From positions 126,001-190,000 of the forward strand of contig JBBHKE010001496.1 of NCBI GenBank assembly GCA_037447655.1: 64,000 nt of DNA, in the 5' to 3' direction. The stretch is from Zygnema cylindricum. Lineage: Eukaryota; Streptophyta; Zygnematophyceae; Zygnematales; Zygnemataceae. The position numbers and the translations under genes are program-made. Each line of letters begins with the position of its first letter. The stretch's first letter is position 1. The notes beneath the pieces are model-generated. The model had not been told where the DNA came from. It was given only the letters and a program-made list of their open reading frames with translations, and did no database searches. Below are positions 1-64,000 of the stretch, piece after piece.

Positions 1-3000
1 TTTGATTTTGTTACGGTACACTCTTAGATGTCCGGCTCGGTCGCCGCCTGTCAGATTCATCGAAACCGTCCGTATGATTTTTGAAACGTGTATGTGGATG
101 TCGCCATGACCTCGAATACCTGCATTAACTTCTCTTGTCAACTTGTGGTCCCACGTGAATCACGCTTTGTGGTCACAGGTGAATCGGTTGTGTTGGCACG
201 AATTCAATCAATGATCGTAGAGTCGAACTGTACCATATATTTCCGGAATAACCGGTTCAGATTTCGTTCTTTCGATCTGGTGAATCCAATCGTCTTTTGC
301 GTGACGCGTGTAACTGATTGTCGGCGCCACTCCGTAAAACCTGCATACGTCTTTCTTGCTGACGCGCATCCATGTAAAAGTACAATACAATTTATTGTAC
401 TTTTGCTATTGTAATACTAATTAAGATAAGTACTACAACAGACTACTTGTAAAATATTCTAAGTTATTTAAGTCTCTTCTCACAACCCTATCTACTGAAA
501 TAAAGATTTCCAATTACAACAAAACCGGGGTGTTCGCAGTAGAGAATAGTACTTTGGATTAAATTGTACCAAGTAGTTAATACCGGATAGCATGATAGTG
601 TACTACACATGATTCAATGGTAGTTATGTAGTTACATAGACGTGTTTGTATAAATTATGACTAACACGTTTGAAAGACAACTTGTACAAGTTCACTGAAG
701 GAATGTGACTTTTAAGGTTGTCTTTAGGTGAGTGTTACTCTGTGTCGAGACGTGTCAGTATGTTGTATTAGGTGTGAGCTCTAAGTGAGCTCTGTTTAGA
801 GCCAAATGGACTCGTTTGTGTTAAGTGTTGCTAGGTAAAAGTTCTATGTTTGTTAGGTACCTTTGGTTGGTCTTTTGTTTATCTAAATGGGTGACTCTAC
901 AGCTTCGGATAGTGTTGTTGCGGGGCAACATTTTTGCTAGTCGTACACGACATGGTAGGATAGACAGCTATTTAAGTGTAGTATTCTAGTTGCATTATCT
1001 ATCCTTTTGATCAATTGAATCATTAAAGTAAAAAGGATTGAGGAGTGTAAGAGTAAAGGACAATGCTCTTGTTAAAAGAAGGATTCCGCCTCTTTTACAA
1101 AAAAAAAATCCTTTTTGGCCGATTATTTATTTTATTTGTGTTCTTATAGTGTGTGTTTTTTATTTATAGATCCTTTCGAAAAGAAGCACAAAAGTTACAA
1201 TGCATATTGATGGATCATGTAACAGGATTTCCTACCTCTCTGAAAATCCCATTACTTCAATCAATTTCAACCACACATTCCACACATTGGAAAATACACA
1301 TCCACGTTGGAAAACACTCACATAAGGATAAACTTTAAATTAGAAGAAGCTTCTGTCCACATAACATTAGCTTGGTCTTTTGCCCTCGTGGCTCAACCCT
1401 TCAAATTAAAGTGTTTCCTCTACTCTCCACTCTTAATAATTTTATCTCTTAACTACTAAAACACTATTTAATTAGTAAGAGATTTCAATGCAAAAATGCC
1501 TTTTCTCCAATTTGGTATTAATCGCTCATGACCGAGATCAGCCGGAATTTCCACAAACTTTTCCCAAAGGAAAAGATCTCTACTCTCATCTTGCACTTCA
1601 CTATTTATCCATCATCGCCCTGGACTCGCCAGGCCAGAGTCAACGCTCCGTTTTAACAGGCTTTTACCTGGGCCAATCATTGATCAGCAAAGACTCAGAC
1701 TGACCAATGCAAAAACGTGCGAAATCTCTTACTAACTACTTAGCGCTTTACTTACCAATCAAACATTACGTTTCACTACGTAACATTTACGTGCAAAAGT
1801 GCGCGCCAAACGAAACACGACTTGGCACGATCGTGCGTAACAAATTTCGCACGCGAAACTTCCTTCGAAATTCCCTTAAGTAAAACTGACGTTTCGTACT
1901 AAAATTTGTACGAATCGAACCACCGTGCATACTAAACATTTCATTAGAACTTTATGAAACTACACGCGTAATTTCGGTACTAATTTGACCCTTAACCCGT
2001 TTCAATGATACCCACTTGTTATTTAGACCCCACGCTGTCACCTAAATACACCCATCGCTATAACTTTTAAAATATAACTCCAAATAGCGTGATTCTTTCG
2101 CGGACGTCTACCAAATTTAGTACTCTATAATCATAATACCTAAATACCCCTTTATAAACAAGTTCGATCAGCTATTATTGTTACATCATCCCCTCCTTAT
2201 TTTTAACTGACCTCAGTTAAACACCTTTAATTCTCAAGACGGGACTTCTATATTAATATCCCTCCAATACCTTTGTAAAAACTCAGAATTTTTATCCTCT
2301 AAAGTCAACTCATCCTCAGGCCTTCCTAGATAATGCACTTGCCAGAATATAGTATCACCAACCTTGAACCGTTGACCAAAACTAATCTATTACCCAACTG
2401 TGGACTTCACGTTCTATAATTATTGAGGGATCCAATTCCAATTCTCCTTCAGTTGGTCGAAGATTCGCTGGTTTCAATTGGCTGATGTGTATCACTAGAT
2501 GAATTTTTGTTGAACGCGGGAAGTCCAATTTGGCAGCAACTGACGATATTCACCGCGTGCGAAACAAACGTTTATTAGAGTCACGAATGAACTTAAGTGA
2601 AAGTACACATACCCGTACATTTCGACGGTTTTTACTCGTACCTATTTTAGTGTATAATTATGCACGGTGTAATGATTGTGTATTCGCAAACCCAAAATAG
2701 AATTATGGATTTTTACAGTGGAAGGACGCCACGTCGTACGGATTGTCAGATTTTGTACTTCTACCTATTTTACCGTATATGCTACGACGGCGGATCCTGT
2801 ATACCCAAATCAGCGTTATGGAGAAATTACAATAAAACATTTTTTAAAAAATGGTATTGATACACAAATTAGCGTAAATGACACTAATTCATTATATACA
2901 CTAATAATTTCTATACGCTAATAACGATTCACGTGTAGCGTTTAAATTTGCGCGCTCTTTTGCACCTAAATGCTACGAAGCGAGAGGTAGTGTCTGATTG

Positions 3001-3570
3001 GTTAAAAAGTGCTACGTAGTTATGGTATGTCCCCATGTACTTGTAACTTAGTGAACCTACTTTGTATTTTACCGCGGATCCGCCGGACCCCGAAGACATG
3101 CCAACAAATGAAGTACATATGAAGTAAATAAGTGCAAAAGACACTTCACAGATCAACATGACATAAACACAAAGTGAAATATTTAACTTTCAATATCGAA
3201 CACGTTACAAAATTGGCGGTTTCGCGACAGCACAAAACTGCGCCCAATTCTACAATGCACCTAACATAAAACATATATGTGAATATCAGATTATCTCGAA
3301 GTTTTTCAATTTCTATTACTTTTCATACTCCTTTTTACTTTTTCCTCTCTAATTACTAATACCGTTAAAGTAAAGTTGTTTTCATTTTGTTTTTTAATTA
3401 AACTGCTATTGTTATTGCTATTCTTCTTTCCCTTTTGTTTTCTTCTTTTGTTGTTAATATTATTATTGTTGTTATTAATATTACTCGACAATTATTTTTT
3501 CTTTCAATTTTTCATGTTCGTACTATTTCCATGTTTAATATCTATGCCATTCTTAAATAAAATAAAATTG
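1..3570. other. Gene-poor stretch, no recognisable gene
   Basis: I recognise no gene here. Short open frames (for example 88-414 on + and 208-390 on -) have no family resemblance, no splice context and ordinary AT-rich composition. At about 2836-2936 there is sequence resembling the terminus of the MITE families found later (TAACGATTCACGTGTA at its right edge), probably a decayed element end. 3306-3500 is a T/A-rich low-complexity tract whose long open frames are translations of simple sequence. Confidence 0.5.
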
Positions 3571-3576
3571 TATGGC

Positions 3577-4362
3577 TCAAACTATTTGTCGGATAACGAT
3601 AGAGTCTAACAAGAGACCCGAATTCCAATGAAATTCATTTTCTTCCTTCAAATGTACCTTAGATTCTAATAAAGTCAATTCATCTCCTCCGTTTCCCTCT
3701 CCCTCCACTTCCACTTCTCCCACTTCCACTTCTTGCCACACTATTTCTCTGTCCATAGCAAGGTCTTCCCTCCCAAGGTAATCGCTAGCCAACGCCACCC
3801 GAATTTCTTCCGCCACTGGTCTAATACGCCGAGCAGTTCTTTCACTCCCTCCTATTTGCGCCATCGCCCTCTCCCACTCTCTCTCCCACTCTCTCTTCGC
3901 TCTCTCTCTGTCCCTCCTCTGAAGTTCCCACATGACAAGAAAGAACTCAACCGATTCAACCGCATTCTAAGCCAGTTCCTGAATCTTTTGAGTGATAAAC
4001 CTTTCTTATTCCCTCTCCCTCTTCTTCCTCCTCAACCTCATATTCATAAAGATCAAGAGAATTCTGGATATTCCCTGTTGGGATTTCAAAAATTACATTT
4101 CTGGTCATTATGTTCCCATTTTCAAAAGTTGTATCCATAGTTAAATTGAAGAATTTAAAGCGCCCAGAGTCCGGATCAATAGCCATTCTCTAGAAAAATT
4201 TGAATTTTCTATGTGCCACGTGGCATTTGATATCTCCACCAGCTTCCATCCACCAGACCTCAATAAGTGTCGGAACCTTTTTAAAAATGGCGTCGGAAAC
4301 CCGCTTTATTTTTGTCCAGTAGCGCTCGTCATCTCCCCACACGATCCATAAAATCTCCGCTG
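3577..4362 (-). pseudogene. Phloem protein 2 / Nictaba-like lectin domain gene with an in-frame TAG
   Basis: The minus-strand translation reads like the PP2 (Nictaba) carbohydrate-binding domain. An N-terminal block AEILWIVWGDDERYW is followed by FKKVPTLIEVWWMEAGGDI (family pattern: ITWGDDPRYW, then F.EVAEL..VCWLEIRG). Later comes NLTMDTTFENGN. The C-terminal block is VWQEVEVGEVEVEGEGN and then WNSGLLLDSIVIRQ (family: DGWMEIELGEF, then WKSGLIVEGIEIRP). An 82-nt intron at 3919-4000 (GTTTAT...TTCAG) joins the two frames in phase 0. The likely acceptor of the first visible exon is at 4362/4363; upstream sequence is open but unlike the family. TAG at 4190-4192 interrupts the frame between the N-terminal block and the rest. 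No good intron removes it without deleting conserved residues, so this is probably a pseudogene, unless there is recoding or an assembly error. PP2 proteins are cytosolic/nuclear lectins. Domain identification is fairly firm; gene status is uncertain. Confidence 0.62.
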
Positions 4363-4365
4363 CTG

Positions 4366-4390
4366 CCACGTGGACTACCACGTGGACTAC
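4366..4390. repeat. Tandem 12-bp unit containing G-box CCACGTGG
   Basis: CCACGTGGACTA occurs twice in tandem (CCACGTGG at 4366-4373 and 4378-4385), and another CCACGTGG lies at 4216-4223. The palindrome is a perfect plant G-box core (CACGTG). The tandem copies sit directly upstream, on the minus strand, of the inferred PP2 exon acceptor, so they may be intronic or promoter-proximal. Function is not shown. Confidence 0.4.
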
Positions 4391-4599
4391 CAAAGATCTT
4401 GTCAGCCAATCAGATTGCCGGAAAAGCTTTTTGTTGGCGCTGAAAATTCCTTTTCTGAATCGGCGTAAAAGTTCGCGGGAATTCATAATTTTCAAAAAAT
4501 CTGGCTATGAAAAATGGTTGCTGAACCAATCAGAACGGGCAGGAAGAAATTTTCTCCAGACTTCATCTGACGTGGCAGCTTGTCGAAAGAATTTGGAGA

Positions 4600-5080
4600 A
4601 GGTTACGAGGCGAGAGATGTTGGAGACCGAGGTGAGGGAGATAATGGTCTCGAGGGAGGAGAGATGAAGTCGAAGGAAGAGAGGGGGGGGGGGGGTGAGA
4701 CATGGTTGAGAGAGAGAGGATGGAGAAGAGGAGAGGATAGAGAGGAAGAGAAGAGGAGGAGGAGATGAGGAGAAGGAGAGGAGGAGAGGTGCAAAAGGAA
4801 GGAGAGAGGGAAGAGGAGGAAAGGCGGAAAGGAGGGAGAAGAGGAGAGGAGGAGACGGTAGAGAGAATGTAGAAAAGGATGGGAGGATCGGAAGGAGGGA
4901 GGGAAGGAGAATAAGAGGTAGAAATGAAGAGACAGGATGGAAGGCAGAACCGATGGGAGAGGAGTGAGCATAGGGAGAGGGAGAGAAAATGGGGAGGAGA
5001 GAAGTGGGATTTCAAGAGAAGCCTAACTAGGCATTGCAGATTGGCGAGGTAGAGGAGAGGTAGAAAAGAAATAGAGGTGA
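4600..5080. repeat. Purine-rich (GA/GGA) low-complexity tract
   Basis: Imperfect GGAGA/GAGGA sequence for nearly 500 bp. The long open frames on both strands (Arg/Glu/Gly on +, Ser/Leu/Pro on -) are translations of simple sequence and not genes. Confidence 0.8.
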
Positions 5081-5195
5081 GTGTGAGGGGATTTGTCCGA
5101 CTGGTATGAGAACAGACTAAACAGAGGGGTAGATTTCATTAGTAGGAGATAGGACGTGATAAGCGATGAAAGGGAACGGATATTCGTGGAAACGA

Positions 5196-5405
5196 AAACG
5201 CGTTGTTTCAAAGTGAAACAAAAACAGGTTGTTTCAGAGCTAAACAAAAACGTGTTGTTTCAGAGTGAAACAAAACGCGTTGTTTCAGGGTGAAACAAAA
5301 ACGCGTTGTTTAAGAATTAAACAAAAACACGTTGTTTCAGAGTGAAACAAAACGCGTTGTTTCAGAGTAAAACAAAATCGTGTTGTTTCAGAGTGAAATA
5401 AAAAT
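5196..5405. repeat. Minisatellite, ~30-bp unit with GTTTCAGAGTGAAAC hairpin
   Basis: Seven or eight head-to-tail copies of a unit containing GTTTCAGAGTGAAAC followed by AAAAACGCGTT. Each unit is an inverted repeat (GTTTC...GAAAC) around a short loop, with an ACGCGT palindrome between units. Confidence 0.8.
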
Positions 5406-6239
5406 GTGTTTTTGTGACAGTAGGTAAAGATGAATGGAGATGACGTAATTGTCAAAAGTCAACGAATTGACGTCAAAGGAATAAGACAGAGCAGGTGTTT
5501 AGCAGTTTCGGTACATCGTTGAGCGGAGACTACACGACAAAAAGACATAAAACCAAGCTCAACCGTCCAGCATTTGACACGTCAAAACATTGTTTTCACG
5601 TTGAAACGTACGGCAAGTACGCCGTTTTTTCGTTTTAACAAATAAAAAATGGGTCGTGATACAGTCCGTTAAAACAGTCGGCGCGTGTTTCGTACGGAAA
5701 CTTAACGTGCGATTCCCTTCGATCGAAGTGCGTGTTTTATATTTTTTTTGCCACACCAATTTGTTTTCTTAGAAAAAGTATGATTTGTGACGGTCGGTGT
5801 CACGCGGTAACCATAGATGTCCAATTAATACGGACTTGGACTTTTTTACGAAAACTACACTGCGAATCTTTATTAGCGTTATGAACTCTATATCGGCACC
5901 CCAAAATTTTGACATTAATACCTTACATATAATAAACTACACTATTTAAGGACGTGGACCATAATTTGCCACGTCTCCTAGCACTAAATTATAATGAATG
6001 ACGCTAATTTTTTCTTTACACTAATAATTTGTCAACGCTAATAACGATTCGCGATGTAGTATTCATTTGCTTCGTAGCTTTCGTAAATTTCGTACGTCTC
6101 ACACTGTACGAAAAATTGTACGAACACTAAAAAAAAATTGCTTCATTTGCGCGCGCGTATTTTTTGTGTCTTCCACTCCGTCTTCAAAAGGAAGCCGCCG
6201 TTGGAGACGCCGTAAATTCCGCCGCTAGTCGCTTGCTCG

Positions 6240-6680
6240 TTGCACTTTTCAGTTTTGCACTTAAGCTTCATTTGCGCGCGCGTATTTTTATGTGAGCGGC
6301 GAGCCGCGGAATTTATGGCGTCTCGCGCGCGAATTTTTATCTGCGCGGCGAGCCGTGGAACTTATGGCGTCTTGCACGCTTATTTTTATCTGAGCGGCGA
6401 GCCGCGGAATTTATGGCGACTTGCACGCGTATTTTTATCTGAGCGGCGAGCCGCAGAATATATGGCGTCTCGCACGCGTATATTCATCTGAGCGATGAGC
6501 CGCAGAATTTATGACGTCTCGCAAGCGTAATTTATCTGAGCGGCGAGCGGCGTAATTTATGGCATCTCCAACGGCGGCTTCCTTGAGCCATTTTGCGTCA
6601 TTTGCACGTGCGTATTTTCATCTGTCCTCCACTTGGTCTTTAGAAGGAAGCCGCCGTTGGAGACGATGTAAATTTAGGCG
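6240..6680. repeat. Satellite-like array, ~57-bp unit, flanked by direct repeats
   Basis: About five diverged copies of a unit containing TGAGCGGCGAGCCGCGGAAT, TTATGGCGTCTCGCACGCG and TATTTTTATC. The block is bordered at about 6185 and 6645 by direct copies of GGAAGCCGCCGTTGGAGACG, with an inverted copy at about 6565. The whole block therefore looks like one repeat-filled element. The 83-aa open frame over it only reflects a unit length divisible by three. Confidence 0.7.
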
Positions 6681-7121
6681 CTCGCCGCGAGTTCGTTGCA
6701 CTTTTCAGTTTTTTAGGGTATTGAATATTGACAGATTTTGAAATTTGAAAGTCCAAAAAAAGCACAAATTTTACCTACGAATTTTAAAAGTTTGAAATTG
6801 CTTTATGCGCACTCTACGTGGCATTTATTAGTTTACTCCGTGCGTTTTATGCGCATAGGACATCTATGGCGGTAAGAAGTACATTGGTTTTTACGCGTGC
6901 GAACTCACATTTCCAGCCAAGAACTCGCCCGCTCGCCAAAAGGCTCATTTATGGACGTTGAAATTTTCGAATAAATTTGTCGGCTAGTGAATCCGACTGT
7001 CCGTCCAATGGGAAGCGAGTCATTCTCACATCCATTCGCTCGTTCATTCGTTCGATTTCATTGTTGACCTGAGTCGGACGACTTGAAAGTAACACGGTCA
7101 GCTGGCCAAAACACAACAATA

Positions 7122-7811
7122 CACCATGTATCGCTATTAGTGTTAAAAGTTTTTTCGCCACTTAAAACATCTTTTCTCGTACAAACTTGTCCAATTTTCA
7201 ATTTTAGACAGCCAATCGAAAGTTGAGAATCTTACCTTTCGATCCAAGTCGTCAGATCCACAACTCAACAAGTCTAAGCGAAGAAATTTGTTTTAGGCAA
7301 CCAAAAATTAGTGATGTGTATCGGGAAAAAATTTATTGCGATAACACTGATACCGATACTTAACTTATCGGTTATCGAACGGTCAAGGGCTTCGATACAA
7401 GACCAACAAATTCCTTATCCGCGATAAGTGGAAACGACATGGTACTCTTTATAATAGTACTTTATGGTATATTGTATTATATTTATCACTGTTTAAAGCA
7501 TGGTATGCCACGTGTAGCAATTTGTTCAGTACTCGGTGTAACGGAATAACGGCGATTCAGTTTGACGGAATAAACCGTACAACTATACGGTACAAACTGT
7601 ACAATTATCGCCGATAGCTATTGGTACCGGTGTTATCGCGATAAAAAACCGATATTATCGGTTTGTTATCATCGACAACACCAATTTCGATATATCGTGC
7701 CAATATGTCGATTATCGGCAAGCCAAAAAAAGTTACATATCGATTTTCGGAAAACCTTGCCGATACACAACACTACCAATAATCCATTAACACTAGTAGC
7801 GATACACGGTG
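7122..7811. mobile_element. MITE family A copy (TA target), carrying a hAT-type insertion
   Basis: The terminal inverted repeats begin CACCATGTATCGCTATTAG on the left and end CTAGTAGCGATACACGGTG on the right. They are flanked by TA on both sides (7120-7121 and 7812-7813). Family A is recognised by CGCCACTTAAAACATCTTTT just inside the TIR. Non-coding; TA duplication and length suggest a Tc1/mariner-type non-autonomous element. Disrupted by the element at 7309-7775. Confidence 0.8.
7309..7775. mobile_element. hAT-like non-autonomous element (family E) nested in MITE A
   Basis: Ends are TAGTGATGTGTATCGG and CCGATACACAACACTA. The flanking octamers are CCAAAAAT (7301-7308) and CCAATAAT (7776-7783), a 7/8 match as expected of an old 8-bp hAT target duplication. 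The interior is made of TATCG/CGATA palindromic strings with no coding capacity. Confidence 0.75.
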
Positions 7812-7813
7812 TA

Positions 7814-10400
7814 CAGTAATGATGGGTATTGGGACCATAACCCTTACTGCATTAATGTCATCCAAATACCCACTAATGGACCATAGCCCTTAACTACATT
7901 CATGTTATCTAGATATTGCCGACGCTTTCCACTTATTGTTTTGCTTCTTAGACATTTCATGGTGATTGTAATTTCACAAAAACATATTGCTCTAGGACGT
8001 TGAGGCTTGCATGGTATTTTCCATAGGCTCCCTCACCATAACATACTTGACAACGCGTTATTTATAGGCATGTTGGTTAACTAATGATATCAGCATAGGC
8101 GGTTGATAATCTGCTCTTTAAAAATTGTCTCGGCGACCTTAAGGGGCTATAACTTGAACGTCCAGATCAACCATTATAAGTCAACAGAAGGTCTTATCTG
8201 TTCACAAGCTGGCACAATTAAATAAAGAATTGGAATACTCGAGACATACCATAAATAAGTGATGGGTTCACAAAGTCGACACTCAACAAAAAATGTTTAG
8301 CAAGTGCGTTAACTTGAGAGTCGAGATCGACCACTGTAACTTAACACAACGTTTTATTTGTAACTATGCAAAGGTTGACTCGATCAACAACACCAAATAA
8401 CACAAAAGCACGAAGTGCAAAAAATGATAGGTTCACAAAGTGACAATTAATAAAAAAATATCAAAAAATGATACATTGACAAAGTAAATAGTTACTACGA
8501 AATGTTAGGCAGTGAAAAATAAAAAAACTGGCAAATTACAACATTATACATAACAAGATGCATGTTATCTATCTTGAATGTCGAGATATACTCAAAAGAT
8601 CATGTAGTCAAATGCAGTAGGCTCGAAATGAAGTTATGACAAATATGCGATGAGAATGTTTGCCATTTTGATACAAATTAGATAATTTACTACAACGTAT
8701 TGTTTAATTTTATATGAAAAAAAAACTACAGCGAGGTGAAGTCTTTTTCTGGTTGAAAGTTACACCCTTATATATTGTGATGTTGTGGTTGAGCTGCAAG
8801 CACATGAATTTTAAACACCTATAAGTACTTTAACAATATTTAAACAACAAAAAAAATTGTGACATGATTCCAGTTTTGTTCTTCGGTCCTTACGATTCAT
8901 CTCGTTGAATTTCACTTTTCAGATACGTGTTGTTAAACAGATCGTGGTTGTTGTCTTACCCGTGATGTAATTTTTCTATAGTATTTTGATAATGGCAATA
9001 AAATAATGGTTACCTTTGATTGGTAATCCACGTTTTTTCACTGAGGTGAGAGGTTTTATTAGTGTTGCCATGTAACAAACTTGAATAATGTATCAAAAAA
9101 TCTTCAAAACCAAAAGAATTCCAAAGTATCCAAAGTTAAAACAAGATAATAAAGTAGATAGGTGTCTCACACCAATGCTTAAAGTTCGCGTTTATCCATT
9201 GTAACAGAAGTTGTTCAAAAAATTCAAGATTTCTGAATATTACACCGTGAATCATTACAAGAGTTATTAGTTTTTTCAACATTTTAATCAATTTTTTTTC
9301 CATGCAGATTTGTTTAATTTATGTTTGGATATAACCTAATGGAAAATAAAATCCTTACTTTTTCATCACAATTGTTGGATTAGTAAACTTGCCAAAGGTT
9401 CACATAGAAAATATGTTTGGTTGTTCAAAAACATTAACATTACTTGTGATACACAATAATATATTCATCAACTTCAAACTGGGTGTAAAAGTATCAAATT
9501 TGCAAGCAATGACAAACTTTTTTGGATTGTGAATTTATAGCAATCATACATGAAGACATGAAACAAAAAAAAAAAAAAAAGGTATGAGAATCGCTATGAA
9601 AATTTTTAACACTAGTTCATCGCTCCTAATTTTTGACCCACAAACCTAAATGAGAATTAATTACACTGATATAGGTACGGGTTACTTAGTGTCAAATACT
9701 TTAATTTAGTGTTTTTTATATAGTGTAGTGCACGAATTTTCTCTATATATACTAAAATTTCCCTTTTTTTGCATTAACGTAGCAAAAAGGTGTCAAATAA
9801 TTCCGTCGACATAGGAAAGCCTGTGGCGTTGACGATTTGTTTCTTAGCAATAAAAATAGGGAAAAATTGCACGAGCTTATTTTCACATGTTCGAACGTCG
9901 ACTACGTGAACATATGCTACAGGCTATATATGCTACAGTAAGGGAATGGGTATTCTTATTAACGCTAGATGCATAGATTATCACTAATGTTTTGTTGGCG
10001 CTAAACCTAAAACCCAAATTAGAGTTGATACCCTTATTTTTTGTTTTAGGGCGTGTTCCCATGTGATAAAGTTAGGGTTTTTTTTATCGTTTTTGTCCAA
10101 AGTTCAACCCGCAACGAGAGAATTTCAGCCGTACCAAAATATTGAAAAGAGCATAGTACAATTTGCGTCATCTTCTAACTTTTTGCTGCCTTACGCATTT
10201 GTAACCACTTTTGCGTCACTCCTACTCAAACTTCTACTGAAATCACTTCGCGCAGTGATTTTAGTTTACGTAATAAGTTATAAGCGAAAAGGAAGACGTT
10301 GTGGCACGCGTTACACACTTTTGGAAACCTTTTTTGTAGTACGCAGAGTACAAAAAAGAATCCCACTGTCCGTTTCCACTTTGTGCAAACTTTTTTCTGT
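7814..10400. other. Gene-poor stretch with diverged direct repeats
   Basis: No gene recognised. At about 8150, 8310 and 8570 a block CTTGAgaGTCGAGATcgACCA recurs in diverged form, and GGTTCACAAAGT recurs near 8265 and 8430, suggesting an old tandem duplication with a period of roughly 160-260 bp. The remainder is AT-rich with no supported feature. Confidence 0.4.
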
Positions 10401-10419
10401 TTAAGGGCCATGGAGGGTT

Positions 10420-10900
10420 CTCAAAGAACGGATGCCATTTCACGAAACGTCCCCTCTCTCTCTCCCTCTCCCACTACAACGTCTCTCTCCCTCTTTCTCA
10501 CTCGACCGCTCTTTTTTCTCTCTTCTCCAGATGAAATGCATCAATAATAGTATCAAATGAGAGTTTTTTTTTGTTTTTTTCAAATATTTTTGGTCTTGAT
10601 TTGATGGCATATCGAATGATAAAACATAAGAAAAATCAATCGGGAAGCCATGGCGGAAAATTTACGTACTAACGAGGTCACAAGCCAGCATGACTTCGCA
10701 ATGTCACAAAACCCTAAATATCTACAATGTCAAAAAAATCTCGACGATTACAATTGTCGTTGTCTTTGTAAACATCACTGATTTTAGGAAGTTTCGTAGT
10801 TGTCTACATTTCGTTTCGTAGGCTGTCGCACATTTTGTAGACGTCTACAAGTGTTGCATATTTAAAGAACCAAAGACCCAAGTAACGATTGATATATGGG
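10420..10900. repeat. Dispersed repeat H, copy 1
   Basis: Contains a CTCTCCCTC-rich start, then GAGGTCACAAGCCAGCATGA and AATGTCACAAAACCCTAAAT. The same order of motifs recurs at 11270-11880 and 33400-33960. No coding capacity or termini could be defined. Confidence 0.55.
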
Positions 10901-11269
10901 GTGTCCCCATGTATTAAATCATTGAATTTTCTCTGTCCTTTTGCCCTAAAATTCAAGGAACTTTGAGAAAAAATTTAGCCGTATGAGAAAATATTTTTTA
11001 CCAAAGTACAGTGAATGTCAATTAAATACTTCGAATGCACTGCATGTTTGTCGTCATGTGAACGCATTTTGGCGTTTTCCCCTTTTTTACCCCCGCGCAA
11101 GAGAATCCAGCCCATCAAAAAACTTCATCAAAAATCATCTCGAGAGGGTGTTTTTAGTTCAAATATTGCCCAAACAAGGAATGAAAAACGACACACGAGC
11201 GGGAATTTTTTTAGGACAAGGGAGAGTTCTCGCTATTTATCTCCCTACCCCTCACAAGCATGTACGGAA

Positions 11270-11880
11270 AAAAAGGTAAAAGGTTATGGAGGGGTCTCGG
11301 ACGTCCACTTTCATTCATGGGTCCTTTGCAAAATTTTGCGCCGTCGTCGCCTCTCCCCGCTCCTTCTCACACTATCAATTTTATCTCACATTTATTAAAA
11401 CGAGGCACGACAATAGTGGTATGAAATGAAAGATATTTGAAAAGTTATTATTTTGAATACCTTTATGTATATTTTTATGGCAAGTCGAGTGAAAAAAGTC
11501 GAAAAAACGAAATCGTGTAACCATGGCAGAAAGTTCTTGAATATGTGATGTCGACGTTGTCACAAGTGAGCATGGCGTCACAATGTCACAAAACCCTAAA
11601 TATTTGCCATGTCACAAAACTTCAACAATCTAGCCGTCTACAACTGTCGCTGTTTTTGTTGGCGTCACCAATTTCGTAGTCGTCTTCAACCGTCACAAAG
11701 CTGTACCCACGTCTACAACCGTCACATGTCAAAGCTCCGATTTTATTTTCGCACATTGGGACGCTCTTTCAAAGTAGTACGGAGAATCTTCACTATAGTC
11801 CAAAATTCTTTATCAAAGTACCGATTACATGGGAGACACCCTCATAGGGACAATTTGAAAAGTACACCGTAAAATCTGCG
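11270..11880. repeat. Dispersed repeat H, copy 2
   Basis: Shares with the copies at 10.4 and 33.4 kb the series GCCTCTCCCC, a short AT stretch, GTTGTCACAAGTGAGCATGG, CAATGTCACAAAACCCTAAA, then CGTCACCAATTTCGTAG. Possibly a non-autonomous element; ends unresolved. Confidence 0.55.
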
Positions 11881-11889
11881 CTAAAATCC

Positions 11890-13105
11890 AAAGTAACATT
11901 CTAAAGTTTCGGTTACATGGGCATAGAATGCCACGTGGAGTTGCAAGCTGCTGTAAAGTCATAAATCTGCATGCGATCGCTCGAAGTAGAGTAGCGTCCT
12001 TTTTTGTAGTTCAGATCTGCCTCGTGTCACATGCTGGTCGGTGCTTTCGTTTCTCGGCCCTCTGTGTGACTTCATTTTTGTAGAATCCCCGAAAGCTGGT
12101 TGAATGACACGCGGCGATTCTTTGCGCCGTACTAGACTACAGGTTGCGCATGCCTATTCTATATTAGGGCAAGGTTCCATTAGGAAAAAAATGACGTTGT
12201 TTACTGAAAGACGTACTGTTTCGTACAGTGCCGTACCAAAGAAAAAAAAATGTCAGAAAAACAAGGCTACTGAATGATGGATTCGATTCTCCACGTTTAT
12301 GGGCGTAAACGTGGACCGTCGGATGCATTATCGGATACGCCGTCGTCTGACACTTTCAGTTCGCAACAAGTGACCCGGAGTAGGTCAATTCTCACGCACA
12401 ATTGTCGTTATCTAAGAGCTATCGACAGCCTGACGAATCTGGACCGCTCGTTTCAAATTTTACAATCTTTCATTTTTTATCTTTCAATCGACGACCTATA
12501 ATGTGCCAACTTTCGTTGTCGGCCAAATTGTGACGATTACGACTGATCATTCTCTCTAGGTACAGCGACCCGCTAGAGACAAATTGGAAACTTGATTTCC
12601 TGTTTCTAAAACGAGGCATTTGACTTCTGACACGTGTCATCAGACGAAACAGACTTTAAGAATAGAAATATTCACACGTGTGGCGGTGCGTGTACCCGCG
12701 ACAAGTGTCTCGCTACAGAAAACGACATACAATCTTCAAATATCGTGACGATTTTTTAGCAATTTATTTTTTCACCACTGACCGTTCCGGGACGACATGC
12801 GATAAATATCTGCTGTAAATATCAAAGATTCGCTCGGGTACAGAAAAAGGAAGTGTACGGTACAGTACTGTACGGTTCTGTGGTGTAAATTCTACTGCGT
12901 CAAGATTGTTATTACGACAGAGCACAAAATAAAGTACGTACTCGAGAGTTAAGACCCTTCGTAACTACAACGACCTAACGCTGTCGTTTCCTCAAAAATA
13001 AAGTACGATGCCCTCTTTCCGTACATCTACAATTTGTTTGTCGCCACCTGTCACGACATTAATTCAGTTCATTGGCTAACCACTAGGCTACGTACACTAT
13101 AGTAC
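11890..13105. other. No recognisable gene
   Basis: Unique-looking sequence without recognised coding exons. A short open frame at 12274-12501 (75 aa) has no family resemblance. 12172-12240 resembles 49858-49930 (GTTGTTTACTG followed by a repeat of TACTG/CGTAC), so it is probably repeat-derived. Confidence 0.4.
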
Positions 13106-13109
13106 AGCA

Positions 13110-13339
13110 CACCGCCAATCGCTATTAGTAGTGTTGGGTATCGGGTAGATTCATATCGCGATAATCTCGATATTCGATATATCGAATATCGATCGAGGAG
13201 GATCCTCGATATATCGTACCGAGACCAACATAAATTATCGCGATATATATCGCAAAAATTTCGTGTCCGTACAGGCAGAGTACGGAAAACCATACGAAAA
13301 ATCGTACGGGGAATCGTACGAAAAATCGTACGGATTTTT

Positions 13340-13370
<31 letters not shown>

Positions 13371-13771
13371 ACTGAGCGCTCAGTGGGGGGGGGGGGGGGG
13401 TTTTTGAAAAAAAAAAAAAAAAATTTCATATTCGATATATCATCGATACGATATATCGGCAATATATCGGCGATATATCGCGATAATTTGAAATTCGATA
13501 TATCGAAGCGATATATCGAATATCGGGTACATGAAATTCGATATATATCGAATATCGGCAATGGGTCCTCGATACCCAACACTAGCTATTAGAGTCAAGG
13601 ATTAAATAGCGTCAAAAAACAATTAGCGTTATTGATTCTAATTTAGTACCTGAGACGTGGCAGATTATGGTCCACGTACTTAAATAGCGTTATTAATTGT
13701 ATTTCAGGTTTTTTTTTTTTGAAAAAAGGGCACCGAATTGGCGTTATATACTCTAATAGCGATTGGCGGTG
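13110..13771. mobile_element. MITE family G, interrupted by hAT-like element F1
   Basis: TIRs CACCGCCAATCGCTATTAG on the left and CTAATAGCGATTGGCGGTG on the right, with TA at 13772-13773 and CA at the left border. The left TIR is split by the insertion at 13129-13584. No coding capacity. Confidence 0.75.
13129..13584. mobile_element. hAT-like non-autonomous element F1 with perfect 8-bp target duplication
   Basis: Ends TAGTGTTGGGTATCG and CGATACCCAACACTA. Perfect target duplication GCTATTAG at 13121-13128 and 13585-13592. The interior is rich in TATCGATA-type palindromes. At about 13330-13400 it carries a run of ~30 C, a perfect palindrome ACTGAGCGCTCAGT, and a run of ~18 G, potentially a very strong hairpin. 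Confidence 0.85.
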
Positions 13772-13826
13772 TACACCTTGTATCGCTACACCGCGAATCG
13801 TTATTAGTGTCAAAGTCAATAATTTG

Positions 13827-15265
13827 CAGTGTTGTGTATCGGCAAAAAACTTATCGCGATAACACCGATACCGATAGTTATCGTTATCGAACGGTCAGCT
13901 GTCCCGATATATTTGTACTTTCTGTACTTTCTGTCCGGAATGCTTTCTGTCCGGTAAACTGAACCGAAATTTACGTGAAATGTACGGCCTTTTACGGGAA
14001 ATGTACGGAATTTGACGAAAAAATACGTTGCACTTTGTAGTAATTTTTGGGCGGTTAACTGTACATAAATTTGACGAAAATGTATGGAATTGTACCGATA
14101 AACTGATTATCATGAAACGGTAAAAAGACGGCGGACACAAAGTACAACGGATGCAGAATAACATTATGCGCGCAGCTAGAATCGAACGGACGAAATTCAA
14201 TGATTAAATAAGAGCGGACGGTCAGCGTGAGCGCCGACATCTCAGAATGGCTTTTTTGGCGGCTTTGGCCAAAAAAGTCGACGGATTGACACGTGGCAGG
14301 TTTTTAGTGGATCTCAAAAAAGTAGGGGACAAAGCCACGACGTCGGATGTGGAAGGTACATCACTTTAACTGGAGCCGTACTAAAGCCGTACATATATTA
14401 TGCCGGCTGCTGTCGGGGGAATAAGACGTACATATGAATGTATTGGCCGTACATTTATCTGTACGGTCTGTACAGTTATCGCCGATAGTTATCGTTATCG
14501 GCATTATCGCCGATAAGTAGCTGATATTATCGGCTACTTATCGGCGATAAGACCGATAGCGATATATTGTACCAATATATCGATTATCGGGTCTCCGAAA
14601 AATGGCCCATATCGGTATCGGAAAATCCTTACCGATACACAACACTACACCGCGAATCGTAATAAGAGTAAATTACTCTAATTCGGTCGCTCGAAATTTC
14701 GACTCTATCATATCAAATAGAGTAATCGATTCTATTTTTTTCATTATTCTTATTTAGGTGAGGTTTAATTAGCGTAAAAAATTATAATATACGTAACTTT
14801 TAAATAGTGTGGAGTACGGACGACGTCTGACCGTGCAAAATTGTACTTTTATTAGTAAAAAGGTACAAATAATGATTTAATAGAATCGCGCTCGCACGTG
14901 AAATCGCACTAAACAAAAAAATGAATCACATCGAAAAAAAGCCTTTCGCATAACTCTCGTCCGTCGACAGCATCGTCCGTCAGTGTGAACATTAACTGAC
15001 ATTCAATACGACAAATATTATTAGCGTCATAATGACGTCAATATACCGGACTGACACATTTTGTACGTCTACGTAATTTAGTGTTCATAATTATCGCGCA
15101 CATAATTATCGCCGACATAACCCAACATAGAATAACTAAATAAATTAGAGTAAACTTCATAGTTGAAAAAGCTGTGACACATAAATTAGCGTCAATTACT
15201 TTAATTGTTTTTTTTGGGTTTTTGTACTCTAATTTTTTCATACTCTAATTACGATTCGCGGTGTA
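13827..15265. mobile_element. hAT-like family E copy E2, nested in D1
   Basis: Ends CAGTGTTGTGTATCGG and CCGATACACAACACTA. The flanking octamers ATAATTTG (13819-13826) and GTAATTTG (15266-15273) agree at 7/8. It is interrupted by B1 at its own terminal TA. Confidence 0.75.
14648..15263. mobile_element. MITE family B copy B1, innermost element of the nest
   Basis: TIRs CACCGCGAATCGTAATAAG and CTAATTACGATTCGCGGTG, with TA at 14646-14647 and 15264-15265. 616 bp; the interior (GTCGCTCGAAATTTCGACTC) matches B2 at 26453-27066. Non-coding. Confidence 0.8.
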
Positions 15266-16186
15266 GTAATTTGGGTTCTTGAAATTTTGATTTTTTTTTT
15301 CAAATAGGATACATGATTTTAATTTTTCCTTGACGTTAATTAAGGTACCGTACAAAATAGCGTAAAGGCCGAAGGTACAATAAAATATAAATAGTGTGGT
15401 GTACGGTCGATGTCAGACCGTACATAAATGTACCTTTTCAAGTGAAAGTTTACAAAAAATAAATTAAATTAGAGGCGCACGCATAGGAACGTGCGCTCAA
15501 AAATACGGGATTAGTCTGACACGTAAATTAGTATGGCATGTACGAATGTTTTAAATTCGCGACGGCGTACGATTTCTAATAATTTGTACGAATACATATA
15601 CTAATGTATATAATCGTACGGCGAATATTCCATTTTTGCTGTTCCCAAATTAACATTAACGCCGAAATTAGAATACACCTATTTTTTTGAAAAATTTCAA
15701 ATTCTTAATTAGCATCAATTACGGTAAATTTTCTTCAACACTATTTAAACTTTGACACTAATAACGATTCGCGGTGTACTGTAACTAGGGTTAATGTTTT
15801 TTACGCCACTTAAAACATCTTTTCTCCGTATACATTTGTCAGATTTTAGATCTGACGGTTGAGATTGAAAGTTATGATTCTCTGCTTCCGATTGGCGGTC
15901 TCAAATTGAAATTCGGACGAGTGTGTACGGAGAAAATATGTTTAAAGAGACGAAAAAAACATTAACCCTAATAGCGATTCACGATGTACTGTTTAGTACT
16001 GTACTGCATTGTAAATCTCATTCCGTACGGTCCTGCGTACAATCCACGCAGCGAAACGTCACGCCTACGTCACCGAATCCGCCGTCACGAAAAACAAAAT
16101 GTCACGTCACGTCGCATTCTTATTTTTGGCAGTTTCCCCTCCCCCCCCCCCTCGCCTCCTTTTCGAAAGCGACGCTGTCTCCCCCC

Positions 16187-19100
16187 ATGGCCTCTCCTCC
16201 CAAGCCGTCCGTACGGCCGGAAAACGACAACGAAAAGGACGCCTCCTCCTCCTCCCCCCCCCGAGGATCCTCCGGGGGAGATATCTCCGAGAGGCTCCAG
16301 GACTGGCTGGATGGACGTTCTGACAGCTGGCACTTGGAGAGGAGGGAAGCCATGGAAGCCTCGTCAGCCGGACGCTCATCCGTACAATCGTCCGTACAAT
16401 CGTCTGTACGGTATTCCGTACGGAATTTGGGAGGAGATGCCTTGCGGAGGTCCTTGCGTGGGAGCTCTACGGGGAGGGAGAGAGGGGAGGGAGGGGAGGG
16501 AAGGGAAGGAGGGGAGGGAGGGGAGAGAGGGGAGGGAAGGGAGGGAAGGGAGGGAAGGGAGGGGAGGGAAGGAGGGGAGGGGAGGGAGGGAAGGGAAGGA
16601 GGGGAGGGAGGGGAAAGAGGGGAGAGAGGGGAGAGAGGGGAGAGAAGGGAGGGATGGGAGGGAGAGGAGGAGGGAGAGGGAGAGGGAGAGGAGGAGGAGC
16701 GACAGAGAAGGAGAGGGGAGAGCATGGATTTGTTGAAGGACACTCTCCTCCAGTTTTTAATCTCCGTCAGTCCGCACGTGCCGCCGCTGCCCACCCAGGT
16801 GACGTCAGCATTTTTTGTCGTTTTGTGTATTTGTCGTTTTCTGATTTGTAGTTTTGTGGGTTTTTCCGGTTTCACGATTTGGGTATGGAGAGATGAGGGG
16901 AGGGAGGAGGAGGGGGGGGAGGGGGGGGGGAGGGGGGGGAGGAAGAGGAGGGGGGGCGGAGGAGGAGGGGGGGCGGAGGAGGAGGAGAAGGGGGGGGAGG
17001 AGGGAGGGAGGGAGGAGGGGAGGGAGTGGAAGGAGGAGGGGGAAGGGAGGGAGTTGGATGGGGAGAGAGGGAGGGTGGAGAAGGGGATGAAGGAGGGAGG
17101 AGGGAGGGAGGGAAAAAAGGAGGGAGGGAGGGAGGGAGGGAGGGAAGGGAGAATGGAGGGAGGGGAGAAGGGAGGGAGGGGAGAAGGGAGGGAGGGGAGA
17201 AGGGAGGGAGGGGAGAAAGGAGGGAGGGGAGAAGGGAGGGAGGGGGGAAGGGAGGGAGGGGAGAAGGGAGAGAGGGAGGAAGGGGAGGGAAGGCAGGAAG
17301 AGAGGGGCAGAGTGGAAAGGGGACGGAGAGAGGGGGTATGGGAGTGAGAGAGTGTGGGAGAGGGTGAGAGAGGTAGAAAGGGTGAGAGAGCGAGAGTGGT
17401 AAGGGGAGAGTGGGAGGGAAATTTGGGGTTCAGTTTTTTTTTTTTTTAGTTTTTTAACCCCATTTTTAATACATTTCCTTTATGGGTCATTTTCTCCTTT
17501 GAGGAATATATCTCTTTTATCCACACTAATTCCGGTATTTCTAATGTACGGAAAAAAAGTTTTGAAATATCACATTTATTTTTACATAACTAATAATAAT
17601 AAAAAAAAAATAGCAAAAAAAACCAAACGAAAAAAATTGCTTAAATTATTTTTTCCTGGAAAACTATGATATTGTTTAATTTTTTAATATGTGAAATCGA
17701 TAAATTTGTGGTTTGGGGAAATTTCAGGATGGGTGCACATTCTTAAATTTTTGATCATAATTAAGTAAAATTTTGTACGAAAAAAGTACGAAAATTGAAA
17801 ACATCTGGTTGGTATGCGCAATAAAGCTTTTTTTTTTATTATTTATTTATTTATTTTACTTTTTGTTAACGGGAAATTCACATTTTTGGGATATATGTCT
17901 CCCAGTTTTTTAATTTTATTTAAAAAAAACATTTTTTTTTAAAAAGTTTGTTATTTGAAAATAAAAACGACGAATCAAAGCATTTTTTTTGTGTACGCCA
18001 ATAAAAAACATTAAAAGTTAATGAAAAATAACGCATTTAATACTAAAAATTAACAACATTATCAAAAAATAATAAAGATTAATAAGATAAATGAAAAATA
18101 ATAAAAATTCAACAAATAAGTAAAAATCCGTTAAAATTTTTCCAAATTGGGTGATCTGACATTTGAAGTCATTTCTGTTTTGTGGGTTTTTTATTACATT
18201 GTTTTATTTCCAATGAGACATTTGTCACGTTTTTTTAAATTGTATACTATATATTTAAATTTAGTGACAGCTGTCACATTTTAAGGTGTTTTTAATACCC
18301 CTTTAAGGTTTAAGCGTGACAGGTTGTCACGTTTCAAGATTCTATTTCTTAACTATTTTATTGTGTGACAGATTGTCACATTTAAGATGTTAAGTCTTTT
18401 TTTACTGATATAAAAAAGACTGTTTTTTTTACTTTTTCTTCTTGTGACATGTTGTCACGCTTCAAGATGTTTCTATTTTCACCCTTTTTTTTTTGTGACA
18501 CACTTACTTCGTATGCTCTGCTTTTTTTTTTACTGTTTGTTGTTTTTTTACTGATTTTTGTGACAACTTGTCACGTGTCAAGACGTTTCTTTGTTTAACC
18601 CTTTTTTTTTTGTGACGCTGTCACATTGTAAGCTGTTTTTTTTTAAATTAATCTTTAAACTTTTTTTTTTTTTACTGATTTTTTGTGACAGGTTGTCACG
18701 TTTCAAGACGTGAGTTGTACTTTGGAGGCCGAAACTCGTCCGACTGGATTCACCAATTTTGCCACTGCGGTAATTTTTTTATTTATTTTTTATTATTTTA
18801 TTTTAGTTTTATTTATTTATTTTCATTTTTAGTTTAGATATTTTTTTGTTATTGTTATTGTTAGTTTTATTATTTATATTATTATTATTGTTATTGTTGG
18901 TTTTATTTTTTATATTGTTATTGTTATTATTTTTATTGTTATTGATTCATTATTTTTTTGATTGCGTTTTTGTTATTTTTGTTATTATTATTATTATTAC
19001 TATTGCTATTATTTATGTTTTATACGCTTTTATTCACGTTTTAAATATTATATATATATTTAATTGGTGTTTCCGTTTCGCCCAATTTTGATGTTTAAAA

Positions 19101-20584
19101 GTGATAAATTTTCAATTCCTTCAAAAAAAAAAAAAGGAAAATCCTTTCAATAAAGTAGAAATACTTGTTTCCATTTTTTTTTTTTTTTGTTAAGATCTCG
19201 GTATATTAAACTTTTTTTTTTTTCTAGTTTCAAACTCTTTTTTTTGCAATAATTTTGTTGGATTTTTTTTTTTTTTTTTTTTTCCTTTTCTTTTTTTTTT
19301 TGAAATTAATAATATCCTTTTTTTTTCTTTTTTTTTTTGATCCTCCAGGGCGTGGCTTTAGTGAAATCAATTTTTCAAAAACCAAAAATCAACAAAGTTG
19401 AGATTTTGAAAAATATTACAGGGTGAGTTTCCCCTTTTATTTTTTTCTTTCTTTTTTCTAAAATACCATTTTAAATTCACCATAAGTCATAATGTTTTTT
19501 TTTAAATTGAAAAAGCTTCTTTTGGAGTTGAACCGTTCCTTCCCTTCTTTTTCCTTTTTGTTTTTTTTTCCATTTTTTTTTTTTTTTTTTTTTTAATTTC
19601 GTTAAGGGCCAGCCACGTTTGCCTGGGCTTTTTTACCAGCCACTTTTTTGTTCAAAGAATTTTTTTCCCCTCTTTTTTTTTTTTTTTCACCTTTTTTTTT
19701 TTTTTTTTTCTATGAATGTTTCCGGAAAAAACTTACACTTTTTAAGGGAATTAGTTGTCTTTTTGAAAAAAGTTTAGGATGTGGCAAATTCACACTAAAT
19801 AAAGTGTCTTCAGGAGACGAGTCAAAAAAACCTTTAAAACCCGAAATAATAAAAAAATTTAAGAAAAAATTAACGTTTCTTAAGAAATTAATATATTTTT
19901 GTGAAATAACTAACAAAAGTTGAAAAACTAACAAAAATTTCAAATTCTTCGAAATTTAGCTTTTTCTTTTTGACAATTATTTTTAGGATGTGGGAAATCC
20001 ACACTACATAAAATGGCTTCGGGTTGAGTCAACTTTCTGAAAAAATCTTAATTTTATAACTTTTTTTTTCCGAAAAAAGCAAAGTTTCAGAAATTAATAT
20101 GTTTTTAGGAAAAAACTAACAAAAGTAATTCGAAAAAATCTAACTTTTGTCTTTTTTACAATTTTTTTTAGGATGTGGGAAATCCACACTACATAAGCTG
20201 GCTTCGGGACGGGTCAAACCTTCGACCGGTTCCGTCTTCTACAACAGAATTCCGTCAAACAAAGTCAACGTCCGTAAAATCGCGGGCGTCGGTTTCCAAA
20301 CCGACAAACATTTAAGTTTTTTGACCGTAAAAGAAACTCTCCAATATTCCCGCGATTTTACAAACATTTTAGACATAAAATCGATCGAAAAAAACCCGAA
20401 ACTTCAAGAAATTTTCGAAAAAGTGGCGATGGATGGAGAGGATCCGATGCTCGAAAGTCGAATTTTAATGTTGGGATTAAAAAAATGTGAAAATATTTTA
20501 GTGGGAGACCCATTTTTAAATACAATTACACCCGATGAGAGACATCGGCTGACATCAGCGGAACTTATGGTGGGAGCCTATGGA
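16187..20584 (+). CDS. PDR/ABCG-type ABC transporter, N-terminal exons (partial gene)
   Basis: Half of the first nucleotide-binding domain of a pleiotropic-drug-resistance type ABCG exporter (plasma-membrane ATP-driven transport). Inferred exons: 16187-16798 (ATG in CCCCCCATGG; 204 codons, phase 0 donor GTGACG); 18692-18769 (VVTFQDVSCTLEAETRPTG; acceptor TGACAG); 19349-19422 (ending KINKVEILKNIT); 20172-20584 (GCGKSTLHKLASGRVKPSTG, then HLSFLTVKETLQYSRDFTN, ending LTSAELMVGAYG). These match PDR order: VRFENLSV, ILKDVSG, Walker A, the TVRETL block, the signature region. Exons 1-2-3 join in frame. Exon 3 ends phase 2 while exon 4 needs one preceding base, so a short exon carrying the KPG..TL.LGPPG part of Walker A is missing or unseen. 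The ABC signature is degenerate (TITPDERHRLT where SGGQ is usual). Exon 1 holds a long Gly/Glu/Arg stretch coded by GGGA repeats. Downstream exons were not found before the PAN-like gene, so the gene is truncated here or has a long intron. Confidence 0.7.
16480..17410. repeat. GGGA/GGAGG low-complexity tract partly inside ABCG exon 1
   Basis: Purine-rich simple sequence. The part up to about 16700 lies in the putative first exon and encodes repetitive Gly-Glu-Arg; from 16900 on it is intronic. The 474-aa open frame running to 17347 is mostly this tract read through past the splice donor at 16799. Confidence 0.8.
17410..18210. other. ABCG intron, AT-rich, no further feature
   Basis: T/A-rich intronic sequence between the first two inferred ABCG exons. 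No other gene or element recognised. Confidence 0.5.
18215..18691 (+). repeat. Reiterated splice-acceptor/exon-head unit upstream of ABCG exon 2
   Basis: Seven or eight diverged copies of T-tract + TGTGACAGGTTGTCACGTTTC + AAGA, at about 18262, 18314, 18363, 18442, 18494 (partial), 18559 and 18611, with a weak one near 18215. The real exon start at 18692 lies in the last copy. The unit centre is the inverted repeat GTGACA..TGTCAC. Confidence 0.8.
19730..20171 (+). repeat. Two decayed copies of the ABCG Walker A exon head
   Basis: TTTAGGATGTGGCAAATTC at about 19775 and TTTTAGGATGTGGGAAATCC at about 19981 repeat the acceptor and first ~40 nt of the exon at 20172, including the Walker A codons. 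The first reads CGKFTLNK and the second runs into a stop soon afterwards (GGTTGA). Between them A-rich intron sequence also repeats (GAAATTAATATgTTTTT), so the unit is about 190-205 bp. Confidence 0.8.
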
Positions 20585-20880
20585 GTGAGTATTCTCTTTC
20601 TGTGTCTCTCTCCCTCTCTCTCTTGCTCTCCCTCTCTCTCTCCCTCTCGCTCTCGCCGTTGCTCTCCCTCTCGCTCTTGCTCTCGCTCTCCCTCTCGCTC
20701 TCCCTCTCCCTTGCCCTCTCCCTCTCCCTCTTCCTCTCCCTCTCCCTCTCCCTCTCCCTCTCCCTCTCCCTCTCCCTCTCCCCCCCCCTCTCCCCCTCCC
20801 TCGCCCTCTGCCTCTCCCTCTCCCTCTCCCTCTGCCTCTGCCTCTCCCTCTCCCTCCCCCTCCCCTTCTCCCCCTTTCTG
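20585..20880. repeat. (CCCTCT)n microsatellite directly after an ABCG splice donor
   Basis: Pyrimidine hexamer repeats immediately after the GTGAGT donor; long open frames on both strands here are artefacts of the repeat. Confidence 0.9.
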
Positions 20881-21062
20881 CTTCTCTCTATACAAAACCA
20901 ATTTAAGATAGAAGGTTTAAAGTCTAAGAATTAAAATTAAAGATTTAATGTTTAAGATTGAAGCTTTAAGATTAAACTTTTAAGGGTTACGATCGACGAT
21001 AGAAGATTTGAAATTTAATAAAATTTTAAAATTAAATATTTAAGATTGAACGATGTAAAGAT

Positions 21063-21072
21063 NNNNNNNNNN
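21063..21072. other. Assembly gap (10 N)
   Basis: Ten undetermined bases, followed by another (CCCTCT)n tract to about 21250. The gap probably reflects a collapsed microsatellite of unknown true length. Confidence 0.95.
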
Positions 21073-21689
21073 CTTCCTCTCCCTCTCCCTCTCCCTCTCC
21101 CTCTTGCTCTCCCTCTCCCTCTCCCTCTCCCTCTCCCTCTCCCTCTCGCTCTCCCTCTCCCTCTCCCTCTCGCTCTCCCTCTCCCTCTCCCTCTCGCTCT
21201 CCCTCTCTCTCTCCCTCTCGCTCTCCCTCTCCCTTACTCTCTCGCTCTCCTACTCCATAATTTTCTTTGCTTCTTACTCGAAAGGTGTGAATGGAGGGGC
21301 ATCCATTTTACTTAACCACATAATTTATTTAAATAATTTAAATATTCATAACTGTAATGTGGGAAAGAAAGTATCAACAATAAAGGTATATGTTATAAGA
21401 CATGCCATTTTAAGTCCTTGATATGTTCACATCATGAAAAGAAACTCATATAAATTATTAAGTATTAGTTTTTTCCATGGATCATATATTTTTCTCCATA
21501 GATCATACATTTTTCTTGGAAAACAAAAACTCTAGAAGTAGAGATATAAAATCGATTATTTTTCCAGTTTAGAAGAAATTCAGAAGAAATACACAGATAT
21601 TTTTGGTCTAAATTAGCTTCCCTTACAACTATCGTTAACCGTCCGTACACACAAAAAAGAGTGTGAGCTACACACTTTCAAAATTTCTA

Positions 21690-21895
21690 TTCGTAGGAGC
21701 AACCGTACGATATGTTACGCACCGTCCGCGCAACCGTACGATATGTTTACACAGATCGTCGGAGCAAAAGTACGATATGCTACACACACCGTCAGAGTGC
21801 AACCGTACGATATGTTACCCACATCGTCGGAACTGCCGTACAATATGTCACACAAAATTGTCCGTGCATCCGTACGATATGCTCCACAAAGTGGC
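21690..21895. repeat. Minisatellite, ~37-bp unit with CCGTACGATATG
   Basis: About six copies of GCAACCGTACGATATGTTAC followed by a variable ACACCGTCGGA spacer. Open frames on both strands are by-products. Confidence 0.8.
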
Positions 21896-21969
21896 CTCGG
21901 CCTCGACAAGAGTCTAAACAGTGGATACATAATTATATACATCCTCATTTTTAATACCGGTGACAACTA

Positions 21970-22183
21970 CACCGTGAATCGCTATTAGTGTTAATGGTTT
22001 TTTAGCCGCTTTAAACATCTTTTCTCTGTACACGTGTCCAATTTATGATTGGAGACCAGCAGTCGAAAGGTGAGAACCTCGTCTTTCAATCGGAACCGTC
22101 GGATTTTCAATCCGACATGTGTGCACAGAGAAAAGATGTTTTAAGCGGCTAAAAACGATTAACACTATAAGCGATTCACGGTG
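21970..22183. mobile_element. MITE family A copy A3 (214 bp, nearly palindromic)
   Basis: TIRs CACCGTGAATCGCTATTAGT and TATAAGCGATTCACGGTG, extended inward to AAACATCTTTTCTCTGTAC, and TA on both sides (21968-21969, 22184-22185). Compact and undisturbed, so it serves as the reference copy. Confidence 0.85.
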
Positions 22184-22417
22184 TACTGTACTGTACCCGC
22201 TGACTTCACTACCTCACTACCGCCAAAAATATAACATAAATGCCCAATTTAGTGTGTCTGGACACAAAAACAATAGTGGGGGTTCATAATAGTGGGGATT
22301 TACAATTGTGGGAATTAACAATGGAAGCATTAACTATGTGGTGACAACAAATTCTGAAAGTAATGGAATATGACACTAGAAATGGTGAGAAGTTTGTAAA
22401 ATGACACCGCAAATATT

Positions 22418-24491
22418 CTATAACTTGCACCTCACGAAGAGATCCACTCCTTCGGAAATATCCGGCGTATATCCCATGAGCTTGCTGACGAACTGACACT
22501 TGGCGTCGTCGGAGAGGGGCAACACTTTGGCGTCCTCCCAAACGGCCGCAATGCAACGGTCAGAATTGGCCGTACACGATTCCGCACATCCCGCCGCGTC
22601 GCCCGCAAAAAACGCCTCCCATACGCCTATCGGGAGGGTGCTTTTGTGGAGTTCGTATCCCGCCACCACGGCGCCGCAGCCCGCTGCAAAATAGGACGAA
22701 ATCGCCACCGTTCATTTAAGTGCATGCAAAATAGCAGATCTGGATGTAAACTGCGCGCCGCGCATATTCCGCTTCAATGAACAATTCATTAGCCGACTGC
22801 TTGTTCGTTCGTTGACGTGGCGAACTTCTAAGACTTCTAAACAAGTGCGTATCAAATGAAAAAACCGCGTATGACTAAGTGTTTGAACACGCACTTTTAT
22901 ACAAAATACGCACTTTTTTTTTTTTGACAAAGCATTTTATTGCACTACATTGTAAAATCAGGAACAGCCCCCTATACAAAAAAGTGAAAAACCCTAAGCC
23001 AGAGTTTGCAAGTGCTAGGAAGGACTTACTGTCGCACGGCGTGTAGAGGTCGACGCCAGCTGGCATGCCTGGCACAAAGCCTAGGAGCTCACTGACGAAA
23101 TGACACTTGGCGTCGTCGACGTACGGCAGCACTTTAATCTTGCCAAATGACGGCGGCGCAGCGGTACGCATTCGCAGCGCAGGACTCGGCGCAGGCGGCG
23201 GCGCTGTCGGCAAAGAACGACTCCCATTGGCCGACAGGGAATGTGTTGCTTTGCTTCTCCCATCCGGCGACTTCCCTACTGCATGCGGCTGCACATACGG
23301 ACAAAACGAAAGGGTCAGACACGTGGAACAAAGCGCATGAAGGAACTATTTTCGTACTGTGCGTTATCGTACTGTGTGTACTTAAAATCGTATAATAATT
23401 GGCCCTTTATAGTGTGGGTTAATAGTGGCTATCCGAAAGTGGGAGTTTTCTGGGGAATTCGATGCATAAATCTGGGAATTGATGCATACAGATGAACTAC
23501 CTCGATGGAGATACTAAAGAATAATGCTTCAGAGTTTCTAATTTGGGAAAAAGGGATTTTGACGGAAACTGCGAAGACCGTGAAAAAAGAAGATGTTTGA
23601 GTCCCAACTATTGGAGATAAAACAATTGGAGTCATGGTTATTGTAGTCAATTTGATTATTCCATGGACAGTGGTAAAAAATCATAAAAAACCCTAAAAAA
23701 CCCTAAAACCCTCATTAACTAAAATGTTATGCCTCCTAAAATGAATGTCAAAATTGTACCACTCTAGAACCTGCCTTAATTTTCAATGGGACACGCCAAT
23801 GTGACATTTGAAACACCTACATTTAAATTCACACCTTGGACAAAGGACACCAAAAGGTCCATATTTCCGTAATAACTTTCAGTATGCACAAATATTTACT
23901 CCTTCGATGACATTGACATTGACATTGAAACGTGACGTTTAAAGTATTACAAAATTTTATTTTTTTTGGTTTTTATGTATTGCAACAATTTCGACATATC
24001 AATGGAGGCTGATAATTTCAAAATTTGGAGATTTGCAAACTCATTATGAATGGTTATCCAATTTCCAGCATTGGTGTTGACATAGGAAGCTTTGAGTTCA
24101 TTTTAAATCAAAAAATCATTTAAATCAAAATTTTAAACCAATAAAAACAAAAAAAGTAACTTCAATTAATTGACAAATCATTCTAAATGGGTGACATTTA
24201 ACTCAACATTGATTCCACTTTTGAGACATACACCAACTATTTACTTTTTATCATCTTCTCATCGCCAATTTTGGAAACAATGTCAACAAACAAAAGAAGT
24301 TAAAAAATATTCTTCCCCGTACTTAAGTCCGTACTGAAAGTCGAGCCTGGAGCCGCCTCGGAATTCACATCCACCGATGCTGCAAGCAAATTGCCCGTCG
24401 ACAGCTGGCGAGGTCTCAATGACAGGCAGGAGCCCAGGAAGACGAAAAGGAGAGCGAAGGTGAGAGAGATGGAAGACGCTATGGAAGCCAT
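22418..24491 (-). CDS. Secreted protein with two tandem Cys-rich PAN/Apple-like exons
   Basis: Three-exon minus-strand gene. Exon 1 (24491 down to about 24323): ATG in GGCCATGGCT and a clear signal peptide (ASSISLTFALLFVFLGSCLS). Exon 2 (23288-23039) and exon 3 (22683-22418, ending TAG) are paralogous modules. Both have acceptors ending GCAG, phase 1 at both sides (exon 3 ends at the stop), and the pattern C...W/Y-E...P.G.WE.FFA..AA.CAESC.AN..RC.A..W....KVLP..DDAKC.FVS.L.G. This Cys spacing and CAESC motif resemble PAN/Apple modules, which bind protein or carbohydrate; the assignment is tentative. Exon 2 lacks two bases after the codons for AAVIWQD (near 23133) relative to exon 3. This shifts the frame, so the present sequence is either a sequencing error or a damaged copy. 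Expected location: extracellular or vacuolar. Confidence 0.68.
23650..24290. other. First intron of the PAN-like gene, no further feature
   Basis: AT-rich sequence between signal-peptide exon and first module. An ATTGACATTGACATTGA triplet repeat lies near 23909. No other feature recognised. Confidence 0.4.
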
Positions 24492-24689
24492 GGCCGCAAG
24501 GAGAGACGGGAGAGATGAAAGTGATAGAAAATGCTACAACCGTGTTCTATGTAGAACTTCAAATTCCCGTATATAGGGCAAATGGAGTGGAGGTTACGGG
24601 AATTGGGAAATGTGATGAAATCCGGACGGCAGTTGTCGAGGGGGAAAGCGTCGGTTTTGTACATTCGTATCCGGGCGGTACTGTAGCTA

Positions 24690-24906
24690 CACCGTGTATC
24701 GCTTATTAGTGATAATGACTTTTTCGCCACTTAAAACATCTTTTCTCCGTACACTTTTGGCCGATTTTCAATTTAAGACCGTCAATCCAAAGATAAGAAT
24801 CTTACCATTCAATCGCAACCGTCAGATCTAGAAATCGACATGTGTGTATGGAGAATAGATGTTTAGAGAGACGAAAAAAACTTCAGCACTAATAGCGATT
24901 CACGGG
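24690..24906. mobile_element. MITE family A copy A4
   Basis: TIRs CACCGTGTATCGCTTATTAG and CTAATAGCGATTCACGG, TA flanks, and internal CGCCACTTAAAACATCTTTT. It lies 198 bp upstream of the PAN-like gene start, i.e. in its promoter region. Confidence 0.8.
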
Positions 24907-25325
24907 TACAGTACACGCCCGCCGGTTGTTTCCACGTGTCCCAATAAAAACGCGCTCCCAGTTGTTCGGATTCTGTTGAAACTGGCCAAAAAGCTTTCCT
25001 GTATCTGCTGAAGTGGCAGTTTAGCTTTTTGGCGGAATCTAAAAGTTCGCTCGGTCCCATGCAATGTTCCACGTCGACTTTATTGTTGCCGATGATTGAT
25101 CGTACAGTACGGTATTGTACTTTACAAGTGTGATGTGAGGTGTCGATGTGTGACTTACTGCGTCGTCCGTAATGATGTGGAACCGTCTCCGTCGCTCGGC
25201 ATTTTTTGCGTGAAAGTACATTCCGTACTGCGTGACTCTTGGAACTTTCGATGTTTTGAAACTTTTAGACGCAGTTGCGTATCTAGTTTTATTTACTGGG
25301 CGTTCACCTTTCAGCTGAAATGCTA

Positions 25326-25935
25326 CACCGCGAATCGTTATTAGTGTTAATGTTATTTTTGTCACTTAAAACATCTTTTCTCCGTACACGCATGTCCGTT
25401 TTTAGATCTGACGGTTGTGATTGAAAGGTGAAATTCTCAGCTTCCGATTGGCGGTCTCTATTTGAAAATCGGGCAAGTGTGTACGGAGGAAAGATGTTTT
25501 AAGTGGCGAACAAATTATTAACCCTAATAGCTAGTGTTGGGTATCGAGGACCACTTGCCGATATTCGATATGTACCGAATTTTAGGTACCCGATAATCGA
25601 TATATCGCTTCGATATATCGATTATCGAAATATCGCAATATATCGACGATATATCGAAAATGAAAATTTTATTTTATTTTTTTCAAACTCTGAGCTCAAT
25701 AGGGGAAATATCCGTACGATTTTCCGTACGTTTTTTTGTACAGTTTTTTGTACAGTTTTCCGTACTCTCACTGTACGGACAAGCAATTTTTGCGATATAT
25801 ATCGCGATAATTTATGTTGGTCCCGGTACGATATATCGAGGAATCTGTTCGATCGATATTCGATATATCGAATATCAAAATTATCGCGATATGAAACTAC
25901 CCGATACCCAACACTACTAATAGCGATACACGGTG
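25326..25935. mobile_element. MITE family A copy A5, interrupted by F2
   Basis: TIRs CACCGCGAATCGTTATTAGT and TAATAGCGATACACGGTG, TA at both sides. The right TIR is broken by a hAT-like insert at 25532-25916. Confidence 0.8.
25532..25916. mobile_element. hAT-like element F2 with perfect 8-bp target duplication
   Basis: Ends TAGTGTTGGGTATCG and CGATACCCAACACTA; target duplication CTAATAGC at 25524-25531 and 25917-25924. This octamer is the reverse complement of the F1 target GCTATTAG. Confidence 0.87.
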
Positions 25936-25942
25936 TACAGTA

Positions 25943-26445
25943 CACCGCGAATCGTAATTAGAGTAATTAAAAAATTAGAGTACAAAAACTAAAAAAAACA
26001 ATTAGAGTAATGAACTCTAATTTATGTGATAGAGTTGTTTCAACTATGAAGTTTACTCTAATTTATTTACGTACTCTAATTTGGCACGCTAATATCCCTC
26101 TACTGTAAATAAAATATTGGTACAGAATTTGGCAAAACGTACAGTTTATCGTCACTATGAAGTTTGCACTACGCCGTTTGTTAAAACGCAGTTACATGAT
26201 AACGGCCTGCATTAAATCATTATTTGTACTTTTTTACTTAATAAAGTACAATTTTGCACAGTCGGAGGTCGTCCGTACTCCACACTATTTAACACGAACC
26301 TATATTAGAATTAAAAACGCTAATTAAACTTTACCTTAAATATAATAATTGAAAAATTAGAATCAGTTACTCTATTTTATGTGATAGAGTGAAATTTGAG
26401 CGACCATTGAGTAATTTACTCTAATTAGTAATTACGATTCGCGGT
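25943..26445. mobile_element. MITE family B copy B3, shorter variant
   Basis: TIRs CACCGCGAATCGTAATTAG and TAATTACGATTCGCGGTG with TA flanks. Separated from A5 and from B2 only by the sequence TACAGTA on each side. Confidence 0.8.
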
Positions 26446-26452
26446 GTACAGT

Positions 26453-27066
26453 ACACCGCGAATCGTAATTAGAGTAAATTACTCTAATTCGGTCGCTCGA
26501 AATTTCGACTCTATGACATAAAATAGAGTAAATGATTCTAATTTTTTCATTATTCTAATTTAGGTAAGTCTAATTAGCGTAAAAAATTGTAATACAGGTT
26601 CTTTTTAAATAGTATGGAGTACGGACGACGTTCGACCGTGCAAAATTATACTTTTTAAAGTAAAAATATACAAATAATGATTTAATAGAATGGCGCTCGC
26701 ACGTGAAATCGCACTAAACGGAAAATCAACCACATCAAAAAAGCCATTCGTATAACTCTCGTCCGTCGACATCATCGTCGTCAGTGTGAACATTAACTGA
26801 CATTCAGCGCGACAAATAATACTAGCGTCATAATGACGTCGAAACTATACGGACTGACAGGTTTTGTACGTCTACGTAATTTAGTGTTCATAGTTTCAGC
26901 GCGGATGATTAATGTTGACATAACCCAATGTAGAGTACTTAAATAAATTAGAGTAAACTTCCTCTGTGAAAAAGTTCTATAACATAAATTAGAGTTCATT
27001 ACTCTAAGTGTTTTTTTTTGTTTTTTTACTCTAATTTTTTCATTTCTCTAATTACAATTCGCTATG
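26453..27066. mobile_element. MITE family B copy B2
   Basis: 614 bp, left TIR CACCGCGAATCGTAATTAG and decayed right end TAATTACAATTCGCTATG, TA flanks; collinear with B1. No coding capacity. Confidence 0.8.
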
Positions 27067-27266
27067 TACTTGTAGTTCAAGGAAAACACTTTTTTCAAGA
27101 TCTTTCAATTCTAACTTGGCGCAAATCATTAAATACATAAAAGTGCAGATATTGTACAATATCTATACGAATTGACGGCAGGGAACCAAAGAGCAACAAG
27201 CCAACAATTACCTTGGACTTTTCAAAAACTGTTAACATTCACGACGGACGCGGGCCTGACCGGCTC

Positions 27267-27744
27267 CAGAGGTCGCAAAAGTTTTAGATACCCGAAACCA
27301 ACAATTTTCTATTTTTCAAAATCCGAACACCCAATACCCGACCGGGTTATGTCACGCTCCTAAATTGGTACCCGTTACCCGATACGCGTTTACAAAAATA
27401 AAAGTTAACCAAAACTCGATTTCTCGCGACTACCCGTACCCGCTCGTACTCGAATAAGTACAAAATTACTGGTGCATCTCCCATATACCTTCCCGCTAGA
27501 CCAAGAGTACAAAGTACAATAATGTTGGATAGCGACAGTACAAAACCTTCAATTTTTTTCGTTTTTTGCGTACCTAGCCGTACCCATTTTTTTTTTTTTT
27601 GTGAAAAACCCGCCCGAATCTGGACGGCCCCAAATTTTGATACTCGAATCCGTTCCGGATCCAAAGCAGGCGGTCAGGTAACGGTCGGGTACGGATTCGG
27701 GTAAGGATTCGGGTACGAATTCGGGTACCCGATTGCGACCTCTG
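27267..27744. mobile_element. hAT-like element family J
   Basis: Terminal repeats CAGAGGTCGCAA and TTGCGACCTCTG; flanking octamers ACCGGCTC and ATCGGCTA agree at 6/8. The interior repeats CGGGTACCCG-like strings. The 105-aa minus-strand frame inside is not protein-like. Confidence 0.65.
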
Positions 27745-27930
27745 ATCGGCTATAAGCAAGCCCGTGTAACTGGAACGTAGAAACAGGGAAGTCTAGCGTA
27801 ACTCGACCGCTGTTGCGTTCAACACATAGATTCTATGTTCTAGTTGTAATTGCCCGCACTCTTAGCTTAATATTCTATGTAGCAGCTACACGTACAGTAC
27901 TGACGCGCCTACCGTAACTCGTTTTTTTTT

Positions 27931-28347
27931 GGGAATTGCTAATCGCAGTGACGATTTTTGCTGCGCGCAGGTAGTTGTCAGAAATTGTACATTTGAAGTA
28001 CAATTTTGTACAAGCTACCTACCTATAATTTCAGATCTGACGGTCAATCCGTCGAACAACTTTGACTCGCGGATTATTGTACCGGCGGTTAAAAAAGTGT
28101 CGCGCTTGCAAACGTCGACCGTCATAAAAAAAATAAAATTCACACGGCCGGCGCAGTTTTACTGTAACCAAACTGCGGCAGCCACATATAAATAAAATGG
28201 CTGCGCGCAGGTAGTTTATCACTTCACGTTAGCCGCAAAAATGAAATCAACTCGTTGTCACGTCCACCGTGGACGTGACGACGTGTCATTTTAGTTTCAT
28301 CGATATTTATACGCGGGTAGTCGGGTACGCATTTTTATTTTGTACTA
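27931..28347 (+). mobile_element. Repeat family C, uninterrupted copy C1
   Basis: Starts GGGAATTGCTAATCGCAG and ends near TACGCATTTTTATTTTGTAC. It contains GCTGCGCGCAGGTAGTT twice. It supplies the empty-site reference (GGTAGTTT) for insertions in C2 and C3. Non-coding. Confidence 0.7.
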
Positions 28348-28398
28348 CATATAAAAAGAAGCTTCTTTAAGTTTACAAGTTTTCCAAAGAAAACTTAC

Positions 28399-29372
28399 CT
28401 TGTCTCTCGAAACAACAACGGCTCCGACTCGTCCATTTCTCTTCCAACTACATCTCCCTCTCTCCCTCCCACTTTCACATCTTTTGGAGAATCCCCACTG
28501 CCCTCTCCTTCTTCTCTCCCTCTTGTCCATCCAAGAATATGGAATGCCCCTTCCATTGGTGAACTTAAAACATGATCTTGTCGATCTTCAATTCCGTTAC
28601 CAATAACGGAACGGTGACGTGACATGGAAATCGCCCGAGGTCTACAATTTGGTGATACTGCTGAGCTGGCACCTCCAGATTTTTCCATAATTATCGGAAG
28701 GGGAGACGATAGCATGGTAACATTTCCATCCATGTTTGTATTTGAATTTGTGTTTGTATTTGTATTTGGTGTGACATTTGTAGATAATAAATTTGGATAA
28801 GAAGATTCTTGACTCGAAATCGATGCTAAAATTTGATTGGAAAAATTATCAAAATTATGACAAAAAAGGTTTGATTTTGTGACATTTGAAGATAAAGATT
28901 GCGAATCTGGATACGAGTTTGAATCTGAAATTAGATTTGAATTCGCATTGGAATTTGAACTGGAACTTGAATTTGAATTTAAATTCAAATGTGCATTTAA
29001 ATTTAAATTTGCATTTGAATTTGAATTTGCATTTGAATTTAAATTTGGCTTTGAAATTGGGTCTGAAATTAAATCAAAATACGGAATCGGATCTAAATTG
29101 AGAAGGAAATTAGGTTTTGAAAAAGAGGATTCGTTTTCGACATTCCCGAGAATCGCCGATTCCGGAGATGAACCATGAATAGTGTGGATTTCAGAAAAAG
29201 ACAAAACAGGATCCGAGGTTGAACTACAAGTAGGAGAGCAGGTTGAAATAGGAGGGGGGGAAGAGGGAGAGAGAGAGGGAGAGGGAGAGGGAGAGGGAGA
29301 GGAATAATTTTTTTTTTTGGAGGACATTATTTCTAAATTTGAAGTTTCATGAAAAGTGGATAAAAATTTCAA
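28399..29372 (-). CDS. 5' exon of an unrecognised Ser/Asn-rich protein
   Basis: A 324-codon open frame that ends in a consensus donor (ACAAG then GTAAGT, phase 2). A second in-frame ATG at 29327 (MSSKKKNYSS) may be the real start. Order: Ser-Pro repeat, a Thr/Ser segment, a long Asn/Leu/Ser low-complexity region encoded by AAATTC-type hexamers (about 28920-29060), then a more complex C-terminal part with SMSRHRSVIGNG, DRQDHVLSSPMEGAFHILGW and DESEPLLF. The last part looks like genuine coding sequence; I do not recognise the family. Downstream exons were not found; repeat C1 lies just beyond. It may be a first exon of a larger gene, possibly a membrane protein given the ESEPLL-type acidic-dileucine-like motif (speculative). 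Confidence 0.5.
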
Positions 29373-29399
29373 ATTTGTAAAAGGATTGAAAGAAATTGG

Positions 29400-30022
29400 G
29401 GAGATAAAAAAAATGATTTTTCGTGAAAATAAACTGCAGAAACAAAAGAAAGGGACAAAAAAAAGGAAAAAAAATGGAAAAAAAAGAGAAAAAAAAGGCG
29501 GAGAGGTAAGCTAACAAACGAAAGATTCAATTCTATTATTTAGTCAAGAAAATAGTGTGGTTTTTTATTTTTTTTTGAGAGGGGGGGAGAGAGGGGGAGG
29601 ATAGAAATTTTAAATATAAATAAATAATTTGAGAATTTAAAAATCATTTGAGGGAAAATGATATATATGTTTTTTTATATGTCGTTGTAAACTCTTCGAA
29701 TTACAATAAAAAAGACTAATATATAATGGTATAAAAATAATAATAATAAAGAATACATAAAAATAATAATAACAGGTTAACATCAAATATTTGTTTTTTT
29801 TGTGATTTTTGGTTTTAATGGTTTTTAAACTTAAAAAAAAAAAAAAAAAAACAACAACAAAAACAACAACTGAAATTTATCATTTCAAAAAAAAAAAAAA
29901 TATAAATAAAAAATAAAAATAAAAAAAAGGGGGGGGGGGGAAAGCAAATAGAAATATCTTAAAAAATTTCAAAACCGAAAACTGAAAATAAAAAAAAAAA
30001 CAGATTCCAAAAAAATAAAAGG

Positions 30023-30057
<35 letters not shown>

Positions 30058-30780
30058 AATTGAAATTAACAATTCCAAAAAAAAAAAATATGTTGATGTC
30101 AAATGAAAACGTAAATAAAAATAAAAATTCAAAGTTAAATGTTTTATATTCGTTCTCAAATTGAAAAAGTTTTTTGAATTTCAATTCCAAATTTTAATTT
30201 TGACTAAAATTCTAAATGAAGGAATCTGAAGAAGCATTGGAAAAAAAATAAAATTACCTGGATGTGAGTTTCTTGAATAGAAATATTTTGGTCGGTCAGA
30301 CGCGAAAAAAAAAAGAGGAAAACAAAGAAAACATATATACATATATATTTTAAAAAATAAATAAAAGCTAATGATGATAATTTAGTGAAAAAAAAAAAAA
30401 AATCCTCCAAATTCTCCAATCTATGAGCAGAAAAAGATGAGAAAAACCACAATGAAAAAATCCTTCCAAAAAAAAAGAAACAAGGTACTAATCAGATATT
30501 ATATTTTAATATTAGAATAAAATAGACATATACCTATTACAAAAAAAAAACGCTGAAGGGAATTATATGTTAACATTAAAAAAAAATAAAAAAAAGACAG
30601 ACCGAGGAAAGACAAAAAGACAAAAACACAAAAGGTACAAGTACAATGCGTACGATTAAAATAATCGAGGATCAGCGTCACGTTTTTGTCGTTTTGCTTC
30701 GATTTCGCCCGCTTGACGCCCACAAATCAGAAGCGCGATTCAGAATCAGTATTATACAATTTTCCAAAGCGAAAAATAAA
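29400..30780. other. A-rich low-complexity stretch
   Basis: Poly-A and AAAAT-rich sequence upstream of the Ser/Asn-rich exon. A 38-base A run lies near 30018-30055 and a run of G near 29930. No gene recognised; Phe-rich minus-strand frames are artefacts. Confidence 0.6.
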
Positions 30781-30830
30781 AGTCAATATACTTTTTTCAC
30801 TTCCTAGTAGATCCACGGCGAACGACGGTA

Positions 30831-31050
30831 CACCGTGTATCGCTATTAGTGTGTTAATGTGTTTTTTGCCACTTAAAACATCTTTTCTCCGTACATACTT
30901 GTCGGATTGTAAATCTGACGGTTGCGATTGAAAGGTGTAATTCTCAACTTCCAATTGGCGGTTTCAAATTGAAAATCGGAAAAGTGTGTACGGAGAAAAG
31001 ATGTTTTAAGTTGGCGAAATAAATATTAGCACTAATTGCAATACACGTTG
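30831..31050. mobile_element. MITE family A copy A6
   Basis: Left TIR CACCGTGTATCGCTATTAGT after TA, inner CGTACATACTTGTC, decayed right end CTAATTGCAATACACGTTG. About 220 bp. Confidence 0.75.
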
Positions 31051-31900
31051 TGAGTACTGATTCTATCTACATACTAAATTTTCCGAGTATTGTTTTTTAA
31101 ATATGTTTCCCAAAATGGCCCTTACCAAAACAGTCGGCCGGCGCCAGATACTGATTCTGTTTTGAGCTGTGACTTCCGGCCTCCGAGGACAAAATATCCG
31201 TACATCCATCCAGTAGGACAACATTCTGGTGCAGCATGCCGAAGATGCCAATGTGTACGAAATGACGGAATACATTCCGGCAATGTTGACTTTCCATTTT
31301 CGTACCATAAAGTACAATCATTTTAGTCGGTTCTTAAACAGGTACTTGTACTATTCCACGCTATTTAGAGTCAATGAGTGAAAATTGACATGGCCGCAAT
31401 CTCGTGAAACAGTTTTCCCGCAATTATTTTCAACGCGTGGGCGATTACGTATCGCGCCGGTTAGCATCTTTTTGTCCTTTAAACAGTTTCTGAACAGAAA
31501 AAGTACACAGTTTGCCACCTGGATGGGAATTTGTGAAGTTTCAATCTGCCATCCCATCAAGTTCATAAATAGAGTGGGCCACAGCTTTACATTACCGGAC
31601 TAATAAAGTACGAACCAAAAGCACGGTCGTACTCACCGTACCACGGTTACGCTACAAGACAGAGAAGCTGTAGCGATGTACAGTGTACCGTACAAGGCGA
31701 TATTCCATGTGATCGGGCAAACGATTTAACGTTTAGGTCCCGACAACATAACAGATTCCAATATGTTCGCAATGGAAAACCTCTCTTACACGTAAAGTTT
31801 TTTATGCCACGTCAACAAATTTTCTACGTGCACACTTCGTGCAACTATCATTTGGAAACTGCCAATAGGGAGGTAAAGATCTCATTTCCTGCTCAACCAC
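31051..31900. other. No recognisable gene
   Basis: Short overlapping open frames on both strands without family resemblance. Nothing supportable. Confidence 0.4.
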
Positions 31901-33350
31901 TGCGTCGCGAGCACCTTCTTCCCCGTCGCAACGTTTTACCTTTGATGTTTTACCTTTTTATGTACTATAATGTAGCTCCATGATCCTCCCTCTACAAACC
32001 ACTACAGTAATTGTAATGCAATTTTAAGCGAGTTCCGACATGCCCCGTCTCCAACGGAGGTGACCCTCGGGGAGTTATTTATTCTAGCTCCCCAACGGAC
32101 TCCGAAGAGAATCACCTATTGTTTATCCAAGTTACGGTTCCCTTTTGATAACGATGCACAAAAATCATTGACCCGCCATAACAAGTTGTTTTAACCTTTT
32201 GTCAATTTTCATAACAACTTTTCAAACACATGATTTGGTCAAAGCTAATAAATATGTCGCATGGTGCTCTATAGGCCATCGGATGTCCCCCTCTTTTTTG
32301 GGATTTCGTATTTTTGCTATTGAAGAGGTTGATGTGGCTTTATGCTTCCCCGTCAGGACTCTTGAATATGTGAACCAATTTGTTAAGGATGCTTTGTTGG
32401 GTGACCTTGTCCACTATGAGGATCTTTCGAAATTCATCATTTACAAGTGGCATTCGTTGTCTTAACTTATACTTTGCACGACGCCCACAATACTTCCAAC
32501 GCACTTTATTGCAACCTCCTAACCCGTTTTCTCTACTGTAAGTGCCGACAACCGTCTCTTTACAATTTTAGATAAACTTTTCGATTGTGGTATTTTCTAT
32601 TGGCTCCAATAACTACATGTTCATAGGCAAGCTACTTTACGAGTCACTTTTGGAGCTCTCGATTTGGTTCTTATAGCCACCACAATACTAACAACTTACA
32701 TAAAGAGTTGGGATCTAGTGGCATTTATCATATCACGTTTTGTAACAAATTTGCCCCATTCGACCTTTAAGGTTAATAAGGGTTTGTTACCAGTTGAATA
32801 ACCGTGATAGCCCGTTTGTTCACTATACGTGTCGTAGCCTACGACCACGTCACTCGAGTTTATTCACTCGTCATTGAAATTCAAGTACAAGCGCAAAGGC
32901 ATATTGTCGATAAGGTAGCCATCGTTATAATAACAACTTTATTTAGACGCTCCTTTTGGTTGAGGCAGTGGCTCGACTACGCCTATGTTCGTGGTGAATA
33001 GTTTGATTTGGTTTGTTGTTAGACCAATTTTTCCTTGTTTCACTTGCTTGCCTTCTCCATAATGCATTTCTCCAATTCGTTTTAAGCTCGGCTTGCGCAC
33101 TTTGCTCTTAGAGAAACCCTACTCAATTTGTGTTAAACATACAATCTAATAAGGTATCTATTTGCCTTTCTGCTCGAACGGTGGGGATCGTACAACATAA
33201 CATGACATGGTTCAAGGACTCATAGTTGCTTTGGGAAGCAAAACATGGCACACACTTAAACGCATAGTCTTGCATATACTCTCGCTTAACTCTCAATCTA
33301 ATAGTGTTTACGACCCTCAAGTGCATGTTTTATTTTTTCACTTAGTATCT
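31900..33350 (-). mobile_element. Possible decayed retroelement, with a zf-RVT-like fragment
   Basis: Base composition differs from the flanks (more even, CDS-like). The minus frame at 33123-33326 contains FKCVPCFASQSNYESLNHVM followed by LCC, the C..C....E.L.H....C arrangement of the zinc-binding segment found after non-LTR reverse transcriptases. A second minus-strand piece near 32300 reads KKEGDIRWPI, faintly like an RT motif, but it lies in the wrong order relative to the zinc-like piece. The plus frame 32199-32465 (88 aa) is an alternative with no recognised family. Identification is weak. Confidence 0.3.
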
Positions 33351-33399
33351 TGAACAATAGGTGACAAAATTTTCACAAATCCCACAAATAGCCGTGATT

Positions 33400-33825
33400 T
33401 TTTGCCCCTTAGTCGCACGTGTGGAAAAAGTTTTACAAGTGTCTTGGACCTCCACCTTCCTTCACGGGTCATTTGCAAAAGTCTACGCCGTTTTCGCCTC
33501 TCCCCCTCACTCTCAAACTATCGGACCCCTCTCCATCTTATTATAATAAAACACAACAATATTATATAAGGTGAAATTATTAAAGCGATGTCTTGACTAT
33601 CTTTTTGGGGATAATTTGGTGATCGAGCGATAAACGGTCGAAAAACAAAATAGAGAAATCTTGGGAAAAAAATATAGAATTAAGGGCGTCGACGCTGTCA
33701 TAAGTAAACATGGCGTCACTATGTCACAAAATCCTAGACAACTTGCCTACAACGTCACAAAAAATAAGCGTTAACATTAAATCACCACAAAACTATACAG
33801 CGTTTAAGAATGTCACCAATTTAAG
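33400..33825. repeat. Dispersed repeat H, copy 3
   Basis: Shares CGCCTCTCCCC, GACGCTGTCATAAGTAAACA, TGGCGTCACTATGTCACAAA and GTCACCAATTTAAG with the copies at 10.4 and 11.3 kb. It is interrupted at 33826 by a hAT-like element; H sequence appears to resume near 34643. Confidence 0.5.
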
Positions 33826-34634
33826 CATAGTTGTTCAATTCGTGCGAATTTTCATTTTTGCCGACTATTATGTATTATTCGTGAGCTTTGAAAATTTCGT
33901 TAAAATTCGCATAGTACATACAGTACGGAAAACTTAACGGAACCCGTACGGGAAAATGTACGTAAGTTTACAAAAAGAGAAGTTGCACGGTTCGCATGCG
34001 GTAAGTTTGAATTTATGTACGACTGTCCTTTTATACAGAGGAGCTGCCATTAAAACTCCCCTACAAGGAAGTCGCCATTGCTGACGCCACAAAAGAGGCC
34101 ACTGAAATTGCCATTGAAATCGTTGTTGAAGCATTTACGAACCTCGACTCCACATAAGCAACCATGCGTAGACTCGAGGAGTAACGTGGGAGCACGTAAA
34201 GGCTCCAAACGGTGGGCTTCTTGGAGACTCTCAGAGAGATAGAGAGAAAAGGCCATGGCTGGCTGTCAAATAGTCTCAGACATACACAAAATATGACTTT
34301 GACAAAAAGGTGGTATTGGGTAGGATTATAATATGGCCCTACAGATTATTGTACCAGCCCGTATGGCGGTCCGTCCGTATCGAGTTGACGAAGAAGAGTC
34401 GATGCACACGTAAAGTGCGATAGCTATTTAAATATGTACAATTGGTGAGCTCTCATTTAGCGGAAAATGTACAAACTGTGGCACATGAAAAATTTAATTT
34501 TTGAAACATGTACGGAACAGTACGGATACATAATCGGGTACGCATTTTAACGATTTTTTAAAATCGTTAAATGCGAAATGCATGTATTATTCGCGCGTTC
34601 GTTTTGTGCGTACTTTACGATTTGAACAACTATG
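33826..34634. mobile_element. hAT-like element family I, copy I1
   Basis: Ends CATAGTTGTTCAA and TTGAACAACTATG. Flanking octamers AATTTAAG (33818-33825) and GATTTAAG (34635-34642) agree at 7/8. The interior includes a GC-richer block (GAAGTCGCCATTGCTGACGC) resembling the satellite at 6.2 kb, with no intact coding sequence. Confidence 0.7.
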
Positions 34635-34812
34635 GATTTAAGTGAACTTTTGTTTATGTACATTGGAACACGGAAAACGTATACATCGAATCTTCACTAG
34701 AAAAAACTAAGCTATATGGGGTACACAGCCCAACTTTGAATGGTCACAATTTTACATTTCAATTGTTCTTTGTACCCAGACAGTTTAACCATCGAGTTTT
34801 TGGAAATAAAAC

Positions 34813-35758
34813 ATGGGAATTGCTAATCGCAGAGACGATTTTTGCTGCGCGCAGGTGGTTGTCAGAAATTGTACATTTGAAGTACAATTTTGTACAAGCT
34901 ACGTACCTGTAATTTCAGATCTGACGGTCAATCCGTAGAACAGCTTTGACTGGCTGATTATTGTACCGACGGTTAAAAAAGTGTCGCGGTTGCAAACGTC
35001 GACCGTCATAAAAAAAATTAAAAATCACACAGCCGGCGCAGTTTTACTGTATCCAAACTGCGGCAGCCACATATAAATAAAATGGCTGCGCGCAGGTACA
35101 CCGCCAATCGCTATTAGCGTTGTGTACACTAATTCCGTCCCGCTTTTTTTATTTTTTATTCTCCATTAGTGTAGTTCATTCTATTTTTTTCTTTACTCTA
35201 TTTAGGGTTATTTTCAGTACGTTTTATCTTAAATAGAATGGTGTACGGTCAGTGTCAGACCGTACATAAGTGTACCTTTTTAAGTTAAAAAGTACAATAA
35301 AATTAGTTTAAGTAGCCACGGACGCATGAGAATGTGCGTCATAAAAAGGGGACAAACTAGGTCGTAAAAAATCCCGTTTGCACATATTCGTCCGACAGCC
35401 GCGTTTCGACCGTGTGAATGTACGATTTGTGTACGATTTGTCAGATTTTGTACGAAGACCTATATTAGCGTAATCATGTTGGCGACCGACATTTTTTTTT
35501 TCAAAGATCCAAATTACCATAATCAAACAATTAAAATGTATGATTTTTTCCAAAATTTCCAAATTCTTAAATAGCGTACACCACTGTAATTGGTTGTATA
35601 CGCTAAAGAAACCTTCACGCTAATAGCGATTGGCGGTGTAGTTTATCACTTCACGTTAGCCGCAAAAATGAAATCAACTCGTTGTCACGTCCACCGTGGA
35701 CGTGACGACGTGTCATTTTAGTTTCATCGATACTTATACGCGGGTAGTCGGGTACGAA
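34813..35758 (+). mobile_element. Repeat family C, copy C2, interrupted twice
   Basis: Collinear with C1 from GGGAATTGCTAATCGCAG to CGGGTACG. It is split at GGTA/GTTT by K1 and interrupted near its right end (GGGTACG) by hAT-like I2. Confidence 0.75.
35099..35638. mobile_element. MITE K1 (540 bp) at a TA of repeat C2
   Basis: TIRs CACCGCCAATCGCTATTAGC and GCTAATAGCGATTGGCGGTG with TA at 35097-35098 and 35639-35640. C1 carries the unoccupied site GGTAGTTT, giving direct evidence of TA duplication on insertion. Confidence 0.88.
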
Positions 35759-35759
35759 T

Positions 35760-36755
35760 CATAGTTGTTCAAAACGCATTTTACGCATGATTAGAACGTG
35801 CGTACAATACGTAGAAACTGTAGAGGTCGATTTAAAAAAATCGTAAAAAACGTTAATGAATTTTTTCCATACAAATCCGTACATGTTAAAAATATTGAAT
35901 TTAACATGTACCGCGGTTTGTACGCTTTCCGTCAAATGAGCGGTAAAAAAAAAATTGTATTAAAATAATTATCACACATTACTCACATCGTAACATCTAC
36001 ACCACCTAGTTACGGTCATTTATGTCAGCGAATAGTAGGGGCGTGCGTAGTAGGCCCAGGTTTAACTCTTGCGAAGCACTCATTTTTTGTCAAAATACAA
36101 TTGTCATTTTCGTTCACAAACAGGCAGCCATTGCCTTCTCTCTCTACCTCTCCGAGAGCATGCAACTTAAAAAAAACAAAGTACAGGCCATATGCATATG
36201 ACTTTTTCATCATTTAACATTGCACGACGTAATCTTGGAACTCTGGCATGGGCTGCTTTTTTGGAGGTCCGTGACTTCTTCGTCAATGGCTTCAACGGCA
36301 GTTTACTAACTTCTGTCGTGGCTTCGGTAATGGCGTTTTCCTTGAATTTTCGCTTTCAATTGTTGAAGTATTTATGGCGGCTTCTTTTCGAAAATTTAAA
36401 GAAGATGCCCTTACACATTTTGAGCTTACGGCGCTCAAATAGTGTGACGCCGCAACGTCTCTTTTTGGAAATGTCCGTAGACGTGACGATAAATTTACGT
36501 ATATTTTTGTGTACATTCTGATCAGTTTACTGAACAGACAGTACGCATACGTGCATCAAATCTTTTCCCCAATTTCCGTACAGTTTCCGTAAATATTCGT
36601 ACAGTTACCGTAATTTTTCTATAGGTTTCCGTAAATTTTCAGTTTCAGTTTACAGTAGATGTTTTTTTGCTATTTTTTGAAAAGTCGCGTAAAATAAGTA
36701 GAATTTGGAAAAAAGGAAAAAATTGCGCGTATTGAACAACTAGGGAACGCATTTT
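35760..36755. mobile_element. hAT-like element family I, copy I2, in repeat C2
   Basis: Left end CATAGTTGTTCAAAACGC, right end ATTGAACAACTAG. The neighbouring octamers GTACGAAT and GAACGCAT both approximate the empty site GTACGCAT seen in C1. The interior carries a GC-richer block like that in I1. Coding capacity is not convincing. Confidence 0.65.
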
Positions 36756-36849
36756 TATTTTGTACGAAGTTTATTTGGTTTCGTGCGAGTTTACATATGT
36801 TGTAAGTCGTCCTTTAATATGTGTCCAATTCAATGTAACGGTTCGCGAG

Positions 36850-37670
36850 TTGATTTCATTTTTGCAGTAAACTACACCGCGAATCGTTATTAGTGTCAAC
36901 AACTCTAATTTGGGTTCTTAAAATTTTGATTTTTTTCCCCAAATAGGATACATGATTTTAATTTTTCTTTGACGCTAATTAAGGTACCGTACAAAATAAG
37001 GTAAAGAACGTAAGTACAATAATATCTAAATAGTGTGGTGTACGGTAGATGTCAGGCCATACACAAATGTACCTTTTCAAGTGAAATTTTTACAAAAAAT
37101 GAATTAAATTAGACGCGCACGCATGGGAACGTGCGCAAAAAAAACGGGATTGGTTTGACACGTAAATTAGTCAGACATGTACGAATACATAAATTTCACT
37201 ACGGTGTACGATTTTTTATTTTTTGTACGGATACATATAATAATCTATATAATAGTACAATTTTTTTTTCCATTTTTGCTGTTCCAAATTAGCATTAACG
37301 GCGAAATTAGAATGCACCTTTTTAAAAAAAAAAATCAAATTCTTAATTAGCATCAATTACTGTAAATTTACTTCCATACTATTTAAACCTTGACACTAAT
37401 AACGATGCGCGGTGTACCTGCGCGCAGCCATTTTATTTATATGTGGCTGCCGCAGTTTGGTTACAGCAAAACCTGCGCCGGCCGTGTGAATTTTTTTTTT
37501 TTTTTATGACGGTCGACGTTTGCAAGCGCGACACTTTTTTAACCGCCGGTACAATATTCCGCCAGTCAAAGTTGTTCGACGGATTGACCGTCAAATTGTA
37601 CTTCAAATGTACAATTTCTGACAACTACCTGCGCGCAACAAAAACCGTCTCTGCGATTAGCAATTCCCTT
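36850..37670 (-). mobile_element. Repeat family C, copy C3 (inverted), interrupted by D3
   Basis: Reverse complement of C1 from GAGTTGATTTCATTTTTGC to GCAATTCCC, with a small deletion near the insertion. It faces C2, forming a large imperfect inverted repeat across 34.8-37.7 kb. Confidence 0.75.
36875..37414. mobile_element. MITE family D copy D3 (540 bp) at the same TA of repeat C
   Basis: TIRs CACCGCGAATCGTTATTAGT and CACTAATAACGATGCGCGGTG with TA at 36873-36874 and 37415-37416. It occupies the same C-repeat TA as K1 but in the opposite orientation relative to C. Confidence 0.85.
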
Positions 37671-37679
37671 TTTTTTACT

Positions 37680-38640
37680 TGCCAATTAGAATCTCGTGCC
37701 ATTAATAGTTTTCAGCTGAAGAGTCCTCATTGGTCGAAAGAAAGTCGCGCTTGCGTTAAAACGTTTCAAATTCTACGTTCCAGTTACAATGGTTTGCGAC
37801 TCCGCGATAAAATGTTAGCCGGCCGTGAAGTAATCACGTCAGATTTTGAAAAATCAAAAGGTAACTAATAGTTTTCGCCGTCAACATGTACCATGTATGT
37901 ACGAATTCTGTACAATTTTGTACCGGACGACTTAAACTTTTGCGCCAAGTAAAAATTGCAGTTTTTGGTGCTTTCTAGTGGTTTTTCTAGCTTTCAATTT
38001 CTTGCTCTTAATGTTGCTTAGCTTTTCTAGTGCTTGTTAGTCTTTTCGTGTTTTCATCTCCTATCTTCTAATGTAGTCTACAATTTCCATTTCAATCTTG
38101 TTTTGTCTTTTGATGGCTTCGCCATTTCGTTTTTGATAAAATAAAATTTTCTTCTTTGCAAAAGTAATCCCCTAATTCAATTTGGGGTGTTGCGTGTGTG
38201 TTATAAGTTAGGGGTTAAAGCTTTAGTATTGTTAGTTGAATAGACAATTACACTGGCAACCCAATTGAATCTACTCAATATCTCTACTATACTTTTTTCA
38301 GTTCCCTTTGACTCCACTCTCATCAACTCCACTCGACCCCATTCGACTCCACTGGTCTCCATTCAATTCCGCGCAACCCTGTTTCACTCCATTCGACTAC
38401 ATCTATTCAACTCCATCATGCTCTAGTTGACTCCATTTGACACCATTTGCACTTCGCTAATCCATTCGACTCTATTGAACTCCCATTTTGATTGCTCCCT
38501 CTCTCTCTCTCTCCCTCCCTCTCTCTCTCTCTCTTTATTGCATTATTGCATTGCATTCTCTTTGATTGCAACTCTTTATTTGTCTCTAACATCCCAAGAC
38601 ATCGTGATTTTGTAATTTGTCAAATCTTCAACTTGTAGGA
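37680..38640. repeat. Low-complexity stretch with CATTCGACTCC minisatellite
   Basis: No gene. 38310-38470 holds about a dozen degenerate copies of a 12-13 bp unit CTCCATTCGACTC; 38490-38540 is (CT)n. Confidence 0.6.
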
Positions 38641-40380
38641 TCCTGACAAACTTTGTTGTTTTAGATTTGCTCGGCTCTAGCCACTCTCCGAACTTTTTCG
38701 GTGGTCACTAGTTCCTATCCTCTCTCACTAGTGGCGTAGGCATGGGTGTTCCCTTCGTTCCTTTCTTGCCTCTTTCGGTAAGTGGAGATGTTTTTGTTTG
38801 CTAGTTGGTTTCTGCATTTGTTGGCGGGTCGTTGATTTGGTCAGCTTGCGTTTTGGTCAAAATTGACTTACCCTTTTGAACTCTTTCTCAGGTGCATCGT
38901 GGGCGCTTTGCCCTCTTCTGCTTATTTGGCAGATGTATAGAGAGTTGGTGTATGGAGAGTAGGTATGGTTGAGCCCTCATTATCCTCGATTTCTGAATTT
39001 GTTTTAGAAGGTGGCATTTGTGGGGTGACTTCGATCGGCTCCGGTATCCCGTTGGTTATCCACTCACATGCGTCAGTTGTCGTTTGTTGACTTATGGCTC
39101 CCCACTACTTACGATGTTGTGAGTATGCTCACAAACTTGATGTTGATACTGGTCATAACGTTTTTTGTGGCATGATTGAAAACGCAATATGCTTTGTAGT
39201 CCATAGTGTAGCCAAGGAATGTTCCTTCTTTGGACCTTGTTGCTAATTCGCCGCCTTGATTTTTGCCGTCAAAAACGTATGCTTTGCTTCCGAAAACTCT
39301 GAGATGTTAGGTGTATGTCCGTTCGACTTCGCGTACGGCGTAGCATTCTCTAACGCTTTTGTTGGGCAATGGTTTTGCAGGAATACCGCGGTGTCAAGGT
39401 CTTCCCACCAAAACCGTTGACTTGTTCCATTTACGACCACCATTCAAAGGGCTTGCTTTGACTGCGGATGCTATAGATTGTGCATTAACTTCCTTGATCC
39501 GTGCCTGGAGCATATTTCTTGCATTCTGCAATGGATTGGTGGAGTTTCGTGCAATAGAAGCATTTCTTGTCACGTTTGTTGTTGCCTTCTTGTCGATGCT
39601 TATCACCAATCATTTTGTCGTTTCTACTTGTAGATGTTAACGCTTTTCCATCGAGCTTTGCCTGACGATGAGACATGATAGTTGTGTTGAACTTGTCATT
39701 CAAAAACAACTTGACGGTTTCGTTCCAATCCCACGTTGTGACAATTTTCTGGTCGAGCCAGGTGAGAATGGGCTTGTACTCCACTGGTAAAGAAAGTAAA
39801 AACATTCTGATTTTGGTATCCAACGGAAGTGGGAATCCGACGGCGGCTCGGCTAGCAAGTTGGAGTACATGGAGGTGAAAGCCTCCATAGAGGTCCCTTC
39901 TTGGTAGAATGCCGTCATGAGTATCTTGCCTAGAAGCGTGCGGCCGAGCCAACCAGCTTGTGGGTTGTTTTGAGGGAAGCCCACATTTCTGCTGAAGTCT
40001 TGAATTTGAGAAAGTTTTGTAGTTGTTTATTGGCAAGGTCTCGAATCAGAAGTTTCCTGGCTCTTACTTCTTTGATGTCCCACTCCTCCATCTTCTTTTT
40101 CTCATCACCTTTTTCTAAATTTGGATCTGCATGTGCACGCCTCTTTTCGCTGCCACGCACGATCCCCAAGCAGTTTCTCTCCTGTAAGGCCACCTCGGCC
40201 CGACACCGCCACAGTGGTAATTTTTTCCTTCGAACTTATCCAAGTGGGCCGATGGGCCTATAACCTGAAATCTTGGGTCCGCCATTCGTGCGATCGGGAA
40301 GGATCCTCGCAGCCACCAACAATGGACAAGGAGTACATCGTTGTGCAGACCGAATGGAGTAAAGGATAGTTTACACAAAA
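38640..40380 (-). mobile_element. Decayed Ty1/copia retrotransposon (gag and integrase remnants)
   Basis: Minus strand. At 40290-39485 a frameshifted gag of the UBN2 type: HLDKFEGKNYHC, then ANKQLQNFLKFKTSAEMWAS, LKTTHKLVGSA, TSMEAFTSMYSNLLAE and LLSLPVEYKPILTWLD. It ends in a zinc-knuckle-like CFYCTKLHQSIAEC. Directly after (39443-39060) comes an integrase C-terminal piece (FWWEDLDTAVFLQNHCPTKA, then TPYAKSNGHTPN) followed in another frame by KKGTFLGYTMDYKAYCVFNH, typical of copia pol. Protease, most of the integrase core, RT and RNase H are missing, so an internal deletion joined gag to late integrase. LTRs were not identified. Non-functional. Confidence 0.8.
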
Positions 40381-40784
40381 GTGGAGAGTAGGGAGAAAAG
40401 AGGAATAGATAGAAAAAGATTCCAAAGTAAAAAGTAGAAAGGTATTCTGCAATCTACTTCCAAGTCACTTCATAATCAACAGCCCACAAAGGAGAAAGCC
40501 TATGTGAACCCGAATAGCAAATTACAACTGTGGGACAATGTGGGACAATTTAATTCCTACAGAGCTAATTTACTTTCCTTCTCTATAATCTATTTGCTCA
40601 AAAAACAAATGCTAAAGGTGGTAACCTATATGTCTGCCATGTTTTGCCTTTATAATCCATGGAAATATTTTGCAATAATGGCATGCCTAAATGTGGTCCA
40701 ATAATATGATGCCACTTGAATGCCTTCCACCGCTAAAGACAGAACACACACAAATCTAGGTGCATAAAAGTCAAATCTATTCTA

Positions 40785-41095
40785 TCCGTACATGTCATAC
40801 TAATTTACGTGTTAGACCAATCCCGTTTTTTTAGCGCAAGTTCCTATGCGTACGCGTCCTATTTAATTCATTTTTTGTAAAATTTTCACTTGAAAAGGTA
40901 CATTTATATACGGTCTGACATCGACCGTACACCATGCTATTTAGATCTTATTGAACTTTAGTTCTTTACGCTATTTTGTACGGTACCTCAATTAACGTCA
41001 AGGAAAAATTAAAATCATGTATCCTATTTGAGGAAAAAAATCAAAATTTTAAGAACCCAAATTAGTGACTTTGACACTAATAACGATGCGCGGTG
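40785..41095 (-). mobile_element. MITE family D fragment D4
   Basis: Inverted relative to D3. Right end CACTAATAACGATGCGCGGTG followed by TA at 41096-41097; the body (AAAATTTTAAGAACCCAAAT) matches D3. The far end is truncated at about 40785. It ends ~250 bp upstream of the RPS21 core promoter. Confidence 0.75.
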
Positions 41096-41346
41096 TAAAA
41101 GACAGATTTTCAGTAAATGCGTCAGGGCGAAAATGCCTTCGAATGTGAATTTGGCGCACTTGAATTCTTCGTACGGCAAAATATTTTTTTTTCCTTTTAA
41201 CGCCTTTAACTTTGGCGCTTGAAGACAAAAAAGGTTAAAAAAAAAAAAAATCAATTTTGTACATGAGAAGAGGCGACGTGCACAGAGGCTCAGGGTTCAG
41301 CGACGACGTTTCGGAAACTTTTAAAATTTAAAGACGCTTAAAAAGT

Positions 41347-41405
41347 TTTAGGGTTTCGTGAAAGTATAAATAGAGACGTTTCGCACATTTCGACCTCTTT
41401 TCTTC
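41347..41405 (+). promoter_or_regulatory. RPS21 core promoter: telo-box, TATA box, pyrimidine-rich start
   Basis: TTTTAGGGTTTCG (inverted telo-box, AAACCCTAA type, common in plant ribosomal-protein promoters) at 41347-41357, then TATAAATA at 41365-41372. About 30 bp later comes a pyrimidine-rich stretch CCTCTTTTCTTCGCC suited to a 5'-TOP-like transcription start. Spacing to the ATG at 41481 gives a leader of about 80 nt. Confidence 0.7.
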
Positions 41406-41480
41406 GCCGCTTTCTCTGACGCGAAGGTTGTTGAGAGGACACGTGTCACTTTCCTCTGGTTGACCTAAAAAGAAGCAGCC

Positions 41481-41617
41481 ATGGAAAACGAAGATGGAGA
41501 GGTTATGGATCTTTACATTCCCAGGAAGTGGTGAGTTCAGTGTTCTCTCTTTCTGGTTTCTCCCTCATCTCTCTTTGTCTCTCTCTCTCTCTCTCTCCCT
41601 CTCTCTCTCTCTCTTCC

Positions 41618-41653
<36 letters not shown>

Positions 41654-43430
41654 CCTCTCTCTCTCTGTCTCTCTCGCCTTTTCCCACTCGCGGCTCTCTC
41701 TTTCTCTCTCTTTCTTTCTCTCACAGCCCCTTTTTTCTCCTTCCTTTTTTCGCTGATTCTCATTCCTCCCTCCTATCTTCTTACTTTTCGCGTGCTTTTT
41801 CCTCATGCCTCCCACTTATTCTTCTCCCTCCACTATCCGCTCTCTTCACTTATCTCTTTTTCTTCTTATTTTTCCCTCCTTCCTCTCCTTATCGCGTTCT
41901 TACTCTCCTTATCCCTCACTCTCTCATCCCGGCTTCCCTTCTCTCCTTATCCCTGCTTTACTCATATCGCCCTCTCCTGCTCTCCTTGTATCTCCCTCCT
42001 TCCTCTCCTTATCCCTTCCTCTCTTCCGTCCTCTCCTTGTCCTCCCCTCCTCTCTCAGACCTCTTATTATTCCCCCCCTCTTTATCCCTGCCTTTTTCCT
42101 CTTCTTATCCTTCTCTCTCTCTCCTCACATATTTGCCCCTCTTTTCATATCTCCCTCCCTCTTCTCATTATATCCTCCTTCCTCTTCGCTTTCCCTCCCT
42201 CCCTCGCTGTCCTCTCCAGATGTGGCCAGTTAGCTCATGTTAATGTTTGGTCCTTATGTATTTTTATCTCTGTTTTAATATTCTTATTTTTCAATTTCTG
42301 ACCGAAAATAGCGCGTACTTTTTTTTAGTTTCCAGTAAAGAATGTGTTCATAATGATTTTGACCTTCTATTAGGGTTTTCAGGGCCTTGTCATTCGGTTT
42401 CAGGGTTTTAAGGGGTTTATCTCCGTACATTTCTTTCTGTCAAAGATATTTATTTTCTTTTTTGTCCTTTTTGTTTCTAAGACCTATTGATTAGAATTAA
42501 TCTGTTTTTATTCTTGTAACCCCTTCACATTCCGAAAGTTTTTCAGAAGAATTCAAAAGTGACCTAATAATCATTCAAAAGTATTATAGAAAGTACTATG
42601 AGAGTTTTCTAGTTGTATTCCAAGAATACTTTTTAAATGTTCATTAAGTACATCAAAAGTACTCTGAAAGTGCCCCGTGTACAAGAGTTAATAATACTAT
42701 ATGGGCGCCCCCAAATTCTAGCCATTCAAATTAAAATTTTATTGACAACACTAATTTTTTTTTTCTTAACGGTAATTTTTAAACTGTTCAGAATCGATTT
42801 TCCATTTAGAACTGATATGGTAATTACACTGTCAAAGCTTTATCCTCGTTTTCAGGGTAAATCGTATAATCCGTACAGTTTTTGCTGTAATTCTAGACAC
42901 GGTTTACCTGAAAATTGAGCGATTTTCGCTCAATATTAGGGCAATTTTACTGAATGTTACCCTATGAATTAGAACCAAAAACACTTCATATAAATTATCG
43001 CTAATAATTCTTTCCTCTAATAACAATCCACTGTGTAGTTTTTTAAGTATCTTACAAGTATTCTATAAGTACTCCAAAAGTATTTTTAACTTTAAAGTAC
43101 TCTAAATCTAGTTTAAAATTATCAAAATGTCTGCAGGAAGTACTCAAGAAGGATACCAAAAATATTCCAAATGTACTCTGTGTAGTCAAAAAGTTTTTGA
43201 TCAAGCAAATAACTTAAAGTTGGAGCCTTTATTTTATCCTCTTTGAGTTTCATTTTTTATGGATGGTTTTTTTTGATGCTCTTTTTTTATATTTTTGTTT
43301 TTATTTTTGTAATGCTCAATCGTAATTTTTACTTAATATCTATAAATTTTTGTTTTACTTCGTTAAGCTCCTCCACTATCCGCCTCGTTACCTCCCCTTC
43401 TCGCCCTTTCTAGAATCGCCAGAACTCAAG

Positions 43431-43475
<45 letters not shown>

Positions 43476-45016
43476 GTCAGAATCCTTATTATCTTCTTTT
43501 TCTTTCTTCTTTCAGCTCCTCACCAACCGCCTCATCACCTCCCCTCTCTCCCTTTTCAGAATTGCCAGAACTTATCCTCTTTTTTTCATTCCTTAACCCC
43601 TAATATTGTGATCTTTACTTTCTCACTTTCAGCTCCTCCACCAACCGCCTCATCACCTCCAAGGACCACGCCTCGGTGCAAATCAATGTGGGCCTAGTTG
43701 ACGACAAGGGCGTCTACACCGGCCAGTTCGCCACATTCGCACTCAGCGGATTTGTCAGGACACAGGTAAGCATCCCACTTACCCTCTCCTCTCTCTCCAC
43801 CTTCACCTGTCTCTCTCTCAACCCCCTCTCTCTCCCCCCTCCCTCTCTCTCTTCCCTCCCTCTCTCTCCCCCTCTTTCCCTCTCTCTCCCCTTCTCCCTC
43901 CCTCTCTCTCCCTGTCTTCCTCTCCCCTTTCTCCATCTCCCCTGACCTCTTCCCCTTCTCCCTCTCACCCTCTATCCCTCTGTCACTCTCTCCCTCTCTT
44001 CTCCTCTCTCTCATTCCCTCCCTTTTCTGTTTCTCCTCTTTCTTTTCTCCTTTTCTTTCATCCTTCTTTTCTTGCTCCTTCTTCCTTTCTACCTCTGCTT
44101 TCCCTCTCGTCTTTGCCTTCTCCACCGCTGTACCATCACTCTCCCTCGCCCTCGCCCTTGTCCTCTTAGTTTATATGGCTTCTCTCCCTCTCTCTGTCTC
44201 TTCCTCACGCACCTTTCTCCATTATTCTTTGTCACTCTTTCTTCTCCTTCCCTCTCACGCCCTCTTCCTCTCTCCTCTTTTTCAAATGGATTGGATGGTG
44301 AGAGATAAAGACAGCATAGGTAGAGAGAGTGTATGAGAGAGGGAGTGACATGAAACTCTAGGGGGTGGGAGTATGAGAGTGGGATATATATGGCGAGTGT
44401 GGAGGGAGGGAAAAAAGATTGGGGGAGGGAATGGGTATGGCGAACGAAATGGAAAAGAGAGAAGAAACACTTCTTTTTCTTCATTCTGTTTCTCTGTCCT
44501 CTACCCGTTCTGCTCTCTCTCCTGATTTTCTTTCCCTTCATTTTTCCAAACTTTCCTCTTTTTCTCCCCTCTCTTTTTAGGGTTTTCTAGGGCAATTTAG
44601 GGTTTTTTTAGAGGTTTTTAGGGTTGCTAGAATTGTATGGTTCTTTAAGTATTATTCGATTCATATGTTACGTTTCATCTGATGTTAGTTTTTTTACTGT
44701 AAAAAACCCTTTTCTTTCTGTGAAAGCCTTCCTTTTTTTTTATCCCCTTTCTCTCTTTTTTTCCCTCTTTTTTTGTCTTCCCTTTCCCATTTTCCTTTCT
44801 CTTTTTTGTTTTGTCTCCCCATTTCTATTTTCCCTCTGTTCTCTTTTGTGTTTTGTCTTCTCATTTCAACTTTCCCTTTCTTTTTTTATGTTTTCTCCCT
44901 TTTTCCCTTTTTTTTCTTCTCTCTTTTTTCTCTTCCCTCCCTTTTTTTTATAGGGAGACGCCGACAGTGCAGTGGACAGACTTTGGCAGAAAAAGAGGGC
45001 GGAGCTCAACCAGTAA
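41481..45016 (+). CDS. RPS21: 40S ribosomal protein S21 (eS21), complete three-exon gene
   Basis: Structural component of the small ribosomal subunit. Exons 41481-41530, 43633-43765 and 44954-45016 (TAA) give 81 residues; plant eS21 is about 82. Exon 1 starts [16 protein letters not shown], with the Cys codon split by a GTGAGT intron. Exon 2 gives [20 protein letters not shown], then [18 protein letters not shown]. Exon 3 gives [20 protein letters not shown]. Splice phases agree (2, then 0). The ATG lies in a good context (CAGCCATGG). The sequence is clearly closer to the plant form (DHASVQ.N, GDADS..DRLWQKK) than to the animal form. Intron 1 (2.1 kb) is filled with CT-rich sequence and a possible MITE end near 42960-43036; intron 2 (1.2 kb) with CT tracts. 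Two partial copies of the exon 2 head lie in intron 1. Telo-box and TATA box sit upstream. No defect seen, so probably expressed. Confidence 0.95.
41580..42230. repeat. (CT)n and polypyrimidine tract in RPS21 intron 1
   Basis: Begins ~50 bp after the donor as CTCTCT and grades into CTCCTT-rich sequence. Open frames of 250 residues over it (Ser/Leu-rich) are artefacts. Confidence 0.85.
43361..43632 (+). repeat. Two extra copies of the RPS21 exon 2 acceptor/exon head
   Basis: AGCTCCTCCACTATCCGCCT at about 43366 and CAGCTCCTCACCAACCGCCT at about 43513 precede the true CAG/CTCCTCCACCAACCGCC at 43633. The first two copies also share downstream AGAATcGCCAGAACT (43411, 43557), so the period is about 146 bp. 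The second copy keeps a usable acceptor but lacks one base. Confidence 0.9.
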
Positions 45017-45375
45017 TAGACCGGCTTGAAGACGAAAAAAAAAGATTCAAAAAGTTTTTTTGCTTTCGGAAGTCTTTATAAAAATGTACGAAAAAAATGT
45101 AACAACCAAGCGGTCTTTGTTGTAATCCATATGAGCCAAAAGCCGACCAATGTTGACCTATTCGTTGTTCTTTTCTCACAAATTCTTTTTCGTGTCTTAA
45201 AATATGAAAATATGGTGGTGAAAATATGTTTTGTTGTCCACTTTTCTTTTCTTTTTTTTTGTTTTTTCGATCGTGAGACGTTCTTGGGAAGATATATATA
45301 TCCTTTTTTTTGGTGTATGGACACTTCAAACGGAAATCGGTTACGTGTGTACAATTTGTTTGTTTTAAAAAAGTT

Positions 45376-45595
45376 AGACCGTGAATCGTAATTAGCGTTA
45401 AGAAAATTATAATGTGGGATTTACTTTTAGCGTTATTAATTCTAATAGAAGTCGAGCGACATTGACGCCTTTGGACTGTTGATCTAACTATTTTCGAGAA
45501 GGAAACAGATCATATTATTGATGCTATTTTAAGTTCAACGATCATAAATGAAAAAAAAAATAACACTTATTAGCGATGATAACGATTCACGGTGT
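45376..45595. mobile_element. Short MITE with the shared terminal core
   Basis: Ends GACCGTGAATCGTAATTAGC and GATAACGATTCACGGTG, TA on both sides, 218 bp. It sits ~360 bp after the RPS21 stop. Confidence 0.7.
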
Positions 45596-45722
45596 ATTTT
45601 ACAAATACGAAACTATTTAGAAAATTGGAACGAAGGTGAAGTTAAGGAACGGTCCTTTTTGGGTTTTGTTGGTTTTTGATCAACATTCATGTTTACCTTA
45701 TTGTGGGTTTTGTGGATTATCG

Positions 45723-45908
45723 ATATGTACGTTTTTCAGGAGTCTCGCCAATAGATTTGTACCTTTTCCAGGAGTCACCGTAACACATTATGTACTTTTC
45801 CAAGGGGCCTCCATAATTTCATGTACTTCTTTCAGCATTCCCCATAATCAATATGTACTTCTTCCAGGAGTCTCCATATTTGATATGTACTTCTTTAAGG
45901 AGTCTTGA
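45723..45908. repeat. Minisatellite, ~34-bp unit TATGTACTTcTTcCAGGAGTC
   Basis: About six diverged copies of GTACTTCTTCCAGGAGTCTC plus an AT-rich spacer. Confidence 0.75.
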
Positions 45909-46524
45909 AAGTTGACACACCCACAAAGTTCCTAAGGATTGACGACGGCGATATATACCTAAACATACCTTTGTTGTTCTATTAGCATTTGTCCGTACAA
46001 TCCGTGCAATCCGCACAGTTCGACCAGTTGTATGGTTAAAAAAAAAAAAAACAAGAAAAATGTCTGGTTGATCATCGGGGATACCAGTTTGGAACTTCGT
46101 AATATAGTCATAATACTTAAAAATACGATATGTTGCTTGCGCTTTTTTGATGGATGTGAAGCGAAAAGATTTAAACTGGAAATATAAATACTCAATTAAA
46201 TCAAAATATGTAAAGTTTCTGACAAACGCTCATTTTTAACACTCATTCTAATCGAAGTGTTTAATGTAATCATGATGGGACGTATACTGAGTGCCCTAAA
46301 TTCGTATGTAAGTAGCTGAACTGGCAATTGCCAACTGTGTAGCAGCAAACAGAAAAGCGATGTTGTAATTTTACATCTTCTCAAAAAACTAATCCACCAT
46401 AATGGAGCAACAAGTACAGTTAGGAAGTACAGTCCCGAAGCCTTGTGTGACTAAGCAACTTTTGGGCTCTTATATCTTTCCCAATACAGGTCCAAATGAC
46501 TTGATCCAAAGTTTTAGGAAGGTA

Positions 46525-46738
46525 CACCGTGTATCGCTATTAGTGTAATGTTTTTTTCACCACTTATAACATTTTTTCTCCGTACACACTTGTCGGATTA
46601 AGGATCTGAAGGATGCGATTGAAAGGTAAAATTCCCAGTTTCCTATTGAAGTTCTCAAATTGAAAATTGGGCAAGTATGTACGGACAAAAGATGTTTTAA
46701 ATGGCGAAAGATTTATCGACACTAATAGCGACACACTG
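46525..46738. mobile_element. MITE family A copy A7
   Basis: Left TIR CACCGTGTATCGCTATTAGT, right CACTAATAGCGACACACTG, TA flanks, 214 bp, same length as A3. Confidence 0.8.
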
Positions 46739-46989
46739 TAATTTTTTCCACTTTCTATCAATGTACAGGACATCAAATTTAGATTTACCTACAGGAACTT
46801 ATAGGCTCCCAAGTTTTCCAATTTAGACAAAAAAAATTGGCAATTTTTTGGTGCCTCGTAACATTTAGGGTTATTTAAGGCTTTTTTTAAAGTATTTTAG
46901 GGTTTTTAGGGTTTTTAAGTTTTTCAAGGTTTCTCTAACAAGAGTTTCTTCTAAGCTTTCTAACAAGCTATAATTATTTATTATTGGAT

Positions 46990-47895
46990 AACATGGCAGT
47001 ACTGTGGAGGGAGGGAGGGGGGAGGGAGGAAGGAAAGGGGAGGGGGAAGGGGAGGGAGAGGGAGGGAGGGAAGGGGGGAGGGGGGGAGGAAGGGAGGGAG
47101 GGAGGGGAGGGAGAGGGAGGGAGGGAAGGGGGGAGGAAGGGGGGGAGGGAGGGGGGGAGGGAGGTAGGGAGGGGGGGGGAGGGGGAGGGAGAGGGGGAGG
47201 AGGGGGAGGGAGGGGGGGAGGGAGGGGGGGAGGGGGAGGAGGGGAGGGAGGGGGGGAGGGGAGGAGGGCAGGGATGGAGGGAGGGGAGGGAGGGGAGGGA
47301 GGGAGGGAGGGTGGGAGCGAGGGGGAGGGAGGGTGGAGGGAGGAGGGGGGGAGGGAGGGAGGGGGGGAGAGAGAGGGGGTGGGGGGGAGGGAGGGGCAGG
47401 GAGGGGGGAGGGAGGGAGGGAGGGGAGGGAGGGGGGGAGGGAGGGGGGGGGGGAGGGAGTGGGGGAGGGAGGGAGGGGGGAAGGGAAGAAGGGAGGGAGG
47501 GAGGGAAGGGAGGGAGGAAGGGAGGGAGGGAGGGAGGGGGGGAGGGAGGGAGGGGGGGAGGGATGGAGGGAGAGGGAGAGGGAGAGGGAGAAGGAGAGTT
47601 TTTCCTAAGCTTTTAAAAGCTATGACTCTATATTGCTGGATAATCTGGCAGTACTGTAGAGAGGGAAAGGAAGGGAGGGAGTGGGGGAGCGAGGGAGGGA
47701 GGGAGGGAGGGAAGTGGGGAGAGAGGGAGGGAGGGAGGGAGGGAGGGAGGGAGGGAGAGAGGGAGGGAGGGAGGGAGGAGAGAGAGGGAGGGAAAGAGGG
47801 AAGGTGGGAGGGAGGGAAAGAGGGAGGGAGGCAGGGAGGGAGGGAGGGAGGGGGGGAGGGAGAGAGGGGGGGAGTGAGGGAAGGAGAGACTAAAA
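46990..47895. repeat. (GGGA)n / (GGGAG)n purine tracts, duplicated block
   Basis: Two G-rich blocks (46990-47600 and 47655-47895). Each is preceded by a copy of TGGATAAcaTGGCAGTACTG, so the block including its unique left border was duplicated. G runs on one strand could form G-quadruplex or triplex. Frames of 210-321 residues are artefacts. Confidence 0.85.
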
Positions 47896-47989
47896 GAGAG
47901 AGGGGACGAGGATCAACTTTAGGACACCCCTTTATCTTTGAACAGGAATTTCCAACGAAGCAAAAATAAATCTTTATTTTATTTCTATT

Positions 47990-49090
47990 AAAAAAAAAAA
48001 GAGTCCTTAAGTCCTAAAGTCCAGTTCAGTCTTAGAGTTAGTCGTTGTCTTCTCTCCCTCCCTTCCTCCCTCTCTCCCCCCCTCCCTTTTTTTTTTTTTT
48101 TTGGATTGGTCCATCTAGCCCAATGTGGCGATGATTAATAGATAACAATTAATATTAATAGATAATAATTAATAATAGTTAACGATAATTAATAATAATA
48201 AGCTGCTTTATCAAAAAACACGGTATAGGAAATCATGTGAGTACATGGGAACCGTAATTTCGGAGAATCCACACCAAAACTGAAAAAAGGTATGAAAAAA
48301 AAGACAGAAACTTAAAATGAAAAACATTGCGAAAGTAGCTAAAACTAAAGAAAAGGTGTCTTAACAAAAAGAGAGGAAAAGGACAAGAAGCCCAAAACCA
48401 ATAACAAAACCGACCCTAATAATAAAAACTACCAAACCAGCACACAACACAAGTAAAAACCACTAAAACTTAGGGTTTCAGCTTTTCCTAGGGTTTTGAG
48501 TTTATTTAGGGCTTTTTAAGGGTTTTTATAGGAATTTTTAGGGTTTTTTTTGAGGTTTTTTAAGGGTGTTCTAGATGTTTTTAGGGTTTGTAAGGAGTTT
48601 TTTTAAGGCATGACAACCATGAAGCTGTTCCGGTAGTTAAATGCTGCTAAATAAATAAATAAAAATAAAAAAAACTAAAAATAACAACAACAACAAATAA
48701 AGAAAGCCATGAAGATTAATACGGTATTACAAATAGTTACAACGGTAAACAAATGAACAAAAGAATTATGGAAAATTAGTTGATAAAGTAATTGTTTTTT
48801 AGGGAACTAAAATGGAACATGTGATGACTCAAAACTATCCCTCTACAAAAAAAAAAAAGAGAAAAAAAAAAACCGTGGATTCAAACTCCGTCCCTCTTAA
48901 TTCGAACTATAAAATGAATTTAAAAAATAAATTCCCTCCATTGAAAGTATTAAGCTCTATTAAAGAATTAAACCTAATAAAGAATTAAGCTCAATAAAAA
49001 ACCATTCTTCCACTATTTCAACCCTAAAGAAAACTCGTATTTTATTTTAACTCCGCACTTTATTTTATCTTCGTATTTAATAAATTCCAC
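47990..49090. other. AT-rich stretch without gene
   Basis: Nothing recognised except poly-A/T runs and scattered TTTAGGG-like strings (48470-48600), similar to 44578-44630 and 46865-46920. Confidence 0.5.
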
Positions 49091-49095
49091 CCTAT

Positions 49096-52000
49096 TTAAG
49101 AAGATTGCGTGGGAATAGCTCCGTTAAGAGCTGCCGCGAGTGCTGCCAAAACTTGCGGTCCCGAAATATCCGGAGCGAATCCTACGAAAGCCATAACGGT
49201 CGCTAATAGAGCCGAGAGACCCGATTGGACGAGCTCTCCCGAACCGACACTTGGCAGCGAATCGGTGAGCGCCGGCAAAGTCGGGAGAATCGTCGTCAGA
49301 AACGACGCCAAAGTCGTCGTCGAAGTCGCAGTCGCAATCGCACTCGCAGTCGCCGTCGCACATGTACCTACAGTCAAACGAACAAATAAAATAAAATATA
49401 TTAAAATAATAAATAATATAGTGCGAAAAATAATATAGTGCGAAATGTTCGAACGGAAAAATGACAAAAGCACCGAGGGGACGGTCGCACATGTTACCTA
49501 AAGTCAAACGAACAAATAAAATAAATATATTAAAATAATAAATAATATAGTGCGAAAAATAATATAGTGCGAAATGTTCGAACGGAAAAATGACAAAAGC
49601 ACCGAGGGGACGGTCGCACATGTTACCTAAAGTCAAACGAACAAATAGAATAAAAAAAAAGAAATAAAATAAAGTAAAATAAGATAAGAAATTATATAGT
49701 GCGAAATGTTCTAACGGAAAAATGACAAAAGCAGAGAGGACGCGGGATATTTAGTACGGCTGACCGTACGATCGAAAGTACGAGCGGTCGGTCGAGGACG
49801 AATCAAAAGGAGGCACAAAATTGAGAAAACAGACAATAAAAAAATAAAAGACACTTAGGGTAACCTTCCATCAGGCGAAAAGTGGGGTTGTTTACTGGAG
49901 AAAGTACCGTTCCGTACTAGGCCGTACTGTTTTTTTTTTTTTTTTTCAAAAGCTTTTCTAAAGCTAAAAAAGATCCTTTCCCCGTGCACACGTGTCCACT
50001 TTTCGATTGGAGGTCGCTGATCGGAAGGTGGCAATCTTACCTTTCAATCGCAACCGTCGGATTAACAATCCGATAAGTGCACGGAAAAAAAATGCAGGGT
50101 GTAAAACTGTACTGACGAAAAGACACGTGTCTATTTTGAGCTTGTGCTAAAAAAAGTCATGGTAATAAGACAAGCGAATTATAAGGGAAGAAGACAGAAA
50201 GATGTTTGTCGGTATTCAAATTTAGAATTTGATTCATTTTGACAGTACTGTACTGTACATACGAATAATCGAACGACTGTACGTTTTTCTGTACGTATTC
50301 GGATACATTTTGAGTGAGCGAAAGAAAGTACGTACGGAGTAAAAAGTCACGGTAAACAAAAATTATTATTAAAAAAAACGAAAAAAGCAGAGAGAGAGAG
50401 GGGGAGATAGAGAGGTAAAGGGAGAGAGGGAGGGAGAGGGAGGGAGGAGGGAGAGGGAGAGGGCGAGGGGCGAGGGAGAGGGCGAGGGCGAGGGAGAGGG
50501 CGAGGGAGAGGGCGGAGGGCGAGGGAGAGGGAGAGGGCGAGAGAGAGGGCGAGGGAGCGAAAGAAAGTACGTACGGAGAAAAAAGACACGGTAAACAAAA
50601 ATTATTATTAAAAAAAACGAAAAAAGCAGAGAGAGAGAGGGGGAGATAGAGAGGTAAAGGGGGAGAGGGAGGAAGAGGGAGGGAGAGGGAGGGAGAGGGA
50701 GAGGGCGAGGGAGAGGGCGAGGGAGCGAGAGCGAGGGCGAGGGAGAGGGCGGAGAGGGAGGGATAGAAAGCGGGAGAAAAAGAAAGAGAGAGTGAGAGAG
50801 AGAGAGTGAGAGACTGAGACAGAGAGACACTAACTGAGGACAAACTGACTACGGACTCGGAAACGAGGGCAGTTAATCGTACCGTCGTCCGTACAAGCGG
50901 TGGAGGACGAATTAGAAGTCGACGTCGCGCTCGACGACGTGGCGATCGCTTGGAGCGCCGCGGGAAAAGCGTTAGTGAGAGATTGGGCGAGGAGAGTGAG
51001 GTTAAAATACGGCCACCCAGAAGACGAGGGAGAGGAAGAAGAGGGAGAGGAAGAGGAGAAGAGAGGAGAAGTGGTCGACGAAGGCGTCCCTCCGAGGGAG
51101 ACGGTCCAACTTGTGTAGGAGATGGAGGCGGAGAGGGCCGAGCCGAGGGAGTCGGAGGAGGAGGATCCGAGAAGGGAGGAAGGGAAGAGGAGGCTTGGGA
51201 GAATATCGGCCGTATCGGCTTTCGAAAAGAGAGGGCCTTGGATCGCACAATCGGGATAGGTCTCGGATGTCACACAAAGGGAAAAAGCTGCATATCATAA
51301 ATGTATGGGAATTAGGTGGAGAGTCGCTTATTATTGTTCAGAACACCATATTGGTCCACAACAAAAAGTTCACTACCTTCGCATTTTATTATTTTTGTCC
51401 CATATCTTACATTTTAGTACAAACACTGATAATTATACGACATTTGTACTTATACGTGCTCCACACACAAAATTTGTAAAGCTACGTACTAGGTGGAGAG
51501 TGAGGAGAGAGGAGAGAGGAGAGAGGAGAGGGAGAGGGGAAGGGGGAAAGGGGAAAGGGGAGAGAGGAGAGAGGAGAGGGGAAAGTGAGGAAGGTAGAGG
51601 AAAAAAGAGCTGAGAATGGTGAGCAGGGAGGAAAGGGAGAAGGAGAGAAAGGACGGAGAGAAAAGTGAAATGTAAAGAGATAAAAGTACGGTTGGTTTGT
51701 GTTTTTAGGACCCTAAAAGTAACTAAAAACATTATCTTATATATTCTTCAGTATCTTAGGAATTATTTTATTGCATTAGGTGTGTTACTTACCCGGGGGG
51801 TCGGCTAAAATGTTCGCAATGGAGCCTATATCGCATGGAACCGTTCCCGCAAAGCCGTATCCGTAAGGAGAAGAAGACAAAAATGTATTTGAACACGATA
51901 ATTTTGCCAAAACTGCTCCATTTCCGTCGATTATTAGGGCATCGACAGGCAAACTATTGACAAAAGAATGACATAAAAAACAAGAAAAACGGCGTCAAAA

Positions 52001-52798
52001 ATAAAATAATGGTGTCGAAAACAAAAAAAAAATGGCGTTTAAATCTAAAAAATGGCATCGAAAACAAAAACAATGCCAAAAACAAAAACAATATGGCATC
52101 AAAAACTAAAAACAAAAAGACATCAGAGACAAAATGGATTTTAGGCAAGATTGCTTGTTCTAAGCTTGCGAAAATCATGACCACAATTAGTGTAGTAACC
52201 ACTTAATATAAGATATTGATTTAAATGATTTGATTTGAACTCTATATAGCTTAAAATGGTAAAAAAAAAAAAAAACATTTATTAGTAGGACAATCACACA
52301 ATTTGGGAGGATTGCAGCAACCTTGGTATGAAGTCATATTGGTATGATACTAAGAAAAAAATGAAGAAAAAAAATTTGTGAAGAGAAAAGATGAATCAAA
52401 CAAGTTTGTAGAGTTTTCAAAAATCTTGTTTTAATCAAGGTTTAATCAGATAAGATATTCAATCTAAGATAATTTATTTAATCGAAGAAATCGCGACTAC
52501 AAAGTAAAACAAACAAAAAACTGAAGGTCAAACTATCAACGTACCGATCAAAACCCAACGATTTTAATAAAAGCCCAACAAAATAAAACTATAAAATTTA
52601 AAGTTTTAAACACCCATTTTCCATACCCAATTCCTAGTACATCGGCCACAAAAAGCAAAATTCCTCCCGTGATCGGGTCAACCAATAGGAATGCCAACCC
52701 CACTCCTCCACTAGAAGACAAACATCCACTAGAAGACAATTTTGTCGCTAGCAAAACCCGGGTTTTGAGGGGAAATACTTCCAAATTCGACCTCCGTA
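49096..52798 (-). CDS. Multi-exon gene of unknown family (Ala/Ser-rich C-terminus)
   Basis: Four exons fit by splice sites and phase. A: from about 52798 (5' end uncertain) to 52627, ending GGILLFVADVLGIG. B: 51953-51793, LPVDALIIDGNGAVLAKLSC to IGSIANILADPP. C: 51287 to about 50850, SLCVTSETYPDCAIQGPLFS, then a Ser-rich part and SSTACTDDGTINC. D: 49377-49096, TCATATASAIATATSTTTLA, then SALLATVMAFVGFAPDISGP, ending PTQSS and TAA. Junctions A/B (phase 2) and B/C (phase 1) match exactly with GT/AG borders; C/D is phase 1, but several GT sites near 50835-50850 would serve. Spaced Cys residues, the hydrophobic strand-like segments and Ser/Ala-rich tail suggest a secreted or wall protein, but I recognise no family. 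Upstream exons and a signal peptide were not found. Confidence 0.55.
49374..49640 (-). repeat. Tandem ~123-bp copies of the exon D acceptor/exon head
   Basis: On the minus strand CGTTTGACTTTAGGTAACATG (acceptor plus exon head) occurs at about 49622 and 49497, upstream of the real CGTTTGACTGTAGGTACATG at 49377. The intervening AATATAGTGCGAAA segments are repeated as well. The two upstream copies carry an extra base. Confidence 0.88.
49960..50110. mobile_element. Fragment related to MITE family A interior
   Basis: CGTGCACACGTGTCCACTTT and CTTTCAATCGCAACCGTCGG resemble the centre of A3 and A4, but the TIRs are missing. Lies in intron C/D of the unknown minus-strand gene. Confidence 0.45.
50320..50790. 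repeat. Tandem duplication, ~237 bp, with (GAGGGA)n
   Basis: AAAGTACGTACGGAG, ACGGTAAACAAAAATTATTA, GAAAAAAGCAGAGAG and a GAGGGCGAGGGA tract occur twice in the same order (50331 and 50567). The long minus frames over it are artefacts. Confidence 0.8.
51954..52200. repeat. Degenerate ~28-bp repeat upstream of exon B acceptor
   Basis: AATGGCGTCgAAAACAAAAA recurs five or six times with drift, immediately 5' (minus strand) of exon B. Intronic. Confidence 0.6.
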
Positions 52799-53094
52799 CT
52801 AATGATGGTTCTTGTATTTTATGGGACGGTACGGAATTGGAGGTGTTCGGATTGGGAAGGAGGGAGAGGGGGAGAGAGAGAGAGGAGAGGGAGGAGAGGG
52901 AGAGGAATGAAATGAAAAAGAGGAAGGGGGATGGGCAAAAATTTGGCATATTGTTAATTTTAAAAGTTTGCGAAAGTTTTTGTTTTAGTTTTTCAATTTT
53001 TTATTTTTTTTGTGCGTCAAATCTTGAATTTCAATGTTGTATTTTTAGATTGGGGGAAATCATGAAAAGGATGGAAAAGAATTTGAATTACTAT

Positions 53095-53250
53095 TAAACA
53101 ATAGAAAAATTATCCAGAGAGAGGGAGAGAGGGAGAGGGAGGGAGAGAGGGAGAGAGGGAGAGGGAGGGAGAGAGGGAGAGAGGGAGAGGGAGAGAGAGA
53201 GGGGGAGAGAGGGAGAGAGAGAGAGAGGGATGGGGAGAGGGAGAGAGAGG
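53095..53250. repeat. (GAGAGGGA)n tract
   Basis: Simple purine repeat, followed at 53327-53352 by (CA)n. No gene. Confidence 0.85.
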
Positions 53251-53890
53251 GGATAGAGGTGAATGAGTCTAAAACTGTCACATGAAACAGAAAACATTAA
53301 ATGTTTGTGTAGAAGAAAAAAAAAACACACACATACACACACACACACACACATACCTTGTATGTATTTTTTATTCGGGCAGCGGAAAAAGTTTCGAGAA
53401 TAGTCTCCCACTCCCTCTTGTCATAGCCTGCCACCTGGCGCCGGAGGGGGGGGGGGGTAAGGTTTATTAGGGTTCTTTTAGGTTTTTTTATATGTTTTTT
53501 TTTTATGGTTTCTTTTTGATGGTTTTTTTTGGCTTTGTTTCATATAGTTTATGTTTTTAATGTTTTTTTTCGTGATTTTAAAGACTTCCAAACTTCCTAT
53601 TCCCCTTGACCTCCTGCGTTTCTCTCCGCTCTCACTCCCTCTCTCTTTCTTCCTTTCCCTCTCGCTTTTCTTCTCCCTTTCCACTTGCCCTCCTCCACAA
53701 TTTCCCTCTCCCGTTCCCTCTGCCTCTCCGTTTCTCCCTCCCTCTCCCTCTTTCCCCGTATCCTTTCTTGTTCTCCCTTCCCTGCTACAGTTTCCATCCC
53801 TTTTACTTCTCCCTTTCTCCCTCCCAGCCAGCCCCTCCCCACCCCCCCAGCGCCTCTCCCCTTCCCCCCCCTCTCTCCCCTCGTGTTCCC

Positions 53891-53900
53891 NNNNNNNNNN
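53891..53900. other. Assembly gap (10 N)
   Basis: Ten undetermined bases at the edge of a CT-rich tract (53600-53890); true length unknown. Confidence 0.95.
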
Positions 53901-53904
53901 CAAT

Positions 53905-55900
53905 AAAATAAATAGACTAGACGTAACAAAATGAAAGAGTCAAAGACTTAAAATAGTCGTAAAAAAAAAAAAAATAACGTAGTACAAAAAAATAAATTAG
54001 TAAAAAAAAAACGAAGTAGTAAAAAAAACCTTCAAATGAACTACGAACTTAAAGAAAATGGAAAAAACGTAGAAAAACAAAAAAACATTCAAATAAACTT
54101 TACAACTTAATAATTTAGATACACTCATTAACTTTGTAAAAAAAAGAAAACATTTAAACTAACTTAGAAAATTAAAAACAGAGAGAAAGGGAGAGAGAGA
54201 GAGAGAGAGAGAGAGAATAAATGACAGGTAAGTCAGCGAGGAAAATTGACATAAAAAAACAGAAAAGAAAAAAATAAGGAAAAGTCAATGACAGGTAAAT
54301 TGAAAGTGGTGAGAAATACAGTTATAAAAAAACATTGAAAAATGCAAAAATTAAAAGATTCAATCAAATTTACAAAAGAAAAAAAATGTTTCAATTACTC
54401 ACATAGATTTAATAATTCAACATTTCAAATAAACTTACAAAAAAACAAAAAGATGCAAAAAAGGTAAAAGAAATTCAAGCATCAAGTAAACTTCCAAAAA
54501 AAATGATGAAGCAAAAAAAAAATGATTAAATAAAAAAACATGATGCAATAAAAAAAAAAAAAATGCTGATAAAATTCAGAAACTGAGAAAGTAAAACAAT
54601 GCAGATCAGATAAATAAAATAACTACTAGTAAGACAATTGAACTAAAAATTTCAGAGGAAAAACAAAAAGTCAAAATGCCAGAAAGCAAATGAATAATAC
54701 TCACTGACAAATGGAGACACAGAGAGAGGGAGGGAGAGGGAGGAAGAGATAGAGAAAGGAGAGGGAGAGAGAGAGGGAGGGGGGGGGAGAGAGAGAGAGA
54801 GAGAGGGAAACACAGCAGAAATACCGGTAAACACAACAATACAGACAAACAAAAAATAACTTGAAACAGTAACAGTAAATAATTTAAAAAAGAAACACAA
54901 ATGCGGGTAGCTTCTGATGCAAACAAGTGCAGAAAATAATAAAAATGATAAATAATAATATATAATTATAAATAACAATATGTAATGATAAAAAATAATA
55001 CAGAATAACACAGAAAATCGAAAAATAAAAAAAGGAGAGAAAAACTGAAGAAAAAGATTAACACATAAATGAAAGAGCGGAAAAAATCAGCTATAAATAA
55101 AAAGAAAAAAAAATATATTATACTCAATAATACAAATAATAATAACAATATAAACAGATGAAACAGCCGAAAGAAAGAGAACTTCAAAAAAACGGAAAAA
55201 AAATGCAGCAACAGAAGGAAAAAAAACATCAAGCAGACAAAAAAAAATCTTTGAGAAAAAAAAACAATATATATATAAATAAATCCCAGACAAATTTGTG
55301 TAATGTTTTCATTTATTTGTATGCACTACAGTGTTTGATGCTACTAATTTGTCAGGGATTTTTTAATATATATGCAACAAAAAAATCCCCAGCAAAATAA
55401 TAAACAAAAAGAGCATAAAAATAAACGAAAACAGCAGACTAAAACAAAATGCAGACAAAATTTACAGAAAAAAAAATAATAAATAAATATTTTAAAAAAA
55501 GAAAGAAAAGTGAAAAAATTGCAAAAAAGTGCATCGTAGAAACGACAAAACAATGCAAGATCAAAAAAGATAAAACAATGCAGCGTCAGAAAAAAACAAA
55601 AAAAATGCAACATCAGAAAAGACAAACCAGTGCAACATCAGAAAAGAAAAAACAACGGAACATCAGAAAATGACAAACAAAAATGCAGGCAAACAGGAAG
55701 ATTCTTGAAAAATCTTCTTACATTGAAACAATATTATCAGTCACCAGCCCTGCAAAGGAGCTTTAAGAAGAATCTGTAAAACACTCCAAGTCTTGACTAG
55801 ATGTTCTCTAATAGCAAAAGAATAAATGTCACAATTCAAACCAGCCAGTCAAGTTTTAGGTCAAATCATCACCGACAAAACTATATAAACATTAGGGTTA
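53905..55900. other. A-rich stretch without recognisable gene
   Basis: Dominated by AAAAAAT/AACAAA. Small degenerate repeats AAACAATGCAgcaTCAGAAAA occur at 55540-55680. (GA)n at 54180-54215 and 54720-54810. Lys/Asn or Phe-rich frames are artefacts. Confidence 0.6.
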
Positions 55901-55924
55901 AGCTGTTTACAAACAAATGTCACA

Positions 55925-57520
55925 TCACAATGGCAGAGACAAAAGGCAAATGTCACGTCACAGTTGCGGAGACAAAGATAAATGGCACGCCACAATAGCA
56001 GAGACAGAAGGCAAATGTGACGTCACAATAGCAGAGACAGAAGGCAAACATGATGTCAAAATAGCGAGACAGAAGGCAAATGTGACGTCAAAATAGCAGA
56101 GACAGAAGGCAAATGTGACGTCAAAATAGCAGAGACAGAAGGCAAATGTGACGTAAAAATAGCAGAGACAAAAGGCAAATGTAACGTCACAATAGCAGAG
56201 GCAGAAGGCAAATGTGACGTCACAATAGCAGAGACAGAAGGCAAATGTGACGTCACAATAGCAGAGACAGAAGGCAAATGTGATGTCACAATAGCAGAGG
56301 CAGAAGGCAAATGTGACGTCAAAATAGCAGAGACAAAAGGCAAATGTCACGTCACAATAGCAGAGGCAGAAGGCAAATGTCACGTCACAATGGCAGAGGC
56401 AGAAGGCAAATGTCACGTCACAATAGCAGAGGCAGAAGGCAAATGTGACGTCACAATAGCGAGACAGAAGGCAAATGTGACGTCAAAATAGCAGAGACAG
56501 AAGGCAAATGTCACGTCACAATAGCAGAGACAGAAGGCAAATGTGACGTCACAATAGCAGAGACAGAAGGCAAATGTGACGTCAAAATAGCAGAGACAGA
56601 AGGCAAATGTCACGTCACAATGGCAGAGGCAGAAGGCAAATGTCACGTCACAATAGCAGAGGCAGAAGGCAAATGTGACGTCACAATAGCGAGACAGAAG
56701 GCAAATGTGACGTCAAAATAGCAGAGACAGAAGGCAAATGTCACGTCACAATAGCAGAGACAGAAGGCAAATGTGACGTCAAAATAGCAGAGACAGAAGG
56801 CAATGTCACGTCACAATAGCAGAGGCAGAAGGCAAATGTAACGTCACAATAGCAGAGGCAGAAGGCAAATGTGACATCACAATAGCGAGACAGAAGGCAA
56901 ATGTGACGTCAAAATAGCAGAGACAGAAGGCAAATGTCACGTCACAATAGCAGAGACAGAAGGCAAATGTGACGTCACAATAGCAGAGACAGAAGGCAAA
57001 TGTGACGTCAAAATAGCAGAGACAGAAGGCAAATGTCACGTCACAATGGCAGAGGCAGAAGGCAAATGTCACGTCACAATAGCAGAGGCAGAAGGCAAAT
57101 GTGACGTCACAATAGCAGAGACAGAAGGCAAATGTGACGTCAAAATAGCAGAGACAGAAGGCAAATGTCACGTCACAATAGCAGAGACAGAAGGCAAATG
57201 TGACGTCAAAATAGCAGAGACAGAAGGCAATGTCACGTCACAATAGCAGAGGCAGAAGGCAAATGTAACGTCACAATAGCAGAGGCAGAAGGCAAATGTG
57301 ACGTCAAAATAGCAGAGACAGAAGGCAAATGTGACATCACAATAGCGAGACAGAAGGCAAATGTGACGTCACAATAGCAGAGACAGAAGGCAAATGTCAC
57401 GTCACAATAGCAGAGACAGAAGGCAAATGTGACGTCACAATAGCAGAGGCAGAAGGCAAATGTGACGTCACAATAACAGAGACAGAAGGCAAATGTGACA
57501 TCACAATAGCAGAGACAAAT
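55925..57520. repeat. 33-bp tandem array with TGACGTCA, ~48 copies
   Basis: Unit GCAGAGACAGAAGGCAAATG + TGACGTCACAATA. Most copies hold the perfect palindrome TGACGTCA (bZIP/CRE core) or the variants GTCACGTCAC and GTGACGTCAAAA. Variants alternate in higher-order blocks: the order of CACAATA, AAAATA and TCACGTCAC types near 56450-56600 recurs near 56680-56800 and 56890-57040. Some units are one to three bases short (for example GCGAGACAG). Because the unit is a multiple of three, both strands stay open, but indels break every frame, so it is not a gene. Copies beginning AAACAAATGTCACATCAC at 55912 mark the edge. Confidence 0.92.
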
Positions 57521-57599
57521 ATCGCCTTTCAAACCAACCAGGCGAGCTGCTTCCAGTCAGGTCATTACCAGCAAACCTTCGCCGGAGATTAGGGTTGAC

Positions 57600-58690
57600 T
57601 TGCCGAACAACAAAAATAAAATAAAAAAGGCAGCAGAAAAATGTCACGTCACACTAGTAGAAAGGAACGCAGTGTGAGAGTCAGGAGAGAGAGCAAGGAG
57701 ACAATTGGAAAGAATGGGAGAAAGTTGCTCTCACGTTCACAATATGTCGATTTTTAGGTCAGTGTGAATGTTCCTTCAATAAGAGAGAACAACAGCAGAG
57801 AAGGAAATGAAAAAAAACAAAATGAAAGCAAAAAAACTGGTGTGATACCCAGGAGGAATATCCGTCATTTCTGGGAGGTTGGAACTTGGAATTCAATAGT
57901 GCGCGATAGATACGTACACATTTTTTACATTAAAAGTACATGCATAAGTACATGTTTTGTACTCATACGTACGAATCGCATGTTCGTACAGTTCCCGGTG
58001 CGTATACCTTACTCCAATTTCGTAAAAGTGACGCCACTTCAGAATCCTTTACGTGACGTCACATACCGTGGCCTGGAAGGAACAGCCAATGAACGTCCTT
58101 GAACATACAAGTGTCAAGAAGCCGCCACGTGTTTGACGTAGGCATTCGAGTCAAGTTCCTAAACCGCCATCATTTCCACGTGTCAAATCCTCATTGGCGT
58201 TTTTTCTTATCGTGAGGTTCCGTAAAATGCGGAGGAACGATTAGAATGCCTGTGTCGGAGTGCGACTGTCACCGACTTTCCTGCCGGAAGGAAGTTTTGC
58301 ACGTGCGGTCGAGCTGGTTTGACGGCCTCTGAAGAAGCAGAAAATTTGAAATCCGTTTGAACTTTGAAGGGCTGGCGACTGGCGCGCAGCGACAATTTCA
58401 AAGTTTCAATACTTTTCAAACAACAATTCCTTGGCATAATGTATATAGGATGGCATAAATATGGTATCGTTGGATATCGAGAAGTTCCAGTATTGGTGCT
58501 TCCGCAGCGTTTGCGTCATCCTGATCTGATCTTACGCCGGTACCGTCGTTTCCGATACCGGGAAATCTTTTCAGTATTTCGTCTGGAAAATATGTCGAGT
58601 ACACAATACAGTACTGTACTGTACAGTACTGTACCGTATCAATCTTTCGTACAGAATCAACGAAGAAGATTTCGTACAGAAATATTCAAA
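57600..58690. other. No recognisable gene; palindromic GTACTGTAC cluster
   Basis: Open frames at 57764-58102 and 58364-58696 lack family resemblance. 58600-58640 is a nearly perfect string of ACAGTACTGTAC palindromes. 58115-58180 has CCACGTGT and CCACGTGTC elements. Confidence 0.4.
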
Positions 58691-58691
58691 T

Positions 58692-59173
58692 CATAGTTGT
58701 TCAAATCGTGCGATTTTTTCCTTTTTTCCGATTAAAACGTATAATTCGTGACTTTTGAATAAATCGGAAAAAAACGCGATGTACTTTCTGTCCGGTAAAC
58801 TGAACGGCTAATTCACGGAAACTGTACGTCATTTTACGATAACTGTACGGTTTTGTACGGTAAGTGTACGGAATTTGACGAAAAGATACGTTGCACTTCG
58901 TAGTACTTTCTGTCCGGTAAACTGAACAGAAATTTTACGAGAATGTACGAAATTGTACCAAAAATGTACGGACTATTACGAAAAGATACGGAAAATGTAC
59001 GAAGAAGGTACAAACTGCGGTATATGTGAAATCTATTTTTGTTTACATGTACGGAATAGTACGGACGAAAATTCATTAACGATTTTTACGATTTTTTCAG
59101 AAGGTTCAATGCGTTTGTTACGTATAATTCGTCACGATTAAATCGCTCGCACTAAACGCCGTGAACAACTATG
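58692..59173. mobile_element. hAT-like element family I, copy I3, intact ends
   Basis: CATAGTTGTTCA at the left and TGAACAACTATG at the right, with a perfect 8-bp duplication ATTCAAAT at 58684-58691 and 59174-59181. The interior repeats GTACGGAAT/GTACGAAA. Non-coding. Confidence 0.88.
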
Positions 59174-59778
59174 ATTCAAATACATTTCGTACGGCGATGT
59201 ACAGTACAGTACAGTCTGTACTCTGTAGTCACTAAAGTAAGACCGATTTTAATACGGTTCAGTGCAATATAGTCAAGACGTTAGTGCAGGAGCAGCTCCA
59301 TGGAGAGGAAGTCTCTACCTCTCCCTCTCCCTCTCCCTCTCCCTCTCCCTCTCCCTCCCCCACCCTCACCTGATTCCCACAGACATCACTAAATTTTTAC
59401 CCTATGATAAGATTCATTTTGAATTTCAAATGACTGGATGATTTTTGGTCTTTTGGTTCCTTTTTCTCCAGAAATGTGCTTAGTAAGACTTATTTTGTTA
59501 GAAGTACCACCAATCTCTAGAAAAAAAATTACATTTTTTTTCAGAATCAATCAAAAGAAAGAGAAATAAGTCTCCTAAGTTTAGTTTTAAATTATTTTTA
59601 TGCTCTTCTTTCTTTCAAAAATAACATTTTACAAGTCAAATGGGGTGGAATGTGGAAATCTACCACCAAAAATAACCTTTATTTCAAGCGTGTTGCTCAT
59701 TTATTTTCCAATTCAAGTTATTATCGACTTCATAATCAAAGGTTGTTTTCCAATTTTTCACGCAAAGAAACGGATAAA

Positions 59779-62700
59779 ATGTTTGCTCAAAAACTAAATC
59801 CTGTCAATGGCGCCATGGAATGGGTTGTTGTTGACCTGAAAGAAGAAATTCAAGAAGAAAAATTACATACTTGTAATTTCAATAATCCCGATTCGGGTAA
59901 TAATTCCAATTTGGATAATTCAAATTTGGATAATCACAATTCAAATAATTCCAATTTGGATAGGTCCCATTTGAACAATGTCCACACTAAAGACAAGGTC
60001 ACGTCAAAGTCCATGTACAAAGCCACGTGTCAAGCAACCAATGGTCTTCTCGACGCCATCGTGACATCGTCCTATTTGGACATGTTGAATGATGATTTGA
60101 GAAATCAACTTTATGTGAAGGCCATTGAGAAGGTGGTAAAAGAGGGCGACCATGTGCTTGACATAGGGTAAGCGCAACCTTTGTCCTATTGGGAAGGGCA
60201 AATTAGTGTGGATTTGTGCTATTAGAAAGGGCATATTATGTGCGATTTTTTGCTGTTCCAAAGAGAAAATTAAGCCCAAATTTTGTCCTATTATAGATGG
60301 TAGATTAGTGTAGATTTGTCCTATTATAAAGTACAAAGTAAAGTTTAATATGTCGGATTATAAAAGTAGATATTTGTGGATTTGTCCTATTGTAAAGGGC
60401 AAATTAAGCTCAAATATTCTCCTATTTTAAAGAGCAAATTAGTGTGGAATTGTCCTTTTGTGAAGGGGAAACTAAGCTCAAATTTTGTCCTATTTTAAAG
60501 GGCAGTCTATTAAATTGACTTAATTCATAATATTTTGGACTATATCTTATGGGATGTTACAATGGAGTATTTAGATGACATTTGCTAAAGAAAATAGAAA
60601 AAAGTATGAAAAAATTTCCTGACATTCTAACATTTTCATCTTGCATTTTTCTTATAGCCATTGCTAATTGTGGCTCGTTTCATGACTTTTCAAATAAATA
60701 TTTTTTCTAAAATATTTTCAACTGTATGCATCCATTTTTTTTTTTAATCCAACTCATGTCGTTTTATTGTAGCGTGAATTTTATCAGACCCGTTTAAAAA
60801 TGATATTAGTACCCAATTATCTATGACCCATTTCAACTTGTCCTCCAAAAAGATATAATTGAAGTTAGTACCCAATTATTTCCTCCCTTAAATTTTGCCA
60901 TTTATTATCAATGGCCCATTTCAACATTTCCTCCAAACAAATATAATTGATGTTAGTACCCATTTATCCATGACCCGTTTCAACTTTTCCTCGAGAAAAT
61001 CAAAAACGATATTAGTACCCAATTATAACGTTTCCTCCAAACAAAAAAAATACAATTGATATTAGTACCGTATTATGACATTCCCTCCAAAACATGCTAT
61101 TGAAATTAGTACCCGATTATATTCCTATTTTTTTTTTCCGCAGATCTGGCACAGGATTGCTTGCGATGATTTCCCAAAGAGCTTTGGAAAAAATTTCAAT
61201 TCAAAAAAACGATTATAATGCCGGAATTTCGAATATCGATTCAAATAAAAACCTATCTTTATCTTCTCAAAAAGGATTTACTGATTCCGGTTTTAATACT
61301 ACCGAGATTTCGGAGATAAATTCAAATAAAAACGTCTCTTTATCGTCTCAAAAAGGATTTTCCGATTCCGGCTTTGTCACGACATGTGAAAGTTTTCCAC
61401 CAATGGCTCGTCTCGCCCAACAAATTATCGAAAAAAATGGGATGAGTTCCTCAATAAATCTCGTAAAAAAAAGATCTGATGAAATGGAAGTTGGAGAAGG
61501 AAAAGATTTGCCGCAAAAAGTTGATGTATTGGTGAGGATTTTACGGACCTTTTTCTTTCTATAGTGAGAAAAATCCTTGTTTTTTAAGGAAAAAACATTT
61601 TTTTGGTGAGGAAAATTCTTATTTTTTTGGGAGGAAATTGTTGTGTTTGCTAGAAATTTTGTGTTTGCTAGAAATTTTGTGTTTGTGAGAAAAACCCTTG
61701 TTAATGTGAGAAATATCCTTGTTTTTGTGAGTAACATCCTTGCTTTTGTGAAAAAAAAATGTTTTTGTGAAGAAATTCCTTGTTTGCTGAAAAATATCCT
61801 TGCTTTCGTGAAGAAAATCCTTCTTTTTGTGAAGAAAATCCTTGCTTCTGTGAAGAAATTCCTTGTTTTTTTGAAGATTTTTTTTGTTTTTGTGGAGAAA
61901 CTCCTTGTTTTTTGTGAGAAAAGTTCATTAACATTTTTCCAATGTCGTGAAATTTATTTTGAATGTACAAAAATATTTTTTTGCAAAATAATGACTTTTT
62001 ACACAATTTTGAAGTCTGTCGGTCTTCCGGTGTTTATAAAAAATATATTTTCAGCGTTTATTTGTTATTTTTTTCTGCTTCGTCCTTCTCTTTTCCTTTT
62101 TTTTTCTTTTTCCTTGTTTTTGTTTTTGGGTAGGTGACTGCGTTTCTGGGAAAAATCTCGGGCAGGTTTTGAAAAAAAATCTTCAAGCTTTTTCATTTTT
62201 TTTTTATTGTCGATGTTTTCGATTAATACATGTGGACTTCGATACAGTATTCGTTCGCTTTCTGTGCTTCTTCTTTCGTTTTTCTTTTTTTGTTTTCCTC
62301 TTTCTTTTTTTTTTTTTTTTTTTGGGTGGGTGAACTTGATGTTACTATGGGAAAAATCTCAGGCTGGTACCGAAAACTTTGGATCCGGAACTTTTGAATG
62401 AAGGGCTTTTTTTCTTTCTTTTTTCTTTGCATTCCTTTTTTTTATGTCCCCCCTCCCCTTTTTTCTTTTTTCTTTGTATTCCTTTTTTTTATTTCCCCCC
62501 TCCCCTTTTTTCTTTTTTCTTTGTATTCCTTTTTTTTATTTCCCCCCTCCCCTTTTTTCTTTTTTCTTTGTATTCCTTTTTTTTATTTCCCCCCTCCCCT
62601 TTTTTTTTTATTCCTTCTTTTTCCTAACATGATGCTTTTGTGGAAAGTTTTGGGCAGGTATCAGAAATTTTGTATTCGTAGCTTATGCGTGAAAGGCCTT

Positions 62701-63726
62701 ACCTTTTTTTTTTTTTCTTCCCTTTTTTTTTTTGTTCCTCCTTTATTTCTTTTTCTCCTTCTTATTCTTTTTCTCCTTCTTATTATTTTTCTCCTTTTTA
62801 TTCTTGTTCTTCCTTTTTTTCTTTTTCTTCCTTTTTTTCTCTTTTTTATTTCGGGCAGGTATCAGAAATTTTGGATTCAGAACTTTTGGGGGAAGGACTT
62901 TTACCGACTCTCCGTCACAGTCACGCTCACCTTTTGAGGGAGGGAGGGAGAGTAGTTCCTTTCAAAGCCACAGTTTTTGCTCAGGTGTTTTTAATTTCTT
63001 TTTCTTTTTCTTTTTCTTTTTCTTCTTTTTTTTCTTTTTCTTTTTCTTTTTCTTTTTCTTTTTCTACTTCTTTTTCTTTACATTTATAAATAATCATATC
63101 CCATGTGATTTTTTTTTCAAACATAAAGAGATCTTCATATTTGTTATTTCTATTTCATTTCTTATTCCCTTTCCCTTTCTTTTTCTCTTTCCCCTCCTTC
63201 CTCTCCCTCCCTCCCTCCTCCCTCCCTCTCCCCCTCCCCTCCCCCTCCCCTCCCTCCCCCTCCTCCCTCTCCCTCCCTCCCTCCATCTACCCCCTCCTTC
63301 CTCCACATTCTCCAGTTTTTGTCTTTCCACCTTGGGTCTTCCATTCTCCATTCAGCCTGTCATTGAACAGTCTCAGAGATCACCTAAATTCCCTCCTCTC
63401 TCTCTCTCCCTCCCTCTCCCTCCTCCTCCCTCCCTCCCTCCCTCCCTCCCTCCCTCCCTCCCTCGCCAAGAAAAAAATATTATTGTCAGTCAAGTGATCC
63501 TTTTGAGGTATTAACTTTCGTATCACAGTTTTCACTTTTTTTTTTTCTTTTTCTTTTTTTTTTCTGTTTGTCCTTGTTTTTAAGCTTTTTCTTGTTTCTT
63601 TTTTCAGTTAAGTGATCCTTTTGAGGTTTTCACATTCGAGTTTTCGGCTCCTCCAATCGGAGACCGGAAAATTGAAAAAAAAATAATCGCAACCGAAACC
63701 GGTAAAGCTCACGCAATTGTTTCCTG
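59779..63726 (+). CDS. PRMT7: PRMT7-like protein arginine N-methyltransferase, 5' half (continues beyond window)
   Basis: SAM-dependent arginine methyltransferase. Exons: 59779-60167 (MFAQKLNPVNGAMEWVVVD, an Asn-rich insert, then SYLDMLNDDLRNQLY and HVLDIG); 61144-61531 (SGTGLLAMISQRA, then FPPMARLAQQIIEKNG, ending VDVL); 62859-62984 (VSEILDSELLGEGLLPTLRH, then HAHLLREGGRVVPFKATVFAQ); 63608-63726 (LSDPFEVFTFEFSAPPIGD, ending GKAHAIVSW). All joins I could test agree in phase (2, then 0; the last exon ends TG before GTAAAC, completing Trp). Motif I is split by intron 1; exon 3 is the double-E loop with both Glu residues. Exon 4 fits the plant segment LSEP.K.FEFDF..GSVHAVISWW. About 60 residues expected between exons 3 and 4 were not found, so an exon at 62985-63607 may be missed or lost. 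A 27-residue duplicated insert lies between motif I and the acidic post-I segment. The frame is open upstream of the ATG to 59650. Confidence 0.85.
60168..60510 (+). repeat. Minisatellite at the 5' end of PRMT7 intron 1
   Basis: Starting at the donor, about six to seven copies of TTTGTCCTATTgtAAAGGGC plus AAATTAGTGTGGA. The first copy overlaps the sequence adjoining the splice site. Confidence 0.75.
60785..61125 (+). repeat. Tandem ~60-bp repeats near the 3' end of PRMT7 intron 1
   Basis: ATATTAGTACCCAATTATC, then GACCCATTTCAACttTTCCTCCAAA, recurs about five times up to the acceptor at 61143; the last T-tract lies right after a copy. Confidence 0.8.
61532..61935 (+). repeat. Donor-like minisatellite filling the start of PRMT7 intron 2
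   Basis: From the donor GTGAGGATTTTA onward, about 14 copies of GTGAgaAAAATCCTTGTTTTT. Many units keep a GTGAG/GTGAA that resembles a 5' splice site. Confidence 0.8.
62130..62858 (+). repeat. Three upstream copies of the PRMT7 exon 3 acceptor/exon head
   Basis: GGGCAGGTTTTGAAAAA (62151), GGCTGGTACCGAAAACTTTG then GATCCGGAACTTTTG (62362), and GGGCAGGTATCAGAAATTTT then GTATTCGTAG (62652) precede the real GGGCAGGTATCAGAAATTTT at 62854. Upstream intron sequence (GGGAAAAATCTCGGGCAGG type) is duplicated with them. The copy at 62652 keeps the AG and the first 21 exon bases. Confidence 0.9.
62447..62610. repeat. Tandem ~49-bp repeat CCCCTTTTTTCTTTTTTC
   Basis: Four near-identical units of CCCCTCCCCTTTTTTCTTTT plus CTTTGTATTCC, between the second and third exon-3-head copies. 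Confidence 0.85.
63484..63525 (+). repeat. Upstream copy of the PRMT7 exon 4 acceptor/exon head
   Basis: GTCAGTCAAGTGATCCTTTT then GAGGTATT repeats the real TTCAGTTAAGTGATCCTTTT then GAGGTTTT at 63602. It still has AG in place; use would shift to a different downstream sequence. Confidence 0.9.
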
Positions 63727-63812
63727 GTAAACTATGAATTAAACCCTTTTTTTTTCCTTTTTTTTTCCTTTTTTTTTTCTTTTTTTTTTTTTTCCTTTTT
63801 TTTTTTTTTCCT

Positions 63813-63859
<47 letters not shown>

Positions 63860-64000
63860 TTTTTTCCTTTTTTTTTTCTTTTTTTTTCCTTTTTTTTTTT
63901 TTTTTCTTTTTTTTCCTTTTTTTTTTCGTTCATTTGTTTTTTTTGCATTGCTTTTTTTTTTGTTTGTTTTGTTTTGTTTTGTTTTCTTTTCTTCTCTTCT
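63727..64000. repeat. Poly-T rich intronic tract at window end
   Basis: Runs of T broken by CC or C, following the PRMT7 exon 4 donor GTAAAC. The next exon lies outside the window. Confidence 0.85.

What the first reader, a model, noticed from the sequence alone, without database searches (positions are those of the whole stretch)
18215..63607. Splice-acceptor plus exon-head reiteration in introns of four unrelated genes
Six cases share one pattern: ABCG exon 2 (about 8 extra copies), ABCG exon 4 (2), RPS21 exon 2 (2), unknown minus-strand gene exon D (2), PRMT7 exon 3 (3), PRMT7 exon 4 (1). Each extra copy contains intron 3' end, AG and the first ~15-50 exon bases, lies upstream of the real exon in the same intron, in the same orientation, and decays with distance. 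Simple tandem duplication would produce single cases; seeing it in nearly every gene here suggests a genome-wide process (polypyrimidine-primed duplication, template switching, or partial re-integration of spliced/lariat products). It would lengthen introns and seed decoy acceptors. I know of no described system with this signature.
Basis: partly seen in the sequence, partly recalled or inferred. Interest (0 to 1): 0.9.

Follow-up and report, generated by a model that had tools for sequence, protein, structure and literature searches.

The report
Tandem repeats across intron-exon boundaries
In several genes of this green-lineage genome, short stretches that straddle an intron-exon border have been copied head to tail into the intron; this is a known kind of repeat, described in amphioxus under the name "mirages".

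Summary
The copies are real. All six acceptor cases score 64-122 against their own intron; 658 control alignments (reverse complement, other introns, shuffles, wrong-side introns) reach at most 57. They are tandem arrays: in 9 of 10 comparisons of successive whole units, units align end to end above 200 shuffles.

The claimed acceptor-only signature does not hold. The next gene found on the contig, a BSK-like kinase outside the window (L014+L031), carries strong copies at two donors and one acceptor, plus two borderline cases. Over 45 acceptors and 45 donors the count is 7 against 2 at score 60 or more, Fisher p = 0.16. Two chaperonin genes on other contigs have none at 42 boundaries; their introns hold little low-complexity sequence. 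So it is recurrent but not universal.

[quoted passage not shown] One boundary-crossing duplication is known in potato (PMC4974935, abstract). New, as far as my searches reach, are repeated arrays of this kind in a green-lineage genome: 9 of 48 boundaries in five genes on one contig.

The parts
18260..18711 (+). Tandem array upstream of and into the presumed ABCG exon 2 (acceptor taken at 18691/18692): six copies of a GTGACA..TGTCAC motif plus the last one at the exon
   Evidence: TRF 117-bp unit; unit-to-unit 82 and 85%
19755..19826 (+). Far copy of ABCG exon 4 (Walker A exon) acceptor + 47 nt of exon head
19960..20032 (+). Near copy of ABCG exon 4 acceptor + 46 nt of exon head
   Evidence: units align end to end, 144/176 (alignment shown); found as a second match by a whole-genome DNA search
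20172..20584 (+). Real ABCG exon 4 (ABC_tran, GCGKST...)
   Evidence: translation of 20144-20560: Pfam PF00005 E 1.2e-07; ABCG25 in PDB E 3.8e-05
43363..43395 (+). Far copy of RPS21 exon 2 head (28 nt)
43498..43542 (+). Near copy of RPS21 exon 2 acceptor + 27 nt
43633..43765 (+). Real RPS21 exon 2
   Evidence: model translates to full eS21; 482 homologues, best full-cover identity 80% among the 120 listed
62366..62410 (+). Copy of PRMT7 exon 3 head (AG lost)
62648..62700 (+). Copy of PRMT7 exon 3 acceptor + head
62859..62984 (+). Real PRMT7 exon 3
   Evidence: in-frame model; PRMT7 4c4a E 6.8e-41 for the joined exons
63483..63520 (+). Copy of PRMT7 exon 4 acceptor + about 32 nt
63608..63726 (+). 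Real PRMT7 exon 4
49355..49733 (-). 129-bp tandem array (2.9 units) running into the head of an exon of an unnamed minus-strand gene; about 13 nt of exon
   Evidence: TRF; no Pfam match for the gene

Best explanation
[quoted passage not shown] A segment of roughly 75-210 bp (up to 290 in PRMT7 exon 3) straddling a splice site is duplicated head to tail, probably by replication slippage or unequal exchange in introns rich in low-complexity pyrimidine tracts. Because the splice site joined to the full exon still works, the extra copy becomes intron and is tolerated. It then decays neutrally while the exon-bearing unit may duplicate again, so the copy nearest the exon looks youngest. Shown here: the copies, their tandem order, their excess over controls, and their presence at acceptors and donors. 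Inferred: the mutational step, tolerance by splicing, neutrality.
For: Six window cases above all 658 controls. Whole units align end to end in ABCG4 82%, RPS21 80%, minus gene 99%, ABCG2 82 and 85%, kinase acceptor 5 82 and 80%, kinase acceptor 7 86%, and the last pair of PRMT7 exon 3 82%. Degenerate tandem arrays also occur inside introns with no exon part (11 of 22 families) and elsewhere in the window and the genome sample. Donor-type copies in the kinase gene: 40/44 and 39/45 identical. Affected genes have introns with a median 36-58% low-complexity sequence against 3 and 6% in two unaffected genes; boundaries with copies 9 of 48 against 0 of 42, p = 0.003. Mirages have the same anatomy: both boundaries, units 10-160 bp, 81-100% identity in the globin case.
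Against: For PRMT7 exon 4 only the boundary itself matches; the rest of the unit does not (score -44, shuffle maximum -25), and the PRMT7 exon 3 far unit is not above shuffles. No RNA data: that the upstream sites are unused is assumed. All five affected genes lie on one contig, and four were chosen because they show the pattern.
Confidence: 0.85

Rival explanations
1. Acceptor-specific duplication, driven by the polypyrimidine tract (template switching at the tract, with the breakpoint a few tens of nt into the exon).
For: The exon part is short there (13-47 nt). In RPS21 and PRMT7 exon 3 the copied exon head is followed at once by a pyrimidine run (by eye). Before the kinase gene was added, 6 of 11 tandem families in 39 introns reached an acceptor and none a donor, 0.76 expected each.
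Against: The kinase gene has donor copies at two strong and one borderline site of 7. Over all genes 7 of 45 against 2 of 45, p = 0.16. Pyrimidine runs also start just behind several donors (by eye).
Confidence: 0.12
2. Re-insertion of spliced or lariat RNA by reverse transcription near the gene's own acceptor.
For: Copies are in the same orientation and near the parent exon.
Against: Copies carry unspliced intron tail and exon head; units align end to end as tandem repeats; no acceptor stretch matched an intron other than its own above score 42 (225 random pairings, five per acceptor).
Confidence: 0.01
3. Assembly artefact.
For: Long low-complexity introns are hard to assemble; one 5-kb N run lies close by.
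Against: Exon heads of five of six measured copies differ from the real one by 11-24%, which misassembly of one locus does not give. The RPS21 near copy (27/27 with one gap) and the 99% identical minus-strand units are less safe from this objection.
Confidence: 0.02

Closest known systems
Mirage minisatellites of amphioxus (Adh3, globin genes BflGb6 and BflGb9)
   Same: Tandem repeats spanning an intron-exon boundary; 5' or 3' boundary; unit of about 10-160 bp; 81-100% identity in BflGb6; decoy AG/GT in many units (PMC3087553, passages read; the 2002 Adh3 paper PMC117041 was not held, and I saw only its citation)
   Different: Green-lineage genome instead of a cephalochordate; mostly more diverged arrays, units up to about 210 bp and in one case 290; no haplotype or RNA evidence here
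Tandem genomic duplication crossing intron 1/exon 2 of a potato RdRp gene, which made a new intron
   Same: A duplicated segment crosses an intron-exon boundary in a plant (PMC4974935, abstract read)
   Different: Single event that created a new intron; here the copies appear to stay inside the old intron
Intron gain by tandem duplication of AG/GT proto-splice sites (Drosophila survey)
   Same: Same mutational step (PMC2891723, passages read)
   Different: There the duplicated piece is coding sequence that turns into an intron

Membership tests
Mirage minisatellites | Repeat unit spans an intron-exon boundary | tested here: met
Mirage minisatellites | Units lie head to tail (minisatellite-like) | tested here: met
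   9 of 10 whole-unit comparisons above 200 shuffles; exception PRMT7 exon 3 far unit. Single duplications: the unit comparison is above shuffles at two kinase donors, not at PRMT7 exon 4
Mirage minisatellites | Either exon end can be affected | tested here: met
   donors of the kinase gene in L014+L031; not seen in the window itself
Mirage minisatellites | Unit number differs between haplotypes (instability) | not tested
   A DNA search of the ABCG exon gave only this contig; no such search was sent for the other loci
Mirage minisatellites | Normal splicing is not disturbed | not testable with these tools
   no RNA data
Re-integrated spliced or lariat RNA | Copy lacks the tandem unit or carries a spliced junction | tested here: not met
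   for the multi-copy arrays

The most novel reading that the evidence does not exclude
In this green-lineage genome, mirage-type boundary duplication is a genome-wide engine of intron growth in genes with low-complexity introns. It would leave one in several splice sites flanked by decaying decoy sites that the spliceosome reliably ignores, with a real excess at acceptors.
Probability: 0.3. Interest if true: 0.6.

Novelty: new member of a known kind. Interest (0 to 1): 0.4.

Why it matters
Boundary-spanning tandem repeats are natural duplicated-splice-site experiments: each could show which of several similar sites the cell still uses. A genome dense in them would allow a statistical test of how exon context chooses splice sites, and of tandem duplication as a source of intron length and new introns. 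It also warns gene predictors, since the copies are plausible false acceptors and donors.

Tried and rejected
Unmasked alignment scoring gave many poly-T and CT matches; masked scoring replaced it. A first set of unit alignments overlapped itself and was uninformative except for one ABCG pair. The tRNA scan of the window and the Rfam scan of window and L003-L009 found nothing. I first took the acceptor bias as real (5 of 38 against 0 of 38); the kinase gene ended that. Lariat re-insertion was rejected because of tandem unit order. Genome-wide sampling of further gene families was not possible: PF00118 and PF00227 were answered; PF01602, PF00493 and PF00012 never were.

Known weaknesses: some exon borders of the CCT gamma and minus-strand models are off frame, and the first minus-strand exon may not belong. 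One GC-type donor in PRMT7 was placed by eye. The last two PRMT7 exons are tentative: a stop lies in the exon at L007:3581. These touch denominators; only the minus-strand array, whose exon overlap is 13 nt, touches a count at score 60 or more. The first ABCG intron has no known upstream exon and was started at window 17901. Three of my waits between calls were scripts that only slept and printed (54, 67, 87), as was 91; 46 and 81 also slept.

Full report
Setting. The window is contig C1120, 126001-190000, of a 353-Mb assembly in 2689 contigs. RPS21 matches green-plant eS21 proteins best; among the 120 of 482 hits listed, none covering the whole query is more than 80% identical. The source is thus a green-lineage organism without close relatives among those hits; streptophyte alga is my inference and I did not identify the species. 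For comparison, the 442-Mb Mesostigma viride genome has a mean intron length of 1142 bp, with repeats filling 30% of intron space (PMC6947507, passages read).

Observation. Local alignment of each acceptor (30 nt of intron, 60 nt of exon) to its own intron finds the copies reported, the best hit above the maximum of 100 shuffles in the five plus-strand cases; the acceptor at 61145 gave none. Searching ten exons of the three plus-strand genes against up to 4 kb on either side, both strands, every non-simple match is upstream, same strand and begins at exon position 0 or 1. A masked score, in which low-complexity bases count nothing, removes poly-pyrimidine matches.

Are they tandem duplications? 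Mostly yes. Intervals between successive copies align end to end with the next interval: ABCG exon 4 144/176, RPS21 93/116, minus gene 128/129, ABCG exon 2 86/105 and 97/114, all above 200 shuffles. PRMT7 exon 3 is mixed: its last pair is just above shuffles (111 against 98), its first pair is not (24 against 35). PRMT7 exon 4 is a single duplication whose similarity is confined to the boundary. Unit lengths are 117-209 bp, with 201-290 bp in PRMT7 exon 3. In the three arrays measured the copy nearest the exon is the closest to it.

Is it acceptor-specific? These genes were picked for the pattern, so I looked for independent ones. On the same contig, about 38 kb beyond the window's end (L014 and L031), lies a kinase gene; its joined exons match Arabidopsis At5g41260 (4i92) at E 4.1e-57 and PF07714 at 1.1e-22; that this is a BSK kinase is recalled. 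It has an acceptor array at its last read exon (98 and 69, two copies), a borderline acceptor copy (52), two strong donor copies (108 and 112: 40/44 and 39/45 identical, 35 and 45 nt of exon) and one borderline donor copy (53). A further array upstream of exon 5, three copies by eye, aligns unit to unit at 80-82%, though its boundary did not reach the score. The borderline scores are within reach of chance, since the control maximum is 57. Pooled over 45 acceptors and 45 donors: 7 and 2 at score 60 or more, 8 and 3 at 50 or more; p = 0.16 and 0.20. At score 50 two of the 658 controls also pass, both donor controls (50 and 57).

Is it genome-wide? Not shown. Two CCT genes on other contigs (L029, in frame throughout; L030, partly off frame) give 0 of 21 acceptors, 0 of 21 donors and no tandem family. 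Their introns have a median of 3 and 6% low-complexity sequence, against 36-58% in the five affected genes. Boundaries with copies: 9 of 48 against 0 of 42, p = 0.003. Gene and contig are confounded here. Further families could not be sampled.

Is the position on boundaries more than chance? Among 22 tandem families in 46 introns, 8 reach an acceptor and 3 a donor with at least 12 exon nt; random placement expects 1.49 and 1.77 (P = 0.00005 and 0.26; both together 0.0001). In the kinase gene alone 5 of 10 families touch a boundary, 1.59 expected, P = 0.011; two of the five are the borderline ones. Boundaries may be over-represented partly because exon sequence is easier to recognise than low-complexity intron.

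What is known. [quoted passage not shown] Potato RdRp shows one such duplication in a land plant, there making a new intron (PMC4974935, abstract). Of my searches of the open-access library (listings only) just paired mirages with algae; its six hits include no such report by title and abstract start. The library lacks most subscription journals.

Mechanism. Most likely slippage or unequal exchange in unstable, pyrimidine-rich introns duplicates a boundary-spanning piece. The site joined to the full exon is still recognised, so the other copies become intron and decay. That short exon fragments compete poorly with a full exon is recalled from duplicated-splice-site experiments and comes from no call. 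The tools here show anatomy only.

Verdict. A real and recurrent feature, correctly spotted, but of a known kind; the lineage and the number of cases on one contig are the new part.

Noticed in passing
window 61532-61900: The PRMT7 intron behind the second exon starts with a degenerate array of GTGAG-containing units, i.e. repeats of the intron head without exon sequence (by eye; family).
   Followed up: partly
L007:2498 and L007:2616: By eye a further diverged copy of a PRMT7 exon head about 115 bp upstream of the real one; it did not reach the score threshold.
   Followed up: partly
window 22438-22640 and 23045-23245, minus strand: Two similar stretches 607 bp apart; by eye open frames with cysteines, perhaps a tandemly duplicated exon.
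   Followed up: no
window 55914-57517: 33-bp satellite, about 49 copies, 92% matches.
   Followed up: no
window 46951-47002 and 47605-47654, minus strand: Two copies of a pyrimidine-tract + ACAG|TACTGCCA... stretch that look like acceptors, with no exon recognised.
   Followed up: no
L009:7370-7757 and L014:2367-2754: The same 193-bp tandem pair, by its first 110 letters, occurs at two places of contig C1120.
   Followed up: no
G000 C2488/C315, C1878/C2437, C408/C2343, C2165/C1411: Chaperonin and proteasome matches with identical or near-identical scores on two contigs; possibly uncollapsed haplotypes that could show unit-number differences.
   Followed up: no
L007:7401 to L008:2400: A run of about 5 kb of N behind the PRMT7 gene.
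   Followed up: no
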